This document shows positions 1-64,000 of a stretch of 64,000 bases of DNA, one piece after another. Position 1 is the stretch's first letter; each line of letters starts with the position of its first letter. Below the pieces are notes generated by a model. The model saw only the letters and a list, made by a program, of their open reading frames with translations. It was not told the origin of the DNA and did no database searches. The DNA is from Pseudomonas kribbensis (GTDB lineage: Bacteria; Pseudomonadota; Gammaproteobacteria; Pseudomonadales; Pseudomonadaceae). The stretch spans positions 2,604,001 through 2,668,000 of the forward strand of contig NZ_CP029608.1 in NCBI RefSeq assembly GCF_003352185.1. Direction: 5' to 3'. Both the position numbers and the translations under genes were made by a program.

Positions 1-122
1 AGCCGATACGATGCATGGTGATTTCTCGGATGTCCTGAATCAATACCATATACGTCATTTGAGATATGGCCAAGCCGTCGCATCCTGTTCTCCAGCACTT
101 CCCACAACCCTGGAGACTCGAC

Positions 123-917
123 ATGACTCAATCCCGCCTCGGTACCGCCCTGATCACCGGCGCTTCGTCCGGCATCGGTGCCATCTACGCTGAACGCCTG
201 GCCCGCCGTGGCCATGACCTGATCCTGGTCGCGCGCAATCGCGACCGCCTGAATGTCCTGGCCAAGCGCCTGAACGAAGAAACCGGCCGCCACGTTGAAG
301 TTCTGGCGGCCGATCTCTCCGACCGGGCCGATCTGGCAAGGGTCGAAGATCGCCTCAAAACGGACGCCAACATTTCTTTGCTGGTGAACAATGCCGGAGT
401 TGGCGCGACTCATCCGTTGCTTGAGTCGGACGTCGACAAGCTCGACGACTTGCTCACGCTCAACGTGAACGTGCTGATGCGGCTGACTTACGCGGCGGTT
501 CCGGGTTTCGTCGCCCGTGGCGGTGGCACGCTGATCAACATTGCCTCGATCGTGGCCATCGCCCCGGAGGTGTTGAACGGCGTTTACGGCGGCTCCAAGG
601 CTTTCGTCCTGGCGTTCAGCCAATCCTTGCGTCATGAACTGGCGGACAAAAATGTCCGGGTCCAGGTGGTGCTGCCCGGCGCGACGGCCACCGAATTCTG
701 GAGCGTGGCCGGGACACCGCTGGAGCATCTTCCGGAGGCCATTGTGATGCGGGCGGACGATATGGTGGACGCTTCGCTGTCCGGCCTCGACCAAGGCGAG
801 TTCGTTACCATTCCGGCTCTTCCTGAAATCGCCGACTGGAATGCCTACGAGGCGGCGCGCCAGAAGCTGATGCCTGATCTGTCGCGCAGTGAGTCGGCTG
901 CTCGCTATCGCGACTGA
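123..917 (+). CDS. Short-chain dehydrogenase/reductase (SDR)
   Basis: This is a 264-aa NAD(P)-dependent oxidoreductase of the classical SDR family. The cofactor motif TGASSGIG lies near residue 12, NNAGVG near residue 90, and the catalytic Ser (NIAS) and YxxxK (YGGSK) lie in the second half. I placed the start at ATG 123 because the Rossmann strand begins a few residues later; an ATG at 66 in the same frame would add 19 residues that do not look like SDR sequence. The substrate cannot be told from sequence. It precedes the large regulator at 1143 on the same strand, with about 225 bp between them, so co-transcription is uncertain. Confidence 0.9.
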   Translation: MTQSRLGTALITGASSGIGAIYAERLARRGHDLILVARNRDRLNVLAKRLNEETGRHVEVLAADLSDRADLARVEDRLKTDANISLLVNNAGVGATHPLLESDVDKLDDLLTLNVNVLMRLTYAAVPGFVARGGGTLINIASIVAIAPEVLNGVYGGSKAFVLAFSQSLRHELADKNVRVQVVLPGATATEFWSVAGTPLEHLPEAIVMRADDMVDASLSGLDQGEFVTIPALPEIADWNAYEAARQKLMPDLSRSESAARYRD

Positions 918-1142
918 CGTTCGACGCAGGCATCGATTTGCGAACGAAGGGGGCTACGAACATAGGCGCCGAAATTACCGGCTGAAGTTCTCACTCCGCA
1001 CGCGTCAGGCTTGAACGACCGTGCAAAACTCCTATGATGCAAAGGGCCTGCGCCTGTGACTTGCAACCGGCGACGCCCCCTTCGTTTCCCAGTGAGATCG
1101 CCCCTCGTGGAGTCTATTCCAGACGCTTTGCATGAATCACTC

Positions 1143-3989
1143 ATGACCCGGTTCGTGTTCGGGCCGTTTTGCGTCGTTCCAGGCAAAAGGCTGCTGACCA
1201 GAAACGGGGTTGCCGTGGAGATCGGCGGTCGGGCGCTGGATCTGCTGATTGCCTTGCTCGAGCAGCCGGGGCGGGTGCTGTCCAAATACGATCTGATCGA
1301 AAAGGTGTGGCCCGACAGCGTGGTCGCCGAAGGCAGTCTGCGCTTTCACATGACGGGCCTGCGGCGGATTCTCGGGGATGGCGAGGAGCACGCGCGTTAT
1401 ATCGCGACCCAGGTGGGTGTGGGTTATGCCTTCGTGGCGCCGCTGGAAAGGCAACTGTCCGGGGTTCAGCCGACGCCCACCGAGACCGGGCATCTCAGGG
1501 CAGCTTGCAGTTTGCCGCCGCGGGCGAAGTTGATCGGTCGCGAAACCGACCTGCAATTGGTCGTCGATCACCTGCAGCAGCCCAGGTTGTTTACCCTCGT
1601 CGGTCCCGGCGGTGTCGGCAAGACCAGCCTCGCCATCGAAGTGGCGCATCGCATCGCCGCCCAGGGTTACGAACGCGTCTGCTTCGTCGACCTGGCCCAG
1701 GTGGAAGACAGCACGCTGGTGCCTTCAGCACTGGCCAGGTCGCTGGAAATCGCCGTGCAGGCCGAAGATCCGATGTTCGTGTTGCTGGCGCATTTGCGCG
1801 AACAGCGGCTGATGCTGGTCATCGACAATTGCGAACACCTGATCGACGCCGTTTCGACCCTTCTGGAACAGATCAGCGACAGCGCGCCCGACGTGGGCAT
1901 TCTGGCCACCAGTCGCGAGCCGTTGCGGGTGCGTGGCGAATATGTGCATTGGCTCAATCCGCTGGAGTTTCCTCGCGAGCCCCGGCACCTGTCCACTCAG
2001 GAGCTGCTGGCATTCGCCGCGATCAAACTGTTTGTCGAGCGCGCGTCGTCGAGCAATGCGGCGTTGCTGCTGGAGGCGGATGGCGGGCAAATGATCGCGG
2101 ACATTTGCCAGCGCCTGGAGGGCATGGCCCTGCCGATCGAACTGGCGGCGATGCGGGTCGCCAGCCACGGCCTGAAGGCCACGCACGCCTTGCTCGGCGA
2201 GCGGTTTTCACTGGGCTGGTCGGGGCGCCGGACTGCGGTCCCGCGGCATCAGACGCTGCGTTCCATGCTCGACTGGAGTTACGACCTGTTGTCGGCGCCG
2301 GAGCGTCTGGCGCTGGAGCGGTTGTCGGTGTTTGTCGGGCCGTTCTCTCAAGAGGCGGCGTCCCAGGTGGTTGCCGAGTCCCAGTCCGAAGGCCCTGCGG
2401 TGGCGGCGATCCTCGATGATCTGGTGTGCAAGGGGCTGGTCACGGTCGATCACAGTGATTCGACGGATTCCTATCGGCTGCTCGAGATGACACGCGCCTA
2501 CGCCCGGGAAAAACTGGCGGCCCGGGGTGACGCCGAAGTGAACTCGCTGGCCTTCAGGCATGCGGCGTATTACATGGATCTGCTGGGCCATCCCGGCAAC
2601 TCGCCCGATGAGTTTTTCCGCAACTTTGCGCGCCTTGCCAGTCAGTTGGGCAACGTGCGCAGTGCGCTGGAGTGGAGCTTCGGGCCCCATGGCGATCCGG
2701 GCCTGGCGTTGCCCCTGGCAGCGGCGAGTGCACCCTTGTTTTTGCATTTTTCCTTGCTGGTCGAGTGCCGGACCTGGTGTGCCCGGGCCGTGGAACTGCT
2801 CGAGCTGGGATACTACGGCACGTCGACCGAAATGGAATTGCAGGCGGCGCTCGGGCTGGTGCTGATGTTCACTCAGGGCAACAGCGAAGCGGCCGAGAAA
2901 GCCTTGCTCCGGGCGCTGGACATCGCCGTTGCGCTGGCTGACCACGGGTCGCAGTTGAGGCTGCTTGGCCGCTTGCAGATTTTCTACGAACGCATTGGTG
3001 ATTTCCCTTCTTCGCTGGCGTGGGCGGAGCAGGCAGCCGTGGTCGGCAACCTCCTGAATCAGCCGGCGGCCATCGCAATCGCTTCATCGCTGACCGGCAT
3101 CTCCCATCATCTGCTGGGCGATCAGCGTCTGGCGCGCCAGGAGCTGGAACGCTCGCTGCGCAACAGTTTGCCGTCCCATCCCAGCCACACCATCTATTAC
3201 GGCTTCGATCACCGCAATCGCACCGGGCTGGCACTGGCCCGTTCGTTGTGGTTGCAGGGCTTTCCCGATCAGGCCCGGCACTGGGCTGAACTGATAGAGG
3301 CCGAAGCGTCGGCGCTGCAGCATCCGGTCACCTACTGCATCGCCATGGTCTGGATTCTGTGCATCTACATCTGGACCGGCGATCTGGAGAAAGCGGCCGC
3401 CAGCCTTGAACGGTTCAGTGCCGTGGCCGAGACCAATGCCCTGGGCCCCTATATTGCCGCCGCCCATGGCTTGCGGGCGGCGATTGCGATCCGCGCCGAA
3501 CAGCCCGGCGATGCGGTGCCGCTGCTGGAGGAAAGCCTGGCGCGGCTGCGTGGCATGCGCTACGAACTGCTCACGACATCGTTTGAAATCGCGCTGGCCG
3601 AGGGCCTGATTCTGGGTGGGCAATACGCGAACGCGCTGGTGCTGGTCGACGGCACCATCGATCACTGTCGTCAGAGCGGCGACGCCTTCGCGCTGCCGGA
3701 ACTGCTGCGGATCAAGGCCGGAATTCTCAAGGAAATCGATGGCGAAAACGTTCAGGCCATCACGGCTCTTCTTGAGGCGTCCATCGCGCTGAGTCGCGAT
3801 CAGGGAGCCTGGGCCTGGGAGTTGAGGACTTCGATGGATCTGGCCAGGCTCTGGCTGGAACAGGGAAGGGCGGAGCAGGCCAAGGCGTTGCTCGGCGCGT
3901 GTCGCGAGCAGGTCTCGGAGGGCTTCGACACCCTTGACCTGCGCCGGCTGGAAAACCTCTGGCAAAGCCTTCGCATCACGCAGGGGTGA
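1143..3989 (+). CDS. Winged-helix/NB-ARC ATPase transcriptional regulator with TPR-like C-terminus
   Basis: A 948-aa multidomain regulator. Residues about 1-100 form an OmpR/PhoB-type winged helix (Trans_reg_C; GRALDLLIALLEQPGRVLSK is recognisable). An NB-ARC-type ATPase follows, with Walker A GPGGVGKTS near residue 157 and Walker B LMLVIDNCEHL near residue 225. The C-terminal 500 residues are helical and Ala/Leu-rich, consistent with TPR-like repeats. Proteins of this build are thought to act as ligand- or partner-gated activators, often of neighbouring genes. Start ATG 1143 is preferred over upstream in-frame codons because the winged helix begins directly after it. Its stop overlaps the convergent response regulator by 14 bp. 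The signal and target are unknown; the SDR just upstream is a candidate. Confidence 0.85.
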   Translation: MTRFVFGPFCVVPGKRLLTRNGVAVEIGGRALDLLIALLEQPGRVLSKYDLIEKVWPDSVVAEGSLRFHMTGLRRILGDGEEHARYIATQVGVGYAFVAPLERQLSGVQPTPTETGHLRAACSLPPRAKLIGRETDLQLVVDHLQQPRLFTLVGPGGVGKTSLAIEVAHRIAAQGYERVCFVDLAQVEDSTLVPSALARSLEIAVQAEDPMFVLLAHLREQRLMLVIDNCEHLIDAVSTLLEQISDSAPDVGILATSREPLRVRGEYVHWLNPLEFPREPRHLSTQELLAFAAIKLFVERASSSNAALLLEADGGQMIADICQRLEGMALPIELAAMRVASHGLKATHALLGERFSLGWSGRRTAVPRHQTLRSMLDWSYDLLSAPERLALERLSVFVGPFSQEAASQVVAESQSEGPAVAAILDDLVCKGLVTVDHSDSTDSYRLLEMTRAYAREKLAARGDAEVNSLAFRHAAYYMDLLGHPGNSPDEFFRNFARLASQLGNVRSALEWSFGPHGDPGLALPLAAASAPLFLHFSLLVECRTWCARAVELLELGYYGTSTEMELQAALGLVLMFTQGNSEAAEKALLRALDIAVALADHGSQLRLLGRLQIFYERIGDFPSSLAWAEQAAVVGNLLNQPAAIAIASSLTGISHHLLGDQRLARQELERSLRNSLPSHPSHTIYYGFDHRNRTGLALARSLWLQGFPDQARHWAELIEAEASALQHPVTYCIAMVWILCIYIWTGDLEKAAASLERFSAVAETNALGPYIAAAHGLRAAIAIRAEQPGDAVPLLEESLARLRGMRYELLTTSFEIALAEGLILGGQYANALVLVDGTIDHCRQSGDAFALPELLRIKAGILKEIDGENVQAITALLEASIALSRDQGAWAWELRTSMDLARLWLEQGRAEQAKALLGACREQVSEGFDTLDLRRLENLWQSLRITQG

Positions 3990-4590
3990 TCAGCGCCGCC
4001 ATTTTCACCAGATCTGCCAGCGAACGGGCCTTCATCTTGCGCATGACCTTGCCCCGGTGGGCCTTCACCGTGATCTCGCTGATCTCGAGGTCTGCGGCGA
4101 TCAACTTGTTCAGCCGACCACTGACCACCGCGGCCATGATTTCCTGTTCGCGGGGCGTCAGGGTCTTGTAGGCCTCCAGCACGGAACACAGGGCTTTTTC
4201 CCCCTCCAGAGCCGCACGGCTGCCTTCGAGCGCATCGCCCATGGCGGTCAGCAGCTCATCATCGTTGAACGGCTTGGTCAGAAACTCCACCGCACCGGCT
4301 TTCAAGGCCCGCACCGTGCGCGGAATGTCTCCGTACCCGGTGATGAAGATGATCGGCATGTTGTAGCGCTCGTCAGCCAGGTACGTCTGCAGATCCAGAC
4401 CGTTCAGGTCAGGCAGGTTGATATCCAGTACCAGACAACTGGGTACCCGCGCGCGGGGCTCGGCGAGAAAATCCTGCGCGGATTCGAAGAGTCGTGGCTG
4501 CCAGCCGGCGCATCGGATCATCAGCTCCAGCGACTCGCGCACGGAGATGTCGTCATCCACAACGAACACCACAGGCGTGACATCACTCAT
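3976..4590 (-). CDS. FixJ/NarL-type response regulator
   Basis: A 204-aa two-component response regulator. The N-terminal receiver has the acidic pair VDDD, the phospho-acceptor Asp in VLDINLPD, and the Lys in LTKPF. The C-terminal LuxR-type helix-turn-helix is LTPREQEIMAAV...EITVKAHRGKVMRKM. I chose ATG 4590 because GGAG lies about 9 bases upstream; an in-frame ATG at 4638 is possible but adds an atypical leader. It is the last gene of a minus-strand operon: PAS histidine kinase, receiver-only regulator, then this DNA-binding output. This fits a FixL/FixJ-like relay acting on unknown promoters. Confidence 0.9.
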   Translation of the reverse strand: MSDVTPVVFVVDDDISVRESLELMIRCAGWQPRLFESAQDFLAEPRARVPSCLVLDINLPDLNGLDLQTYLADERYNMPIIFITGYGDIPRTVRALKAGAVEFLTKPFNDDELLTAMGDALEGSRAALEGEKALCSVLEAYKTLTPREQEIMAAVVSGRLNKLIAADLEISEITVKAHRGKVMRKMKARSLADLVKMAALITPA

Positions 4591-4667
4591 CGGCAATGCT
4601 CCGTGGCGGGGGGACACTGTGTGATTCGAGTTCAACATGTCGATTCCTTTTCTTTACCGCTTCGCGT

Positions 4668-5039
4668 TCAGTCGAGGGGCAGGGCAGCGCTCAGGGCCTT
4701 GATCAGTTGCGCTTCACTGAAGGGCTTGAACAGACACTCCACCGCGCCGGTGTTCAACAGCTTTGCCTGTTGGCTGGCGTCGGCGTGAGCGGTGATGAAA
4801 ATCACCGGAATGCGATAGCCGCGTCGCAGCAGTTCCTTGTGCAGATCCGGCCCGGACATGCCCGGCATGGCGACATCGAGAATCAGGCAATCGGTCAGGC
4901 CGAGATAAGGCGAGGCCAGAAACCCCTGCGCCGAGGCGAACGCCTGGACAGCGAATCCGAACTCCCTGATCAGGTCAGGCAACGATTCACGAACCGACTC
5001 GTCATCATCGACAACCGATACGAGCAAGTACTTACCCAT
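4668..5039 (-). CDS. Single-domain response regulator (receiver only)
   Basis: A 123-aa protein made only of a CheY-like receiver domain. The acidic pocket VVDDDES, phospho-acceptor Asp in LILDVAMPG, and Lys in LFKPF are present, with no output domain. Its ATG shares a base with the stop codon of the histidine kinase (TGATG), indicating translational coupling. It may be a phosphate sink, a competitor for the FixJ regulator downstream, or a relay intermediate; sequence alone does not decide. Confidence 0.9.
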   Translation of the reverse strand: MGKYLLVSVVDDDESVRESLPDLIREFGFAVQAFASAQGFLASPYLGLTDCLILDVAMPGMSGPDLHKELLRRGYRIPVIFITAHADASQQAKLLNTGAVECLFKPFSEAQLIKALSAALPLD

Positions 5040-6637
5040 CAGTGATTCTCCATGACGCGATCACAGGCCTCGCGGTTGTCGGCATTCGGGATTGAAAAGG
5101 CGAACGTCGCACCCGGACCGTCGTGAGCAGAGGCCCGGAGCTGCCCGTCGTGGTGTTCGATGATGGAGCGACTGATCGACAGACCGACCCCCATGCCCGA
5201 GCTTTTGGTGGTGTAGAAGGCATTGAAAATCCGTTCCATGTCCTGTGGATCGACCCCGGTGCCGCTGTCCTTTACCGCCAGATAAACGCTCCGGTCTTGT
5301 TCCTGGCCGGTGCTGACGATCAATTCTCTGGCGCGACCGGTGATGCTGCTCATGGCCTCGACGGCGTTCATGATCAGGTTGAGGATCACCTGTTGAAGCT
5401 GGACCCGGTCGCCCCTGACCGGCGGCAGGGCCTCGGCGAATCGAGGATGAAGCACCACGCCGTTGCGTTGCAGCTCGCCCAGCAGCATGGCAATGACTTC
5501 CCGTGCGGCGTCATTGAGGTCGACGTTTTCAATCGTGATGCTTTTTTTCGAGAACAACGCTCGCAAGCGATTGATCACATCGGCCGCGCGATTGCCGTCG
5601 CGAATGGTGCGGCGCGCGGTTTCCAGGGCTCCGTCGACATTCGGCGGATCGGCTCCGAGCATGCGCAGGCAGGTACTGGCGTTGGTGATGATACCGGCCA
5701 GCGGCTGATTGACCTCATGGGCAATGGACGCGGTGACCGCCCCCAGGCTGGCGACTCTGGCCAGATGCGTCAGTTCGGAACGGGCCTTGGCCAGAAAGGC
5801 TTCCGCCTGCTTGCGGTCTTCGATGTCGGTGTTTTCGCCATACCAGCGCACGATCCGGCCCGTCTCATCGCGCTGGGGGACGGCGCGGATCAGAAACCAG
5901 CGATAAATGCCGTCGAAGCGTTTCAGGCGAGCCTCGTACTCACCGGCATCGCCCGAGTGCAGAAGCGCCTGCCAGTAACCGCCCAGTCCGGGAGCGTCGT
6001 CGGGATGGATCGATGCCACCCAGCCATCGCCGCACGCCTCTTCGAGCGACATGCCGGTGTAATCGCACCACCGCCGGTTGACGAATCCGACACTGCCTTC
6101 GGGGGACGCGCTCCAGACGAACCCGGGAACGGCATCGATGATGCCGCGCAGGCGCTCCTCCGAGCTGCTGACCTCCGCGAGGGCTTTGGCGATCAAGACC
6201 TTGTCCCGTCGGCGCTCATCGATATCGACCTGCAACACGCACCAGCGAGTGATGGTGCCTTCGCTGTTCCTGACCGGCAGGCCGCGCACGTGAAACCAGC
6301 GATAGACACCGTCGGCGCGCCGAATCCGATGCTCGATATCGTAAGGTGTGCCGGTGCTGACCGAATGCATCCACGCCGCGCTGACCGATGGCAGATCGTC
6401 CGGGTGCAGGGTGTCGCTGGCCTGCCAGTTTTTCAGTTCATCGAGGGGGATGCCGATGTAGTCCAGGATTTGCCGGTTGACCTGCTCCAGCTCACCGGAC
6501 GGTGTCATGAAGGCGACCATGGCCGGAATGCTGTCGATGATCGAGTCGGCCTCAGGCATTGGCAGGCCCCTGTCATTGACGTGGCCCGGACCGTCTTCGA
6601 TGACGCGCTCCCGCTCGTTCGCCATGTCGATTCTCAT
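5039..6637 (-). CDS. PAS-PAS sensor histidine kinase (soluble)
   Basis: A 532-aa histidine kinase with no membrane segment, so it probably senses inside the cell. Two PAS domains with PAC segments are visible (DSIIDSIPAMVAF... and GIIDAVPGFVWSA..., each ending in a YRWF...RAVP/RGLP stretch), followed by the HisKA H-box ASIAHEVNQPLAGI and a HATPase with N box NLIMNAVEAM and G boxes DSGTGVDP and GMGVGLSIS. The HEVNQPL box is typical of FixL/DctB-like kinases. I chose ATG 6637, with GGTGA upstream, over the longer frame beginning at 6775. It heads the three-gene operon with both response regulators. Confidence 0.9.
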   Translation of the reverse strand: MRIDMANERERVIEDGPGHVNDRGLPMPEADSIIDSIPAMVAFMTPSGELEQVNRQILDYIGIPLDELKNWQASDTLHPDDLPSVSAAWMHSVSTGTPYDIEHRIRRADGVYRWFHVRGLPVRNSEGTITRWCVLQVDIDERRRDKVLIAKALAEVSSSEERLRGIIDAVPGFVWSASPEGSVGFVNRRWCDYTGMSLEEACGDGWVASIHPDDAPGLGGYWQALLHSGDAGEYEARLKRFDGIYRWFLIRAVPQRDETGRIVRWYGENTDIEDRKQAEAFLAKARSELTHLARVASLGAVTASIAHEVNQPLAGIITNASTCLRMLGADPPNVDGALETARRTIRDGNRAADVINRLRALFSKKSITIENVDLNDAAREVIAMLLGELQRNGVVLHPRFAEALPPVRGDRVQLQQVILNLIMNAVEAMSSITGRARELIVSTGQEQDRSVYLAVKDSGTGVDPQDMERIFNAFYTTKSSGMGVGLSISRSIIEHHDGQLRASAHDGPGATFAFSIPNADNREACDRVMENH

Positions 6638-6968
6638 TGTGCAGTCACCGTTGAACAAAGATGCGCCTTCTGATGGCACTCGCCCATCATACTTTGGTGT
6701 CGCTTTCCGCGAATATCGGCCGCCCTCACGCATTGCGATGCGCATCACAGACCGCCCGGGGCTTTTGTAAGCCACTGTATCTACGGCCCCTCAAGCCACA
6801 CAAACATGCAAATGAGCCTGTTCGCGAAACTGCGCGGATACACCACCCGGCCACCCTTGGCGCTGGTTTCAACGTCTTCCGACGATTGAATGAAGACAAC
6901 GTGACGTCCGCGCTCCTGCCACCCGAACGGCAGCAGGACAGGTCGTCCCTGTGGCAGGGCAGAACACA
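6638..6968. promoter_or_regulatory. Divergent intergenic region between histidine kinase and quinone oxidoreductase
   Basis: About 330 bp without a supportable gene; it must hold the promoters of the kinase operon (leftward) and the oxidoreductase (rightward). An 8-bp inverted repeat, CCTGCCAC at 6915-6922 and GTGGCAGG at 6951-6958, sits just upstream of the oxidoreductase start and could form a leader hairpin. A 27-codon ATG frame (from about 6809) is present but has nothing to support it as a gene. Confidence 0.4.
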
Positions 6969-7934
6969 ATGAAAGCAGTCGTGATCCAGGCCTTTGGCGG
7001 GCCCGAAGTCTTGACGGTGCAAGACATTCAACTGGCTGAACCGGGACCCGGACAAGTCCTGGTCAAGGTCATGGCGGCGGGTATCAATTTCATGGACACC
7101 GGTGTCCGTCGCGGCCTCGGCGCTGCCTGGGAGCTGCCGCTGACGCCGGGTGCGGAAGGCGCCGGTATCGTCCTGGCCACCGGCCCGCAGGTGACGGAGT
7201 TCGGTGTCGGTGACCGCGTAGCCTGGCATTACGTGCCGGGCAGCTACGCCGAACAGGTGATCGCCCCGGTCAGTCAGTTGGTGCCGTTGCCCGACGAGAT
7301 CGACTTCAGCACCGCCGCCAGCCTGATGATGCAGGGTCTGACCGCCAGCAATCTGGTGGACAAGGTGCATGCGATCCAGCCGGGCGATGTGGCATTCGTG
7401 CACGCGGCGGCGGGGGGCGTGGGGCTGATGCTGACTCAGTTGATCAAACTGCGGGGCGGCAAGGTCATTGGCCGGGTGTCCCAGGCCGACAAGGTGGAGG
7501 CGGTGCTCGCGGCCGGGGCTGACTACGTAGTGATCGGGCGGGCGCACAACATTGCCGGACAGGTCATGCGCCTGACGGAGGGGCAGCGGGTGAGTGTGGT
7601 GTACGACGGCACAGGGGCGGAGGGCTTCGCCGAATCGTTGAGCCTGCTGGACCATTTCGGCACCCTGGCCTTGTACGGGCCGTTCATGGACCCGATCCCG
7701 CCGATCGATATCTTCAGCGTGCCGCGCAGTATCAAGCTGACGTATCCCTCGGTCATGCACTACGTGCGCAACCGCGAGCTCCTGCTGGAAAAGTCCCGGC
7801 AACTGTTCGCGTGGGTCAGCACCGGCAAACTGAAAACCTTCATCGGCCAGCGTTATTCACTGGACGGCGCGCAGCAGGCCCATCGCGATATCGAGTCGCG
7901 CAATACGACGGGCAAGCTGATCATTGTTCCTTAG
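6969..7934 (+). CDS. Quinone oxidoreductase-like zinc-independent dehydrogenase (MDR family)
   Basis: A 321-aa member of the quinone oxidoreductase (zeta-crystallin/QOR) branch of medium-chain dehydrogenases, expected to use NADPH to reduce quinones. MKAVVIQAFGGPEVL is the usual QOR start. The cofactor-binding stretch AFVHAAAGGVGLMLTQL is present near residue 142, and the zinc-binding Cys residues of alcohol dehydrogenases are absent. ATG 6969 is preferred to the in-frame codon at 6951 on homology of the N-terminus. Its 3' end overlaps the convergent MFS gene by 14 bp. Confidence 0.9.
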   Translation: MKAVVIQAFGGPEVLTVQDIQLAEPGPGQVLVKVMAAGINFMDTGVRRGLGAAWELPLTPGAEGAGIVLATGPQVTEFGVGDRVAWHYVPGSYAEQVIAPVSQLVPLPDEIDFSTAASLMMQGLTASNLVDKVHAIQPGDVAFVHAAAGGVGLMLTQLIKLRGGKVIGRVSQADKVEAVLAAGADYVVIGRAHNIAGQVMRLTEGQRVSVVYDGTGAEGFAESLSLLDHFGTLALYGPFMDPIPPIDIFSVPRSIKLTYPSVMHYVRNRELLLEKSRQLFAWVSTGKLKTFIGQRYSLDGAQQAHRDIESRNTTGKLIIVP

Positions 7935-9150
7935 TGCCACGCCAGATCAGCAGCGCTGCCAACAGCTGGCTGCCGGCGAAGAACGTGAACAGCTCTTGCG
8001 CGGTCCATCGGGCATCCAGCAGAAAACCGGCGACTATCGGCGAAATGATCGCCCCCAGGCGCCCCATCGCCAGCACCACGCCGACGCCGGTCGTACGGAC
8101 TGACGTGCAGAACGCCTGAGGGGCCAGGACATACAGGGCGGCGACCGCACCGTTGAGCATCAGGCCAAGCGTGACGGCCACGAGCGCGGCCAGACCGGGC
8201 ACGTGCGAGGCCGGCACCATCAGTGGCAGCAGGGCAGCGTTGAGCAGCAGGAAACCCGACGACAATCGCCGGCAGCCATACCGATTGGCCGCCAGTCCCA
8301 GTAACAGGGCGCCGAGCATGCCCCCCGACGCCAGCAGAACGCCGATCCGGGCGCCTTGCCGATCGGTAAAACCGTTGTGCACCAGAAGACTCGGGGTCCA
8401 GCTCATCACGAAGTAATAGCAGAACATCAACAGAAAGAGTGCCAGCGCCAGAGACGTGGTCTGTTGCCATTGACCGGACGAAAACGGTCGGCGGGCATTG
8501 TCTGGCGACGCTGGCGTGACAGGCCCACGGCGTTCAAGTGCCAGAAATGACGGCGACTCTCGCAGCCAGAAGACGCCCGCCAACGCTGCCGCCAGCGTGA
8601 TACAGCCTCCCGCGAGAAAGACATACCGCCAGCCCATGAAATCATTCAATACGTGAGCCAGCACGCCGCCCAGGCTGGCGCCCATGGCGAAGGCGAGAGA
8701 TTGCAACGCGATGGCCAGATTGCGCCGCTGCGCGCTGGCGTGCTCGAACGTCAGCACGTTCGCCCCTACCAGCACCGCCCCCGTGCCGATGCCGGTCAAC
8801 AACCGCAAAAGCATCAATACGTGATGATCCTGGCTCCAGAACGACAGCAACATGCTCAGTCCGCCGAGCAGCAGGCCGGTGAGCAATAACGGCCTGCGCC
8901 CGAAGCGGTCGGCCCTGGGCGCGGCCAGCAGCGAACCGAGCGCCATCCCGACCAGGCTGGCGCTCAACAACAGGCCCGTTTGCGCGCCGTTCAACGTCCA
9001 CTCCGCTGACACCCGGCTGGCGGTGAAGGCCATGGCCATCACGTCCAGACCGTCGATCACGTTGAACAGCATGCACAGCCCGATCACCCACCACTGCGAA
9101 GTGGTCGATGACGTGCCGCACGGGCGCTCGAGCGCTGTTTCCCCACGCAT
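7921..9150 (-). CDS. MFS transporter, aromatic acid:H+ symporter-like
   Basis: A 409-aa major facilitator with about 12 hydrophobic segments. The loop 2-3 signature appears as GSLLAAPRADRFGRRPLLL, and the start of the first helix reads GLCMLFNVIDGLDVMAMAF. The Asp-rich first helix (VIDGLDV) is characteristic of the AAHS family that imports aromatic acids such as 4-hydroxybenzoate, though the exact substrate is not certain. ATG 9150 follows AAGGA by 6 bases, while the TTG codon at 9156 abuts that ribosome site and is rejected. It is divergent from the epoxide-hydrolase-like gene. Confidence 0.85.
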   Translation of the reverse strand: MRGETALERPCGTSSTTSQWWVIGLCMLFNVIDGLDVMAMAFTASRVSAEWTLNGAQTGLLLSASLVGMALGSLLAAPRADRFGRRPLLLTGLLLGGLSMLLSFWSQDHHVLMLLRLLTGIGTGAVLVGANVLTFEHASAQRRNLAIALQSLAFAMGASLGGVLAHVLNDFMGWRYVFLAGGCITLAAALAGVFWLRESPSFLALERRGPVTPASPDNARRPFSSGQWQQTTSLALALFLLMFCYYFVMSWTPSLLVHNGFTDRQGARIGVLLASGGMLGALLLGLAANRYGCRRLSSGFLLLNAALLPLMVPASHVPGLAALVAVTLGLMLNGAVAALYVLAPQAFCTSVRTTGVGVVLAMGRLGAIISPIVAGFLLDARWTAQELFTFFAGSQLLAALLIWRGTKEQ

Positions 9151-9366
9151 CCGCAATCCTTGTTCTGCCAGGTCATTCGAATGGGCCGGCTCGCCGAGCC
9201 GTATCCCCGCCGCATTTTGCCCGTTAACCGCTGCTGAATTCGAGCGCGATTTTGCGCGTCATACCAAGGTACCGACCGACACCATCGTGTAATCGCTGCG
9301 AGGGTGGCGGGGTGGTCTGATCCGATTGGCGATGCCTTTCGAATAATGACTACAAGGAGATCCAAC

Positions 9367-10713
9367 ATGGTTGCGGTTACGTGCGGTTCCACATGGCGCC
9401 ATTGCCTGGCGTCAGCCATCAGAAGAGGGGCCCTGGGCCTTGCCGTGCTGGCAGGCAGCAGCGGCGCCTGGGCCACCAGCCCGACAACCGATCCGTCGCA
9501 AGCCATTCGCCCGTACCACGTTCATGTGGATGAAGCGAAATTGACTGATCTGCGCAAACGCATTGCCGACACCCGTTGGCCCGACAAGGAAACGGTCAAC
9601 GACGTGTCCCAGGGTGTGCAACTGGCGCAGGTCGAGGCCCTGGTGAAGTACTGGGGCAGCGGTTACGACTGGCGCAAGGCAGAGGCGAAACTCAACGCCT
9701 TGCCGGAGTTCGTGACCACGATCGATGGCGTCGACATTCAGTTCATCCACGTGCGCTCACGCAACCCCAACGCGATGCCGCTGATCCTCACCCATGGCTG
9801 GCCGGGTTCGCAATTCGAGTTCCTCAAGACCATCGGCCCGCTGACCGATCCCGTGGCCTATGGCGGCAAAGTAGAGGACTCGTTCGATGTGGTGATTCCG
9901 TCGATTCCCGGTCACGGTTTTTCCGGCAAGCCGACCGAGCTCGGCTGGGGCCCGGATCGGGTGGCGAAGGCCTGGGATGTGCTGATGAAACGCCTGGGTT
10001 ACACCCACTACGTGTCTCAGGGGGGCGACCACGGTTCGGTGATCTCTGATGCGCTGGGTCGTCTGGCACCGCCCGGTTTGCTGGGCATTCACTTGAACAT
10101 GCCCGCCACCGTGCCACCGGAACTGGTCAAGCCGATCAATGGCGGAGACCCGGCTCCGGCAGGGCTGAGCGGCCCGGAACTGACGGCGTTCAACTCGCTC
10201 AGCAAGTTCTTCGGGCGCAACGCGGCCTATGGCGCAATGATGGTGACCCGGCCACAGACCATCGGTTATCTGCTGGCGGATTCGCCTGCCGGCACGGCGG
10301 CGTGGATGTATGAAAAATTCGCCGCCTGGACCGACAGCGACGGTCAGCCCGAGAAGGTGCTGAGCCGCGATGAAATGCTCGACGACATCAGCCTGTACTG
10401 GCTGACAGACAGCGGCGCCTCGTCCTCCCGTTTCTACTGGGAGAACAACAACAATAACTTCAGTGCCGCCGCGCAAAAGACCGCGGACATCAAGGTGCCG
10501 GTGGCGATCACCGTGTTCCCCCACGAAATCTACCGTGCGCCGAAAGTCTGGTCGCAACGTGCCTATCCATCGCTGGCCTACTTCAGTGAAGTCAGCAAGG
10601 GCGGCCACTTTGCGGCATGGGAGCAACCGCAATTGTTCAGCGAAGAACTGCGCGAAGCCTTCCGGCCACTGCGCGCGGCTGTGCAGAAAACCACGGCTCA
10701 GGCCGCGCGCTAG
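9367..10713 (+). CDS. Exported epoxide-hydrolase-family protein (EHN domain, alpha/beta hydrolase)
   Basis: A 448-aa protein with an N-terminal signal-like segment (IRRGALGLAVLAGSSGAWA, about residues 18-37; the RR pair is not a full Tat motif). The epoxide hydrolase N-terminal domain follows (IRPYHVHVDEAKLTDLRKRI), then an alpha/beta-hydrolase core with oxyanion motif HGWPGS and nucleophile region SQGGDHGSVISD (Asp in GGDHG), and a late His in KGGHFAAWEQP. Microsomal-type epoxide hydrolases share this design. AAGGAG lies just upstream of ATG 9367, which decides the start. It leads a cassette with two more alpha/beta hydrolases and a cytochrome P460. The substrate is unknown. Confidence 0.85.
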   Translation: MVAVTCGSTWRHCLASAIRRGALGLAVLAGSSGAWATSPTTDPSQAIRPYHVHVDEAKLTDLRKRIADTRWPDKETVNDVSQGVQLAQVEALVKYWGSGYDWRKAEAKLNALPEFVTTIDGVDIQFIHVRSRNPNAMPLILTHGWPGSQFEFLKTIGPLTDPVAYGGKVEDSFDVVIPSIPGHGFSGKPTELGWGPDRVAKAWDVLMKRLGYTHYVSQGGDHGSVISDALGRLAPPGLLGIHLNMPATVPPELVKPINGGDPAPAGLSGPELTAFNSLSKFFGRNAAYGAMMVTRPQTIGYLLADSPAGTAAWMYEKFAAWTDSDGQPEKVLSRDEMLDDISLYWLTDSGASSSRFYWENNNNNFSAAAQKTADIKVPVAITVFPHEIYRAPKVWSQRAYPSLAYFSEVSKGGHFAAWEQPQLFSEELREAFRPLRAAVQKTTAQAAR

Positions 10714-10773
10714 CCCTTCAATCGGCAATTCCTTCAACGCTAAGCCCTTCAACGCAAGCCCTTCAACCAAAGC
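10711..10773. repeat. Imperfect short tandem repeat (unit about 14 bp, AAGCCCTTCAACGC-like)
   Basis: Four imperfect copies of a CCTTCAA-containing unit run from the stop codon of the epoxide-hydrolase-like gene into the gap before the next gene: TAGCCCTTCAATCGGC, ATTCCTTCAACGC, TAAGCCCTTCAACGC and AAGCCCTTCAACCA. The array is non-coding and probably arose by slippage. Confidence 0.7.
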
Positions 10774-10812
10774 CCGGAACCGCCGCCCGGCGGTTCTCGA
10801 GGGAGACTCGGC

Positions 10813-11856
10813 ATGACTGACCATAACGCTGTAACTCAATCCCGGCGCGTGCTCGCCGTTTCGATGCTGGCGATTGCGCTGGGCATCGCCTCGGCATACG
10901 CCAGCGCCGCCGAAGTACCCGGCGGCAAGATCGACGCGATCACCGCCGGCAGCAACGTTTCATTCGGCGCGCTGAAACACGTCAAGGCCGGACTGCTGGA
11001 CGTGTCGTACGCGGAAACCGGCCCCGTCGACGGGCCGGTGGTGATCCTGCTGCACGGCTGGCCCTACGACATTCACAGCTACACCGACGTGGCCCCGGCA
11101 CTGGCACAGAAAGGCTATCGGGTACTGATTCCCTATGCGCGCGGTTATGGCGATACACGCTTTCTGTCGGCCAAAACCGTGCGCAATGGCCAGCCGGCGG
11201 CGCTGGCGAAAGACCTGATCGACTTCATGGATGCCCTGAAAATCAAGCAGGCCGTGCTCGGCGGTTATGACTGGGGCGCGCGCACCGCCGATATCGTCGC
11301 TGCGCTCTGGCCCGAGCGGGTAAAAGCGCTGGTGGCGGTGAGTGGTTACCTGATCGGCAGCCAGGACGCTGGCAAGACTCCGTTGCCTCCCGCCGCCGAG
11401 TTGCAGTGGTGGTATCAGTTCTATTTTGCGACCGAGCGCGGTCGTCTGGGTTACGAGAAAAACACCCATGACTTCGCGAAACTGATCTGGCAATTGGCGT
11501 CGCCGAAATGGAACTTCGACGATGCGACCTACGACCGCAGCGCCGCCGCGTTGCAGAACCCGGATCACGTCGCCGTGTCGATCTTCAACTACCGCTGGCG
11601 TCTGGGCCTGATCAAAGGGGAAGCGCAATACGATCCGCTGGAGAAAAAACTGGCGGCATTCCCCTCGATCGGCGTGCCGACCATCACCCTCGAAGGCGAC
11701 GCCAATGGTGCGCCGCATCCACCGGCCGAGGCCTACGCCAAACGCTTCACCGGCAAGTACGAATACCGCTTGGTCAGCGGCGGTATCGGCCACAACCTGC
11801 CTCAGGAAGCGCCGCAGGCGTTCGCTCAGGCGGTGATCGATGCCGATCATCTCTGA
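10813..11856 (+). CDS. Exported alpha/beta hydrolase (epoxide hydrolase/haloalkane dehalogenase-like)
   Basis: A 347-aa alpha/beta-fold hydrolase. An N-terminal hydrophobic segment (VLAVSMLAIALGIASAYASAAE) reads as a cleavable signal peptide. The oxyanion motif is LLHGWPYDIHS, the nucleophile elbow is GGYDWGARTAD with Asp as nucleophile, and the His lies in GGIGHNLPQEAP. An Asp nucleophile in GxDWG is typical of epoxide hydrolases and dehalogenases rather than of Ser esterases. A ribosome site (GAGGGAGACTC) precedes ATG 10813. The P460 gene follows 24 bp later. Confidence 0.85.
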   Translation: MTDHNAVTQSRRVLAVSMLAIALGIASAYASAAEVPGGKIDAITAGSNVSFGALKHVKAGLLDVSYAETGPVDGPVVILLHGWPYDIHSYTDVAPALAQKGYRVLIPYARGYGDTRFLSAKTVRNGQPAALAKDLIDFMDALKIKQAVLGGYDWGARTADIVAALWPERVKALVAVSGYLIGSQDAGKTPLPPAAELQWWYQFYFATERGRLGYEKNTHDFAKLIWQLASPKWNFDDATYDRSAAALQNPDHVAVSIFNYRWRLGLIKGEAQYDPLEKKLAAFPSIGVPTITLEGDANGAPHPPAEAYAKRFTGKYEYRLVSGGIGHNLPQEAPQAFAQAVIDADHL

Positions 11857-11880
11857 TAGCCGGCCTGAGGGGATCCGACG

Positions 11881-12390
11881 ATGAAACTCAACCATTGGGC
11901 CGTGTTGCCGTCGGCCATTGCACTCGCCGCGCTGGCCGCCACCGGTGTCGCGTTGGGCGAGGCCGATGACAGTGACGCCTCGCCGATCTACGGCGTGAAG
12001 CTGCCGAAAAACTACCGCCAGTGGGCGCTGATTGCCCCGGCCCAGGAAGCCGCGCCGCTGGATGAATTGCGTGCGGTGCTGGGCAATGACCGGGGGATCA
12101 AGGCTTACCAGAGCAAGACGCTGCCGTTTCCCGACGGCACGGTGCTGGTCAAGCTGGCGTGGAAGCACGTGCAGTCCCCGGAGTTCGACCCCGCCTCGAT
12201 TCCGGGGGCGGCCACCACCGTTCAGGTGATGGTCAAGGACTCGCGACGATACGCCTCGACCGGTGGCTGGGGGTTCGGCCGCTTCATCAATGGCAAGCCT
12301 GCCGATGAAGCCCAGCACCAGACCTGTTTCGCCTGCCATCAGGCGCGAGTGCAGAACCACGATTTTGTCTTCACCCGATACGCCCCCTGA
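11881..12390 (+). CDS. Cytochrome P460 family haem protein, exported
   Basis: A 169-aa protein with an N-terminal signal peptide (AVLPSAIALAALAATGVALG). The C-terminal haem-attachment site CFACHQARVQNHDFVFTRYAP has the CxxCH motif and the downstream tail typical of the cytochrome P460/c'-beta family. These periplasmic haem proteins handle small nitrogen species (hydroxylamine, NO) or have unknown redox roles. It lies 24 bp after one exported hydrolase and 24 bp before another, so an operon is likely; whether it acts with them is unknown. Confidence 0.85.
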   Translation: MKLNHWAVLPSAIALAALAATGVALGEADDSDASPIYGVKLPKNYRQWALIAPAQEAAPLDELRAVLGNDRGIKAYQSKTLPFPDGTVLVKLAWKHVQSPEFDPASIPGAATTVQVMVKDSRRYASTGGWGFGRFINGKPADEAQHQTCFACHQARVQNHDFVFTRYAP

Positions 12391-12414
12391 TCCCGTCACA
12401 CAAGGAGTTGTCAC

Positions 12415-13191
12415 ATGAAAAGAACATTGACTGCATTGACCCTCGCTGCCGGCCTGTGCCTGGGCATGAGTGCCTTCGCCCAATCCACCAAACCGACCGT
12501 GGTACTCGTGCACGGCGCCTTTGCCGACGCGTCGAGCTGGAACGGCGTGGCGAAGATTCTCGAGAAGGATGGCTACACGGTGATCGCCGCCGCCAATCCG
12601 CTGCGCGGCGTCAAGAGCGATGGCGCGGCGGTTTCCGCCTTGCTGAGCAGCATCCAGGCGCCGGTGGTGCTGGTCGGTCACTCCTATGGCGGCAACGTCA
12701 TCAGTGAGGCGGCCAACGATCATGCCAATGTCAAAGCGCTGGTGTATGTCAGTGCCTTTGCGCCCGAGGCCGGTGAAACCGTCGCCGGACTCGCCGGCAA
12801 GTTTCCCGGCAGCACCCTCGGCCCGACACTGGCGGCGCCCGTCGCACTGGCCGATGGAGGCAAGGACTTGTATATCCAGCAGAGCAAGTTTCACGATCAG
12901 TTCGCCGCCGATGTCCCGGCCGCACAAGCGGCGTTGATGGCCGCGACCCAACGCCCGGTTACCGAAGCGGCGCTGAACGAGCAGGCCGGCACGCCTGCCT
13001 GGAAACACGTTCCGTCGTGGTACATCTACGGCGACAAAGACAAGAACATCCCGCCCCAGGCGATGGCGTTCATGGCCAAACGTGCCGATGCCAAGGCAGT
13101 CGAGGTGGTCAAGGGCGGCTCTCACGTGGTGATGGTGTCGAACCCGGTACCGGTGGCCCGATTGATTGAAAAAGCCGCTGCGGCCAACTGA
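12415..13191 (+). CDS. Exported alpha/beta hydrolase (EstC/methylesterase-like)
   Basis: A 258-aa protein with a clear signal peptide (MKRTLTALTLAAGLCLGMSAFA). The mature part begins with VVLVHGAFADASSW (oxyanion HG) and has nucleophile elbow GHSYGG (Ser) near residue 90, Asp in YGDKDKN, and His in GGSHVVMVS. This pattern matches small Ser esterases related to plant methylesterases and bacterial EstC. It ends the four-gene exported cassette; a strong AAGGAG site lies 10 bases upstream. Confidence 0.85.
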   Translation: MKRTLTALTLAAGLCLGMSAFAQSTKPTVVLVHGAFADASSWNGVAKILEKDGYTVIAAANPLRGVKSDGAAVSALLSSIQAPVVLVGHSYGGNVISEAANDHANVKALVYVSAFAPEAGETVAGLAGKFPGSTLGPTLAAPVALADGGKDLYIQQSKFHDQFAADVPAAQAALMAATQRPVTEAALNEQAGTPAWKHVPSWYIYGDKDKNIPPQAMAFMAKRADAKAVEVVKGGSHVVMVSNPVPVARLIEKAAAAN

Positions 13192-13237
13192 AACCCTGCG
13201 ACGTGCCGAGGCGCGTCGCAGGTCTTTCACTTCCCGC

Positions 13238-14449
13238 TCAGGCAGCAGACACCTGTGGCGATGCTGCCGGTGCCAGTCTGAGCAGCGGGGTGATGCCGAG
13301 CATCAACAGCAGAACCGCGAACAGCAAGGTGTACGCCGGGCCATAGTGTCCGGTGTATTCGCGCAAAGCACCGAACAGCAACGGCCCGAGCGCGGCGATC
13401 AGGTAACCGATGAACAGCATGAACACCGTCCACAATCCGGCCTGCTCGCTGGTGCTGGCGTGATCCAGCGGCAAGGTCATGGCCACGGTGAAACCCATGC
13501 CCAGCCCGATGGCTGCGAGCACGACATAAAGCATCGGCCAGTACGCCGGCAGAAACGCCATGCCGCCCAGCCCCAGCAGGGCCAGCAACGCCGACAGCCC
13601 GAGCAGGCCGCGCCGGTCGTGAGCCTTGCCCGGAATCAGCCCCGCACCCACGCTGGCAACGGCGAACACCGCCGTAAAAATCCCCAGCAGGATGCCCGGG
13701 GACACACTCGACGTGGCCGCTTCCACCGACGCAGGCGCCATCCAGGCGAAGAGGGCGTAAACCACAAACTGACCTGCACCGAAATTCAACGCGATCAGCC
13801 ACGCCTGCGGATTGCCCCACGGCAGGCGCTTGCGCTGGTGCGACGACTTCACCACTGGCGCCGATGTCGCAAAACGCCGCGCCATCCACACCCAACTGGC
13901 GATGGCAGTGAGGCACAGTACGCTCCAGAACCCGGCGCTGATCCGCCAGTCCTGCGCCAGCTCGGCAATCGGCGCGCTGAACACTGCCGCGAGGGTCGCG
14001 CCCAGGCTCAATCCGCCGGCATAGATGCCCATGAACAGTGCCGGGCGTTGCGCAAAGTGAGTCTTGATCCACGCGCCGGTCATTGCGCCGGCGACCGCAA
14101 TGCCGACGCTGGCAAAGAACGTACTGCCGAGCAGGAAAAATGCATTCGGCGAGAGCGCCCGCAGCAAGGTCGAGGCTCCCAGCAGCGTCAGTGCGACAAC
14201 CACGCTGCGATCGATCCCGAAGCGTCTGGCCAGGCTCGGAACCACCAGCGCGAACACGCCCATGCAGACGTCGGGGATCGAAGTCAGCAGCGCGGCCTGG
14301 GTGTAGCTCAACTGGAAGTGCTGCTGGATCAACAGCAGAATCGGCCCCACCGAAATGATTGGCGGCCGCAGGGCGATGGACAGGATCAGCAGGCCGATCA
14401 CCGCCGTAATGGCCTGCTGGCTGCTGGAGAGATTGCGGGTGATTGCCAT
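13238..14449 (-). CDS. MFS transporter, CynX/NimT family
   Basis: A 403-aa integral membrane protein with about 12 hydrophobic helices. The opening AVIGLLILSIALRPPIISVGPIL and the loop VPSLARRFGIDRSVVVALTLLGASTLLRAL resemble the cyanate/nitroimidazole (CynX/NimT) branch. ATG 14449 fits the usual length; the longer in-frame start at 14503 would add a leader that overlaps the promoter of the divergent AraC gene. It is divergently paired with that AraC regulator, which probably controls it. The substrate is unknown. Confidence 0.85.
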   Translation of the reverse strand: MAITRNLSSSQQAITAVIGLLILSIALRPPIISVGPILLLIQQHFQLSYTQAALLTSIPDVCMGVFALVVPSLARRFGIDRSVVVALTLLGASTLLRALSPNAFFLLGSTFFASVGIAVAGAMTGAWIKTHFAQRPALFMGIYAGGLSLGATLAAVFSAPIAELAQDWRISAGFWSVLCLTAIASWVWMARRFATSAPVVKSSHQRKRLPWGNPQAWLIALNFGAGQFVVYALFAWMAPASVEAATSSVSPGILLGIFTAVFAVASVGAGLIPGKAHDRRGLLGLSALLALLGLGGMAFLPAYWPMLYVVLAAIGLGMGFTVAMTLPLDHASTSEQAGLWTVFMLFIGYLIAALGPLLFGALREYTGHYGPAYTLLFAVLLLMLGITPLLRLAPAASPQVSAA

Positions 14450-14583
14450 GGGAAAAGCCTCATTGATGAACAATGAGCGCAAGGCTAACAATGGGCCGGC
14501 CATGGCAAATGCCAGGATTTGTCGTCAAAGTGACAATCGTGGCCTTACGACGATCAAGGGCTGTTTTCAGGAGACTCCACGCG

Positions 14584-15399
14584 ATGAAACAAGAGGTGCG
14601 CAAGGTCGTCGCCAGGCTTGAGTCCGCGCCGCGCAGCGAACGCTATCCCGACTATCAGGATGTGCCACGGGTGATGACCGTGCTGGTGCGCGATCAGGCC
14701 ACCGGCGAATACAACGAACCGCACGTGCATCGGCACGGGCAGTTGCTGTATGCCTCGAACGGCGTGATGCGGGTGGCCACCGAACGCGGGTTGTGGATCC
14801 TGCCGCCGAAGCGGGCGCTGTGGATTCCGCCCGGAATGATCCACGATCAGTTGATGCTGAGCGCAGTCAAGATGCGCTCGATCTACATCGAGCCGCAGGT
14901 CTGCGCCGGGCTGGGCGATCACTGCAAAGTGCTGGAGATCCCCGGACTGCTGCGCGAGTTGATTCTGGCCTTGGCCGACCAGCCGATCGAATACCCGCAG
15001 GAAGGGCGCAACGCGCACATCGTGGCGTTGATACTCAGTGAACTGCAGGCGGCGCGGACGTTGCCGATCGAAGTGCCGTGGCCGGTCGACAGGCGACTGG
15101 TCACGGTGTGTGAGGCGATTCTGCAGGACCCCGGACAAGACCATTCGATCGGCTATTGGGCAGACCGGGTTGGCGCCAGCTCCCGTACGCTGATTCGCCT
15201 GTTCGTCAATGAAACCGGCCTGAATTTCCGCCACTGGCTGCAACAGGTGCGGCTGGCGACCGCCATCGACCGGCTCGACAAAGGCCAGTCCGTCGGGGTG
15301 ATTGCCCGGGACCTGGGCTATGCCAGCCAGAGTGCCTTCAGCGCAATGTTCAGACGGGTGATGGGCGAATCGCCCCGTGAGTTTCTCGTTCGCGATTAG
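14584..15399 (+). CDS. AraC-family transcriptional regulator (cupin sensor)
   Basis: A 271-aa regulator. The N-terminal cupin-like sensor contains EPHVHRHGQLLYASNGVMRV (metal-type His cluster) and PPGMIHDQLM. The C-terminal double helix-turn-helix begins near residue 185 (SIGYWADRVGASSRTLIRLF) and ends with VIARDLGYASQSAFSAMFRRVMGESPREF. ATG 14584 follows CAGGAG by 10 bases; an upstream in-frame codon at 14473 would run into the MFS promoter. It likely regulates the divergent CynX/NimT-like transporter. Confidence 0.9.
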   Translation: MKQEVRKVVARLESAPRSERYPDYQDVPRVMTVLVRDQATGEYNEPHVHRHGQLLYASNGVMRVATERGLWILPPKRALWIPPGMIHDQLMLSAVKMRSIYIEPQVCAGLGDHCKVLEIPGLLRELILALADQPIEYPQEGRNAHIVALILSELQAARTLPIEVPWPVDRRLVTVCEAILQDPGQDHSIGYWADRVGASSRTLIRLFVNETGLNFRHWLQQVRLATAIDRLDKGQSVGVIARDLGYASQSAFSAMFRRVMGESPREFLVRD

Positions 15400-15533
15400 G
15401 GCGTTTTGGCGATTCCGATACCTTCGTATTCTGTCGTCGAAGGGAGGCGGGTGTTATCAATGACGCTGCTGTTGCAGGTGCATTGAACGCCAACCCTCGT
15501 TCCGCGAGGAACCTTCGAAGAGTGAGAATCCTG

Positions 15534-16283
15534 ATGCTTTTATACCTATCGACCTGGTCCGAAATCGCCCAATTCCTCGAACGCAGCCGCACCATCGTCA
15601 TCCCGATTGGCTCCAACGAGCAGCACGGGCCGACCGGCCTGCTGGGCACCGACTGGATGTGCCCGGAGATCATCGCCCATGAAGCGCAGAAAAGTGCAGA
15701 CATCCTGATCGCCCCGACCTTCAATATCGGCATGGCGCAACATCACCTCGGTTTCCCCGGCACCATTTCGCTCAGGCCCTCGACCTTCATCGCCGCCATC
15801 GCGGACTGGACCCGTTCGCTGGCCGCCCACGGCTTTGAAAAGATCTTTTTCCTCAATGGCCACGGCGGCAACATCGCCTCGATCGAAGCGGCGTTTTCGG
15901 AGCTGTACGCCGAGGCGAGTTTTGCCCGGCGCAAGGCCGGGTTCGCCCTGAAACTCTGCAACTGGTGGGATCTGGAAGGGGTGAACGAGCTGGCGCGTGA
16001 CCAGTTCCCGACCGGCCACGGCATTCATGCAACGCCTTCGGAAATCGCCGTGACCCAGTGGGCCTATCCCGATTCCATCAAGTCGGCCGTTTATTCGCCG
16101 CAGATCGCCAACTGGGGCCCGATCCGCGAAGCCGCTGACTTCCGTGCCCGTCACCCCGATGGCCGCATGGGCTCGGACCCGGCCCAGGCTTCGCCGGAAA
16201 AGGGCCGGCAATTGGTGGAAATGGCGGCTCGCGGTCTGGTGCAGGAGGTGCAGGCCTTCAGCCGCGAATCATTGCCTGACTGA
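15534..16283 (+). CDS. Creatininase-family metal-dependent amidohydrolase
   Basis: A 249-aa protein of the creatininase/mycofactocin-MftE family. Metal-binding and catalytic motifs are visible: IPIGSNEQHGPTGLLGTDW, FLNGHGGN, and TGHGIHATPSEIA (the equivalent of GHAGExETS, with variation). Members hydrolyse cyclic or small amides such as creatinine or formamides. It ends at a strong bidirectional terminator facing katA. The substrate cannot be deduced, and no creatine-degradation genes are nearby. Confidence 0.85.
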   Translation: MLLYLSTWSEIAQFLERSRTIVIPIGSNEQHGPTGLLGTDWMCPEIIAHEAQKSADILIAPTFNIGMAQHHLGFPGTISLRPSTFIAAIADWTRSLAAHGFEKIFFLNGHGGNIASIEAAFSELYAEASFARRKAGFALKLCNWWDLEGVNELARDQFPTGHGIHATPSEIAVTQWAYPDSIKSAVYSPQIANWGPIREAADFRARHPDGRMGSDPAQASPEKGRQLVEMAARGLVQEVQAFSRESLPD

Positions 16284-16290
16284 CCCGTAC

Positions 16291-16327
16291 AAACAACAAC
16301 GCCCGGTTAATCCGGGCGTTGTTGTTT
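16291..16327. terminator. Bidirectional rho-independent terminator
   Basis: A perfect 16-bp inverted repeat, AAACAACAACGCCCGG and CCGGGCGTTGTTGTTT, with a 5-nt loop lies between the converging creatininase and catalase genes. The GC core is flanked by A-rich and T-rich ends, so it can work in both directions. Confidence 0.85.
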
Positions 16328-16345
16328 CGGCTCCGTCATTGCAGA

Positions 16346-17779
16346 TCAGCCGAGTGCCTCAATGGCGTGCGCAACCCCTGCGCCATACGCCGGATCTGCC
16401 CGGGTGCAGTGGTCGATGTGTCGTTGTTTCGACGCTGCGCTGGCACCATGAATCGAGCGCGCGGTGTTATCGAACAGGGCCTGTTTCTGGGCCATGGTCA
16501 TGGCCCGGAACAGCGCGCCGGGTTGCGAAAAACAGTCGTCGTCCTCCCGGTGATCCCAGTGCCCCGCGCTGCCTTTGAGGGCCAGCGGTGGCTCGCTGAA
16601 ATCCGGTTGTTCGACCCATTGGCCATGGCTGTTGGGTTCGTAGCCGGGGGTGCTGCCTGCATTCGAATCAGTGCGCATCTGGCCGTCCCGGTGATAGCTG
16701 TTGACCGGGCAGCGTGGGGCGTTCACCGGGATCTGATGATGATTGACGCCCACGCGATAGCGCTGTGCATCGCCGTAGGAGAACAGGCGGGCCTGGAGCA
16801 TCTTGTCCGGTGAGAAACTGATGCCGGGCACGACGTTGGCCGGGTTGAAGGCTGCCTGCTCGACGTCGGCGAAGTAGTTGTCGGGGTTGCGGTTGAGTTC
16901 GAGTACACCGACTTCGATCAACGGGTAATCCTTGTGGGGCCAGACCTTGGTCAGGTCGAAGGGATTGATCGGGTACGTCTCGGCGTCCAGCTCCGGCATC
17001 ACTTGCACGTAGAGCTTCCATTGCGGGAAGCGGCCTTCCTCGATGCTGGTGTACAGGTCGCGCTGGGCACTTTCGCGATCATCGCCGATCAGTGTTGCGG
17101 CTTGCTGATCGGTCAGGTTCTCGATGCCTTGCTCGGTCTTCCAGGTGAATTTCACCCAGAATCGCTCGTTCGCCGGGCTGATGAAACTGAACGTATGGCT
17201 GCCGAAGCCGTGCATGTGGCGGTAGGTGCGCGGCAACCCGCGCTCACTCATGACGATCGTCACCTGATGCAGCGCCTCGGGCAGCAGCGTCCAGAAATCC
17301 CAGTTGTTGCGGGCGCTACGCAGGTTGGTGCGCGGGTCGCGTTTGACCGCATGGTTGAGGTCGGGAAATTTCAGCGGATCGCGCAGAAAAAACACCGGCG
17401 TGTTGTTGCCCACCAGATCCCAGTTGCCTTGCTCGGTATAGAACTTGATGGCAAACCCGCGAATGTCACGTTCGGCATCGGCGGCACCACGCTCGCCGGC
17501 CACGGTGGAAAACCGGACGAAGATATCGGTGGTTTTGCCCACGCTGGAAAACAGTCTGGCCTTGGTATAGCGGCTGATGTCACGGGTGACGGTGAAGGTG
17601 CCGAATGCTCCCGAACCCTTGGCGTGCATGCGCCGTTCGGGAATGACCTCACGATCGAAATGCGCCAGCTTTTCCAGCAGCCATACGTCTTGCAACAGCA
17701 CCGGGCCTCGCGGGCCGGCGGTCTGCGAGTTGTTGTTATCCACCACTGGTGCGCCGGCGGCGGTCGTCAGCTTTTTCAT
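16346..17779 (-). CDS. katA: Monofunctional haem catalase (small subunit)
   Basis: A 477-aa catalase that breaks down hydrogen peroxide. The N-terminus [24 protein letters not shown] is typical of the KatA group. The catalytic His lies in [20 protein letters not shown], the Asn in [14 protein letters not shown], and the proximal haem Tyr in [18 protein letters not shown]. Length matches clade-3 small-subunit catalases. AGGAG lies 8-10 bases before ATG 17779. It is next to Ohr, forming a peroxide-defence pair. OxyR control is likely from family knowledge, but I saw no clear OxyR site. Confidence 0.93.
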
Positions 17780-17920
17780 GCGCTACTCCTGGCTTTTGTC
17801 GGTTTGCCGCCATCACATCAAAAGCCTTGGGAGCCCTCTATTGCACCATGGTGTCGCTGCATGGAGGCAGGCGTGTTTGGCGTGTCGGCGTTTGGCCGTT
17901 CGGGAGCGGCAGAGGAGGGA

Positions 17921-18337
17921 TCAGGCGAGGGTGATGCTGACGTTGATGTTGCTGCGCGTGGCTTTGGAGTAGGGGCAATTCTGGTGCGCCGCTTCGATCA
18001 GCTGGAGCGCCACTTCCGGCTCGATCTCCGGCAACGACACGGCCAGGCGGGCCTGCAGGAAGAACCCGTGCTCTGCGTGTACGAGGTCGACTTGAGCCTC
18101 CACCCCGGCGTTTGCCGGGAAGCCGATCTTGCGAGCGTTGCAGGCGTGGCGCAGGGAACCGAGAAAGCAAGCCGACCAGCACACCGCGAACAACTGCTCG
18201 GGATTGGTTCCCGTCCCCGGTGCGCCCGGTGGAGAGAGCCTGAGATCAAGTCGACCATCGTGACTGCGTGCGGTCCCCTCACGGCCTCCTGTGGTGCAGG
18301 TCTGTGCGGTGTAGAGCGTTTTTTCGATGTTGATCAT
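17921..18337 (-). CDS. Organic hydroperoxide resistance protein (OsmC/Ohr family)
   Basis: A 138-aa Ohr-like thiol peroxidase. It carries ..IEKTLYTAQTCTTGGREG at the start, the reactive Cys in LFAVCWSACFLGSL, and the second Cys in HQNCPYSKATRSNI. The family reduces organic hydroperoxides using lipoylated partners. ATG 18337 has AGAGA about 6 bases upstream; an in-frame ATG two codons earlier is less well spaced. No OhrR repressor gene lies beside it, which is usual in many pseudomonads but leaves control unknown. Confidence 0.92.
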   Translation of the reverse strand: MINIEKTLYTAQTCTTGGREGTARSHDGRLDLRLSPPGAPGTGTNPEQLFAVCWSACFLGSLRHACNARKIGFPANAGVEAQVDLVHAEHGFFLQARLAVSLPEIEPEVALQLIEAAHQNCPYSKATRSNINVSITLA

Positions 18338-18358
18338 GGGCATTCTCTGGTGAAGATT

Positions 18359-18784
18359 TCACTGCGTCGAAAGATCGATGCAGGCTGAGCGTGGGGTGTC
18401 GTGACGTTCTGCGGCAGACGCACCCGCTAGCGGCGTGGGGTGGTCCGGCGCTGTGATGCCCCGATGGCCCAGGTTGTCGAGCAACGTGGATCGTGCAATC
18501 TCGATGAGCCAGGCCCGAAACGGAAAGCCGGGGTCATGCCGGGCCTGCTCGAGATACAGGGTCTTGAAGGCTTGCTGGACGAGGCGGCCGGTGTCCTCGC
18601 GACTGATCCTTCCGGCCTGTACCTGGCCTTCGAAATAGGCGATGAGCAACGGTGTCACCGTCGCGAACAGTTGCTGGGATTCAGCCCTGTCATGCCTGAC
18701 GGCGCCCGTGACCAAGGCATACAGTTCGTCGTTGCCGAGTCGGTCAGCCTCGCACAGGCAATGTTGGCGATAACCTTCAGCCAT
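18359..18784 (-). pseudogene. ECF-like sigma factor, truncated (region 2 only)
   Basis: A 141-aa frame with sigma-70 region 2 features: LLIAYFEGQVQAGRISREDTGRLVQQAFKTLY and FPFRAWLIEIARSTLLDNLGHRG. After region 2 only about 25 residues remain before the stop, and no region 4 helix-turn-helix is present. The stop lies 22 bp before the Ohr start, so the 3' part was probably lost when the ohr-katA block came to lie here. ATG 18784 begins MAEGYRQH; a longer frame starts at 18832. It is either a remnant or a diverged short protein. Without region 4 it is unlikely to recognise a -35 element. Confidence 0.6.
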
Positions 18785-19599
18785 GATCGGATCCCTCGCA
18801 AAACCATCGTTCGACCGACCGCGACAACCCATGATGTCTGCAGGTTGCCTGACGTTCAGCGGTGAGCGTCAATCCTGCCCCCAGGACCTGATCGACTGCC
18901 AGTTATGCGTTGTTAGCGCTTGTTAGCGATGTGTGAATGATGTGATTGAAGTGACGACTGCCTGGCTGTCAGGCCGGGGTCTTGGCGTGGTTTTCCGGCA
19001 GTGGATGCCTGAAGGACGGGCAGGTTTGCGCTGGCGCATTTATGACAACCCGGTCGCTTGGCCATCATTCCGATGGCGTAGGAAACACCCGATATTTATT
19101 TCGCACTTTTCCTACATTTTGTTTGCCTCTCCAGCAAAAAACGTGGTTATTATCCGGCGGCGCTTCGGGTCACAAACCCGGCGCCAGAAGATTGCCGTGC
19201 GTCTACAGACCCGGCAGTCGCAGCCGATCGGGACCACCCTGGCGCTGTCACCCACCGCGCAGGTTGTTCCTCGTCGTTGACCCTCAAATGGAAGTCGAGG
19301 TTTCAATTGATCACGCGGTTTGCAATCGACGATGCAATGAGCAGGGCGACGGATGTCGTCAACGATTCTGTCATCTCCCCAGCTGCCTGCGCGGACCGCG
19401 CCGCGGTGTTCTTCGCCAGCCTTTCTCCCCCCGGTTTCCTGTGTGTGCCTGCGTGCGACGCGAGTCTGCATGCGCGTGCCGCGCCATCTTCCTGAATTCG
19501 AATGACCGAACCGGTACCTGATGCCGGGGCCTGACTGGCGGGGCGCGTGCTGTCTCTGCCTGATCACAAAAATAATGCAGTCATGGACGGTAGCCTCCG
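18785..19599. promoter_or_regulatory. Long upstream region of the NRPS operon
   Basis: About 815 bp without a supportable gene; the several open frames are short, mutually conflicting and lack ribosome sites. AT content rises at 19080-19140, where an 8-bp perfect inverted repeat (GTAGGAAA at 19078-19085, TTTCCTAC at 19108-19115) occurs. This is the only place from which the 24-kb biosynthetic operon can be started, so its promoter should be here. I see no convincing -35/-10 pair. An in-frame TAG at 19591 shows translation of NRPS1 cannot begin before ATG 19600. Confidence 0.5.
19078..19115. promoter_or_regulatory. Inverted repeat GTAGGAAA-N22-TTTCCTAC, candidate operator
   Basis: Two perfect 8-bp arms spaced about 30 bp centre to centre (near three helical turns) lie in the AT-rich part of the NRPS upstream region. 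Spacing and symmetry suit a dimeric regulator. No matching regulator gene is in the window, so this is a candidate only. Confidence 0.4.
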
Positions 19600-22500
19600 A
19601 TGCTCGACAACACTTCCTTGCGTGGGACGAATCCCGCGCAGCCCGACGTTTCATCCTCGATTCCGTTCGACACCGATCTGTGCGTGCACGGCCTGTTCGA
19701 AGCGCAGGTGCTGCGCAACCCCGAGGCCATTGCCGTCCGTTGGCAAGCAGAGGCGCTCAGCTACCGCGAACTCAATATCCGCGCCAACCGCCTGGCTCAT
19801 CATCTGCGCAGCCTCGGCGTCGGGCCGGACGTGCGGGTGGGAATTTGTCTCGAGCGTTCGCTGGAAATGCTGGTGGGTGTGCTCGCGGTGCTCAAGGCCG
19901 GAGGTGCCTATGTGCCGCTGGACCCGGCGTATCCGCAGGCGCGGCTGGCGCACATGCTGGCCGACAGCGCGCCGCCGGTGGTGCTGACCCATGGTCAGGC
20001 GCGGCACGTCCTGACGGCTGCGCTCGAACAATCGACCACGGTGCTTGATCTCGGCGATTCAACCCATTGGTCTTCACAGTCACCGGACAATCCCGATCCT
20101 CATGCGGCAGGCCTAACACCCCGACACCTGGCCTACGTGATCTACACCTCGGGTTCGACCGGCACCCCGAAAGGCGTGATGGTCGAGCATCGCGGGCTGA
20201 TCGCCGTGAGCGCTGCCTGGGCACCACTCTATGCCTTGGGCGAGCCGATCAATCACCTGCAAATGGCCGGGTTTTCCTTCGACGTGTTCAGCGCCGACCT
20301 GATTCGTGCGCTGGGGTTTGGCGGCACGCTGGTGCTGTGCCCCCGGTACACCTTGATGGATCCGCCGGCCCTGTATCGCTTGATGCGCGATGCGCAGATC
20401 GGTTTTGCCGACTTCGTGCCGGCGCTGCTCAACCCTTTGCTGGCATGGGTCGAAGAGAGCGGCCATGACTTGTCGTTCCTGCGCACCGTGGTCTGCGGCT
20501 CGGACATCTGGACTGCCCACAGCGCCCGGCAATTGCGCAGGCTCTGCGGTGAGCGGGTGCAGATCGTCCAGGCCTATGGCGTGACCGAAGCGAGCATCGA
20601 CAGCACCTGTTTCGAGTTCACCGAAAGCAGCCAGATCGACGCTGTGCTGCCCATCGGCCAGGCACTGCCCAATACCCGGATTTACCTGTTCGACGAGCAA
20701 GGCGAGCCCGTTGCCGAGGGTGTTGCGGGCGAGTTGTACATCGGTGGCGTCGGCGTGGCGCGGGGGTATCTGAACCTGCCGCAACTCACTGCCGAGCGCT
20801 TCATCGACAACCCGTTCGTGGCGGGCGAACGCTTGTACCGCACCGGAGATCTGGCGCGTCATCGGGCCGACGGCCAACTGGAATTCCTCGGCCGCAACGA
20901 CTCCCAGGCCAAGTTGCGCGGGCTGCGCCTGGAACTGGGGGAAATCGAAACCCGGCTGGCAGACGTTGCAGGCGTGCGTGAAAGCGTGGTGTTGCTGCGT
21001 CAGGACGGCCTCGGTGAACCTCGACTGGTCGCTTATTACTGCGAGAAACCGGGCACAACGCTGAGCCCGCGTTCACTGCGTGAACAGCTGCAAACCAGCC
21101 TGCCGGATTACATGGTGCCGACCGCGTTCGTGCGTCTGGATGCGCTGCCGCTGACCGCCAACGGCAAGGTCGATCGACCGAATCTGCCGGCGCCGGATGT
21201 CGAGGCATTCGATCAGCAGGAATATCAGGCGCCGCAGGGTTCATTGGAAACTGCGCTCGCGGTGATCTGGGCCGAAGTGCTCGGCGTCGAGCGAGTGGGG
21301 CGTGAGGATCAGTTCTTTGCCCTCGGCGGTCACTCGTTGCTGGTGATGCGTGTGCTGGCGCAGGTTCGCCATACGCTGGGGCTGGAAGTCGCGCCTTCGA
21401 CGCTGTTCGCCGCACCCGTTCTGAAACAGTTCGCCGAACGGCTGCAAGCCAGTCAGGCTGCGGCTCGTCCAGCCATCGCGGCCCTTGAACGGACGGGCGC
21501 GCAAACGTTGTCGTCTGCCCAGCAGCGCCTGTGGTTTCTGGCGCAAATGGAGGGGGGCAACGCGGCGTATCACATGCCGCTGAACCTGCGATTGCGCGGT
21601 TTGCTGGACGTTCCGGCGCTTGAGCGCAGCTTCAATCAACTGGTGGCACGCCATGACGCGCTGCGCACCACCTTCACTGCTGTTGAAGGGGAAGGGCGGC
21701 AGCAGGTTTCATCGCCTGCGCACAGCCTTCGACTGACCGTCACCGATCTGCAAGGGCCCGATGCTCAAGAGCGTCTCACCCGGTTGATCGACGAGGAGGG
21801 CGCCCGGCCGTTCGACCTGAGCCGTGGCCCGCTGATGCGGGTAAGCCTGGTGCGGTTGGCGCCGGACGACCATGTGCTGATGCTGACCCAGCACCACATC
21901 ATCTCCGATGGCTGGTCGATGGGCGTGCTCACTCGTGAGCTGGGGCAACTCTACGAAGCGGCGTTGCAGGATCGCGACGATCCGTTGCCGCCATTGCCCG
22001 TGCAGTACGTGGATTACGCCGTGTGGCAGAAGCAATGGCTGACCGGTGAAGTGCTGGAACAGCAGAACCGCTATTGGCGCGAAACCCTCACGGGCGCGCC
22101 GGTGCTGCTGGAATTGCCGACGGATCACAAGCGTCCGCCTGTGCAGGACTACCTCGGCGGCTTTGTTCCGTTGGTCTTCGACGAAGCATTGACCACGCGA
22201 CTGAGAGCCTTGGGCATGCAGCAAGGCACCACGCTGTTCATGACTTTGCTGGCCGGTTTTTCGCTGCTGTTGTCACGACTGTCGGGGCAGGACGATGTGG
22301 TGATCGGCGTGCCATCGGCCAACCGTCCGCAGCAGGAACTTGAAGGGTTGATCGGTTTCTTCGTCAACACCCTGGCACTGCGCATGACCCGATCGGGCTC
22401 GCCGTCGGTGGCGCAATGGCTGCAACAGGCGCGGCGGGTCGCACTGGGGGCTCAGGAGCATCAAGACCTGCCGTTCGAGCAAGTGGTGGAGTTGCTCAAC

Positions 22501-25500
22501 CCGCCACGCAGTCTGGCCCACAGTCCGCTGTTCCAGGTGCTGTTTGCCTGGGAGCAGGATCAGGATTCCGATCTGCTGCTGACCGGGCTCGACGTTACGC
22601 CGGTGGAGAGCAGTCATCACGTCGCCAAGTTCGATCTGCAACTGGCGCTCCATGAGCGCGACGGACAGATCATCGGTGGTCTGGAATACGCCTCGGGCCT
22701 GTTCGAACGCGGCACCGTCGAGCAGTTCGGCGAGTACCTGCGCCGGGTGCTGACGCAGATGGTCGAGGACAGCGAACAGTCGCTGGCGGGGATCAAACTG
22801 CTGAGCGCCGAGCAACACCAGCAGATCGTTCACGACTGGAACCGCACCGCGCGGGACACCGCGTCGCTGCCCGGTTGCGTGGGGCATTTCGAAACCCTCG
22901 CCCGGCAAACGCCCGACGCTGTGGCGCTGCTCGCCGAGCGCGAGCAACTGAGCTACAGCGAGCTGAATCAAGCCGCCAACCGGCTCGCGCATTACCTGAT
23001 CGAACAAGGCGTCGGCCCTGAACATCGTGTCGGCCTGTGCCTGGAACGCTCGCCACAAATGGTCATTGGCCTGCTGGCAATCCTCAAGGCCGGCGCGGCG
23101 TACGTGCCGTTCGACCCGGCGTACCCGAACGAACGTCTGGCGTTCATGTTCAGCGATGCCGCGCCGACCATGCTGCTGACGCAATCGAGTCTGATGGCCG
23201 GGCTGCCGACCAACGAGGCGCAGATCTGCTGCCTGGACACTGACGCATCGCAGTGGGCACAGCACCCGACTGATGATCCGCAAGTCAATGTGAGCCCGGA
23301 AAACCTCGGCTACGTGCTCTACACCTCGGGTTCCACCGGCCGCCCGAAAGGCGTGGCCCACAACCGTCGTGCGCTGGACAACCTGATTAACTGGCAACTC
23401 GATCAAGCCACGGCACCTCAGCGCGTGCTGCAATTCGCCTCGCTGAACTTCGACGTTTCGTTCCAGGAAATCTGCAGCACCCTCTGCCAGGGCGGCAGCC
23501 TGCTGCTGATGACCGAAGACAGTCGCAAGGACCTTGCCGCGCTGCGCCCGACTCTGGTGGCCGAAGGCGTGCAGCGGGCATTCCTGCCATTCGCCGTGTT
23601 GCAACAACTCGCCGGCCTGACCGAGGCCGATGCACCGATGCCGGCCGGTGGTTGCGAGATCATCACCGCCGGTGAAGCCCTGCAAATCAATGACGAGCTG
23701 CGCGGGTTTGTCCGTGGACTGGGTGGCGCGCAGTTGCACAATCAATACGGGCCGACCGAAACCCATGTGGTCAGCCAGTTCAGCCTCGACTGCAACAAGG
23801 TCGAATCCTGGCCGGACGCACCGCCCATCGGCCGTCCCATCGCCAACGCGCGGCTCTACGTGCTGGACGAACATCTGAATCCGGTGCCAGTCGGCGTGGC
23901 GGGCGAGTTGTACATCGCCGGCGCCTGCCTGGCTCGGGGTTACCTGAATCGCCCGGACCTGACTGCCGAACGCTTCCTGCCGGACCCGTTCAGCGACGAG
24001 CCGGGCGCGCGGATGTACCGCAGCGGCGACCTCGCGAAGTTCCAGGCCGACGGCAACGTGCAGTACCTGGGCCGCATCGACCAACAGGTGAAACTGCGCG
24101 GCTTCCGCATTGAACTCGGCGAGATCGACAGCCTGTTGCAGCATCAACCCGGCGTGCAGGAAGCCGCCGTTTTACTGCGTGAAGACGTGGCCGGGGACAA
24201 GCGTCTGGTGGCCTATGTGGTCGGCTCCGCCACCAGTGAATCCCTGCGTGCCGAACTGCAACGCCAGTTGCCCGAACACATGATCCCGAGTGCGTGGGTC
24301 CGGCTCTCGCAATTGCCGCTGACCCGCAACGGCAAGCTCGACCGACAGGCGCTGCCGGCACCGGAACGCAGCGCCGGGGCGACTTACGAGGCGCCGCGCA
24401 ACGACATCGAACGGCAGATGGCCGAGATCTGGGCCGAAGTGCTCAAGTGCGAGCGGGTCGGCATCCACGACAACTTCTTCGACCTCGGCGGCCACTCGCT
24501 GTTGGCGACACGAATGATCTACGCGATCAACCAGCGCATGGGCGCGCAACTGTCCCTGAGCAGCCTGTTTCAGACCCCGGTGTTGATGGATCTGGCGGCG
24601 CAGGTTTCGCGTGAAGAGCAGAGCGTTGAACCGGCGTTCATCCAGATCGAGCCGGATCGCAATGATCGACATGAACCATTCCCCCTGACCGATATCCAGC
24701 AGGCTTACTGGTTCGGTCGCGAGGCCACGGTCAGCCTCGGCGGCGTAAGCGCCCATGGCTACGAAGAACTGCGCATTCCCGGGTTCGATGCCGAGCGTTT
24801 CGAGCAAGCCCTGAATCGCATGATCCTGCGCCACGACATGCTGCGCGTGGTGTTCCTCAGCGACGGTACGCAACAGGTGCTGGCGCAGGTGCCGACCTAC
24901 CGCATGCCCCGCAGCGACCTGCGCGGTTTACCCGCCGAAGAAGCACAACGCACGCTGGAAGCGACCCGCGAACGCCAGTCCCATCAGGTGCTGGATGCCA
25001 GTCGCTGGCCGCTGTTCGAGTTCAGCCTGTCGCTGCTCGATGACGACATCACTCATTTGCACATCAGCCTCGATGCGCTGATCGTCGACGCCGCGAGTAC
25101 GCAGATTCTCGCCCGCGAACTCATGGCCTTCTACGTAGATCCGTTGCTGGAACTGGCCGAACCGGGCCTGACTTTTCGCGACTACGTGCTGGCCGAACAG
25201 CAACTGCGCAACGGCCGCCGCTACGAGCAGGCGCTGGGCTACTGGCGCGAGCGGGTGACTACTCTGGCCCCGGCGCCAGACCTGCCGCTGGTGCGCCAAC
25301 CCGAAAGCATTGCCAACCCGCATTTCACCCGCCGCGACCGCGACATGTCGGCGGCGCAGTGGGCGCAACTCAAAGCCGTGGCCAAGCAGTTTGCGGTGAC
25401 GCCGTCGGTGATGCTGCTGACCGCGTTCAGCGAAGTGCTGGCGCTGTGGAGCCGCACCCCGCGTTTTACCCTGAGTCTGCCGCTGTTCAATCGCATGCCG

Positions 25501-28500
25501 TTGCATTCGGATGTCGATGAAATCATCGGCGACTTCACCTCGCTGGTGCTGCTAGAAATCGGCATCGACGGAGCGCTGAGCTTCACCGACAAGGCCCGCG
25601 CCGTGCAGGCACAGCTTTGGCGCGATATCGACCATTCGGTGGTCAGCGGCGTGCGGGTGCTGCGCGAGTTGTCCCAGGCCCGGGGCGTGCAGCAGACGGC
25701 GATGCCGATCGTGTTCAACAGCACGCTGTCGGAAGCGGCGCCGGAGCTGGCCGAGTTCAACCTCGCGGACGCATTGAACGCCAAGCACATGCACAGCATC
25801 ACCCAGACGCCGCAGGTGTGGCTCGACCACACGTTGCTGGAGCTGGAAGGACGCCTGCTGTTCAACTGGGACAGCATCGACGAACTGTTCCCGCAAGGCA
25901 TGATCGAGCAGATGTTCGTCGCCTATAACACGTTGCTCGACAGTCTCTGCGAGCCGACGGCCTGGGGCGCGAACACGCCACAACTGCTGCCGCAGGCGCG
26001 GTTGCCGGCACCGGTCGACATTCAGCAAACGCTGCCGTTGATGCACGAACTGTTCGAGCGTCAGGCCCTCGTCACGCCGGAGGCACTGGCGGTAATCGGC
26101 ACGCGGCAGCTGACTTACGCTCAACTACGCAATGAGGCCCGACAACTCGGCGCCCGCCTGCAAGCGCAGGGCGTGCTGCCGAACCGCTTGGTGGCGGTGG
26201 TGATGGAGCGCGGCTGGGAACAAGTGGTGGCAACGTTGGCGATTCTGTACGCCGGCGGCGCTTACCTGCCCATCGAGCCAACTCAGCCAGCGGAGCGGCT
26301 GCGGCATATTCTGGAACGGGCGGAGGCGAGTCTGGCCCTGACCCAACCGGCGCTGCTCGACAAAATCGAATGGCCGGCGCAGGTCACGACCATTGCCGTG
26401 ACCGATGCAGTCCCTAACGACGCATTGCCACTGCAACCGGTGCAGGTCAACGAAAGCAACCTCGCTTACGTGATCTACACCTCCGGCTCCACCGGCCAGC
26501 CGAAGGGCGTGGTGATCGACCATCGCGGTGCGGTCAACACCTTGCTCGACATCAACCGCCGTTTTGCCGTCGGGCCGAATGATCGGGTGTTGGCGATCTC
26601 CTCGCTGAGTTTCGACCTGTCGGTCTATGACTTCTTCGGCACGCTGGCGGTAGGCGCGGCGGTGGTCATCCTCGACCCGCAACTGACCCTCGATCCGGCG
26701 CACTGGCTTGCATTGATCAAGCGTCATCAGGTCAGCCTGTGGAACTCGGTGCCGGCGCTGCTCGGCATGCTGGTCGAGTACGTGGAGGGCGAGGGTGGTG
26801 CATTGCCTGCCAGCCTGCGGGTGGCGATGCTGTCCGGCGACTGGATTCCTCTGACCTTGCCTGAGCGGGTCTGGGCGTTGCAGCCGGACTTGCAGCTGAT
26901 CAGCCTCGGCGGCGCCACCGAAGCGTCGATCTGGTCGATCTATTATCCGGTGAAGCACGTCGATCCGGCCTGGCGCAGTATTCCCTACGGCAAGGCTCTC
27001 GACCATCAGCGCTTCTACGTGCTGGATGAAGCGTTGCAGGTCCGTCCGACCTGGGTCGCGGGGCAGCTGTACATCGGCGGCATCGGTCTGGCCAAGGGTT
27101 ACTGGCGTGACGAGAAACTCAGCGCGGGCAGTTTTTTCGACCATCCATTGACCGGCGAACGTCTGTATCGCACCGGCGACCTGGGCCGCTTGCTACCGGA
27201 CGGCAACATCGAATTCCTCGGTCGCGAAGACAATCAGGTCAAGGTCCAGGGTTATCGCATCGAGCTGGGCGAAATCGAAGCCGCGCTCAATCGCCATCCC
27301 GGCGTGCAGAGCGCGGTGGTGCGGATTCTTGGCAGCACGCTGGGTGAGAAACGTCTGGCGGGTTATGTGCTCAAGGCCGATCCGGCGTTGCAGGCCAGTG
27401 ACTTCACCGACTACCTGACGGACAAGCTGCCGGCGTACATGATTCCGTCGTCGTTCACCTTCGTCGAAGCCTGGCCGTTGTCCTCAAACGGCAAGGTCGA
27501 CAAGAAGCGCCTTCCGGAACCGGAGCAAATCGTGGAACAAGGCCCGACGCTGGAAGTCGAGGGCCCGCAGGAACAGCGGCTGGTGGAAATCGTGCAGGGC
27601 GTGCTCAAGCGCGAATCCATTGCCGCCAACGCCAATCTGCTGAACCTCGGCGCGACCTCGATTGATATCGTCAGGATCAGCAACGCCTTGTCCGGCGCCT
27701 TGCAGTTCCGCCCGCATGTGGCGCAACTGCTGGCCCAGCCGACGTTGCTGCATCTGCTCGGCATGTACCGCCAGAACCGGGCCCGTCAGGAATTGCTCGG
27801 CAACGTCCAGCCGACACCGGAGACCCCGCAGGACATCATCGAAGATCCACAGCAGCGGGCACAGTTCAAGGCTGAGCAACGTGGTCGCCGTGAGTTTGCT
27901 CAAACCCTGCCGGCAGTGGCACTGGACTTGCCGCAAGACCCGGCCTTCGCAAGGCGTTTGAGTGATTACCGCTCGGTGCGCCAGTTCGGCGCGCAGCCGA
28001 TTGCGACTCATGCCTTCGCGCATATTTTGGCGGCACTGGCCCAGGGGCAGCTCGACGGTGAAGTGAAATACCAGTTCCCGTCGGCGGGCGGGCTGTACCC
28101 GATTCAGGCTTATCTCTACGTCAAACCTGAGCGCGTGCTCGGCGTGCCCGGTGGCGCGTATTACTACGATCCTCGCCAGCATCGCTTGCTGGCGCTCCAG
28201 AGCGGACTGCTCGACCCGGACACCTACGACTATTTCGTCAATCGCCCGGTGTACGAGAACGCCGCGTTCTCGCTGTTCTTCATCGCCGACATGGCCGCGA
28301 TCCGCCCGCTGTATGGCGAGCGCAGCCGTGACTTCTGCCATATCGAAAGCGGCGCAATGGCCCAGTTGCTGAGCATGACCGCCGTCGAACACGGCCTGGG
28401 CCTGTGCGGCATCGGCTCGGTCGAGGAGCAGCAACTGACGGCGCTGTTCGACCTCGGGCCAAACCACGAGTTGATCTACTCGATGATCGGCGGCCAGCGC

Positions 28501-28599
28501 ACGGCCGATGAACAACACCGCGCACCGGTCGAGGCGTTTGCCATCGAGCCTGTGACCGCAAGCCTGGACGACGAAGACATGGAGGAGTTCGAAGTATGA
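19600..28599 (+). CDS. NRPS1: trimodular synthetase A-T-C-A-T-Cy-A-T-Ox
   Basis: A 2999-aa nonribosomal peptide synthetase. By eye: A1 about 28-530; T1 with carrier Ser579; C1 about 631-1067 with HHIISDG at 765; A2 about 1097-1584; T2 Ser1633; Cy about 1694-2120 with the D1825-D1830 heterocyclisation motif instead of HHxxxDG; A3 about 2148-2640; T3 (LGATS) Ser2687; and a C-terminal FMN nitroreductase/SagB-like oxidase about 2754-2981. It starts with A-T and no C domain, so it is an initiating enzyme. Codes read by alignment to PheA: A1 DVADVGAIDK (Arg-like), A2 DVQFIAQVVK (Pro-like), A3 DLYNMSLIWK (Cys). Cy plus Ox should give a thiazole. The acidic tail LDDEDMEEFEV may dock to NRPS2. There is no epimerase domain. 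An in-frame TAG 9 bases upstream fixes the start; the ribosome site is weak. Confidence 0.95.
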   Translation: MLDNTSLRGTNPAQPDVSSSIPFDTDLCVHGLFEAQVLRNPEAIAVRWQAEALSYRELNIRANRLAHHLRSLGVGPDVRVGICLERSLEMLVGVLAVLKAGGAYVPLDPAYPQARLAHMLADSAPPVVLTHGQARHVLTAALEQSTTVLDLGDSTHWSSQSPDNPDPHAAGLTPRHLAYVIYTSGSTGTPKGVMVEHRGLIAVSAAWAPLYALGEPINHLQMAGFSFDVFSADLIRALGFGGTLVLCPRYTLMDPPALYRLMRDAQIGFADFVPALLNPLLAWVEESGHDLSFLRTVVCGSDIWTAHSARQLRRLCGERVQIVQAYGVTEASIDSTCFEFTESSQIDAVLPIGQALPNTRIYLFDEQGEPVAEGVAGELYIGGVGVARGYLNLPQLTAERFIDNPFVAGERLYRTGDLARHRADGQLEFLGRNDSQAKLRGLRLELGEIETRLADVAGVRESVVLLRQDGLGEPRLVAYYCEKPGTTLSPRSLREQLQTSLPDYMVPTAFVRLDALPLTANGKVDRPNLPAPDVEAFDQQEYQAPQGSLETALAVIWAEVLGVERVGREDQFFALGGHSLLVMRVLAQVRHTLGLEVAPSTLFAAPVLKQFAERLQASQAAARPAIAALERTGAQTLSSAQQRLWFLAQMEGGNAAYHMPLNLRLRGLLDVPALERSFNQLVARHDALRTTFTAVEGEGRQQVSSPAHSLRLTVTDLQGPDAQERLTRLIDEEGARPFDLSRGPLMRVSLVRLAPDDHVLMLTQHHIISDGWSMGVLTRELGQLYEAALQDRDDPLPPLPVQYVDYAVWQKQWLTGEVLEQQNRYWRETLTGAPVLLELPTDHKRPPVQDYLGGFVPLVFDEALTTRLRALGMQQGTTLFMTLLAGFSLLLSRLSGQDDVVIGVPSANRPQQELEGLIGFFVNTLALRMTRSGSPSVAQWLQQARRVALGAQEHQDLPFEQVVELLNPPRSLAHSPLFQVLFAWEQDQDSDLLLTGLDVTPVESSHHVAKFDLQLALHERDGQIIGGLEYASGLFERGTVEQFGEYLRRVLTQMVEDSEQSLAGIKLLSAEQHQQIVHDWNRTARDTASLPGCVGHFETLARQTPDAVALLAEREQLSYSELNQAANRLAHYLIEQGVGPEHRVGLCLERSPQMVIGLLAILKAGAAYVPFDPAYPNERLAFMFSDAAPTMLLTQSSLMAGLPTNEAQICCLDTDASQWAQHPTDDPQVNVSPENLGYVLYTSGSTGRPKGVAHNRRALDNLINWQLDQATAPQRVLQFASLNFDVSFQEICSTLCQGGSLLLMTEDSRKDLAALRPTLVAEGVQRAFLPFAVLQQLAGLTEADAPMPAGGCEIITAGEALQINDELRGFVRGLGGAQLHNQYGPTETHVVSQFSLDCNKVESWPDAPPIGRPIANARLYVLDEHLNPVPVGVAGELYIAGACLARGYLNRPDLTAERFLPDPFSDEPGARMYRSGDLAKFQADGNVQYLGRIDQQVKLRGFRIELGEIDSLLQHQPGVQEAAVLLREDVAGDKRLVAYVVGSATSESLRAELQRQLPEHMIPSAWVRLSQLPLTRNGKLDRQALPAPERSAGATYEAPRNDIERQMAEIWAEVLKCERVGIHDNFFDLGGHSLLATRMIYAINQRMGAQLSLSSLFQTPVLMDLAAQVSREEQSVEPAFIQIEPDRNDRHEPFPLTDIQQAYWFGREATVSLGGVSAHGYEELRIPGFDAERFEQALNRMILRHDMLRVVFLSDGTQQVLAQVPTYRMPRSDLRGLPAEEAQRTLEATRERQSHQVLDASRWPLFEFSLSLLDDDITHLHISLDALIVDAASTQILARELMAFYVDPLLELAEPGLTFRDYVLAEQQLRNGRRYEQALGYWRERVTTLAPAPDLPLVRQPESIANPHFTRRDRDMSAAQWAQLKAVAKQFAVTPSVMLLTAFSEVLALWSRTPRFTLSLPLFNRMPLHSDVDEIIGDFTSLVLLEIGIDGALSFTDKARAVQAQLWRDIDHSVVSGVRVLRELSQARGVQQTAMPIVFNSTLSEAAPELAEFNLADALNAKHMHSITQTPQVWLDHTLLELEGRLLFNWDSIDELFPQGMIEQMFVAYNTLLDSLCEPTAWGANTPQLLPQARLPAPVDIQQTLPLMHELFERQALVTPEALAVIGTRQLTYAQLRNEARQLGARLQAQGVLPNRLVAVVMERGWEQVVATLAILYAGGAYLPIEPTQPAERLRHILERAEASLALTQPALLDKIEWPAQVTTIAVTDAVPNDALPLQPVQVNESNLAYVIYTSGSTGQPKGVVIDHRGAVNTLLDINRRFAVGPNDRVLAISSLSFDLSVYDFFGTLAVGAAVVILDPQLTLDPAHWLALIKRHQVSLWNSVPALLGMLVEYVEGEGGALPASLRVAMLSGDWIPLTLPERVWALQPDLQLISLGGATEASIWSIYYPVKHVDPAWRSIPYGKALDHQRFYVLDEALQVRPTWVAGQLYIGGIGLAKGYWRDEKLSAGSFFDHPLTGERLYRTGDLGRLLPDGNIEFLGREDNQVKVQGYRIELGEIEAALNRHPGVQSAVVRILGSTLGEKRLAGYVLKADPALQASDFTDYLTDKLPAYMIPSSFTFVEAWPLSSNGKVDKKRLPEPEQIVEQGPTLEVEGPQEQRLVEIVQGVLKRESIAANANLLNLGATSIDIVRISNALSGALQFRPHVAQLLAQPTLLHLLGMYRQNRARQELLGNVQPTPETPQDIIEDPQQRAQFKAEQRGRREFAQTLPAVALDLPQDPAFARRLSDYRSVRQFGAQPIATHAFAHILAALAQGQLDGEVKYQFPSAGGLYPIQAYLYVKPERVLGVPGGAYYYDPRQHRLLALQSGLLDPDTYDYFVNRPVYENAAFSLFFIADMAAIRPLYGERSRDFCHIESGAMAQLLSMTAVEHGLGLCGIGSVEEQQLTALFDLGPNHELIYSMIGGQRTADEQHRAPVEAFAIEPVTASLDDEDMEEFEV

Positions 28600-31500
28600 A
28601 TGCCGATCAATTGCTGGCGTTGTTCGCTCGCCATGGCGTGGTGCTCGAGGTGGACGGTGACAGGCTGCGTTGCAAGGCGCCGCGCGGGTTTCTCACCGAA
28701 GAACTGACAGCGGCGCTCAAGCTCCACAAGCAGGAACTGATTACCTTGCTCGGTGGCGGTGATGACGCAGTGATTCCCCGTCGTGCCGGCGCACACGCGT
28801 CCTGGCCGTTGTCGTTCTCGCAACGGCAGCTGTGGTTTCTCGATCAACTGGAACCCGGCAACCCGTTCTACAACGTGCCCACGGCGGTGACGCTGAAGGG
28901 GCAGTTGAGCGTCGCGCATCTGGAACGAGCACTGAACGAGCTGGTTGCCCGCCACGAAGCCCTGCGCACGACGTTTTGCAGTGTGGACGGTGAGCCGCGT
29001 CAGGTCGTGCATCCGTCGATGCCGCTGTCGTTGTCGGTGACGGATCTGCGCCATTTGCCTGCCGCAGAGCGCGAGCAGCAAGTACGATTCGCCGTCGAGC
29101 AGGACGCCCGGGCACCGTTCGATCTGGCCACCGGCCCATTGCTGCGGGCGTCGTTACTGCGCGTGGATGAAGACGAATACCTGTGGCTGTACAGCGTGCA
29201 TCACATCATCGCCGACGGTTGGTCGATGGGCGTGATCCAGCAGGAAGTCGCGACGTTGTACGGCGATTATCTGCGTGGAGAAACCTCGACGCTTGCGCCG
29301 TTGCCGGTGCAATACGCCGACTACGCCTGCTGGCAGCAACAGCGCATCGGTGGTGCGGCGCTGGATGCTCAACTCGATTACTGGCGTCGCACCCTGGACG
29401 ACGCGCCGCTGTTGTCGACCCTGCCCGCCGACCGGCAGCGCCCGTTGGTGCAGCGTTATGTCGGTGCCACGTTCAGTTCCTCCGTCGATGGCGGCACTTT
29501 GCGCGAGCTCACGGCGCTGGCCCGGCAGACCCAGGGCACGCTGTTCAACGTATTGCTGGGGGCGCTGGCAGTGCTGTTGTGGCGCCACAGCGGTCAGCAG
29601 GATCTGTGCATCGGCACGCCGTTCGCCAACCGCAATCGCCCGGAAGTCGAGCCGCTGATCGGTCACTTCGTCAACACGCTGGTGCTGCGTCAGCGTCTGA
29701 ATCCGCAGCAGACCTTCGCCGAATTGCTGCGCGACGTGCGCGGCCAGATGCTCGACGTTCACGCCCACCAGGACGTGCCGTTCGAGCGCGTGGTCGAAGC
29801 CGTCAACCCGCAGCGCGATCCCGGTCATTCGCCGCTGTTCCAGGTGATGCTGGTGTTGCAGAACACCCCCGGCAGCGGCGTACGGATGCCCGATCTGGAA
29901 CTGACGCCGTACGGCACCAGCAGTGCCACGGCCAAGTTTGACCTGGCGTTCGAATGGGTCGAGCGGGCAGGGCGACTGGACTTGCTGGTGGAATACAACA
30001 CCGACCTCTATGACGTCGCGACCATCGAGCGCCTGAGCGGGCATTACCGTCATCTACTTGAGCAGATCGCCGCCGACGCCAAGCAACCGATCAATGCGTT
30101 GCCGTTGATGAACGAGGCTGAACGTCAGCGGGTGCTGGTCGATTTCAACCGCACAATGCCGCTGTCGCAACCGGCGCAATGCGTGCATCAACTGGTCGAA
30201 GCTCAGGCCGCGAGCAACCCTCAGGCCTGCGCAGTGGTGTTCGAGGACGAATCCCTGAGCTACGCCGAACTCAATGCCCGGTCCAACCGACTCGCGCGGC
30301 ATTTGCGCACATTGGGCGTCGGCCCGGACGTGCGCGTGGCGGTGTGCATCGAGCGTTCGTTGGAACAGCCGGTGGCGTTGCTGGCAGTGCTCAAGGCCGG
30401 TGGCGCCTATGTGCCGCTGGACCCCGATTATCCGCTGGGACGCCTGAGCCATATGCTCGGCGACAGCACGCCGGCGGTGCTGCTGACCCTCGGCTCGGCA
30501 CACGGGATTTTGCGTCAGGCTATACAAGGTTCGACCTGGGAAGCGCCGATTCTCGATCTCGAAAAAGATGCCGCGAGCTGGGCGTCATTGCCCGCCGACA
30601 ATCTCGACCCACGCAATGTCGGCGTCACCCCTGACCATCTCGCCTACGTGATCTACACCTCGGGCACCACCGGTTTACCGAAGGGCGCGATGGTTGCCCA
30701 CCGTGGCCTGAGTAACCTGCTGCTGTGGTGCTTGCAGGTCTGCGGTGAGGCGGGGGCGATGCTGCACAAGATCCCGTTCGGTTTCGATGCCTCGGCGTGG
30801 GAGACATTCTGGCCGCTGGCAACCGGCGGGCGTCTGATCATTGCGAAGCCCGGCGGGCATTACGAACCGGCGTATCTGGCGCGCGAGGTACGCGAGCAGA
30901 AGGTCACGGCGCTGGTGTTCGTGCCGGCGATGTTGCAGCTGTTTCTGGAAGTCGAAGAAGTCAGCCTGTGTACGTCGCTGACCGATGTATTCAGCGGCGG
31001 CGGTGAACTGCCGCCCGCCCTGGCCCGGCGTTTTCAGGAGCGCCTGCCCCATGCGCGGCTGCACAACGTCTACGGCCCGACCGAAACCACGGTGATCAAC
31101 AGCATCTGGACCCTTGAGCCCGGCGCCGACGTGCCCGCCAGCAAACTGCCGATCGGCCGGCCGATTTCCAACAACCGTTTTTACGTACTCGATGACCGCG
31201 ACGAGCCGGTGCCCGTGGGTGTCACCGGGCAATTGCACATCGGTGGCGTCGGCGTGGCCCGGGGGTATCTGGGGCTGGCGCAGCTCAGTGCCGAGCGCTT
31301 TATCGACAATCCGTTCGTGGCAGGCGATCGCCTCTATCGCAGCGGCGATCTGGCGCGCTATCGCCCGGACGGCCAACTGGAGTTTCTCGGGCGCAACGAC
31401 TTCCAGGTCAAGTTGCGCGGTGTGCGTCTGGAACTGGGCGAGATCGAAGCCCGGCTCGAAGCGTTTCCCGGCATCCGCAGCGCCGTGGTGCTGATGGTCG

Positions 31501-32708
31501 GCGACGCGCCGCAGGACCAGCGGCTGGTGGCCTGTTGCGTTGTTTCCGAGTCGATGGATGAAGCGGCGGCGCAGGCCCATCTGGCAATGACGCTGCCCCG
31601 AGCGGTGGTCCCCGGCAGTTATCTGTGGCTCGACGCCTTGCCGCTGACCGCCAATGGCAAGGTCGATCGGACTGCGCTGATGGCGTTGGCGGACGAGGAA
31701 ATGGTCAATCGTCAGGTCAACCTGAGCAGCCCGCGCGACCACATTGAACTGACGCTGTACCAGATCTGGAAACGCCTCCTGCTGGTGCCGCAGATCGGCA
31801 TTCGCGACAACTTCTTCAACGTCGGCGGCACCTCCATCGCCGCAATCAAGATGGCCCATGAAATCAGCCAGGTGTTCGCGGTTGAAATGCCGGTACGCGT
31901 GGTGCTCAGCTACCCGACCATCGAAGCACTGGGCGGCTGGCTGCGGGTCGGGGCGAACCCGGCGGTGGCGCAGGGCAATCTGATCGAGTTCCGGCGCGGT
32001 AGCGGCCAGCACAACGTGGTGTGCATTCACCCGGCGGGCGGCACGGCGTTCTGTTACCTGTCGCTGGCCAAGGTGTTGCCGGACGAGGCCGGTGTTTACG
32101 GGGTGCAATCGCCGGGGCTGAATCCGGGGGAGAGTACCGAGCCGACGGTTGAAGCGATGGCCGAAGCGTATCTGCGATTGATCGAACCGCTGACGACGCA
32201 ACCGCTAATTCTCACCGGGCTGTCGTTCGGTGGCCTGGTGGCTTATGAAATGGCTCGGTTGCTGACGGCGGCGGGGCATCGTCACGTGACGGTGGTGCTG
32301 CTCGATACTCAGGGCAGCGACGATCCGGGTTTCCGCGAACAGATCGGTACCGTGGACATGGCCGAGTTCCGCGACAAACTGGTGCGCTTCAACGGCATGT
32401 ACCCCGGCATCGAAGACGCGCAAGTCGAGCGCTATTTCCACATCTACAACCACAACCGTCTGGCCATGGCCGCCTATGAATGTGCGCCGCGCGCCGGGCG
32501 TGTGGTGCTGATCCAGGCGCGGGAAGACTTCAGCCGCCATCAGTTGCATGAACTGCGCGGTTTCTGGCGGCGGCGCACAGGTAGCGGCTATCTGGCGAAA
32601 CTGGTCAGCGGCGGGCACTGGGACATGCTCGAAAGTGCGGAGATCCATCGGGTGTCGCAGATCATCCGGCAGGAGCTGCAGCGCTTCGCCGCGCAGGAGG
32701 CGAAATGA
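28596..32708 (+). CDS. NRPS2: TubC docking domain-C-A-T-TE
   Basis: A 1370-aa synthetase whose ATG overlaps the NRPS1 stop (ATGA). Residues 1-55 (MNADQLLALFARHGVVLEVD...) are a TubC-type N-terminal docking domain, the usual partner of an upstream NRPS tail. The C domain spans about 70-500 with HHIIADG at 202, the A domain about 530-1020, the carrier Ser is 1080 (VGGTS), and the type I thioesterase spans about 1120-1370 with Ser1210 in GLSFGG and a His in GGHWDML. It should take the Arg-Pro-thiazole chain from NRPS1, add one residue and release or transfer it. The A-domain code reads about DAWVFGVVIK, which suggests a hydrophobic substrate but matches no code I can name. Confidence 0.95.
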   Translation: MNADQLLALFARHGVVLEVDGDRLRCKAPRGFLTEELTAALKLHKQELITLLGGGDDAVIPRRAGAHASWPLSFSQRQLWFLDQLEPGNPFYNVPTAVTLKGQLSVAHLERALNELVARHEALRTTFCSVDGEPRQVVHPSMPLSLSVTDLRHLPAAEREQQVRFAVEQDARAPFDLATGPLLRASLLRVDEDEYLWLYSVHHIIADGWSMGVIQQEVATLYGDYLRGETSTLAPLPVQYADYACWQQQRIGGAALDAQLDYWRRTLDDAPLLSTLPADRQRPLVQRYVGATFSSSVDGGTLRELTALARQTQGTLFNVLLGALAVLLWRHSGQQDLCIGTPFANRNRPEVEPLIGHFVNTLVLRQRLNPQQTFAELLRDVRGQMLDVHAHQDVPFERVVEAVNPQRDPGHSPLFQVMLVLQNTPGSGVRMPDLELTPYGTSSATAKFDLAFEWVERAGRLDLLVEYNTDLYDVATIERLSGHYRHLLEQIAADAKQPINALPLMNEAERQRVLVDFNRTMPLSQPAQCVHQLVEAQAASNPQACAVVFEDESLSYAELNARSNRLARHLRTLGVGPDVRVAVCIERSLEQPVALLAVLKAGGAYVPLDPDYPLGRLSHMLGDSTPAVLLTLGSAHGILRQAIQGSTWEAPILDLEKDAASWASLPADNLDPRNVGVTPDHLAYVIYTSGTTGLPKGAMVAHRGLSNLLLWCLQVCGEAGAMLHKIPFGFDASAWETFWPLATGGRLIIAKPGGHYEPAYLAREVREQKVTALVFVPAMLQLFLEVEEVSLCTSLTDVFSGGGELPPALARRFQERLPHARLHNVYGPTETTVINSIWTLEPGADVPASKLPIGRPISNNRFYVLDDRDEPVPVGVTGQLHIGGVGVARGYLGLAQLSAERFIDNPFVAGDRLYRSGDLARYRPDGQLEFLGRNDFQVKLRGVRLELGEIEARLEAFPGIRSAVVLMVGDAPQDQRLVACCVVSESMDEAAAQAHLAMTLPRAVVPGSYLWLDALPLTANGKVDRTALMALADEEMVNRQVNLSSPRDHIELTLYQIWKRLLLVPQIGIRDNFFNVGGTSIAAIKMAHEISQVFAVEMPVRVVLSYPTIEALGGWLRVGANPAVAQGNLIEFRRGSGQHNVVCIHPAGGTAFCYLSLAKVLPDEAGVYGVQSPGLNPGESTEPTVEAMAEAYLRLIEPLTTQPLILTGLSFGGLVAYEMARLLTAAGHRHVTVVLLDTQGSDDPGFREQIGTVDMAEFRDKLVRFNGMYPGIEDAQVERYFHIYNHNRLAMAAYECAPRAGRVVLIQAREDFSRHQLHELRGFWRRRTGSGYLAKLVSGGHWDMLESAEIHRVSQIIRQELQRFAAQEAK

Positions 32709-35700
32709 TGAGTGCGTCCAATGACCTGACGTTGCTCGCGCGCTTTGCCGAGCAAGTGCGGCGTAATCCGCAAGCTGCGGCCGTCATCGACGGCTCGGTA
32801 ACCCTGACTTACGCCGAACTGGCCAGCGCCAGCGAGCGCATCGCCCGAGGGTTGCTGGCACGCGGCGTCGAGCCTGGTCAGTCGCTGGCGTTGTGCATGC
32901 CACGTAGCTGGCAGTGGCTGGCGGCGATTCTCGGCGCATTGAAAGTCGGCGCCGTGGTTGTGCCGCTGGACCGTGCCAGTCCGCTCAAGCGTCGGCAGTT
33001 GATGCTGGCGGATGCGGCCTGTGCCGGCCTGATTACCCTGGACGAAGAACCTCAGTGGTCGCCTTCATTGTGGCAGTCCAGCGTCGAGGCCTTGCTCGAC
33101 CAGCCGGACACTCCGCCGCAAGCGCTGACCGCAGAGTTCGCCGAAGTGATGTTCCTGTTTTACACCTCGGGCACCACCGGCATTCCGAAAGCCGTGGAAG
33201 TCGGCGAACGCGGTCTGCTTCGCCTGGCGCACACCAACGGCTATATCGAGATTCGCCCGGCCGACCGGTTCGCCTGCCTGTCCAACCCGGCGTTCGACGC
33301 GTGCAGTTTCGAGCTGTGGGCGCCGCTGCTCAACGGCGGTTGCTGCGTGATGATCGCCGACGAAGACGTGCTGGATGCGCGCCGACTGACCGAGGTGCTG
33401 GAGCGGACGCAGGTCGACAACCTGTTCATGACGGTGTCGTTGTTCAATACCTTGATTGCCGAATGGCCGTCGTGCTTTTCCAGCGCACGTCAGGTATTGA
33501 TCGGCGGCGAGCAGATCAGTGCTGCGGCGGTTCGTGCATGGTATCGAGCCAATCCTGAAAGCCAGTGCCGGATTCATAACGTCTATGGCCCCACCGAATG
33601 CACCACGTTTGCCCTGTGCTGGCCGATCAGCCGCGACTTTACCGGTGACCTCGCGCCCATTGGCCGAGCACTTCCGGATACCGGCGTGCAGGTGCTGGAC
33701 GAGCAGCAACGGCCGGTGCCGGCGGGAGAGGTGGGCGAGTTGTATCTGAGTGGCAGCGGCGTCGCCCGTGGCTACCGTAACCGGCCCGAAGAAACGGCCC
33801 GTCAGTTTGTCCGATTGCCCGGCCTCGACGGTGGCGCATACGTCCATTACCGCACCGGCGATCTGGTGCGCTGCAATGCCGAAGGCCTGATCGAATGTCT
33901 GGGACGGGTTGATCGACAGGTGAAAATTCGCGGCTTCCGCATCGAGCCGGGGGAGGTGGAGCAACGGATACTGGAGCATCCGGGCGTGACGCAGGTGTAC
34001 GTCTGCACCCGGCGTCAGGCGGCGGAAGATCATCAGCTGCTGGCGTTCATCGTGGCGCGCGGGGAGCTGGACTATCACGCCTTCGAAGTCCATCTGCGGG
34101 CGCAACTGGCGCCGTATATGCGGCCGCATCAGTTGTTCCTGCTGGAGCGTCTGCCGCTGACGGCCAATGGCAAGATCGATCGCGACAGCTTGCTGGGGCA
34201 GCCGCTGAGTCCATGGCATCCAGCTTCCGTAGCCATGGAAAACGACAACACTTCGCCGGCGCTGGACTGGTTGCTGAGTCAGGCCCGTTCGCTGCTCGGT
34301 CAACCGGGCTTGAACGCGCAGGACGACTGGCTGGGTAGTGGCGGCGATTCGCTCAAGGCCATGCGTCTGCGTTCGGCAATTCGTACCCGTTGGCAGCGCG
34401 AGATCCCCCTCGACAAGTTGCTCAACGAGTCTTTCTCATCATTGGCCGGACAACTGCTGGGCGAGCATGGCGAGTCGACCTATCCCCCTGCGCCCGGGAT
34501 CAGTTGCGCCGCACGCTTGCCGGCCACCGCCGAACAGCGCCGCCTGTGGCTGTTGCAGCAGCGCACGCCGACCTCGACCGCTTACAGCGTGCCGCTGATT
34601 CTGCATCTGGCGGCAGGTGTCGAGGTCGCGGCACTGGGCGAGGCCGTTGACCGTCTGGTGAAGCGCCATCCTGGTTTGCGCACGGCATTCGCATCGGGGG
34701 GCGATGGTCTTGATCAGTTGATCGCCGAGCAAGGCCCGGCCAGCCGCACCTTTGCTGTCGGGCATTTCACCGAAGACAACTGGCAGGCGTTCGCGGAGCT
34801 GGTGTTCGCCACGCCATTCGACCTGTCCACGCCAAACCTGTTTCAAGCGTGGCTGTTGCCGTTCGCCGATGGCAGCTGTCGGCTGCTGCTGAACCTGCAT
34901 CACATCATCGTCGATGGCTGGTCGGTGAATCTGTTGTTCGACGACCTGAAGCAGCTCTATGCCGACGCTGTGCAAGGTCGCGAAAGTACTGAATCGGCAG
35001 CCCATCTGACGACGCTGGAGTTTGGCCAGTGGCAGCGGCAGTGGAGCGTCGATCCGCATTACCGCGACCAGCGTCGCGCTCTGGCCGAGTTACATCGTCG
35101 GCAGGAGGAACCGTCGCCTGCATTAATGCCGATGCGCGAAATCAGCCCGGACGCCCGGTTACACCGGGAACCGTTGGGCGCCATGCGCAGCGCCGCCCTC
35201 GAACGGTTCTGCACGCAACAGCGACTGACACGTTTCGAAGTGCTGTTCAGTGTCTTCGCCTGGAGTCTTTACGTCCTGACCGGGTGCGAGCGACCCCGGA
35301 TCGCCAGCCCGGTGGCCAACCGGCCCCTGGCTGAGCTCGAGGACAGCGTCGGCATGTTCGCCAACACCGTGCTGATTCCCACCGTCGTTGACCACGAGCT
35401 GACCCTCGGCGAGCAACTGCGCAAGCAGACTGCAACGGTACGCGAGGTATTAGCGCTGCAGGACGTGGCGCTGGCGGATCTGGTGGAAGACCTGCGGTTG
35501 TCGTCGAGTACCGCGCTGTTCGATTTCATGTTCGTGCTGGAAAACACTGATTACGCGGCGTTGGTCGATTCAAACCTGTGCGCCACGCTGGAATTCAACG
35601 AGCAGTTGCACGCCAAGTGCCCGCTGACCTTATTGATGGTGGGCAGCGGTTCGCAGCTTGAGTGTTGGTGGGAATATCAGTGCAGCTATTTCGATGCCGA

Positions 35701-38700
35701 CCAGATGAGCACGGTGAACGCATTGTTCCGCCGTGGTCTGGATCTGTTGCTGGAAAGCCCGACGGCGACGCTCGACAGTCTGCTGGGGCCTTATCGACTG
35801 GGGCTGGCCCCGGCCAGTGAAGGGCTGACGGGCGATCTGCCGTTCAACACCCTGGCGGACTGGTTCGAGCATCAGGTGCATTGCACGCCGGATGCGATTG
35901 CGTTGGTTCAAGGTCAGCGCCAACTCACTTATGGCGAGCTGAATGGACTGGCCGACGCTCTGGCTGGTGACTTGGTTGAACGCCATCCGTTGCCGACTCG
36001 GAATGCGTCGCTGCATGTCGTGCTGTTCCTCGATGCCTCGGTCGAGCACATCGTCGCGCTGCTGGCCCTGGCCAAACTCAACCTGACCGCCGCGCCGCTG
36101 GATCCCGGTTATCCGGTGGCGATCCAGCGTCAGGTGCTGGAGCAGGCTCAGCCGCATTGTGTGCTGTTCAGCGACACGACGGCGGCCGCGCTCGATGATC
36201 TCAATGCCGGGCGATTCGCCACGCACCGGGTCGATCTGCACGTCGATGCCGAAGCGTTTGAGCGCCCACGTCACGCCGGCGAGCGACCGCTGTACACGCT
36301 GTTCACCTCCGGCTCGACCGGCACGCCCAAAGGTGTGCAAGTGTCGGAACGCACCCTGTGCAACCTGCTGCAATGGCAGCGCACGAAAGGGCAGTTGCCT
36401 GCGAAAGCGGTGACCTTGCAGTTCTCCATGCTGTCGTTCGACGTGTCGTTTCAGGAGATTTTCAGCACCCTGTGTGGGGGCGGCTGCTATCACCTGATCA
36501 CGCCGCGCTGGCGTCAGGATGCCGAGGCGTTGCTGGGTTACATGGTCGAGGCGCGGATCGAACGGTTGTTCCTGCCGTACGTGGCGTTGCAGCATCTGGC
36601 GCAAACCGCTGTGGCTCGGGGAATCTACCCGTCGGCATTGCGCGAAGTGATCACCGCCGGAGAGCAACTGCTCTGCACGGACGCGCTGCGCAACTGGTTC
36701 GGCGGCATGCCGCAGGCCTCGTTGTTCAATCACTACGGCCCGACCGAAACCCATGTGGTCAGCGCCTTGCGATTGCCTGCGGTGCCCCGTGACTGGCCGT
36801 TGCGTGCACCGATCGGTCACGCCGTCGGCAATGCCCGGTTGCTGTTGGTCGATGAGTTTGATCGCCCGGTGCCAATTGGCAGTCGCGGCTATCTGCTGGT
36901 GGCGGGGCCGATGGTTGAGCGTTGTTATCTGGCCGATCCTGCGCTGAATGCCGCGCGGTTTGTCGAGCTGCCAGAGGACCGCTTGTACTATCGCACCGGC
37001 GATCTGGCGTGGGCCGATGCCCAAGGCTGTCTGCATTATCTGGGACGTGACGACCAGCAGATCAAACTCAGCGGCCATCGTCTGGAGTTGGGGCAGATCG
37101 AGGCGGCGCTGATGCAGGTGCCGGAAGTGGTCAACGCGGTGGTGGCGGTTCAGGCTGATCCGCCGCGCCTGATCGCCTGGCTGCAACTCGACGGCGAGCC
37201 TGCGACGTCGCAACAGCTGGATCGTCAGGTCGCGCAACGCCTGCCGGCCCATGTGCGGATCGATGAGTATCGCCGGATCGACGTCTGGCCACGCACCCCA
37301 AGTGGCAAGATCGACCGTAAGGCCTTGCCGAATGTGGGCGAGGCGCTGGAGCGGCGCAGCACGCCACAACCGGCTGTGCAATTGACTGCGCTGGAGCGGC
37401 AACTGAGCGAGCTGTTCCGGGATGTGATCGGCCGTGAAATCGAACCGGATCAGACCTTCTTCGAGGCCGGCGCCACCAGTCTCGGGCTGATGCGTTTGCA
37501 TGGCCGTTACGCAGAAGAGCTGCCGCACAAGGTGACGATGGCCGACCTGTTCGAACACGTCACGGTTCGGCGCCTGGCGGCGCATCTGTCGACGGCTTCG
37601 GTGGCAGCAGTGGAGCGTGTCCGGCAAACCGATGCAGGTCATCAGCCGATGGCGATCATCGGCATGTCGGTCAATGTGGCCGGGGCGCAAAACCTGGGCG
37701 AATTCTGGGCGATGGTGCAGGGTAACGAGCTGGGCATCGAACGCTTTGCCGCCGAAGAAGGTCTGGTCGGCGCCCGCAGCCAACTGGCCGGCATGCTCGA
37801 CTTCGATCCCGAGTACTTCGGCATCAGTCGTCAGGAAGCGCGGCTGATGGACCCGCAACAGCGGCATCTGCTGATGGGGTGCGTGCAGGCCCTGCAACAC
37901 GCGGCCATCGTTCCGTCGGCGGACGGTCCGCGCATCGGCCTGATCGCCAGTTGCGGCGAAACCACCTACTTCCAACAGATGCTGCACGAGACCGCTGAAG
38001 GCGATCTGCCGGACGGTTTCCAGATGGCGCTGCATCACGACAAGGACTTTCTGGCGACCAAAGCCGCGTATCACCTGGACCTCAACGGCCCGGCCCTGAG
38101 CGTGCAGGCGGCGTGCGGCAGCTCGCTGATCGCCGTGCACATGGCCAGTTCGATGCTGCGTCAGGGCGACAGTGACGTGATGCTGGCCGCCGGCGTGCTG
38201 ATCGACCCGACCCTGACCGATGGCTATCGTCATCGCTCGCAGCACATCTTTTCCGCCGATGGCCTGTGCCGTCCATTCAGCGACGACGCCAGCGGGACCA
38301 TCGGCGCCAGCGGTTATGGCGTGGTGGTGCTCAAGCCATTGGCCAGGGCGCGGGCGGATGGCGACCGGATCTACGCGTTGCTCGAAGGTTCTGCACTGAA
38401 CAACGATGGCCGGGCCAAGATGAGTTACACCGCGCCGTCGGTGGCCGGGCAGAGTGCGGTCATCAGTGATGCCCTGAACCGCGCCGGGTTGACCGGTACG
38501 GACATCGGTTACATCGAAGCCCATGGCACCGGCACTTTGCTGGGGGATCCGATTGAGGTTGCGGCGTTGACCAAGGCCTTCGGCGAGGCGCCGGCCGGCA
38601 GTTGCGCGCTGGCCTCGGTGAAGAGCCAGATCGGTCATCTGGGGGCGGCAGCGGGGGTGGTCGGGCTGATTCGCGCCAGTCTGGCGGTGTTCCATGGCGT

Positions 38701-41700
38701 GCTGCCACCGAACCTCGGGTTTGGCCGGATCAATCCGCAGATTGATCTGGAGCATTCGCCGTTCTACGTGCCCACCACGTCCCGACCATGGCCGGAAGGG
38801 CGGCGGCGTCTGGCGGGTGTCAGCAGCTTCGGGATTGGTGGGACCAACGCTCATGTGATTGTCGGCGCCGCACCCAAGGCGCAGGAAGTGGCCGAGGAAA
38901 CGCTGCCACTGCTGATGATCTCGGCTCACAGCCGAACTGAATTGCTGCGCGATATCGCGGTGATCCGCGAACATATGCAAGCGCATCCGGAACAGCAGAC
39001 TGCATTGCTGAGGTACTTGCAGTCTGGTCGCCGCCAACTGCGCTGGCGCTTCGGGATGGTCTGCCAACCGGGTGATGAAATTCCTTTGCAGCCAACATCG
39101 ATCAAGGAAGTCAACACGTCGGCTGCACAACTGATCGCCCGTGATCATTCAGCGCAGGCATTACTGGAGGCCTGGTACGAAGGCGCCCATATCCAGTGGC
39201 CGCAGCGCTCGGCACCGCCACCGTGGGATTTGTCGCCATCGCCTTTTGATCTCCAGACCTATCGGTTTCAACCTGCTGGCGAAATCGCTGTCCCTGTTTC
39301 CGCAGGTATCGAGCGGCAACCTCTGGCGCAGTGGTTTCATCAACGGCAGTGGGTGCGCGTCCAGCGCCTGAACACAAAGGCAATGAACGGCGCACGAGAA
39401 ACGTTGATCCTTTGCAGCCATGAAACACCCGGCGTGGCATTGCTGGAACATCTGCGAACGGTTTATCGACGCGTGGTTCAAGTCCGCACCGGCAACGGCT
39501 TCAAGCATCTCGGCGCAGATCGTTTCGAACTGGATCCGCTGGACACCGAAGCCCTGAGCCGTTTGCTCGCCGAGGTCACAGAATCTGAACCCGGCGAACT
39601 CGACTGGCTGCACACCTTGCCGCTGGCGGTGTCAGGCGCGGTCAACGAGCAATCGCTGGATCTGGCGCAGTGGGCCTGTCTGGACACGGTCAGCGCGCTG
39701 ATGCAGGCCTGGGGGCAAATCGCACGCACGACTCGTCTGCGCCTGTGGCTGATGTCGTGGCAGGCGTGCCCGGTGGACGGCGAGGTCCGGCGTCCCGAGC
39801 TGGGGGCACTGGCCGGGATCAGCGAAGTGGTGCCGCAGGAATACCCGGTGCGATGCCACTGGCTAGACTGGCCGTCGCCGCACCTTGATACGCAGGCCGT
39901 AGAGCTTGCGGCGCTGCTCGGTGATCCGGCGGCGTTGCCTCGGCGGATGGCGTTGCGCGACGGTTACCTGTGGCAACCACGGTTGATCGCTCAGTCATTG
40001 CCGGGCCCGACATTAACTTCCAGCCTGTTGCCGGAAGACGGCACGTTTCTGGTGCTGGGTGGCACCGGCGGGATCGGTCGAACCCTTTGCGAACATCTGT
40101 TGCAGGTACCTGCACGGCGTGTGGTGCTGCTCTCCCGTCAAGGTGAATTGCCTGCAGAACTCGCGGCCTACGCCTCGCGAATCGACTGCGTTCAGGCGGA
40201 TATCGCGGATCTGTCGCGCTGGCCGCAGGTACTCGATCATCTGGCCCGACGTTACGGTCAACTGACCGGGGTGATTCATGCGGCGGGTGTCGGTGCCGGC
40301 AGTCTGATTCGCCATCGCGATGCCCGGCAGATGGCCGAGGCGATGGCCGCCAAGACTCGCGGCATGCTCGCGGTTGAAAGCCTGATCGAACAGCTTTCGC
40401 CGGGCTTCGTCCTGTACTGCTCGTCGATGTCGGCATTGTTCGGCGGCGCGGGGCATCTGGATTATTCGGCAGCCAGCGGCGTGCTCGATGGCTTCGCGCA
40501 TTACCGTCCGGACACGGCCAAGGCTTGCCTGCGTCTGGGCATCAACTGGGATATCTGGCGCGACATCGGCATGGCCACGACCAGCAATGGCGGGGACGCT
40601 GCGCATCAGGAGCATCTGACGGTCGGCTTGTCGGCCGAAGAGGGGTGTCGGGTGTTCGATCTGGCGATGGCGACGCAGTTGCCACAATTGCTGGTTTCCA
40701 CCACCGGCATCGACACCGCGCGGCGCTTCTATCCGGTTCGCCATGGCGCTGTTGCCGCACCGGTCGAAGTGCCGAAAGGCGTGGATCTTTCCGTGCGCCT
40801 GCGTGAATGCCTGTGCAAATGGCTCGGCGTTGTTGAGCTGGAGGACGACGATTCGCTGTACGACCTGGGTGCGGATTCGCTGACCTTGCTGGACCTGATC
40901 GATGAACTGCAAGCGGCCACCGGTGAGGTATTTCAGTTGTCGCAGTTCAGCCACAAAGTCAGCCTGAGCGAGGTGTTGGGGCTGGTGGCAGATTCCACGG
41001 CAGAGGCTTCAGATGACGCGCCGCATAGCTGGAACGACGCGGTGCGGATCGATCAATGGCATGCCGGCGCCGGTCGCGAATGGCTGTATTTGATCCATCC
41101 GGTGGGCGGCGATGTTCAGGCCTACCGGGAACTGGTTTCAACGCTGCCGACGGATCTGGGTGTCTGCGTGATCGCAGATCCTGCGTTGCGTGTGCCGGCG
41201 CTGCCGAACATCAGCATTGTCGAACGAGCCCGGTGGTATCTGCAGGCGATCAAGGCCCACCTCCCGGACGATTGTGCCTGGCGTCTGGCGGGGTGGTCGT
41301 TCGGGGCCTGGGTGGCGCAGGCGCTGTGTCTGCAAGCTCAGGCTGAAGGCTTCAGGCAACCGCTGCTGTATCTGATCGACCCACCCGCGCCGGATGCCGG
41401 TGCGGAACTGGCCGGCTTCGACGAGCGGACCATCGAACAGGTGTTCCAGCGTGAGTTCGCCCAGCGCTGGCCCGACGTCGAAGGGCAGGGGATGTCCGAG
41501 GAGCGTCAGGCTTATCTGCAACGGCTGACGGTGTGCTGTCGCAATAACATGGCCAGCATGGTCGATTTCCAGCCCCCGGCGTTGGTCGCCACATCCGTGT
41601 GGATGTTTATCGCCGGGCACGCCAACCCTTATGGACTGGGCAACGCCTGGAACATGAATGACCTGCAACGCAACTGGCAGGCCTTGCTGCCGCAGTTGCA

Positions 41701-41800
41701 GAGCTGGCAGCAACTGGACACCGACCACTACGGCATCGTGGCGGGCCGTTGGGCGCGGTTGCTGGCCGAGGTCATCGGCACGGAGGAGTCGTCGAGATGA
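32705..41800 (+). CDS. NRPS3: hybrid A-T-C-A-T-KS-KR-ACP-TE synthetase lacking an AT domain
   Basis: A 3031-aa hybrid NRPS-PKS whose ATG overlaps the NRPS2 stop, with a strong AGGAGG site. A5 spans about 15-500 (code about DAFFLGVTFK, branched aliphatic such as Val/Ile); T Ser549; C about 600-1040 with HHIIVDG at 732; A6 about 1051-1545 (code DVQFIAHVVK, the classical Pro code); T Ser1592; KS about 1649-2055 with Cys1804, His1940 and His1978 all present; KR about 2445-2619 with Ser2574 and Tyr2587; ACP Ser2725; TE with Ser2865 (GWSFG) and His3008. Between KS and KR the usual linkers are joined directly and no AT motif (GHSxG) is found, so malonate must be loaded in trans. It starts without a C domain, so it begins its own chain. 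Expected product: Val/Ile-Pro plus a two-carbon unit reduced to the beta-alcohol. Confidence 0.95.
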   Translation: MMSASNDLTLLARFAEQVRRNPQAAAVIDGSVTLTYAELASASERIARGLLARGVEPGQSLALCMPRSWQWLAAILGALKVGAVVVPLDRASPLKRRQLMLADAACAGLITLDEEPQWSPSLWQSSVEALLDQPDTPPQALTAEFAEVMFLFYTSGTTGIPKAVEVGERGLLRLAHTNGYIEIRPADRFACLSNPAFDACSFELWAPLLNGGCCVMIADEDVLDARRLTEVLERTQVDNLFMTVSLFNTLIAEWPSCFSSARQVLIGGEQISAAAVRAWYRANPESQCRIHNVYGPTECTTFALCWPISRDFTGDLAPIGRALPDTGVQVLDEQQRPVPAGEVGELYLSGSGVARGYRNRPEETARQFVRLPGLDGGAYVHYRTGDLVRCNAEGLIECLGRVDRQVKIRGFRIEPGEVEQRILEHPGVTQVYVCTRRQAAEDHQLLAFIVARGELDYHAFEVHLRAQLAPYMRPHQLFLLERLPLTANGKIDRDSLLGQPLSPWHPASVAMENDNTSPALDWLLSQARSLLGQPGLNAQDDWLGSGGDSLKAMRLRSAIRTRWQREIPLDKLLNESFSSLAGQLLGEHGESTYPPAPGISCAARLPATAEQRRLWLLQQRTPTSTAYSVPLILHLAAGVEVAALGEAVDRLVKRHPGLRTAFASGGDGLDQLIAEQGPASRTFAVGHFTEDNWQAFAELVFATPFDLSTPNLFQAWLLPFADGSCRLLLNLHHIIVDGWSVNLLFDDLKQLYADAVQGRESTESAAHLTTLEFGQWQRQWSVDPHYRDQRRALAELHRRQEEPSPALMPMREISPDARLHREPLGAMRSAALERFCTQQRLTRFEVLFSVFAWSLYVLTGCERPRIASPVANRPLAELEDSVGMFANTVLIPTVVDHELTLGEQLRKQTATVREVLALQDVALADLVEDLRLSSSTALFDFMFVLENTDYAALVDSNLCATLEFNEQLHAKCPLTLLMVGSGSQLECWWEYQCSYFDADQMSTVNALFRRGLDLLLESPTATLDSLLGPYRLGLAPASEGLTGDLPFNTLADWFEHQVHCTPDAIALVQGQRQLTYGELNGLADALAGDLVERHPLPTRNASLHVVLFLDASVEHIVALLALAKLNLTAAPLDPGYPVAIQRQVLEQAQPHCVLFSDTTAAALDDLNAGRFATHRVDLHVDAEAFERPRHAGERPLYTLFTSGSTGTPKGVQVSERTLCNLLQWQRTKGQLPAKAVTLQFSMLSFDVSFQEIFSTLCGGGCYHLITPRWRQDAEALLGYMVEARIERLFLPYVALQHLAQTAVARGIYPSALREVITAGEQLLCTDALRNWFGGMPQASLFNHYGPTETHVVSALRLPAVPRDWPLRAPIGHAVGNARLLLVDEFDRPVPIGSRGYLLVAGPMVERCYLADPALNAARFVELPEDRLYYRTGDLAWADAQGCLHYLGRDDQQIKLSGHRLELGQIEAALMQVPEVVNAVVAVQADPPRLIAWLQLDGEPATSQQLDRQVAQRLPAHVRIDEYRRIDVWPRTPSGKIDRKALPNVGEALERRSTPQPAVQLTALERQLSELFRDVIGREIEPDQTFFEAGATSLGLMRLHGRYAEELPHKVTMADLFEHVTVRRLAAHLSTASVAAVERVRQTDAGHQPMAIIGMSVNVAGAQNLGEFWAMVQGNELGIERFAAEEGLVGARSQLAGMLDFDPEYFGISRQEARLMDPQQRHLLMGCVQALQHAAIVPSADGPRIGLIASCGETTYFQQMLHETAEGDLPDGFQMALHHDKDFLATKAAYHLDLNGPALSVQAACGSSLIAVHMASSMLRQGDSDVMLAAGVLIDPTLTDGYRHRSQHIFSADGLCRPFSDDASGTIGASGYGVVVLKPLARARADGDRIYALLEGSALNNDGRAKMSYTAPSVAGQSAVISDALNRAGLTGTDIGYIEAHGTGTLLGDPIEVAALTKAFGEAPAGSCALASVKSQIGHLGAAAGVVGLIRASLAVFHGVLPPNLGFGRINPQIDLEHSPFYVPTTSRPWPEGRRRLAGVSSFGIGGTNAHVIVGAAPKAQEVAEETLPLLMISAHSRTELLRDIAVIREHMQAHPEQQTALLRYLQSGRRQLRWRFGMVCQPGDEIPLQPTSIKEVNTSAAQLIARDHSAQALLEAWYEGAHIQWPQRSAPPPWDLSPSPFDLQTYRFQPAGEIAVPVSAGIERQPLAQWFHQRQWVRVQRLNTKAMNGARETLILCSHETPGVALLEHLRTVYRRVVQVRTGNGFKHLGADRFELDPLDTEALSRLLAEVTESEPGELDWLHTLPLAVSGAVNEQSLDLAQWACLDTVSALMQAWGQIARTTRLRLWLMSWQACPVDGEVRRPELGALAGISEVVPQEYPVRCHWLDWPSPHLDTQAVELAALLGDPAALPRRMALRDGYLWQPRLIAQSLPGPTLTSSLLPEDGTFLVLGGTGGIGRTLCEHLLQVPARRVVLLSRQGELPAELAAYASRIDCVQADIADLSRWPQVLDHLARRYGQLTGVIHAAGVGAGSLIRHRDARQMAEAMAAKTRGMLAVESLIEQLSPGFVLYCSSMSALFGGAGHLDYSAASGVLDGFAHYRPDTAKACLRLGINWDIWRDIGMATTSNGGDAAHQEHLTVGLSAEEGCRVFDLAMATQLPQLLVSTTGIDTARRFYPVRHGAVAAPVEVPKGVDLSVRLRECLCKWLGVVELEDDDSLYDLGADSLTLLDLIDELQAATGEVFQLSQFSHKVSLSEVLGLVADSTAEASDDAPHSWNDAVRIDQWHAGAGREWLYLIHPVGGDVQAYRELVSTLPTDLGVCVIADPALRVPALPNISIVERARWYLQAIKAHLPDDCAWRLAGWSFGAWVAQALCLQAQAEGFRQPLLYLIDPPAPDAGAELAGFDERTIEQVFQREFAQRWPDVEGQGMSEERQAYLQRLTVCCRNNMASMVDFQPPALVATSVWMFIAGHANPYGLGNAWNMNDLQRNWQALLPQLQSWQQLDTDHYGIVAGRWARLLAEVIGTEESSR

Positions 41801-42471
41801 ATGAGCCGATCTTGATGCCTCGGTGGTTGCCAACCTTGGCGCAGGTGCTGTGCGAAGAGCAGCCCGATGTCTTGCTTCAAATGATTTACAGGGTCGATGA
41901 ACCGCAGTCGCTTCGGCCAGTTCATCGTTGGCAAGCCGACGTGGTGCTGCCGATGCTATGCGAGGCATTGCCGAAACACCGGCCAGCGCTGCTCGCACTG
42001 CAAAGCCTGCATCAACGGGCGGCCCTCGGTTTGTCCGGGCGTCACGGCGAGTGGCGGGCCACCCTCAAACCGGTGTTGCTGGCGTTGTATCGACGGGCCT
42101 ATGCCTATGACGCGGCGTACGCCCAGGCCCATGCCAGTGCGATGACTTACGGCCTCGCGCCGACCAACACCGCGATGATCGCCGAGCACTTCGGCGATGC
42201 CGAGGCGTTCGCGGTGTATTACGCGCAACTGAATACCGACGCCAGCGCCACTGCGTTCGCTCAGGCCCATGCCGCCGCCAATGTTGAAATCTCGTCCCGG
42301 GCTTTTGCGACTGACGACGCGGATGCGTATGCGCAGGTTTGCGCAGCGTCGGCGCGGGTTTATGTCTGGGCCTGTGCGAAGACCGACGAGGAGCGGCGCA
42401 CGCTGTTCAACCATCTCGCAGAAGGGCTGGTCCGGCACCTGCAGTCCCATCCAACAGGAGAAACGACATGA
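41797..42471 (+). CDS. Unknown Ala-rich protein inside the NRPS operon
   Basis: A 224-aa protein of no family I recognise. Its ATG overlaps the NRPS3 stop by 4 bp and its own stop overlaps the MbtH start, so it is translated with the pathway enzymes. It has no signal peptide or membrane helix. The second half is rich in Ala and Tyr and holds a recurring YAQ/FAQ element: AYAQAHAS near 107, YYAQLNT near 141, AFAQAHAA near 153, AYAQVCAA near 177. The N-terminal 100 residues are helical and Leu-rich. Possible roles are a structural partner or a tailoring enzyme, but nothing in the sequence shows catalytic residues. Confidence 0.85.
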   Translation: MNEPILMPRWLPTLAQVLCEEQPDVLLQMIYRVDEPQSLRPVHRWQADVVLPMLCEALPKHRPALLALQSLHQRAALGLSGRHGEWRATLKPVLLALYRRAYAYDAAYAQAHASAMTYGLAPTNTAMIAEHFGDAEAFAVYYAQLNTDASATAFAQAHAAANVEISSRAFATDDADAYAQVCAASARVYVWACAKTDEERRTLFNHLAEGLVRHLQSHPTGETT

Positions 42472-42674
42472 ATGACGCACAGCAGCAATTCGATGTGGTG
42501 ATCAACGCTCAGGGTCAGTATTCCCTGTGGCCGGCGGGCAAGCCGATGGCCAGCGGCTGGAGCGCGGCCGGGATGCGGGGTGAACGTCAGGTCTGTCTGG
42601 ATTACATCAATGAGCACTGGATCGACATGCGCCCGCGTTCTCTGCGCGAGCAGTCATCGGCGTCGTTCCAATAA
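42468..42674 (+). CDS. MbtH-like protein
   Basis: A 68-aa MbtH-family protein, the small chaperone that many adenylation domains need for folding and activity. The family signature is complete: FDVVINAQGQYSLWP, GW near residue 25, CLDYINEHW and DMRPRSL. Its ATG overlaps the preceding stop (ATGA), and AGGAG lies 7-8 bases upstream. It presumably serves one or more of the six A domains of this operon. Confidence 0.95.
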   Translation: MNDAQQQFDVVINAQGQYSLWPAGKPMASGWSAAGMRGERQVCLDYINEHWIDMRPRSLREQSSASFQ

Positions 42675-42689
42675 AAAAGGTGAGGAAAC

Positions 42690-43559
42690 ATGGATCAGTT
42701 GGCACTCAAGGCAATCGAGCGCATCGCCGCAGAAAAGCGCGCACCGTATCAGCGAATCACGGTCGACCGGATCACGCCGATCATCGGTGCCGAAATCGGT
42801 GGCGTCGATCTTTCGCAACCGTTGGAGGACGCTCAGCTCGCGGAAATCCGCCGGGCCTTTCTGGAGAACCACGTGTTGGTGTTCCGCGATCAGCATCTGA
42901 CGGTGGAAGAGCACAAGGCGTTTGGTCGGCTGTTCGGTGAACTGCGGGCGTTGCCGGTGGAGGATATCGACGGCGATGACCCGGAACTGGTGGTGATCCG
43001 TGCCAATGCGCAATCGCGCTACGTGGCCGGCGAAACCTGGCACACCGACGGTACGGCTGACCTGGCGCCGTCCATGGGGTCGATGCTGTACGTCAAGGAA
43101 ACCCCGGCCATCGGCACGGGTGGCGATACGCTGTTCGCCAACATGCACCTGGCGATTGAAATGCTTTCGCCAACGATGCAGCAGTTTCTCGGTGAATTGA
43201 CCGCGATTCATGACGGTGCGATCCCGTGGAAAGGTTATGAGGCGCCCGCCAACCTGCCAAAAACCGAACACCCGGTGGTGGTGCGTCATCCGGAAACCGG
43301 ACGCAAGTCGCTGTTCGTCAATTCCGGGTTCACGTCGCACATCGTGCAATTGTCCGGGGGCGAAAGTCAGGTGCTGTTGAACATGCTGTTCGACCTGGTG
43401 GCTCGGGAGCCGTCCCTCAGCTGCCGCGTTCGCTGGGCACCGAACACGCTGGTGTTCTGGGACAACCGCTGCACCCAGCACCACGCGATCTGGGATTACT
43501 TCCCGCATTCGCGTTATGGCGAGCGGGTGACGATTCTCGGGACGCAGCCCAAGGCTTGA
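42690..43559 (+). CDS. TauD-like Fe(II)/2-oxoglutarate dioxygenase
   Basis: A 289-aa dioxygenase of the TauD family. Iron ligands are His118 and Asp120 (WHTDG) and His264 (WDNRCTQHH), with the 2-oxoglutarate Arg in ERVTILG. The fold follows taurine dioxygenase closely (ITPIIGAEIGGVDLSQPL..., FVNSGFTSHIVQLSGGES), but it is the last gene of the NRPS operon, 15 bp after mbtH with a GAGG site, and no taurine genes are near. The likely job is hydroxylation of an amino-acid unit. By analogy with detoxin/rimosamide pathways, where a TauD-type enzyme accompanies the same hybrid synthetase, Pro is the best candidate (inference). Confidence 0.9.
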   Translation: MDQLALKAIERIAAEKRAPYQRITVDRITPIIGAEIGGVDLSQPLEDAQLAEIRRAFLENHVLVFRDQHLTVEEHKAFGRLFGELRALPVEDIDGDDPELVVIRANAQSRYVAGETWHTDGTADLAPSMGSMLYVKETPAIGTGGDTLFANMHLAIEMLSPTMQQFLGELTAIHDGAIPWKGYEAPANLPKTEHPVVVRHPETGRKSLFVNSGFTSHIVQLSGGESQVLLNMLFDLVAREPSLSCRVRWAPNTLVFWDNRCTQHHAIWDYFPHSRYGERVTILGTQPKA

Positions 43560-43566
43560 AAACATC

Positions 43567-43593
43567 AGAGGGAGCAATGTGCTCCCTCTTTTT
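43567..43593. terminator. Rho-independent terminator at the end of the NRPS operon
   Basis: A 10-bp perfect stem AGAGGGAGCA / TGCTCCCTCT with a 3-nt loop is followed by a T run. It lies between the dioxygenase stop and the convergent SGNH hydrolase stop and can serve both strands. It marks the downstream border of the biosynthetic operon. Confidence 0.9.
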
Positions 43594-44280
43594 CTAGATA
43601 CCGCGCCGTATCAGCTGCTCGACGATCAACTCACCGAACGCCAGATTGCCGTGCAGCGGGTCATCCACTTCGCAGAATGCCTCACGCTGAAAACCCTGCT
43701 CATCGTTCGCCGCCTCGCGTACGTCGATCAGCTCGACGCCAAGCCCTTGCAGGCGTTCGATCAACAACGACTGCGCCGCCATGAATACGCGCGGGTCGGA
43801 CAGCTCCGGCACCCGTTGCGGCGGCAGCACGGCGAACACCTTGAGGTTCAGCGCCAGGGCCTGTTCATAGAAGGCCAGGGCGGGGCGGGACAGGGTGTCG
43901 ATGACCGTCTCGAACAATGGCCCGGAGAGAAAACCGTCGTCGAACTCACCCTGCGCATTCTGGTAACAGGTCCAGTTCGGTGCGGTGGCCAGATAGTGCA
44001 GGCTCAGGCCGAGGGTGCTCACCAGCGGCACCTCGACTTTTGCCAGTTGCGGCACTTCGAGCGTGGCGAGGGCCTGGCGGTACAGCCGATCCATTTCCGC
44101 ATCCCGAAAGACCACGTCATGACGGGTCAACTGGAAGAAGTCGACGGCAAAATCCCGACCGGTACCGAGCGGACCACCACCGAAAGGCAGTTCACGGGCC
44201 TGCGCCGCCTTGCCGATGACGCCGGCATGGGAGTCGCCCAGCAGCAGAAACCTAGGCGTAGTAATCGAGTACGGCGTCTT
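43594..44280 (-). CDS. SGNH/GDSL-like hydrolase
   Basis: A protein of about 228 aa with the SGNH-hydrolase opening FLLLGDSHAG and a late catalytic pair in DDPLHGN. No signal peptide is seen. I chose GTG 44280 because GAGG lies 9 bases upstream; this overlaps the end of the GSCFA gene by about 29 bp. An ATG at 44358 would extend it with an unlikely Arg/Pro-rich leader. It is paired with a GSCFA-domain protein, another SGNH relative, so the two may work on the same acylated substrate. The substrate is unknown. Confidence 0.7.
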   Translation of the reverse strand, partial: KTPYSITTPRFLLLGDSHAGVIGKAAQARELPFGGGPLGTGRDFAVDFFQLTRHDVVFRDAEMDRLYRQALATLEVPQLAKVEVPLVSTLGLSLHYLATAPNWTCYQNAQGEFDDGFLSGPLFETVIDTLSRPALAFYEQALALNLKVFAVLPPQRVPELSDPRVFMAAQSLLIERLQGLGVELIDVREAANDEQGFQREAFCEVDDPLHGNLAFGELIVEQLIRRGI

Positions 44281-45286
44281 CACAGACAAGATCCTCGCAA
44301 GACACGCTGGTGGAAGGGGTCGGCGCCTGCACCGTCTGGACGGCTTCAAGTCCGGCAAAGAATTGCTGCATCACGAACGCCACACCCTCGGGTGTGACTT
44401 CACGCTGGTTGGGCTGGTAGAACGCGCCCTTGAACGGCGTGCCGGTGATGATTTCGTAGGACGGGAAATAGTCGACGTCGGGCAGGTCTTCACACAATTG
44501 CCCGGCGACGGCGCGCAGCACCGATTTGGAGTAAGTGGTGGCGCTCAGTACATGTTGCCCGGTAGCGGTGGCCGTCAGGGGCACCGGTGAAACGGTGAGC
44601 AGCAGGCGCAGTTGCGGGTTGATCGAACGCATCAACTCCAGCGCCCTGACCATGTCGCCGTAGGTGTCCATGAAACCGAAGTTGCAGAACCGGTGGAGCA
44701 ACGGATCGAAAGTGCCACGCACGGTGCCGGGGCACACGGGATAGACCAGACCGGTCTCGCGATGTTGCCAGGCTTCGGTCAGGCCGAGGGTGAACACGAA
44801 CACTTTGGCCCGGCGCAGCGCTTCGCGGATGGCGTCCAGAGTGGCCTCGCGCGATTCGAACAGTGCCCGCTCGCTGGCAAAACCGTCGGGCTCCACGGCG
44901 GGGCGGAACGGGTCGAAGAAACGCCCGTCATGCACCCAGGTCTCATCCGGCGGCGCGCTCACACCCAGCGCCCATTCAAGCCATTGGCACAACATCGCCG
45001 GGGTATACAGATTGCCGGTGCGAAAGGAAAACACCCCGTAGTTGTGGGCTTTCCAGTCGGCTTCGGGCAACGCGTCCGGGGCGGGTTCCGCGTCCAGCCA
45101 GTGCATGCCGCGCGCAACCAACGCGCGGCCGATGTGCTGGGCGAAACAGGAGCCGGCGGTGACGATGGCATCCTTGTTGCCGATCTCGAATTGCGGGGTC
45201 CACAGTTCACCGATGTCCGGTGCGGACTTGTCGGCGACGGCCGTACGCCAGAAAGCGCGGGGTGGCAGGCATTGATAGGGATTCAC
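44252..45286 (-). CDS. GSCFA-domain protein
   Basis: A 344-aa protein carrying the GSCFA family signature (VTAGSCFAQHIGRAL near residue 45), FVFTLGLTEAW and LTVSPVPLTATATG, all typical of this SGNH-like family of unknown function. The start is set by AAGGAGG about 9 bases before GTG 45286; the longer frame from 45364 runs into the next gene. It lies between the GNAT gene and the SGNH hydrolase on the same strand, and the three are probably one transcript. A link to the NRPS product is possible but not shown. Confidence 0.8.
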   Translation of the reverse strand: MNPYQCLPPRAFWRTAVADKSAPDIGELWTPQFEIGNKDAIVTAGSCFAQHIGRALVARGMHWLDAEPAPDALPEADWKAHNYGVFSFRTGNLYTPAMLCQWLEWALGVSAPPDETWVHDGRFFDPFRPAVEPDGFASERALFESREATLDAIREALRRAKVFVFTLGLTEAWQHRETGLVYPVCPGTVRGTFDPLLHRFCNFGFMDTYGDMVRALELMRSINPQLRLLLTVSPVPLTATATGQHVLSATTYSKSVLRAVAGQLCEDLPDVDYFPSYEIITGTPFKGAFYQPNQREVTPEGVAFVMQQFFAGLEAVQTVQAPTPSTSVSCEDLVCEDAVLDYYA

Positions 45287-45324
45287 GACGAGAGGCCTCC
45301 TTGGCGAGTCGTTGAGCGCAAGGC

Positions 45325-45840
45325 TCAGCGGATTTGATAGTGATAGATCAGATCGTCGAACCAACGATCACCGATCTGGTAGGCCTGCGGCACACGACGT
45401 GCGAACACAAAGCCGCATTTCTCCAACACTTTGCAGGACGCGATATTGCCGTCGGTCACGGTCGATTCCAGCGAGTTCAGCCCGATGGCCGCGGCGTAGT
45501 CGATGATCGCCTTTCGCGACTCGGTGCCAAAGCCTTTGCCCTGATGCTCCGGCAACAGCAGGCAACCCACCTCCGCGTGCCCCGGCGACAGAATGCGAAA
45601 ACCGGTCACGCCCAGTTCGTGCCCGCTGGCCCTGTCGGTCACCACCAGGCACAGCCAGTGCTCCGACTGCGGTCCCCACGCCGGAAGCCGGTGCTCGAAG
45701 CCTTGGCGAACCTGCTCCTCGGCAATCTCACCGAACACGTACTGCATGGTCTGCGGCTCGGAGTGCAGCCTGAGAAACAACGGCCAGTCGGATTCGACCA
45801 TCGTGCGCAGGTCCAGTCGATCCGTGGATAGCTCGAGCAT
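45325..45840 (-). CDS. GNAT-family N-acetyltransferase (RimJ/RimL-like)
   Basis: A 171-aa acetyltransferase. The opening LSTDRLDLRTMVESDWP and the acetyl-CoA-binding motif LLLPEHQGKGFGTES with the following NIASCKVLEKCGFV are characteristic of RimJ/RimL-type GNATs. Substrates in this group include protein N-termini, amino acids and antibiotics. AAGGAG lies just upstream of ATG 45840. It is the first gene of the minus-strand trio that converges on the NRPS operon. Confidence 0.9.
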   Translation of the reverse strand: MLELSTDRLDLRTMVESDWPLFLRLHSEPQTMQYVFGEIAEEQVRQGFEHRLPAWGPQSEHWLCLVVTDRASGHELGVTGFRILSPGHAEVGCLLLPEHQGKGFGTESRKAIIDYAAAIGLNSLESTVTDGNIASCKVLEKCGFVFARRVPQAYQIGDRWFDDLIYHYQIR

Positions 45841-46075
45841 CCGCTGCTCCTTGCAAGGGTGGAAAAAGGAGAGGGTTTTTTACTTGGTGTGGGGGGAAAG
45901 ATCAATGAGCGGATGGGGAGATGCTGAAGGTAATGGCGGAGGCCGGCCATCGATGGGCACAGGCACGCAGACTGGAGGGCTCGTTATGAAGGGAAGTCTT
46001 GGTTGGCGGGGCGGTGTGGAGAAAGGCGCTCGCGTCCGGACGGACGGGCGCAACGCCTCTCTCCAGAGGTGCCTG

Positions 46076-47125
46076 TCAGCCCGCCAACGTCGCGTTATCG
46101 ATCACGAACCGATACTTCACATCGCCCTTGAGCATCCGCTCATAGGACTCGTTGATCTGGTCTGCGCGAATCAGTTCGATGTCGGACACGATGCCGTGCT
46201 CGGCACAGAAATCCAGCATCTCCTGGGTCTCGGGAATGCCGCCGATCATCGAGCCGGCGATGGTGCGGCGTTTCATGATCAGGTTGAACACGTTCGGCGA
46301 TGGATGCGGCGAGGCGGGCGCGCCCACGAGAGTCAGTGCGCCGTCGCGCTTGAGCAGCACCAGGAACGCATCGAGATCGTGAGGGGCGGCGACGGTGTTG
46401 AGGATGAAGTCGAAGCTCTTGGTGTGCGCGGCCATTTCTTCGGCATTGCGCGAGACCACGACCTCATCGGCACCCAGTGCTTTCGCCGCTTCGCGCTTGG
46501 ATTCCGACGTGGTGAACGCCACCACGTGCGCGCCCATCGCATGGGCCAGTTTGATGCCCATGTGGCCCAGGCCACCGATGCCGACCACGCCGATTTTCTT
46601 GCCCGGCCCGGCGTTCCACTGACGCAGCGGCGAGTAAGTGGTGATGCCCGCGCACAGCAGCGGTGCGACGGCGGCCAGTTGCGCTTCGGGGTGGCGGATG
46701 CGCAGCACGTAACGCTCATGCACCACGATGTTTTGCGAGTAACCGCCGAGCGTCCAGCCTGGGGCGTCCGGGGTCGGGAAGTTGTAGGTGCCGATCATGC
46801 CGTCGCAGTAGTTTTCCAGGCCGGTTTCGCAGTCTTCACAGTGTTTGCAGCTGTCGACGATGCAACCGACGCCGACCAGATCGCCGACCTTGTATTCGGA
46901 CACATGAGCACCGACCGCCGAAACGTGGCCGACGATTTCGTGTCCCGGGACGCACGGGAACTGGGTGCCGGCCCACTCGGAGCGCACCTGGTGCAGGTCG
47001 GAATGGCAGATGCCGCAGAAGGCGATGTCGATCTGGACGTCATGGGCCGCAGGGGCGCGGCGATTGATCTGGAGGGGCTCAAGGGGTTTGTCGCCCGCGT
47101 GGGCACCGTAGGCTTGTACAAGCAT
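46076..47125 (-). CDS. Zinc-dependent NAD(P) alcohol dehydrogenase (YahK/cinnamyl-type)
   Basis: A 349-aa zinc alcohol dehydrogenase. The catalytic zinc motifs are CGICHSDLHQV and GHEIVGHV, the structural zinc Cys cluster is CKHCEDCETGLENYC, and the cofactor-binding stretch is GVVGIGGLGHMGIKLAHAMG. This pattern is that of broad-range NADPH aldehyde reductases such as YahK. Start ATG 47125 gives the family length; the same frame runs upstream to 47518 only by chance. It is monocistronic between the GNAT and LysR genes. Confidence 0.9.
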   Translation of the reverse strand: MLVQAYGAHAGDKPLEPLQINRRAPAAHDVQIDIAFCGICHSDLHQVRSEWAGTQFPCVPGHEIVGHVSAVGAHVSEYKVGDLVGVGCIVDSCKHCEDCETGLENYCDGMIGTYNFPTPDAPGWTLGGYSQNIVVHERYVLRIRHPEAQLAAVAPLLCAGITTYSPLRQWNAGPGKKIGVVGIGGLGHMGIKLAHAMGAHVVAFTTSESKREAAKALGADEVVVSRNAEEMAAHTKSFDFILNTVAAPHDLDAFLVLLKRDGALTLVGAPASPHPSPNVFNLIMKRRTIAGSMIGGIPETQEMLDFCAEHGIVSDIELIRADQINESYERMLKGDVKYRFVIDNATLAG

Positions 47126-47223
47126 GGGAACGTCCTCGATGGATCTGTCGGACAGCCATCTTCCCGCTCCGAACCTGCATTCCGTTAGCGCATTCCTATC
47201 GAATACTTGCCTGATCCTGTGCG

Positions 47224-48141
47224 TCAGCGCCGTGCAGAAAGTTGCTGCGGAGCCAGGAACGCATCGTGGAAGTAATTGCGCAAGGCCTGCATCGCCGGGC
47301 TGAATTCGCGCTCGCGGTGCCAGGCCAGGCCAACGCTCATCGGGGTCACCTTGTCGGTGATGGTCACGGTCTCGATGCGCTTGCCTTCCAGCGACCAGGG
47401 GCGGTGCACCAGGTCCGAGAGAATCGCCACGCCGCTGCCATTGGCGACCATGCTGCGCACGGCTTCTACAGAACTGGTGCGTACCCGCACGTTGGGTTGC
47501 TGGCGGGCGTTCTCCCAATAACGCATGGCACTTTGTTCCGCTTCATCCACGGTCAGCAGGATGTAGGGTTCCAGCGCGACATCCGCGAGGCTGACGGCCG
47601 AGCGCTCACAGAGTGGATGGTGGCTGGGCAGCCATAGACGACGTTCGGAGTTGAACAGGGTTTCCGAAACGATGTCGGGGTGCGTGAGGTTCGCGGTAAG
47701 CACCACCGCCATATCGAATTTGCCTTCCAGCAATCCCTGTTCGATGGCCTGCCGTTCCTGCTCGTGGACTTCGATGGCGACGTCCGGGTGCCAGTGCTCC
47801 AGCCGTTGCAGATGATGCGGCAGAAAATAGCCGATCACCGTGTAGCTCGCGGCCAGGCGAATCAGGCCGCTGGCGCGAATGTCGGGTAGCGGGCTGTTCA
47901 GCGCGTCGTCGACGCTGCGCAAAATCACATAGGCGCGGTTCAGGAAGTGCCGACCGGCATCCGTCAGACTCATGCCTTGTGCCGAGCGCTGGAACAGCAA
48001 CGTGCCGAGCATGCCTTCCAGTTCCTTGATCGCCGTGGTCACCGCCGACTGGGAAATATTCAAATGAATCGCTGCCTGGGATATCTGCCCGATCTCGGCG
48101 GTGGCAACGAAATAGCGAATCTGACGCAAGGTCAACGACAT
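47224..48141 (-). CDS. LysR-family transcriptional regulator
   Basis: A 305-aa LysR regulator. The N-terminal helix-turn-helix is LRQIRYFVATAEIGQISQAAIHLNISQSAVTTAIKELE, followed by a periplasmic-binding-like effector domain. It is divergent from the pxpA-biotin carboxylase operon, and the shared 125-bp gap contains an inverted repeat suited to LysR binding, so control of that operon is likely. The effector is probably the pathway substrate or product (inference). Confidence 0.92.
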   Translation of the reverse strand: MSLTLRQIRYFVATAEIGQISQAAIHLNISQSAVTTAIKELEGMLGTLLFQRSAQGMSLTDAGRHFLNRAYVILRSVDDALNSPLPDIRASGLIRLAASYTVIGYFLPHHLQRLEHWHPDVAIEVHEQERQAIEQGLLEGKFDMAVVLTANLTHPDIVSETLFNSERRLWLPSHHPLCERSAVSLADVALEPYILLTVDEAEQSAMRYWENARQQPNVRVRTSSVEAVRSMVANGSGVAILSDLVHRPWSLEGKRIETVTITDKVTPMSVGLAWHREREFSPAMQALRNYFHDAFLAPQQLSARR

Positions 48142-48159
48142 GGGTGTTCCTGTTTTTAA

Positions 48160-48199
48160 GGTATCTGTTTTTCAGAAGATACCCTATCTGTTAATAGAT
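48160..48199. promoter_or_regulatory. Candidate LysR operator in the divergent pxp promoter
   Basis: An inverted repeat GGTATCT-N10-AGATACC (48160-48183) is followed by a second short one, ATCT-N6-AGAT (48186-48199). The pair resembles the recognition and activation half-sites of LysR-type regulators and sits between the LysR gene and pxpA. Confidence 0.6.
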
Positions 48200-48266
48200 C
48201 TTCCCAAGGGGTTGGCGGGAATTTAACGTGGCCTGCATGAAGTCACAAGGGTCAGGAGCAAGGGTT

Positions 48267-49025
48267 ATGCAGGCAGTAGATTTCAACTCGGACATGGGCG
48301 AAGGCTTCGGCCCGTGGACAATCGGCGATGGTGTCGACAACGAACTGATGGCGTTCATCAGTTCCGCCAACATCGCCACCGGTTTCCATGCCGGCGATCC
48401 CGGCACCATGCGTCGCACCGTCGAGCTGGCCAAGCGTCTGAAGGTCGGCATCGGTGCGCATCCGGGGTTTCGCGATCTGGTGGGTTTCGGTCGCCGACAC
48501 ATCAATGCACCGGCTCAGGAACTGGTCGACGACATCCTTTATCAACTGGGCGCACTGCGCGAACTGGCGCGGGTGCAGGGCGTGACGCTGCAACACGTCA
48601 AGCCTCACGGCGCGCTGTACATGCATCTGGCCCGGGACGAAGAAGCCGCGCGTCTGCTGGTGGAAAACCTGCAACGGCTGGAACCCGATCTGTTGCTGTA
48701 TTGCATGCCCGATTCGGTCATCTGGCGTGTCGCCAAAGAACTCGGCCAACCGGTCGTTCGCGAGTTCTATGCAGATCGCGAATACGACTTGAGCGGCTCC
48801 ATCGTCTTCACCCGCAATGTTCGCGCCTACGATCCGGGGTTTGTCGCCGCCCGTGTGTTGCGCGCTTGCCAGGAGGGCGTGGTGCGCACCGTCGAGGGTG
48901 AGGATCTGCCGATCGAGTTCGATTCCATCTGTCTGCACAGCGATACGCCGGGTGCTCTGGCGCTGGTCGAGGCTACCCGCAATGCGCTTGATGCCGCCGG
49001 GATCGTGGTGCGCCGACCCCGCTGA
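48267..49025 (+). CDS. pxpA: LamB/YcsF-family protein, 5-oxoprolinase subunit A
   Basis: A 252-aa protein that opens with [14 protein letters not shown] and continues with [25 protein letters not shown] and [17 protein letters not shown], all hallmarks of the LamB/YcsF (PxpA) family. With PxpB and PxpC, PxpA hydrolyses 5-oxoproline to glutamate using ATP. ATG 48267 fits the family start, with AGGAG about 10 bases upstream. The operon also carries a biotin carboxylase and biotin carrier, which plain 5-oxoprolinase does not need, so the true substrate may be another lactam or cyclic amide. Confidence 0.88.
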
Positions 49026-49039
49026 ATAAAAACGAAACA

Positions 49040-49073
49040 CCCGGCACACAGACGCCGGGGTTCGAACATTTTT
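49040..49073 (+). terminator. Weak hairpin between pxpA and the biotin carrier gene
   Basis: CCCGGC-N8-GCCGGG followed, after 8 bases, by a T run. The gap between hairpin and T run makes a full terminator doubtful; partial attenuation inside the operon is possible. Confidence 0.35.
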
Positions 49074-49110
49074 TGCCTGCCTTTCTACAACTATTCCAAG
49101 AGGAACAGAC

Positions 49111-49356
49111 ATGGCCGAACACACTGTCATTACCCCGTTACCCGGGACTTTCTACCGAAAGGCCACGCCGGATTCGGCGAATTACGTCGAGGTCGGCGAT
49201 CCAGTCAGCGCCGACACGGTGATTGGCCTGATCGAAGTCATGAAGCAGTTTTCCGAACTGACCGCCGGGACGGCGGGGCGCCTCAGTGCCTTTCAGGTTG
49301 AAGACGGTGATCCGGTGGAGCCGGGTCAGGTCGTCGCTACGCTTGATAGCGAGTGA
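49111..49356 (+). CDS. Biotin carboxyl carrier protein (short, AccB-like)
   Basis: An 81-aa biotinyl domain. The lysine in IEVMKQF is the expected biotin site, within the usual frame of Gly-rich turns (VGDPVSADTVIGLIEVMK...DGDPVEPGQVVATL). It lacks the long N-terminal part of the housekeeping AccB, so it is a dedicated carrier. It is followed after 10 bp by biotin carboxylase and is flanked by PxpA and PxpB/C. It likely carries CO2 to the PxpB/PxpC-like carboxyltransferase. Confidence 0.9.
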   Translation: MAEHTVITPLPGTFYRKATPDSANYVEVGDPVSADTVIGLIEVMKQFSELTAGTAGRLSAFQVEDGDPVEPGQVVATLDSE

Positions 49357-49366
49357 GGGCGTGAAC

Positions 49367-50740
49367 ATGACTCAACCTATTCGTAAATTGCTGGTCGCCA
49401 ACCGTGGCGAAATCGCCGTGCGGATTATCCGTGCGGCCAAGGCCCTGGGCATTCCCACCGTTGCCGCGTGCAGCGAGGCCGATATCGACTCTCAGGCCGC
49501 ACGCCTGGCCGATGAAGTGCATCTACTGGGGCCGGCCCGTGCCGATAAAAGCTACCTGAACATCGAGGCGTTGCTGGGTGCCCTGCAAGCGACGGGCGCC
49601 AATGCGGTTCACCCTGGATATGGTTTTCTGTCCGAGAACGCCGGGTTTGCCGAAGCCGTGATTGCCAGCGGCGCGATTTTCGTCGGGCCGGACCCGGACA
49701 CGATCCGGCGCATGGGTGACAAGGCCGAGGCGCGGCGTACTGCCCAGGCGGCAGGTGTTCCAGTGGTGCCGGGTTCGCCGGGCGAGCTGTTTGATGTCGA
49801 GTCGGCGCTTCGGGCGGCGGAATCGGTCGGTTACCCGTTGCTGATCAAAGCCTCGGCGGGTGGCGGCGGGCGGGGTATTCGCCTGGCAGAAAATGCCGCG
49901 CAATTGAGTGAAGAGTTTCCCCGTTCGCAGCGCGAGGCACAGGCCGCTTTCGGTAATGGTGCGGTGTATCTGGAGCGCTTTATCGGCAAGGCCCGGCACA
50001 TCGAAGTACAGGTTCTGGGCGACGGGAAAAACGCCGTGCACCTGTTCGAGCGCGAGTGTTCGCTACAGCGCCGGCGTCAGAAAATCTTTGAAGAAGCACC
50101 GTCGCCGGTACTCGACGCGCAGCAGCGGGAGGCACTCTGCGCCAGCGCCGTACGCTTGACCGAATCCCTCGGCTACAAGGGGGCGGGCACGCTGGAGTAT
50201 CTGTATGACGACGTCACCGGCGAGTTTTTCTTTATCGAGATGAACACCCGAATCCAGGTGGAGCACCCGGTCACCGAACTGGTCACCGGCATCGATCTGG
50301 TGCAGGCGATGCTGCGAATTGCCGGTGGCGAACCACTGGGCCTGAAACAGAGTGACATCCGCCTGAATGGCTCGGCCCTGCAAATGCGCTTGAATGCCGA
50401 AGACCCGGCCCGGGATTTTTTCCCCAGCCCCGGTCTGGTGGAGTCGTTGGCCTGGCCGCAAGGCGAAGGCGTTCGTGTGGACACCCACCTGTATGAAGGC
50501 TATCGGGTGCCACCGTACTATGACTCGCTGTTGGCCAAGCTCATTGTGCATGGGCCGGATCGCTCCACAGCCCTGGCGCGTGCCCGGACAGCAGTGGCGC
50601 AAACCTTGCTGACGGGCATGGCCAGCACCTTGTCGCTGCACGCTGAACTGCTGCAGCAACCGTGGTTGCAAACCGCCGACTTTCATACCGGGACGCTGGA
50701 AAACTGGCTGTCCGCACGCCGCAGCGGAGGTGAAGCATGA
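49367..50740 (+). CDS. Biotin carboxylase (AccC-like)
   Basis: A 457-aa ATP-dependent biotin carboxylase. IRKLLVANRGEIAVRIIRAAKALGI, the ATP-grasp Gly-rich loop KASAGGGGRGIR, RHIEVQVLGD, ERECSLQRRRQK and EMNTRIQVEHPVTE are all present. ATG 49367 matches family N-termini; the longer frame overlaps the carrier gene. It should carboxylate the adjacent short biotin carrier. This is a second, specialised copy rather than the fatty-acid enzyme, judged by its operon partners. Confidence 0.92.
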   Translation: MTQPIRKLLVANRGEIAVRIIRAAKALGIPTVAACSEADIDSQAARLADEVHLLGPARADKSYLNIEALLGALQATGANAVHPGYGFLSENAGFAEAVIASGAIFVGPDPDTIRRMGDKAEARRTAQAAGVPVVPGSPGELFDVESALRAAESVGYPLLIKASAGGGGRGIRLAENAAQLSEEFPRSQREAQAAFGNGAVYLERFIGKARHIEVQVLGDGKNAVHLFERECSLQRRRQKIFEEAPSPVLDAQQREALCASAVRLTESLGYKGAGTLEYLYDDVTGEFFFIEMNTRIQVEHPVTELVTGIDLVQAMLRIAGGEPLGLKQSDIRLNGSALQMRLNAEDPARDFFPSPGLVESLAWPQGEGVRVDTHLYEGYRVPPYYDSLLAKLIVHGPDRSTALARARTAVAQTLLTGMASTLSLHAELLQQPWLQTADFHTGTLENWLSARRSGGEA

Positions 50741-51609
50741 GTCGTCCGATCCGCTACAGCTTTGGTGCCGATGAGCATCTGTTTGCCGAAGTCAGTGAAA
50801 GCATGTCCCTCGAGGCGTTTTTCAAGGGCATGGCGGTCACCCGCGCCGTGGAGCGGTTGAAACTCGATGGCGTACTCGATGTGTGTCTGGCCAACGCATC
50901 CTTCCAGATCCGCTTCGATCCGGATCGCATTGCGCCGCAGGCCTTGCTCGAGGCGGTGCAGGGCGCCGAGGCAGAAGCCGTTGCCGAGCGCACATTGCAG
51001 ACCCGGATCATTGAGATTCCGGTGCTGTACAACGATCCCTGGACCCACGAAACGCTGATGCGTTTTCGCGACCGGCACCAGGACCCGAGCGCCACGGATC
51101 TGGAGTACGCCGCGCGCATCAATGGTCTGGCGGACGTCGATGCGTTCATTGCGGCTCATAGCGGGGCGCCATGGTTTGTCTCGATGGTGGGATTCGTCGC
51201 CGGTTTGCCCTTCATGTTCCAGATGGTCGAGCGCGAACGTCAGTTGCAGGTGCCCAAGTACCTGCGTCCACGTACCGACACGCCGAAACTGACACTGGGT
51301 CACGGTGGTTGCTTCGGTTGTATCTACTCGGTGCGCGGCGCCGGGGGTTATCAGATGTTCGGTGTCACACCGGCCCCCATCTACGACCCGCAGCAATCGC
51401 TGGCGTACCTGAAGGACCACATGGTGTTTTTCCGTCCGGGTGACATTGTGCAGTTCAAACCAATGGATCGTGCAGCGTATGACCAGGCCGTTGCAGACGT
51501 GGAGGCCGGGCATTTCGATTTACGGATCCGGCCGGTGGAGTTTTCACTGGATGCGTTTCTCGCCGACCCGGTCGGTTATCCCGTGTCGCTGCAGGAGGTG
51601 CTGGCATGA
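50737..51609 (+). CDS. pxpB: PxpB/KipI-like subunit (biotin-dependent carboxyltransferase, part 1)
   Basis: A 290-aa member of the allophanate hydrolase subunit 1/KipI/PxpB family. The C-terminal half holds GFVAGLPFMFQMVERERQLQVPKYLRPRTDTPKL and the glycine-rich GHGGCFGCIYSVRGAGGYQMFG that correspond to the conserved core. Its ATG overlaps the biotin carboxylase stop by 4 bp and its own stop overlaps PxpC. It is longer than the E. coli PxpB. Related domains in urea carboxylase form the carboxyltransferase, so with the biotin genes here it may carboxylate its substrate. Confidence 0.85.
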   Translation: MSRPIRYSFGADEHLFAEVSESMSLEAFFKGMAVTRAVERLKLDGVLDVCLANASFQIRFDPDRIAPQALLEAVQGAEAEAVAERTLQTRIIEIPVLYNDPWTHETLMRFRDRHQDPSATDLEYAARINGLADVDAFIAAHSGAPWFVSMVGFVAGLPFMFQMVERERQLQVPKYLRPRTDTPKLTLGHGGCFGCIYSVRGAGGYQMFGVTPAPIYDPQQSLAYLKDHMVFFRPGDIVQFKPMDRAAYDQAVADVEAGHFDLRIRPVEFSLDAFLADPVGYPVSLQEVLA

Positions 51610-52580
51610 TCAAGGTACTCAAACCCGGTCTCGCCACGTCGGTTCAGGATCTGGGCCGCGAAGGTTACTACCACCTCGGCATCCCGCCGTCCGGCGCGCT
51701 CGATCAATATGCGCTGAGAGCGGCCAATCATCTGGTCGGCAACGCGGCGGATTGCGCCGCGCTGGAGTGTACGTTGCTGGGCCCTGAGCTGGCGTTTCAG
51801 CAAGACGCACTGGTTGCGGTGTGCGGCGCGCACATGGCGCCTCGACTCGATGGTGTGGAAATGCATCACGCCACCGCGTTCGCGGTGAAGGCCGGCCAGG
51901 TTCTGCGTTTCGATTTTCCCAAGGCCGGTGCCCGGGCTTATCTGGCGGTGGCAGGCGGAATCGACGTGCCGCTGGTGCTGGGCAGTCGGTCGACTTATGC
52001 GCTCGGGGCGTTGGGCGGTTTTGCCGGACGCCGCTTGATCGCCGGAGACGAATTGCCGGTGGGCAAAGCCAGTGGCAAGGGGCGTGTCGGGGCCAGTCTG
52101 CCCATGGCGCTGCGCCAGTCACTGGGCGGGGAGATCACGCTGCGCGTGGTGCCGGGGCTTTATTACGATCGCCTGACCGACGCGGCAGCGAAGAGCTTTT
52201 TCGCCGAGCCGTGGACCGTCGGATCGGAAGCGGACCGCATCGGCTATCGCTTCAAGGGCGGCAGCGCGCTGGATTTCCAGCCGCGAGAGCAACCCTTTGG
52301 TGCAGGCTCCGATCCGTCGAACATCGTTGACAGCTGCTACCCGATCGGCTCGATTCAGGTACCTGCCGGCCTCGAACCCATCGTGCTGCATCGCGATGCC
52401 GTATCGGGTGGCGGTTACGCCATGATCGGCACTGTCATCAGTGCCGACCTGGATCTGATCGGCCAGATGCAGCCCAACCAGAAGGCTCGCTTTGTAGCGG
52501 TCAGCCTCGACGAGGCCCTGGACGCACGGCGCTCCTACAAGAAAAAACTCAGCTGCCTGAGCAAGCTTTTCCCTTCCTGA
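51606..52580 (+). CDS. pxpC: PxpC/KipA-like subunit (biotin-dependent carboxyltransferase, part 2)
   Basis: A 324-aa allophanate hydrolase subunit 2/KipA/PxpC protein. Family motifs are clear: MIKVLKPGLATSVQDLGREGYYHLGIPPSGALDQYALR, AVAGGIDVP, LGSRSTYALGALGGF and the late IGSIQVPAGLEPIVL. It is translationally coupled to PxpB. Together with PxpA, PxpB, biotin carboxylase and carrier it forms a complete set for an ATP-dependent, biotin-linked attack on a cyclic amide or urea-like compound (inference). Confidence 0.9.
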   Translation: MIKVLKPGLATSVQDLGREGYYHLGIPPSGALDQYALRAANHLVGNAADCAALECTLLGPELAFQQDALVAVCGAHMAPRLDGVEMHHATAFAVKAGQVLRFDFPKAGARAYLAVAGGIDVPLVLGSRSTYALGALGGFAGRRLIAGDELPVGKASGKGRVGASLPMALRQSLGGEITLRVVPGLYYDRLTDAAAKSFFAEPWTVGSEADRIGYRFKGGSALDFQPREQPFGAGSDPSNIVDSCYPIGSIQVPAGLEPIVLHRDAVSGGGYAMIGTVISADLDLIGQMQPNQKARFVAVSLDEALDARRSYKKKLSCLSKLFPS

Positions 52581-52626
52581 CTCTGCCCGCCGCACCGCGC
52601 GGGCCCTGCCACACGCCAGGCCAACG

Positions 52627-52642
52627 CCGCACTTCGGTGCGG
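52627..52642 (+). other. UUCG-loop hairpin in the pxpC-permease gap
   Basis: CCGCAC-TTCG-GTGCGG forms a very stable tetraloop hairpin in mRNA. No T run follows, so it is more likely an mRNA-stabilising or attenuating element than a terminator. Confidence 0.5.
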
Positions 52643-52691
52643 TGAAGGCTGCCCGCGCTTCAACCTTTGACTGGTTCTGGAGTACACGCAT

Positions 52692-54014
52692 ATGGCTGCT
52701 TTATCGCAATCGAGTCAAACCGGGCAAGATCCGGCCCATCATCCCGTATCCACCGAAGCCCGCATGGGCCGACTGTCTCTGACCATGGCCTGGTGGGCCG
52801 TGTGCAGCGCCATGTTCTACATCGTGGTCGGCGCTTCGCTGGCCTTGTCTTTCGGCGCACGCAACGCGCTGATCGGGATGGTGCTGTCGGTGATCAGTTA
52901 TGGGCTGGTCAACAGCGTTCTCAGTCGTTTCGCCATGCGCAGTGGCTGGTCGGTCGCGTTGTTTTCAAGCGTGTTGTTCGGCCGGACCGGGGCATGCCTG
53001 GCCACGTTGATTTTCTTTTCGACGGCGATTTACTACGCCGTGTTCGAAGGATCGGTGATCGCCGTGGCGCTCAATCACCTGTACCCGGAACTGGTCTATC
53101 CACTAGCTGCCCTGCTGGTGGTGCTGTACAGCGTGCCGATGATTCTGGGTAGCGTGCAGCACTGGCTGGACAAGCTCAACGGCGTGTTGTTGCCGGTTTA
53201 CCTGGGCGGTTTGCTGGTGGCGGTCGGGCTGTCGATCAGCCGTTATGGTTACCAGCCGCAATGGCTCGATTTCGGCCCGGCAACCCCCGCGACCTTCGGC
53301 TGGTGGGATTGCTTTGTGGCCTACATGGGTGTCTGGATCCTGATGCTGTTCACCTTCGACTACGCCCGTTTCGGCAAGCCGCAGGACGCTCAGTATCATG
53401 GGCGCTGGAACTTCGGCATGCCGTTTTATGCCGTGACGTTTCTGCTCAACGGCGCGGCAGGCATCTATCTGGTCAGCAGTATTCCCCATGAAGGCGCGTT
53501 GAACGAAGTCTCTGTGGTGATGGCCATTCTGCAGTTGATGGGGTTGTGGGGCCTGCTGTTCGTCTGGTCCACGCAAACCCGGATCAACACCGCCAACTAC
53601 TACCTGGCGACCCTCAACATGCAGGCATTCTTCGGTCGTTTCGGTGTACGCGGTTCTTACCTGCTGTGGGCAGTGGTGGTCGGGGTGATCGTGTACGGTT
53701 TGATGCTCGCTGACGTGTTTTCCTACTTGCTCAAGGCATTGGCGTATCAGGGCATTTTTGTGGTCGCCTGGGTCGGTGTGGCATTGGCGCAGATTGTCTA
53801 TGGCAGCAATGACGAGGGTGCACTTGAACGCAGCCCGGCGTTCAACCCGGTCGGCCTGATGGCTTGGTTCGCCGCCACGGCACTGGGGTTGTTGCTGATG
53901 TGGACGGGCGGTGTTCCCGGCAGTTTTTCTGCACCGGCGACGGTGGTGCTCGCGTTCGGCTTGCAGGCCGGGCTTGCCTATCGGCATCGGTGGGTAGGGC
54001 AGAGGGCAAGTTGA
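52692..54014 (+). CDS. NCS1-family cytosine/purine permease-like transporter
   Basis: A 440-aa membrane protein with about 12 hydrophobic segments. The first helix (LTMAWWAVCSAMFYIVVGASLALSFGARNALIGMVLSV) and helix 6-8 pattern are those of nucleobase:cation symporter-1 proteins, which import cytosine, uracil, allantoin, hydantoins and similar ring compounds. It is last in the pxp/biotin operon (112 bp after pxpC, with a CTGGAG site), so it probably imports the substrate of that enzyme set. Confidence 0.85.
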   Translation: MAALSQSSQTGQDPAHHPVSTEARMGRLSLTMAWWAVCSAMFYIVVGASLALSFGARNALIGMVLSVISYGLVNSVLSRFAMRSGWSVALFSSVLFGRTGACLATLIFFSTAIYYAVFEGSVIAVALNHLYPELVYPLAALLVVLYSVPMILGSVQHWLDKLNGVLLPVYLGGLLVAVGLSISRYGYQPQWLDFGPATPATFGWWDCFVAYMGVWILMLFTFDYARFGKPQDAQYHGRWNFGMPFYAVTFLLNGAAGIYLVSSIPHEGALNEVSVVMAILQLMGLWGLLFVWSTQTRINTANYYLATLNMQAFFGRFGVRGSYLLWAVVVGVIVYGLMLADVFSYLLKALAYQGIFVVAWVGVALAQIVYGSNDEGALERSPAFNPVGLMAWFAATALGLLLMWTGGVPGSFSAPATVVLAFGLQAGLAYRHRWVGQRAS

Positions 54015-54026
54015 GAGGATCGGCGT

Positions 54027-54048
54027 TGGCCCGCTCGACTGCGGGCCA
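54027..54048. terminator. Possible hairpin after the permease gene
   Basis: TGGCCCGC-TCGACT-GCGGGCCA is a perfect 8-bp stem 13 bp after the permease stop. No T run follows, so its role as a terminator is uncertain. Confidence 0.4.
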
Positions 54049-54194
54049 GTGTCGCGAGTGCATGATCAGGAAGCCAAACGTCGGACTTATGTGATTCTGA
54101 TATCAGTGCTATCCAATTAGTGCCGTTTATCAATCAATCGTCGAAGGGTAGTTTGCCTCTCCATACCGTATTGATGGAAAGGAGGGTGCAAACG

Positions 54195-55247
54195 ATGCGA
54201 ACCACGATGAAGGCCGGCGTGCTGGCCGCGATGATCGGATTGTCGGGCGCTGAAGTCGAGGCGGCGGATTACCGGCAGAACCCGTTCACCTTGACCTACG
54301 GTGGTGCGATCACCCGTAACGAGCCGGGCAAGGTCAACATTCACCCGGTGACCTACACGCTCAATGGCCTGGCCATTTCCGCCAACGTCTACACCCCCGC
54401 GAACTACGATCCGGCCCGGCACTATCCAGCCGTTGTCGTTGCGCACCCCAATGGCGGGGTGAAGGAGCAGGTTGCCGGTCTTTACGCTCAGCGTCTGGCC
54501 GATCAGGGCTACATCACGATCACGGCGGACGCGGCCTATCAGGGTGCGAGTGGTGGCGAGCCACGCAACATCGACAAACCGGCCAACCGCGTCGAAGACA
54601 TTCACGGCATGGCCGACTTCATCGCCAGCTACCCCGGCGTCGACACTGCCCATCTTGGCTTGCTCGGCATCTGCGGCGGAGGCGGCTATTCGTTGAAGGC
54701 TGCGCAGACCGACAAGCGCTTCCGCTCGATTGCCACGGTGAGCATGTTCAATTCCGGGCTGGTGCGCCGCAACGGTTATCAGGACTCGCAACTCGACACC
54801 ATCCAGCAGCGTTTGCAGCAAGCCTCGGCCGCCCGTGCCCAGGAAGCCGCTGGCGGTGAAATCCAATACATCGGCGATGCCAAACTGACCGACGAGCAGA
54901 TCGCCAAATTGCCGTTCGACCTGTACCGCCAGGGCTTCGAGTATTACGGCAAGACCCACGCGCATCCCAACTCGACTTTCCGTTACACCCTCAGCAGCCT
55001 GCTGGACCTGATGAGTTTCGATGCGACGGACCAGATCGAGCTGATCGACAAACCGTTGCTGATGATCGCCGGCAGCAAGGCCGACAGCCTTTACATGTCG
55101 GAACAAGCCTTCGCCAAGGCCATCGGCACTCAGGACAAGACCCTGTTCAAGATCGAGGGCGCCACGCACATCGAAACCTACTGGGTGCCGGCCTACGTTG
55201 ACGTTGCCATGCAACAGCTGACGGCGTTCTACGCCCGAACCGTCTGA
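54195..55247 (+). CDS. Exported alpha/beta hydrolase (dienelactone hydrolase-like)
   Basis: A 350-aa hydrolase. AAGGAGGG lies 8 bases before ATG 54195 and decides the start, which is followed by a signal-like segment (MKAGVLAAMIGLSGAEVEA). The core shows PAVVVAHPNGGVKEQ, the nucleophile region LGLLGICGGGGYSL (Cys in GICGGG where esterases have Ser), and a late His in EGATHIETYW. A Cys nucleophile in GxCxG resembles dienelactone hydrolases. The next gene, a cupin/CMD fusion, follows 19 bp later. Confidence 0.85.
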   Translation: MRTTMKAGVLAAMIGLSGAEVEAADYRQNPFTLTYGGAITRNEPGKVNIHPVTYTLNGLAISANVYTPANYDPARHYPAVVVAHPNGGVKEQVAGLYAQRLADQGYITITADAAYQGASGGEPRNIDKPANRVEDIHGMADFIASYPGVDTAHLGLLGICGGGGYSLKAAQTDKRFRSIATVSMFNSGLVRRNGYQDSQLDTIQQRLQQASAARAQEAAGGEIQYIGDAKLTDEQIAKLPFDLYRQGFEYYGKTHAHPNSTFRYTLSSLLDLMSFDATDQIELIDKPLLMIAGSKADSLYMSEQAFAKAIGTQDKTLFKIEGATHIETYWVPAYVDVAMQQLTAFYARTV

Positions 55248-55266
55248 CCCGAAGGAAGCCATCGCC

Positions 55267-56418
55267 ATGAACAAAACCTTGTTGGGCCTCGCCATGTGCG
55301 CGGCCACCCCTTTTGCCAGCGCTGCCGAAGTCGCGGGCGGCGGCAGTGAGCCTTCGAGCGCGCAGCAAATCCGTCGTGCGGGTTCCCAGGCGTCATTCGT
55401 GGGGCCTGAGGATTATTTCTCCGGTCGTGTGCGGGTCGATCCGCTGTTCAACGACACGGGCGAAATCAACGCGTCCGGCGCTTACGTGACCTTCGAGTCG
55501 GGCGCCCGGTCAGCGTGGCACACCCATCCCGCCGGACAGCGCCTGGTGGTGATTTCCGGTGTCGGGCAGACCCAGGAATGGGGTAAGCCTGTGCAGGAGA
55601 TTCATCCCGGCGATGTGATCGTCTGTCCGCCGGGCGTCAAGCATTGGCACGGCGCCGCACCCAACAGCACCATGACCCATCTGGCCGTGACCGGCTCGGT
55701 GAACGGCAAGAATGTGGAGTGGCTGGAAAAAGTCGCCGAAGATCGGCCGGTGCCGCCGACAGCACCAATAGAAGCCGCCGTCTCCGATGTACTGTCCGCG
55801 AGGCAGCAGGCAATCGTGCCGATTGGCGCGGCCATGGCCAGCAGCAACATGCCGCGTCTCAACAGCGCTTTGAACGAAGGACTGGATGCCGGGCTGACCG
55901 TCAGCGAGGCAAAGGAAATCCTGGTGCAGCTGTATGCCTACGCCGGTTTCCCGCGCAGCCTCAATGCGCTGGGCGAGTTGATGAAAGTGGTCGAGGCACG
56001 CAAGCAACGGGGTATCCACGATGAGCCCGGGCGCGAACCCGGTCACGCCGTGGCGACAGGCGACGCCTTGCTGGCTGTGGGCAAGGCCAATCAGACCCGT
56101 ATTGCCGGGGCGCCGGTTCAGGGGCCGTTGTTCGACTTCGTGCCGGTCATCAACCAGTTTTTGCAGACGCACCTGTTTGGCGACATTTTCGAACGCGACA
56201 ACCTGGACTGGCAAAGCCGCGAACTGGCCACGGTTTCAGCCCTGGCGGCTACGCCCGGCGCCGAATCGCAGTTGCGTTCGCATGTCGCGGCAAGCCTGCG
56301 GGTGGGCTTGAGCACTGCACAATTGCGTCAGTTGACGCAGGTGCTGACCCGGCACGGAGAAGTCGAAGCGGCGGGGCGCGCCAGCGAAGCACTGGAAAAA
56401 CACCTGGCCCAGCCCTGA
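55267..56418 (+). CDS. Exported cupin-carboxymuconolactone decarboxylase (CMD) fusion
   Basis: A 383-aa fusion with an N-terminal signal peptide (NKTLLGLAMCAATPFASA). Residues about 60-150 are a cupin (SAWHTHPAGQRLVVISGVG, PPGVKHWHGAAP). Two AhpD/CMD-like segments follow (AKEILVQLYAYAGFPRSLNALGELMKV near 218 and RELATVSALAATPGAESQLRSHVAAS near 315). CMD enzymes normally act in the cytoplasm in aromatic degradation, so an exported form is unusual. It likely shares a transcript with the hydrolase upstream, and its 3' end faces a LysR gene only 6 bp away. Confidence 0.85.
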   Translation: MNKTLLGLAMCAATPFASAAEVAGGGSEPSSAQQIRRAGSQASFVGPEDYFSGRVRVDPLFNDTGEINASGAYVTFESGARSAWHTHPAGQRLVVISGVGQTQEWGKPVQEIHPGDVIVCPPGVKHWHGAAPNSTMTHLAVTGSVNGKNVEWLEKVAEDRPVPPTAPIEAAVSDVLSARQQAIVPIGAAMASSNMPRLNSALNEGLDAGLTVSEAKEILVQLYAYAGFPRSLNALGELMKVVEARKQRGIHDEPGREPGHAVATGDALLAVGKANQTRIAGAPVQGPLFDFVPVINQFLQTHLFGDIFERDNLDWQSRELATVSALAATPGAESQLRSHVAASLRVGLSTAQLRQLTQVLTRHGEVEAAGRASEALEKHLAQP

Positions 56419-56424
56419 GCCGCA

Positions 56425-57318
56425 TCAGCCGCCATAGCGCAACGCATCGCGCAGCAAAGTGAAGGCGGGTGAACTCTGGCGCCGACTGGGGTAGTAGAGG
56501 TGATAGCCGGAAAACGGCTCGCACCAGTCGGCGAGCACCCGAATCAACCGGCCCTGCGCGACATGCTCCTGCACCAGGTCTTCCGGCATGTAGGCCAGCC
56601 CCAGCCCCTGGAGCACGGACTGCAGGCGCATGGCAATGTTGTTGAACACCAGTTGCCCCTCGACTCGCACATTCAGGGTTTGCCCGTCCTTTTCGAATTC
56701 CCAGAGCAGCAGGCTGCCATGGGTCGGCATGCGCAGGGTGATGCAGTTGTGTTCCATGAGGTCGGGTGGAACCAGCGGTTTGCGGTGGCGGGCGAAGTAG
56801 GCCGGAGAACCGACTACCGCCATGCGCATGTCCGGCCCGATGCGCATGGCGATCATGTCCTTGGCCACCTGTTCACCCAGCCGCACACCGGCGTCGAAGC
56901 CTTCGGCGACGATATCGGTCAGGCCGTAGTCGACGATGATCTCGACATTCAGGTCGGGGTTGTCGGGCATCAGCCGGGCGAGGGCGGGTTGCAGAATCGT
57001 GATCGCCGAATGCTCGCCAGCGGTGATGCGCAACTTGCCGGCGGGTTTGTCGCGAAACTCGCTGAGCAAGGCCAGTTCGTGATCGATCTCCTCGAACCGC
57101 GGCGCGATCACGCGCAACAGATGCTCGCCGGCCTGGGTCGGGGAAACACTGCGGGTGGTGCGCGCGAGCAAGCGCACGCCCAGACGCTCCTCCAGTTGAC
57201 GCATCGCCCGGCTCAGGGCCGGTTGCGACATGCCCAGTTTCGCCGCCGCACGGGTGAAGCTGCGCTCTTGCGCCACCGCCGAAAAGATCGCGAGCAGGTC
57301 GTAGCTTTCAACGGACAT
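56425..57318 (-). CDS. LysR-family transcriptional regulator
   Basis: A 297-aa LysR regulator of the type SYDLLAIFSAVAQERSFTRAAAKLGMSQPALSRAMRQLEERLGVRLLARTTRSVSPT, which is the helix-turn-helix. The effector domain follows, with ITAGEHSAITILQPALARLM at its start. It converges on the cupin/CMD gene rather than being divergent, so control of the hydrolase-CMD pair would have to act at a distance. The target is unknown. Confidence 0.92.
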   Translation of the reverse strand: MSVESYDLLAIFSAVAQERSFTRAAAKLGMSQPALSRAMRQLEERLGVRLLARTTRSVSPTQAGEHLLRVIAPRFEEIDHELALLSEFRDKPAGKLRITAGEHSAITILQPALARLMPDNPDLNVEIIVDYGLTDIVAEGFDAGVRLGEQVAKDMIAMRIGPDMRMAVVGSPAYFARHRKPLVPPDLMEHNCITLRMPTHGSLLLWEFEKDGQTLNVRVEGQLVFNNIAMRLQSVLQGLGLAYMPEDLVQEHVAQGRLIRVLADWCEPFSGYHLYYPSRRQSSPAFTLLRDALRYGG

Positions 57319-57533
57319 TGATGCGCCCCTGTTATGAACTGCTGGCGATTATGCCATCAGCCATAACAATCGGCCGACTCTAAAAACTTGCGCGACGGCT
57401 CGGGTCAGGTCGATTTTTTACGCATTCTTTACGGTAGAGGATTGGGTTCACATCGATACTGGCCGCGTTTTTTTGACCGCACCTGAGCCTTGTATTGCTG
57501 AAGGCCCCGGTCCGCGTATTGCCCAAGGATGGC

Positions 57534-59459
57534 ATGCCACTACTTCCCGCCGTTCGAGAGCCGCGACCCTTGAGTAAAACCAACGAAAATTCCCCAACCA
57601 AGACCTCGGGCGCAGCCATGCTGGTGGCCGCTGTCGGTGTGGTTTACGGGGATATCGGCACCAGCCCCCTCTACACCCTCAAAGAAGTGTTTTCCGGCCA
57701 CTACGGCGTGCAGCTCAATCACGACGGTGTGCTGGGCATTCTGTCGCTGGTTTTCTGGTCGCTGATCTGGGTGGTCTCGATCAAGTACGTGCTGTTCATC
57801 CTGCGGGCCAACAACCAGGGTGAGGGCGGCATCATGGCGCTGACGGCGTTGGCCCGTCGTGCGTCGGCGCCTTACCCGCACTTGAGCAAGGTGCTGGTGT
57901 TGCTCGGTCTGTTCGGTGCGGCGCTGTTCTACGGCGACAGCATGATCACTCCGGCGATCTCGGTACTCTCGGCGGTGGAAGGGCTGGAGCTGGCGTTCGA
58001 CGGCATCGAGCACTGGGTGGTGCCGCTGTCGGTGGTGGTGCTGGTGGCGCTGTTTCTGATCCAGAAACACGGCACGGCGCGGATCGGCATTCTGTTCGGC
58101 CCGGTCATGGTGCTGTGGTTCGTGGTGTTGGGTGCGCTCGGGGTCTACGGCATTGTGCAGCGCCCCGAGGTGTTGCAGGCGCTGAACCCGATCTGGGCGG
58201 TGCGCTTCTTTACGGCCCATCCGGGCATGGGCGTGGCGATTCTCGGCGCGGTCGTCCTTTCGCTGACCGGTGCGGAAGCGTTGTACGCCGACATGGGGCA
58301 CTTCGGTCGCAAACCGATTGCCCGCGCCTGGTTCATGCTGGTCCTGCCCGGTCTGGTCCTGAATTACTTTGGTCAGGGCGCGTTGATCCTCGGCAACCCG
58401 GAAGCGGTGCGCAACCCGTTCTATCTGCTGGCCCCGGAATGGGCGCTGCTGCCGATGGTCGCGCTGTCGACGCTGGCGACGATCATTGCTTCGCAAGCGG
58501 TGATTTCCGGTGCGTTCTCCCTGACGCGCCAGGCCATCCAGCTGGGCTATGTTCCGCGCATGTTCATCCAGCACACTTCAAGCCAGGAGCAAGGCCAGAT
58601 CTACATCGGCACGGTCAACTGGGCGTTGATGGTCGGTGTGGTGCTGCTGGTGATCGGTTTTGAATCCTCCAGCGCCCTGGCTGCCGCGTATGGCGTGGCG
58701 GTGACGGGCACCATGTTGATTACCACGCTGCTGTCCGCAGCCGTGGTGCTGTTGCTGTGGAAGACGCCGCGCTGGCTGGCGATCCCGATGCTGTTCGGTT
58801 TTCTGTTGGTGGACAGCCTGTACTTCGCGGCCAACGCACCGAAGATTCTGCAGGGCGGTGCGTTCCCGGTGATCGCCGGCATCGGCCTGTTCATCCTGAT
58901 GACCACCTGGAAGCGCGGGCGCAAGATCATCGTCGAGCGACTGGATGAAACCGCGTTGCCGCTGCCGTTGTTCATCAGCAGCATCCGTGCGCAACCGCCT
59001 CATCGCGTGCAGGGCACGGCGGTGTTCCTGACGGCGCGGGCCGACGCGGTTCCCCATGCGCTGCTGCACAACCTGCTGCATAACCAGGTGCTTCATGAGC
59101 AGGTGGTGCTGCTGACCGTGGTATCCGAAGACAGCCCGCGAGTGCCGGTGGATCGTCGCTTCGAAGTCGAGTCCTATGGCGACGGCTTCTTCCGGGTGAA
59201 CCTGCATTTCGGTTTTACCGAGGAACCGGATGTGCCAATGGCGCTGAGCCTCTGTCACTTGGCCGAACTGGATTTCAGCCCGATGCGCACCACGTACTTC
59301 CTCAGTCGTGAAACGGTCATCCCGACCAAGCGCATCGGCATGGCCAAGTGGCGCGAGTACCTGTTCGCGTTCCTGCTCAAGAATGCCAACAGCAACCTGA
59401 AGTACTTCAAGTTGCCGTTGAACCGGGTGATCGAGCTGGGGACGCAGGTCGAAATGTAA
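57534..59459 (+). CDS. kup: Low-affinity potassium uptake protein, KUP family
   Basis: A 641-aa K+ transporter. The family signature [22 protein letters not shown] is at the start, followed by [17 protein letters not shown] and [17 protein letters not shown], then about 12 membrane helices and a soluble C-terminal part. ATG 57534 has AAGGA 4 bases upstream, a short spacing; a TTG at 57570 ([12 protein letters not shown]) is the main alternative and would remove 12 residues. Monocistronic. Confidence 0.92.
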
Positions 59460-59473
59460 GGACGGGAAACGGC

Positions 59474-60823
59474 TCAGGGCTGCCCGATGCTGACGGTGAC
59501 ACACAGACCGCTGCGCTCGATGACGTCGGTAAACCCCAGATCAACCTTGAGCCCCGTGCGATCGGCAATCGCCTTGACGATGGACAGCCCCAGCCCCGAG
59601 CCCGACTCATCGGTGCCCAGGCTGCGGTAGAACGGGTCGAAGACCCGCGCCTGTTCTTCCACGGCAATCCCGGGGCCGGTGTCGCTGACTTGCAGGACGA
59701 CCGCCGCTTGCTCGCGCTTGACCGAGAGGTCGATACGCCCGCCGGGCGGGGTGTAGCGGATGGCGTTGTCCACCAGATTGCGGATCAGGATCAGCAGGTC
59801 GGTTTCGTTGATGCTGACCTGCACGTCCTCGCTGCTCTCGACGCCGATATCGATATTCTTGCGGTCCGCCAGGGGCAGCAGGTCTTCCAGAATCCGTCGG
59901 TAAATGTGCAGGACTGAAACGCGGCTCGGCACTGCATTTGAGCTGGACTGCGCGGCAGCCAGGCTCAGCAGTTGATCGATCAGGTTACGGCTGCGATCTA
60001 TGCCTCGGGTCAGCGGTAACAGGCGTTCGCGGGCGGCGGCCGGCATTTCCGTGGCGGCCAGTCGTTCGGCCTGCAGGGACAGGGCGGTCATCGGCGAGCG
60101 CAGTTCATGGGCGGCATCGGCGACGAAACGCCGCTGGTTGTCCACGGATTGTGCGACGCGACCGAGCAGGCGGTTGATGGCCACCACAAACGGCCGGATT
60201 TCGCTCGGCACATGGCTTTCGTCGACCGGGTGCAGGGCTTGTTCATCACGCTGGTCGATATCGGCCGAGAGCGTGGCGATGGGGCGGAACATTTTGCGCA
60301 CCAGATCGCCCACTACCAGCAACAGCACCGGAAACAGAATCAGGAACGGCAGCAGGCTGCGCCAGGCGCTTTCGCGGGCCTCCTTGTCGCGCACGCCGGT
60401 TTCCTGGGCGACGACGATGCGTTCGCCACGGGCGGTGGTTCTGACCAGCACGCGAAAGTCTTCACCGGTCACCTTCAAGGTCGACAGGCCATCGGACAGG
60501 GTCGTGGGGAAGGGCAGCGGCAGCAGGGCGTCGTCGTTGCCGACTGCTTGGCTACCGTCGGCCAGGTACTGCACGATGACCCGGGACTCTTCGTTGTCGT
60601 CGTCCACGGCCTGAGCGGCGGGGTAGTGCAGGGTCATTTGCTGGCGGTCGTACAGGGCCGCTACTTGACGCAAGGTTTCATCCTGCATTTCGTGGGCCTC
60701 GTCCAGCGCCGAAACGAACGCAAACGCCGCGGCCAGCAGCGCAACGAGCAGAATCGCCAGCGACAGGGTGACCGACAGCCGCAGTTGCACCGAGTCCCTC
60801 AGGCGCCTTTTGAAACCATCCAT
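59474..60823 (-). CDS. Membrane sensor histidine kinase (OmpR-partner type)
   Basis: A 449-aa kinase with two membrane helices (about 18-40 and 160-180) around a periplasmic loop. A HAMP-like segment follows, then H-box FVADAAHELRSPMTALSLQ, N-box LVDNAIRYTPPGG and G-boxes SDTGPGIAVEE and GSGLGLSIV. This arrangement is that of QseC/PmrB-like sensors. Its ATG lies 25 bp inside the end of the response regulator gene, so the two are coupled. The signal is unknown. Confidence 0.9.
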   Translation of the reverse strand: MDGFKRRLRDSVQLRLSVTLSLAILLVALLAAAFAFVSALDEAHEMQDETLRQVAALYDRQQMTLHYPAAQAVDDDNEESRVIVQYLADGSQAVGNDDALLPLPFPTTLSDGLSTLKVTGEDFRVLVRTTARGERIVVAQETGVRDKEARESAWRSLLPFLILFPVLLLVVGDLVRKMFRPIATLSADIDQRDEQALHPVDESHVPSEIRPFVVAINRLLGRVAQSVDNQRRFVADAAHELRSPMTALSLQAERLAATEMPAAARERLLPLTRGIDRSRNLIDQLLSLAAAQSSSNAVPSRVSVLHIYRRILEDLLPLADRKNIDIGVESSEDVQVSINETDLLILIRNLVDNAIRYTPPGGRIDLSVKREQAAVVLQVSDTGPGIAVEEQARVFDPFYRSLGTDESGSGLGLSIVKAIADRTGLKVDLGFTDVIERSGLCVTVSIGQP

Positions 60824-61464
60824 CCCATTCCCCTGACGTTCTTGATGACGTGACTGCCGAGTTTGCGGCGCAGGGCGTGAATCAGAAACTCCACCGCGTT
60901 GCTTTCCACTTCATTGCCCCAGCCATAGAGCCGGTCTTCCAGTTCACTGCGCGAGAGGATCGCCCCGGGCCGGATCAACAGGGCCTGCAACAGGGCGAAT
61001 TCGCGGCTGGACAATTGCACGTCCGGGTTGTCGGCGGTCGTGGCTTGCTTGGAGACCAGGTCGAGGGATACCACGCCGTTGTCGAGCAAGGACAACGCAG
61101 TCCCGCCCTTGCGCCGCAGTACCGCGCGCATCCGCGCCAGCAACTCGGCCATGTCGAAGGGTTTGAGCAGGTAATCGTCGGCGCCGCCATCGAGGCCGCG
61201 CAGGCGATCATCGAGGCCATCCCGGGCAGTGATGATCAGCAACGGCACCGGGTTATTGCGAGCGCGAATGCTGTCGAGCACGTCCAGCCCGTCCTTGCCG
61301 GGCAGGCCGAGGTCCAGCAGCACCAGGTCGTAATGCTGGGTGTCCAGCGTGGCCAGTGCGGTGAGGCCGTTTTTCACCCAGTCGGTGGCGTAGCTGGCGT
61401 CGTTCAGGGCGCCCTGGATGGCATCGCCGATCATCGGATCGTCTTCCACCAGTAATATCCGCAT
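60799..61464 (-). CDS. OmpR-family response regulator
   Basis: A 221-aa regulator: receiver (LLVEDDPMIG, phospho-Asp in LVLLDLGLPGKDG, Lys in LLKPFD) and C-terminal winged helix (LSSREFALLQALLIRPGAILSRSELEDRLYGWG and SHVIKNVRGMGWM). It resembles PmrA/QseB-type regulators. GGAG lies 9 bases before ATG 61464, directly after a terminator, so it should have its own promoter, or depend on read-through from the lipoprotein operon upstream. Confidence 0.92.
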   Translation of the reverse strand: MRILLVEDDPMIGDAIQGALNDASYATDWVKNGLTALATLDTQHYDLVLLDLGLPGKDGLDVLDSIRARNNPVPLLIITARDGLDDRLRGLDGGADDYLLKPFDMAELLARMRAVLRRKGGTALSLLDNGVVSLDLVSKQATTADNPDVQLSSREFALLQALLIRPGAILSRSELEDRLYGWGNEVESNAVEFLIHALRRKLGSHVIKNVRGMGWMVSKGA

Positions 61465-61477
61465 GACCCGCTCTCCA

Positions 61478-61510
61478 AAAAAATAGCGCGACGGGCAGGG
61501 CCGTCGCGCT
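61478..61510 (-). terminator. Rho-independent terminator after the lipoprotein gene
   Basis: On the minus strand the stem AGCGCGACGG / CCGTCGCGCT (10 bp, 6-nt loop) is followed by a run of T residues. It separates the lipoprotein/membrane protein pair from the response regulator/kinase pair. Confidence 0.85.
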
Positions 61511-61550
61511 TGTATTGAAGCATCTGTGCAAGGGTTTGTCTGGCCCCGGA

Positions 61551-61988
61551 TCAGGCGTTGCCCTTCAGCGAGTCGAAGGCTTTGAGCAACTCGTCCATCC
61601 GCGCCTTGCAGTCCTTCTGCTGCGGGGCGCTGGCGCGCAAGGTATCGAGCGAGCGGTCGATGGCCTTGTCCAGCATGTGCCAGTCGCCGGCGGCACGGGG
61701 TTTGATCCCGGCCTCGGCCGAGTCCCAGGCGGTTTCCAGATCCTTGATCCGGGCCTTGGCGCCCGGAAGGTCGTTTTTATCGACGAGGGCAGCTACGTCG
61801 GCGGCGATGTTGCGGAACTCGGACAGATCCCCCAGTTTGGAGGCGGCCTGGCCTTGTGTGCTGACGGCTCCTGCAGCGGCGTTTGCCGCAGGCTTGTCCG
61901 CCGGTTTCGAGCAGCCGGCAGCAATGCTCAGCAGGCAGATGGACGAGACGATGGCGACGTGACGAATGATGTTTTGAATCTGGCGCAT
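61551..61988 (-). CDS. Small predicted lipoprotein
   Basis: A 145-aa protein with a signal peptide and lipobox LLSIAAGC, so Cys26 should be lipidated. The mature part begins with a Lys/Pro/Ala-rich linker ([13 protein letters not shown]) and continues as a helical domain with Asp/Lys-rich segments ([32 protein letters not shown]). No enzymatic motif is seen. It is probably an envelope component, co-transcribed with the membrane protein upstream (28 bp gap). Confidence 0.8.
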
Positions 61989-62016
61989 GATGATTCCTTG
62001 ATGAAAGTCTGAAGGT

Positions 62017-62781
62017 TTACTGAGTGATGGCTTTGCGATTGCCGACGCTGATCTGCGCGACGGTGACCAGCAGGACGATGACGCAGAGGAATATCGCGCT
62101 GGTCCAGGTCGCGCCCATGCCGAGGCCGCCGTAGGTCTTGGCCTGAGTCAGCAGGTCGCCGAGGGACGCGCCGAAGGGGCGGGTCAGGATGTAGGCGATC
62201 CAGAACGTCAGCACGGTGTTGGCACCCAGACGCCAGGCGATCAGGGTGGCCGCGATCAACGCGCCGAAGATCACTGCGCCGACGGTGAAGCCCAGGCCCA
62301 GTGCTTCGGTGGCCAGGTCGCCGGCGGCGGTGCCGAGGGCAAAGGTGCAGAGCACCGTGGCCCAATAGAACAGCTCCCGGCGCGGGGTGACGATTTCGCG
62401 GATCGACAGGCTGCGTTCGGTCCGGTACCAGATCAGGAAGTTGACCACCAGCAACACAGAGAACACCGCCGTGCTGGTGTAGAGGCTGACATCCAGCATG
62501 TCGGTCAGGATGTCGGTGATCTGCGTGCCGACGATGCTCACCAGCACCACGGTCAGCCAGTAGATCCAGGGGGTGTAGGCCTTGGTACGCATTTGGGTGA
62601 ACAGCGCGATGGCCAGCAGCGCGGCCATGCCGAGGCTGGTCGGGCCGGCGCCGAAACCTGCGTCCACGGCCAGAAAGTCGGCACCGGTTTCACCCACGGT
62701 CGTGGACAGGATCTTGATCACCCAGAAGGACAGCGTCACTTCGGGCACTTTGTTGAGCCAGTCGGCTATGGCGGGTTTCAT
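62017..62781 (-). CDS. Integral membrane protein of unknown function (COG4705-like)
   Basis: A 254-aa protein with about seven to eight hydrophobic helices. An internal duplication is suggested by matching segments [19 protein letters not shown] near residue 19 and [19 protein letters not shown] near 207, each followed by further helices. This resembles the uncharacterised COG4705 membrane family. GGAGAGG lies about 10 bases before ATG 62781. It is the first gene of the pair with the lipoprotein, next to the OmpR/kinase genes, which may regulate it. Confidence 0.75.
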
Positions 62782-62871
62782 GGGTGGATGGCCTCTCCTG
62801 AGCAGCGCTGAATGTGCGCAGGAGAGAAGGTATCCAGTGAAACTTAGCTGAGCCTGAGGGGCTGGCGATTG

Positions 62872-63741
62872 TTAGCGCAGCGGCACGTAAATATCCGTTT
62901 GCCACTGCTCCTGCGGAGTCTCGGGACTGATGCTCAAGTACTCGAAAAACAGCGGGTGATCGCGCAGTTCTTCACCGCTGGCGGGCAGCCAGTCGCGGTA
63001 GACCGGGTAGATGGTTTCACCGATGTGATCGGTTGAACCGGTGTGACGCACCACCGCGCAACGGCCGGCAGGAATGCTCAGCTCGCGGACGTTGAACTCA
63101 TTCGGCGCCACCGCTTCACGGATTTCGCCGCAGATCGCGAAATGAAAATCCTCCGGTGGCGTCGTGTCGGGATTGCCGTAAGGAATCCCGAAGGTGCGGC
63201 TCGATGTCACCGGCGACTGCCCGCTCTGCTGGCGCCACTGGATGAAGCGTTGCACGCTTTGATTGACGAGGCCTGGTGGCCCACGGTGATCGAGTGCAGC
63301 GACCTGGACTCCGGGGAAGTCGACGATTCGTACCTGCATGGTAATGCTCCTTGAAAAGTGAGGTATGGCGAAGACCGTGTGCCAGACGCTCCAGTCCGGA
63401 GCCTTGCGAAATGCCCCCGGCGAAGTGCCGAAGGCTCGCTTGAATGCCCTGGAAAACGCTTCGGGACTTTCGAACCCCGCGTCGAGCGTGGCTTCCATCA
63501 CCGAATGGTCGGGCAGGGTGCTCAAACGGTGCGCGGCGCGGCGCAGGCGCATCAACTGCACATAGCGCGAGACGGGCACGCCGACGTAACCCGTGAACTG
63601 CCGGTGAAAGTGGAACTCGGAAAAGTTCGCCACCTGGCTCAGCGTTTTCACCGACAGATCGCCCTCAAGATTGGCGTCGATGTAGGCGAGTACGACGGTG
63701 AAGCGCTTCGCGTAGGCAGTTTGCGTCGGTGCGTCGGGCAC
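62872..63741 (-). CDS. AraC-type regulator with GyrI-like effector domain
   Basis: A 289-aa regulator. The N-terminal AraC DNA-binding domain is FTVVLAYIDANLEGDLSVKTLSQVANFSEFHFHRQF and continues to GTSPGAFRK. The C-terminal GyrI/SbmC-like ligand-binding domain follows (VRIVDFPGVQVAALDHRGPP, GIPYGNPD, IPAGRCAVVRHTGS). The start is GTG 63741, with AGGAG 9 bases upstream. MarA/Rob- and BmrR-type proteins of this build sense small drugs or toxins. No adjacent exporter is visible inside the window. Confidence 0.88.
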   Translation of the reverse strand: MPDAPTQTAYAKRFTVVLAYIDANLEGDLSVKTLSQVANFSEFHFHRQFTGYVGVPVSRYVQLMRLRRAAHRLSTLPDHSVMEATLDAGFESPEAFSRAFKRAFGTSPGAFRKAPDWSVWHTVFAIPHFSRSITMQVRIVDFPGVQVAALDHRGPPGLVNQSVQRFIQWRQQSGQSPVTSSRTFGIPYGNPDTTPPEDFHFAICGEIREAVAPNEFNVRELSIPAGRCAVVRHTGSTDHIGETIYPVYRDWLPASGEELRDHPLFFEYLSISPETPQEQWQTDIYVPLR

Positions 63742-63863
63742 GGTGTGAAGCTCCTGGAGTAACGGTCGGCCCTAGAATCGTCGAAAGCGGCGTACAGATA
63801 CCTAGCCGGACTTGCTCAGGGTTTGACCTCTTCAGGCATTACATCCGAACGACCCTGCGCGAA

Positions 63864-64000
63864 TCAATCGCGCGCCTGAGCGACGATTGCAAAGTTGCCC
63901 GGGGCTTTCTCCAGCAATCCGAGGAATCTCACCAGATCCACTGTGCTGCCATCGACCTTCAGGTCTTTGGACGTGAGCGCGTCCTTGAACCCCGCCGTGC
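63864..64000 (-). CDS. 3' end of a gene, possibly alkyl/aryl sulfatase C-terminus (partial)
   Basis: The last 44 codons of a minus-strand gene enter from the right edge and stop at TGA (63864-63866). The visible peptide (FKDALTSKDLKVDGSTVDLVRFLGLL...) resembles the SCP2-like C-terminal domain of metallo-beta-lactamase alkyl sulfatases (SdsA1 type). The fragment is too short for a firm call, and the rest lies outside the window. Confidence 0.45.
   Translation of the reverse strand, partial: TAGFKDALTSKDLKVDGSTVDLVRFLGLLEKAPGNFAIVAQARD

Follow-up and report, generated by a model that had tools for sequence, protein, structure and literature searches.

Pseudotetraivprolide is a detoxin/rimosamide-like "anti-antibiotic" of Pseudomonas (PMC12828459; this and the other papers are cited here from parts of their text). 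Its biosynthetic cluster, pip, has been described in P. entomophila, where in strain L48 its genes carry the locus tags PSEEN_RS12600-RS12635, and comprises two NRPSs, an NRPS/PKS, the PipE dioxygenase, the PipH N-acetyltransferase, the PipG GSCFA protein, PipD and PipF (PMC12828459). PipA and PipB produce an Arg-Pro-thiazole-Met chain and PipC produces Ile/Val-Pro-(reduced acetate); the first chain is taken here as Ac-Arg-Pro-thiazole-Met, from its published synthesis and the methionine sulfoxide derivatives (PMC12828459). The internal PipB thioesterase (TE) is held to join the chains as an ester because its deletion, or a change of its serine, abolished the full-length products and left both halves, and the PipC TE releases the joined product (PMC12828459). 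When pipC was missing the tetrapeptide was found in traces only, pipC alone in E. coli yielded its half, and both free halves were detected in P. entomophila (PMC12828459). PipH, PipE and PipDFG act afterwards, mainly on the joined ester (PMC12828459).

The same proposal of an ester-forming TE has been made for pseudovibriamide B (PMC12911931). The ppp cluster of Pseudovibrio has two TEs, like the locus described here, and its first-chain TE has been proposed either to release the peptide free or to esterify it with the NRPS/PKS product; it differs in a heptapeptide first chain, a ureido link, and PPTase and type II TE genes of its own (PMC12911931). The chitinimides of Chitinimonas koreensis (chm cluster) share the NRPS/PKS plus tauD core, the ester-joined second chain and, with the pip family, antagonism of blasticidin S, whereas their first chain is built by eight modules and has a ureido linkage (PMC8302735). 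The detoxins and rimosamides of Streptomyces have the conserved NRPS/PKS and TauD-type core (as related in PMC8302735 and PMC12911931) but a shorter first chain, with up to three A domains (PMC8302735). The characteristic product of detoxin/rimosamide-like clusters is ester-joined and protects Bacillus cereus from blasticidin S.

Here we describe a locus of Pseudomonas kribbensis in a window of 64,000 nucleotides (2604001-2668000 of a single-contig genome of 6,324,282 bases); positions below are counted from the first base of this window. We are confident that this locus represents an apparently complete pip (pseudotetraivprolide) cluster, one of the detoxin/rimosamide-like family, with an ester-joined two-chain product. 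Gene content, domain order, specificity codes, active-site residues and the absence of a dedicated AT were observed directly. An AT-less NRPS/PKS, an adjoining TauD gene and a first-chain NRPS with its own TE were found, which place it among the detoxin/rimosamide-like clusters, and two NRPSs plus an NRPS/PKS, pipD-H, and a PipA without starter C domain alongside PipH place it in pip. In common with pip of P. entomophila L48 are pipA-H, the domain order, the AT-less PipC, two TEs, the missing PipA starter C domain and the catalytic residue numbers of PipF and PipG (PMC12828459). The match was made by description, residue numbers and relatives. Secimide had been considered as the product identity and was dropped; the pip description matched (PMC12828459).

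All eight pip genes are present in order, with pipF-H convergent on the minus strand. A first-pass annotation had placed the system at 19600..43559 and had described all its genes as coupled by ATGA overlaps. That interval does contain the three synthetase genes and pipE, but an mbtH-like gene within it (42468-42674) had been overlooked and the system continues to 45840, through pipF, pipG and pipH on the minus strand. ATGA overlaps occur at four junctions (28596, 32705, 41797 and 42468); coupling of all genes was overstated, because pipE starts (42690) 15 bases past the mbtH gene. Whole-protein E-values for the A, C, KS, KR and TE profiles in NRPS1-3 (Pfam) were all 2.6e-15 or better, so the domain calls are not due to chance.

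Three small frames 5' of pipA (18359-18832 minus, 18982-19521 plus and 19112-19654 minus) have relatives in some loci, among the matches listed. A Pfam scan of the first two found no family above cut-off. The frame at 18359-18832 (157 aa) has a weak Sigma70_r2 match (20.4 bits against a cut-off of 24) and relatives at 73-78% in four loci (L057-L060), among the matches listed; it may encode a small sigma-like protein, located upstream of pipA. Approximately 37 kb before the window, two tandem thioesterase matches (G000:C1:2565506-2566786) end a single open frame of 4929 aa, an arrangement that we take to be that of Pseudomonas lipopeptide synthetases.

The pipA-type NRPS gene (19600..28599, plus strand, 2999 aa) encodes A(Arg)-T-C-A(Pro)-T-Cy-A(Cys)-T-Ox, as called by Pfam and motifs, with the starter C domain absent and AMP-binding, from residue 33, as the first Pfam domain. 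Its codes, placed by motif, are DVADVCAID (Arg), DVQLIAQVV (Pro) and DLYNMSLIW (Cys). The Cy domain carries its DxxxxD motif at residues 1825-1830, the third T domain has its motif at residue 2681, and the oxidase is of nitroreductase type (residues 2791-2963, Pfam); Cy, the third T and the ACP of PipC were called by motif search. The specificity-code positions and meanings and the DxxxxD motif are what we take to be the usual signatures, and the codes for the Arg, Pro, Cys, Ile/Val and Pro building blocks fit the specificities so assumed.

The pipB-type NRPS gene (28596..32708, plus strand, 1370 aa) encodes TubC_N docking-C-A-T-TE by Pfam and motifs, so that the NRPS of the first chain ends in its own TE. 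The code of its A domain, DAWVFGVVI, has no separate reference here, and residue X of the first chain is probably Met by analogy with the published chain. The TE domain (32016..32666, plus strand; PF00975, residues 1141-1357) has its serine at S1210 and its histidine at H1341, and would be ester-forming by analogy with P. entomophila (PMC12828459). Comparison with solved structures placed it among ordinary NRPS/PKS thioesterases (best 4zxh at 1e-14), a result that does not discriminate ester formation from hydrolysis. The essential serine of the PipB TE is given in the published work as Ser-2856 (PMC12828459). PipB has only 1370 aa in the window, and its frame measures 1371-1482 aa between stop codons in 22 relatives. 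The PipC TE serine in the window is at 2865, and the mismatch is probably a matter of numbering.

The pipC-type NRPS/PKS gene (32705..41800, plus strand, 3031 aa) encodes A(Ile/Val)-T-C-A(Pro)-T-KS-KR-ACP-TE by Pfam and motifs. AMP-binding starts at residue 14 with no preceding C domain (Pfam), the codes are DAFFLGVTF (Ile/Val) and DVQLIAHVV (Pro), and the TE has S2865 and H3008. The Cys/His/His motifs of the KS and the KR and ACP motifs, which we take to be their signatures, were all located. Two domain observations of the first-pass annotation are thus borne out: NRPS1 and NRPS3 begin with A-T and lack a C domain there (AMP-binding from residues 33 and 14), and a thioesterase with an intact serine closes both NRPS2 and NRPS3 (S1210 and S2865). 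That annotation made no mention of the missing AT domain, a FabD-dependent module or a described family. No AT domain was found by Pfam in the PKS module of PipC. Genome-wide there are two Acyl_transf_1 proteins: one scores 380.2 bits, above the FabD cut-off of 260.9, and the other 349.3 bits, above the MdcH cut-off of 297.9. Since the module has no AT, its malonyl loading is probably carried out by FabD of fatty acid synthesis, by analogy with the P. entomophila PipC ACP, which FabD loads in vitro, although self-acylation of the ACP was also seen at 25 uM and above (PMC12828459).

The accessory genes follow. For pipD (41797..42471, plus strand) no Pfam family scored above cut-off; its position, ATGA overlap and same-place homologues in relatives suggest that it is a member of the PipDFG O-acetylation complex. 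The mbtH-like gene (42468..42674, plus strand, 68 aa) was called from its reading frame and from a PF03621 match over cut-off (G000:C1:2646462-2646614). A TauD-family dioxygenase gene, pipE (42690..43559, plus strand; PF02668, E 1.1e-58), stands beside the NRPS/PKS and encodes the proposed proline hydroxylase. On the minus strand are pipF (43594..44283), for a GDS-type hydrolase-like protein, and pipG (44252..45286), for a GSCFA protein (PF08885, E 3.1e-53 for the longer frame), both proposed to take part in O-acetylation. With GTG starts at 44283 and 45286, respectively, they have Ser18, Asp208 and His211 in PipF and the CxxxH pair Cys47/His51 in PipG, in agreement with the published numbers. 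The last gene, pipH (45325..45840, minus strand; PF13302, E 4.5e-25), encodes a GNAT N-acetyltransferase proposed to acetylate the N-terminus. The window differs from the published cluster in belonging to another species, known here from its genes alone, and in having mbtH between pipD and pipE, a gene that the cited part of the paper mentions for P. viridiflava only (PMC12828459).

By analogy with the published relative, chemistry and order of steps in this strain would be as follows. PipA and PipB would build an Arg-Pro-thiazole-X tetrapeptide (X probably Met). Separately, PipC would build Ile/Val-Pro, add one malonyl unit, probably supplied by FabD to its AT-less module, and reduce it to a hydroxyl. 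The PipB TE would move the tetrapeptide onto this hydroxyl, forming the ester, and the PipC TE would free the joined molecule. PipH would then acetylate the N-terminus, PipE would hydroxylate the proline ring, and PipD, PipF and PipG together would acetylate the proline hydroxyl. The two chains first proposed for this DNA (Arg, Pro-like, thiazole, X; and Val/Ile, Pro, reduced two-carbon unit) are consistent with the codes and with the published pip products (PMC12828459).

Conservation was assessed in two sets of loci: set 1, 24 loci retrieved by searching with the NRPS3 C-terminal part, and set 2, 20 further loci, some genomes being in both. All set-1 loci are from Pseudomonas, the best being P. 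bananamidigenes BW11P2 (89% over the C-terminal part of NRPS3); two further genomes reach 91% to the NRPS3 query. A search of 398 genomes from the genus, among them that of the window, matched the KS-to-TE part of NRPS3 at E <= 1e-100 in 35. In 30 of these (own included) a single match with 63-100% identity spans the greater part of the 1392 residues, and G034 matched in two pieces; four genomes (G018, G037, G134 and G370) matched in the KS region only, at 44-48%, and were not counted as pip. The PipB code is identical in 41 of the 44 loci (some genomes counted twice), the A domain being unreadable in the other three (L023, L024 and L067). Among the 20 loci that reach the start of PipA, the Arg code is the same in 19, the exception reading DVADLCAID. 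The Cys code is the same in 18; of the other two loci, one reads DLYNMSLVW and one is missing the domain. These code counts leave out A1, A2 and A3 of L024 and A3 of L067 (truncated PipA, misaligned) and C1 of L001 and L012 (NRPS3 not in one frame). The serine motifs of both the PipB and the PipC TE were found in 22/22 set-1 relatives with both frames readable (L023 and L024, where the PipB frame is absent, are left out).

Other parts of the cluster vary. The genes pipD, pipF and pipG travel together: all three occur in 15 and none in 5 of the set-2 loci (n = 20; in L080 the piece ends within PipG), and all three in 7 and none in 17 of the set-1 loci (n = 24, E <= 1e-10), the absence in L009 being weak because only ~2.6 kb downstream is present. 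An MbtH match (E <= 1e-3) was lacking in 6/24 set-1 and 8/20 set-2 downstream loci. Gene content is therefore not uniform among relatives, as no MbtH match was found in G190, G200, G102 and G127, four relatives from the group with pipD at 50-62% identity. A shortened first-chain line was seen in P. cerasi (L024, and L067 of the same genome, G192): A1, C and A2 of PipA run into a 79-residue stretch from the end of the PipB A domain and then the PipB TE. At E <= 1e-20 there was no match for Cy, A3, Ox, the PipB C domain or most of the PipB A domain. NRPS3 is broken into frames in L001 (longest 1839 aa) and L012 (longest 2411 aa) and lies in two frames in G034 (L042 and L093), reflecting either decay or assembly error.

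The three synthetase genes are translationally coupled and in order, as would suit one colinear line in which the PipB TE is vestigial and the tetrapeptide is passed to PipC to give a linear seven-unit product. However, PipC starts with A-T and has no upstream C domain for accepting a chain, and the serine motif of the PipB TE is kept in every readable set-1 relative, which argues against a dead internal TE. Loss of that TE or its serine in P. entomophila, moreover, abolishes the full-length product while the halves remain (PMC12828459). We give a colinear line virtually no credence, in line with the first-pass annotation, which saw a single colinear chain as incompatible with this architecture. 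That annotation had allowed for the chains being either joined or released separately, and both are seen in published pip, where joining is the main outcome and the halves also occur alone (PMC12828459). Two separate final products would arise if the lines worked side by side, each TE hydrolysing its own chain only; each line has its own TE, the free halves of P. entomophila fit this (PMC12828459), and Pseudovibrio also releases its first chain as pseudovibriamide A (PMC12911931). Yet the joined ester is the full-length pip product and the accessory enzymes act mainly on it (PMC12828459), and all the accessory genes are present here, so that we hold two separate final products to be very improbable.

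A pip-type line with the same mechanism could also make a different product, for example one in which X is not Met, in that DAWVFGVVI is interpreted here from the product published for another species. However, the code is identical in all 41 readable loci, including two P. viridiflava strains (L013 and L018), and another P. viridiflava strain has compound profiles like those of P. entomophila except for O-acetylation (PMC12828459). We consider a different product unlikely, and the ester-joined pip product is the reading adopted here.

The starter C domain of PipA bears on how the first chain is capped. That PipH goes with the absence of the starter C domain has been published, as has truncation of this domain in P. 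viridiflava (PMC12828459). In the window, PipA is without this domain and PipH is present. A tblastn search with the N-terminal regions of 20 relatives found no C-domain remnant upstream of 19600; all hits at E < 0.05 fell within 19553-19698, the gene start itself, and a remnant 5' of pipA was rejected. Of the PipA starts read in 20 relatives, 12 lack the C domain altogether. Five others carry ~280-290 residues in which HHxxxDG is absent, and the remaining 3 carry ~500 residues with HHIICDG. The five half domains (L063-L066 and L074) precede A1, break at a similar position (~profile position 195 to the end), and align with the second half of L072, from residue 229-233 onward, at 36-55%. In Pfam, L063, L066 and L074 matched the Condensation profile in its second half only (from 193-198 to the end; E 8.5e-35, 1.7e-29 and 5.9e-25) and L072 matched the whole profile; L069 gave no Pfam match in the 51 residues preceding A1.

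PipH is present in 17/17 relatives without a full starter C domain (13 by direct search and 4 via the set-1 loci of the same genomes, L002, L004, L005 and L007), and no PipH match at E <= 1e-10 was found anywhere in the genome in 3/3 genomes with the full domain. These three form one clade (100/100; tree of the NRPS part of PipC), so the association counts as one contrast, not three. This tree explains the three C-domain states with 4 changes, and its well-supported branches require "none" and "truncated" to have arisen at least 2 times each. With a midpoint root and a very long L074 branch, any count or direction of losses is tentative. Tentatively, capping of the first chain may have been swapped, perhaps repeatedly, with the PipA starter C domain lost or halved and PipH taking over, and the half domain may be structural or gatekeeping instead of debris. 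The spread of half domains and the possible repeated loss go slightly further than the cited part of the published account (PMC12828459), and the PipH and C-domain counts were made independently of it.

The feature is thus one of a family already described, whose mechanism has also been published. Two starters and two thioesterases in one operon are a known arrangement, in which assembly is convergent and an internal thioesterase forms the ester. By analogy with the published relative, the product would have antidote activity, and this Pseudomonas genome would be one more that carries a probable antidote cluster against blasticidin S.
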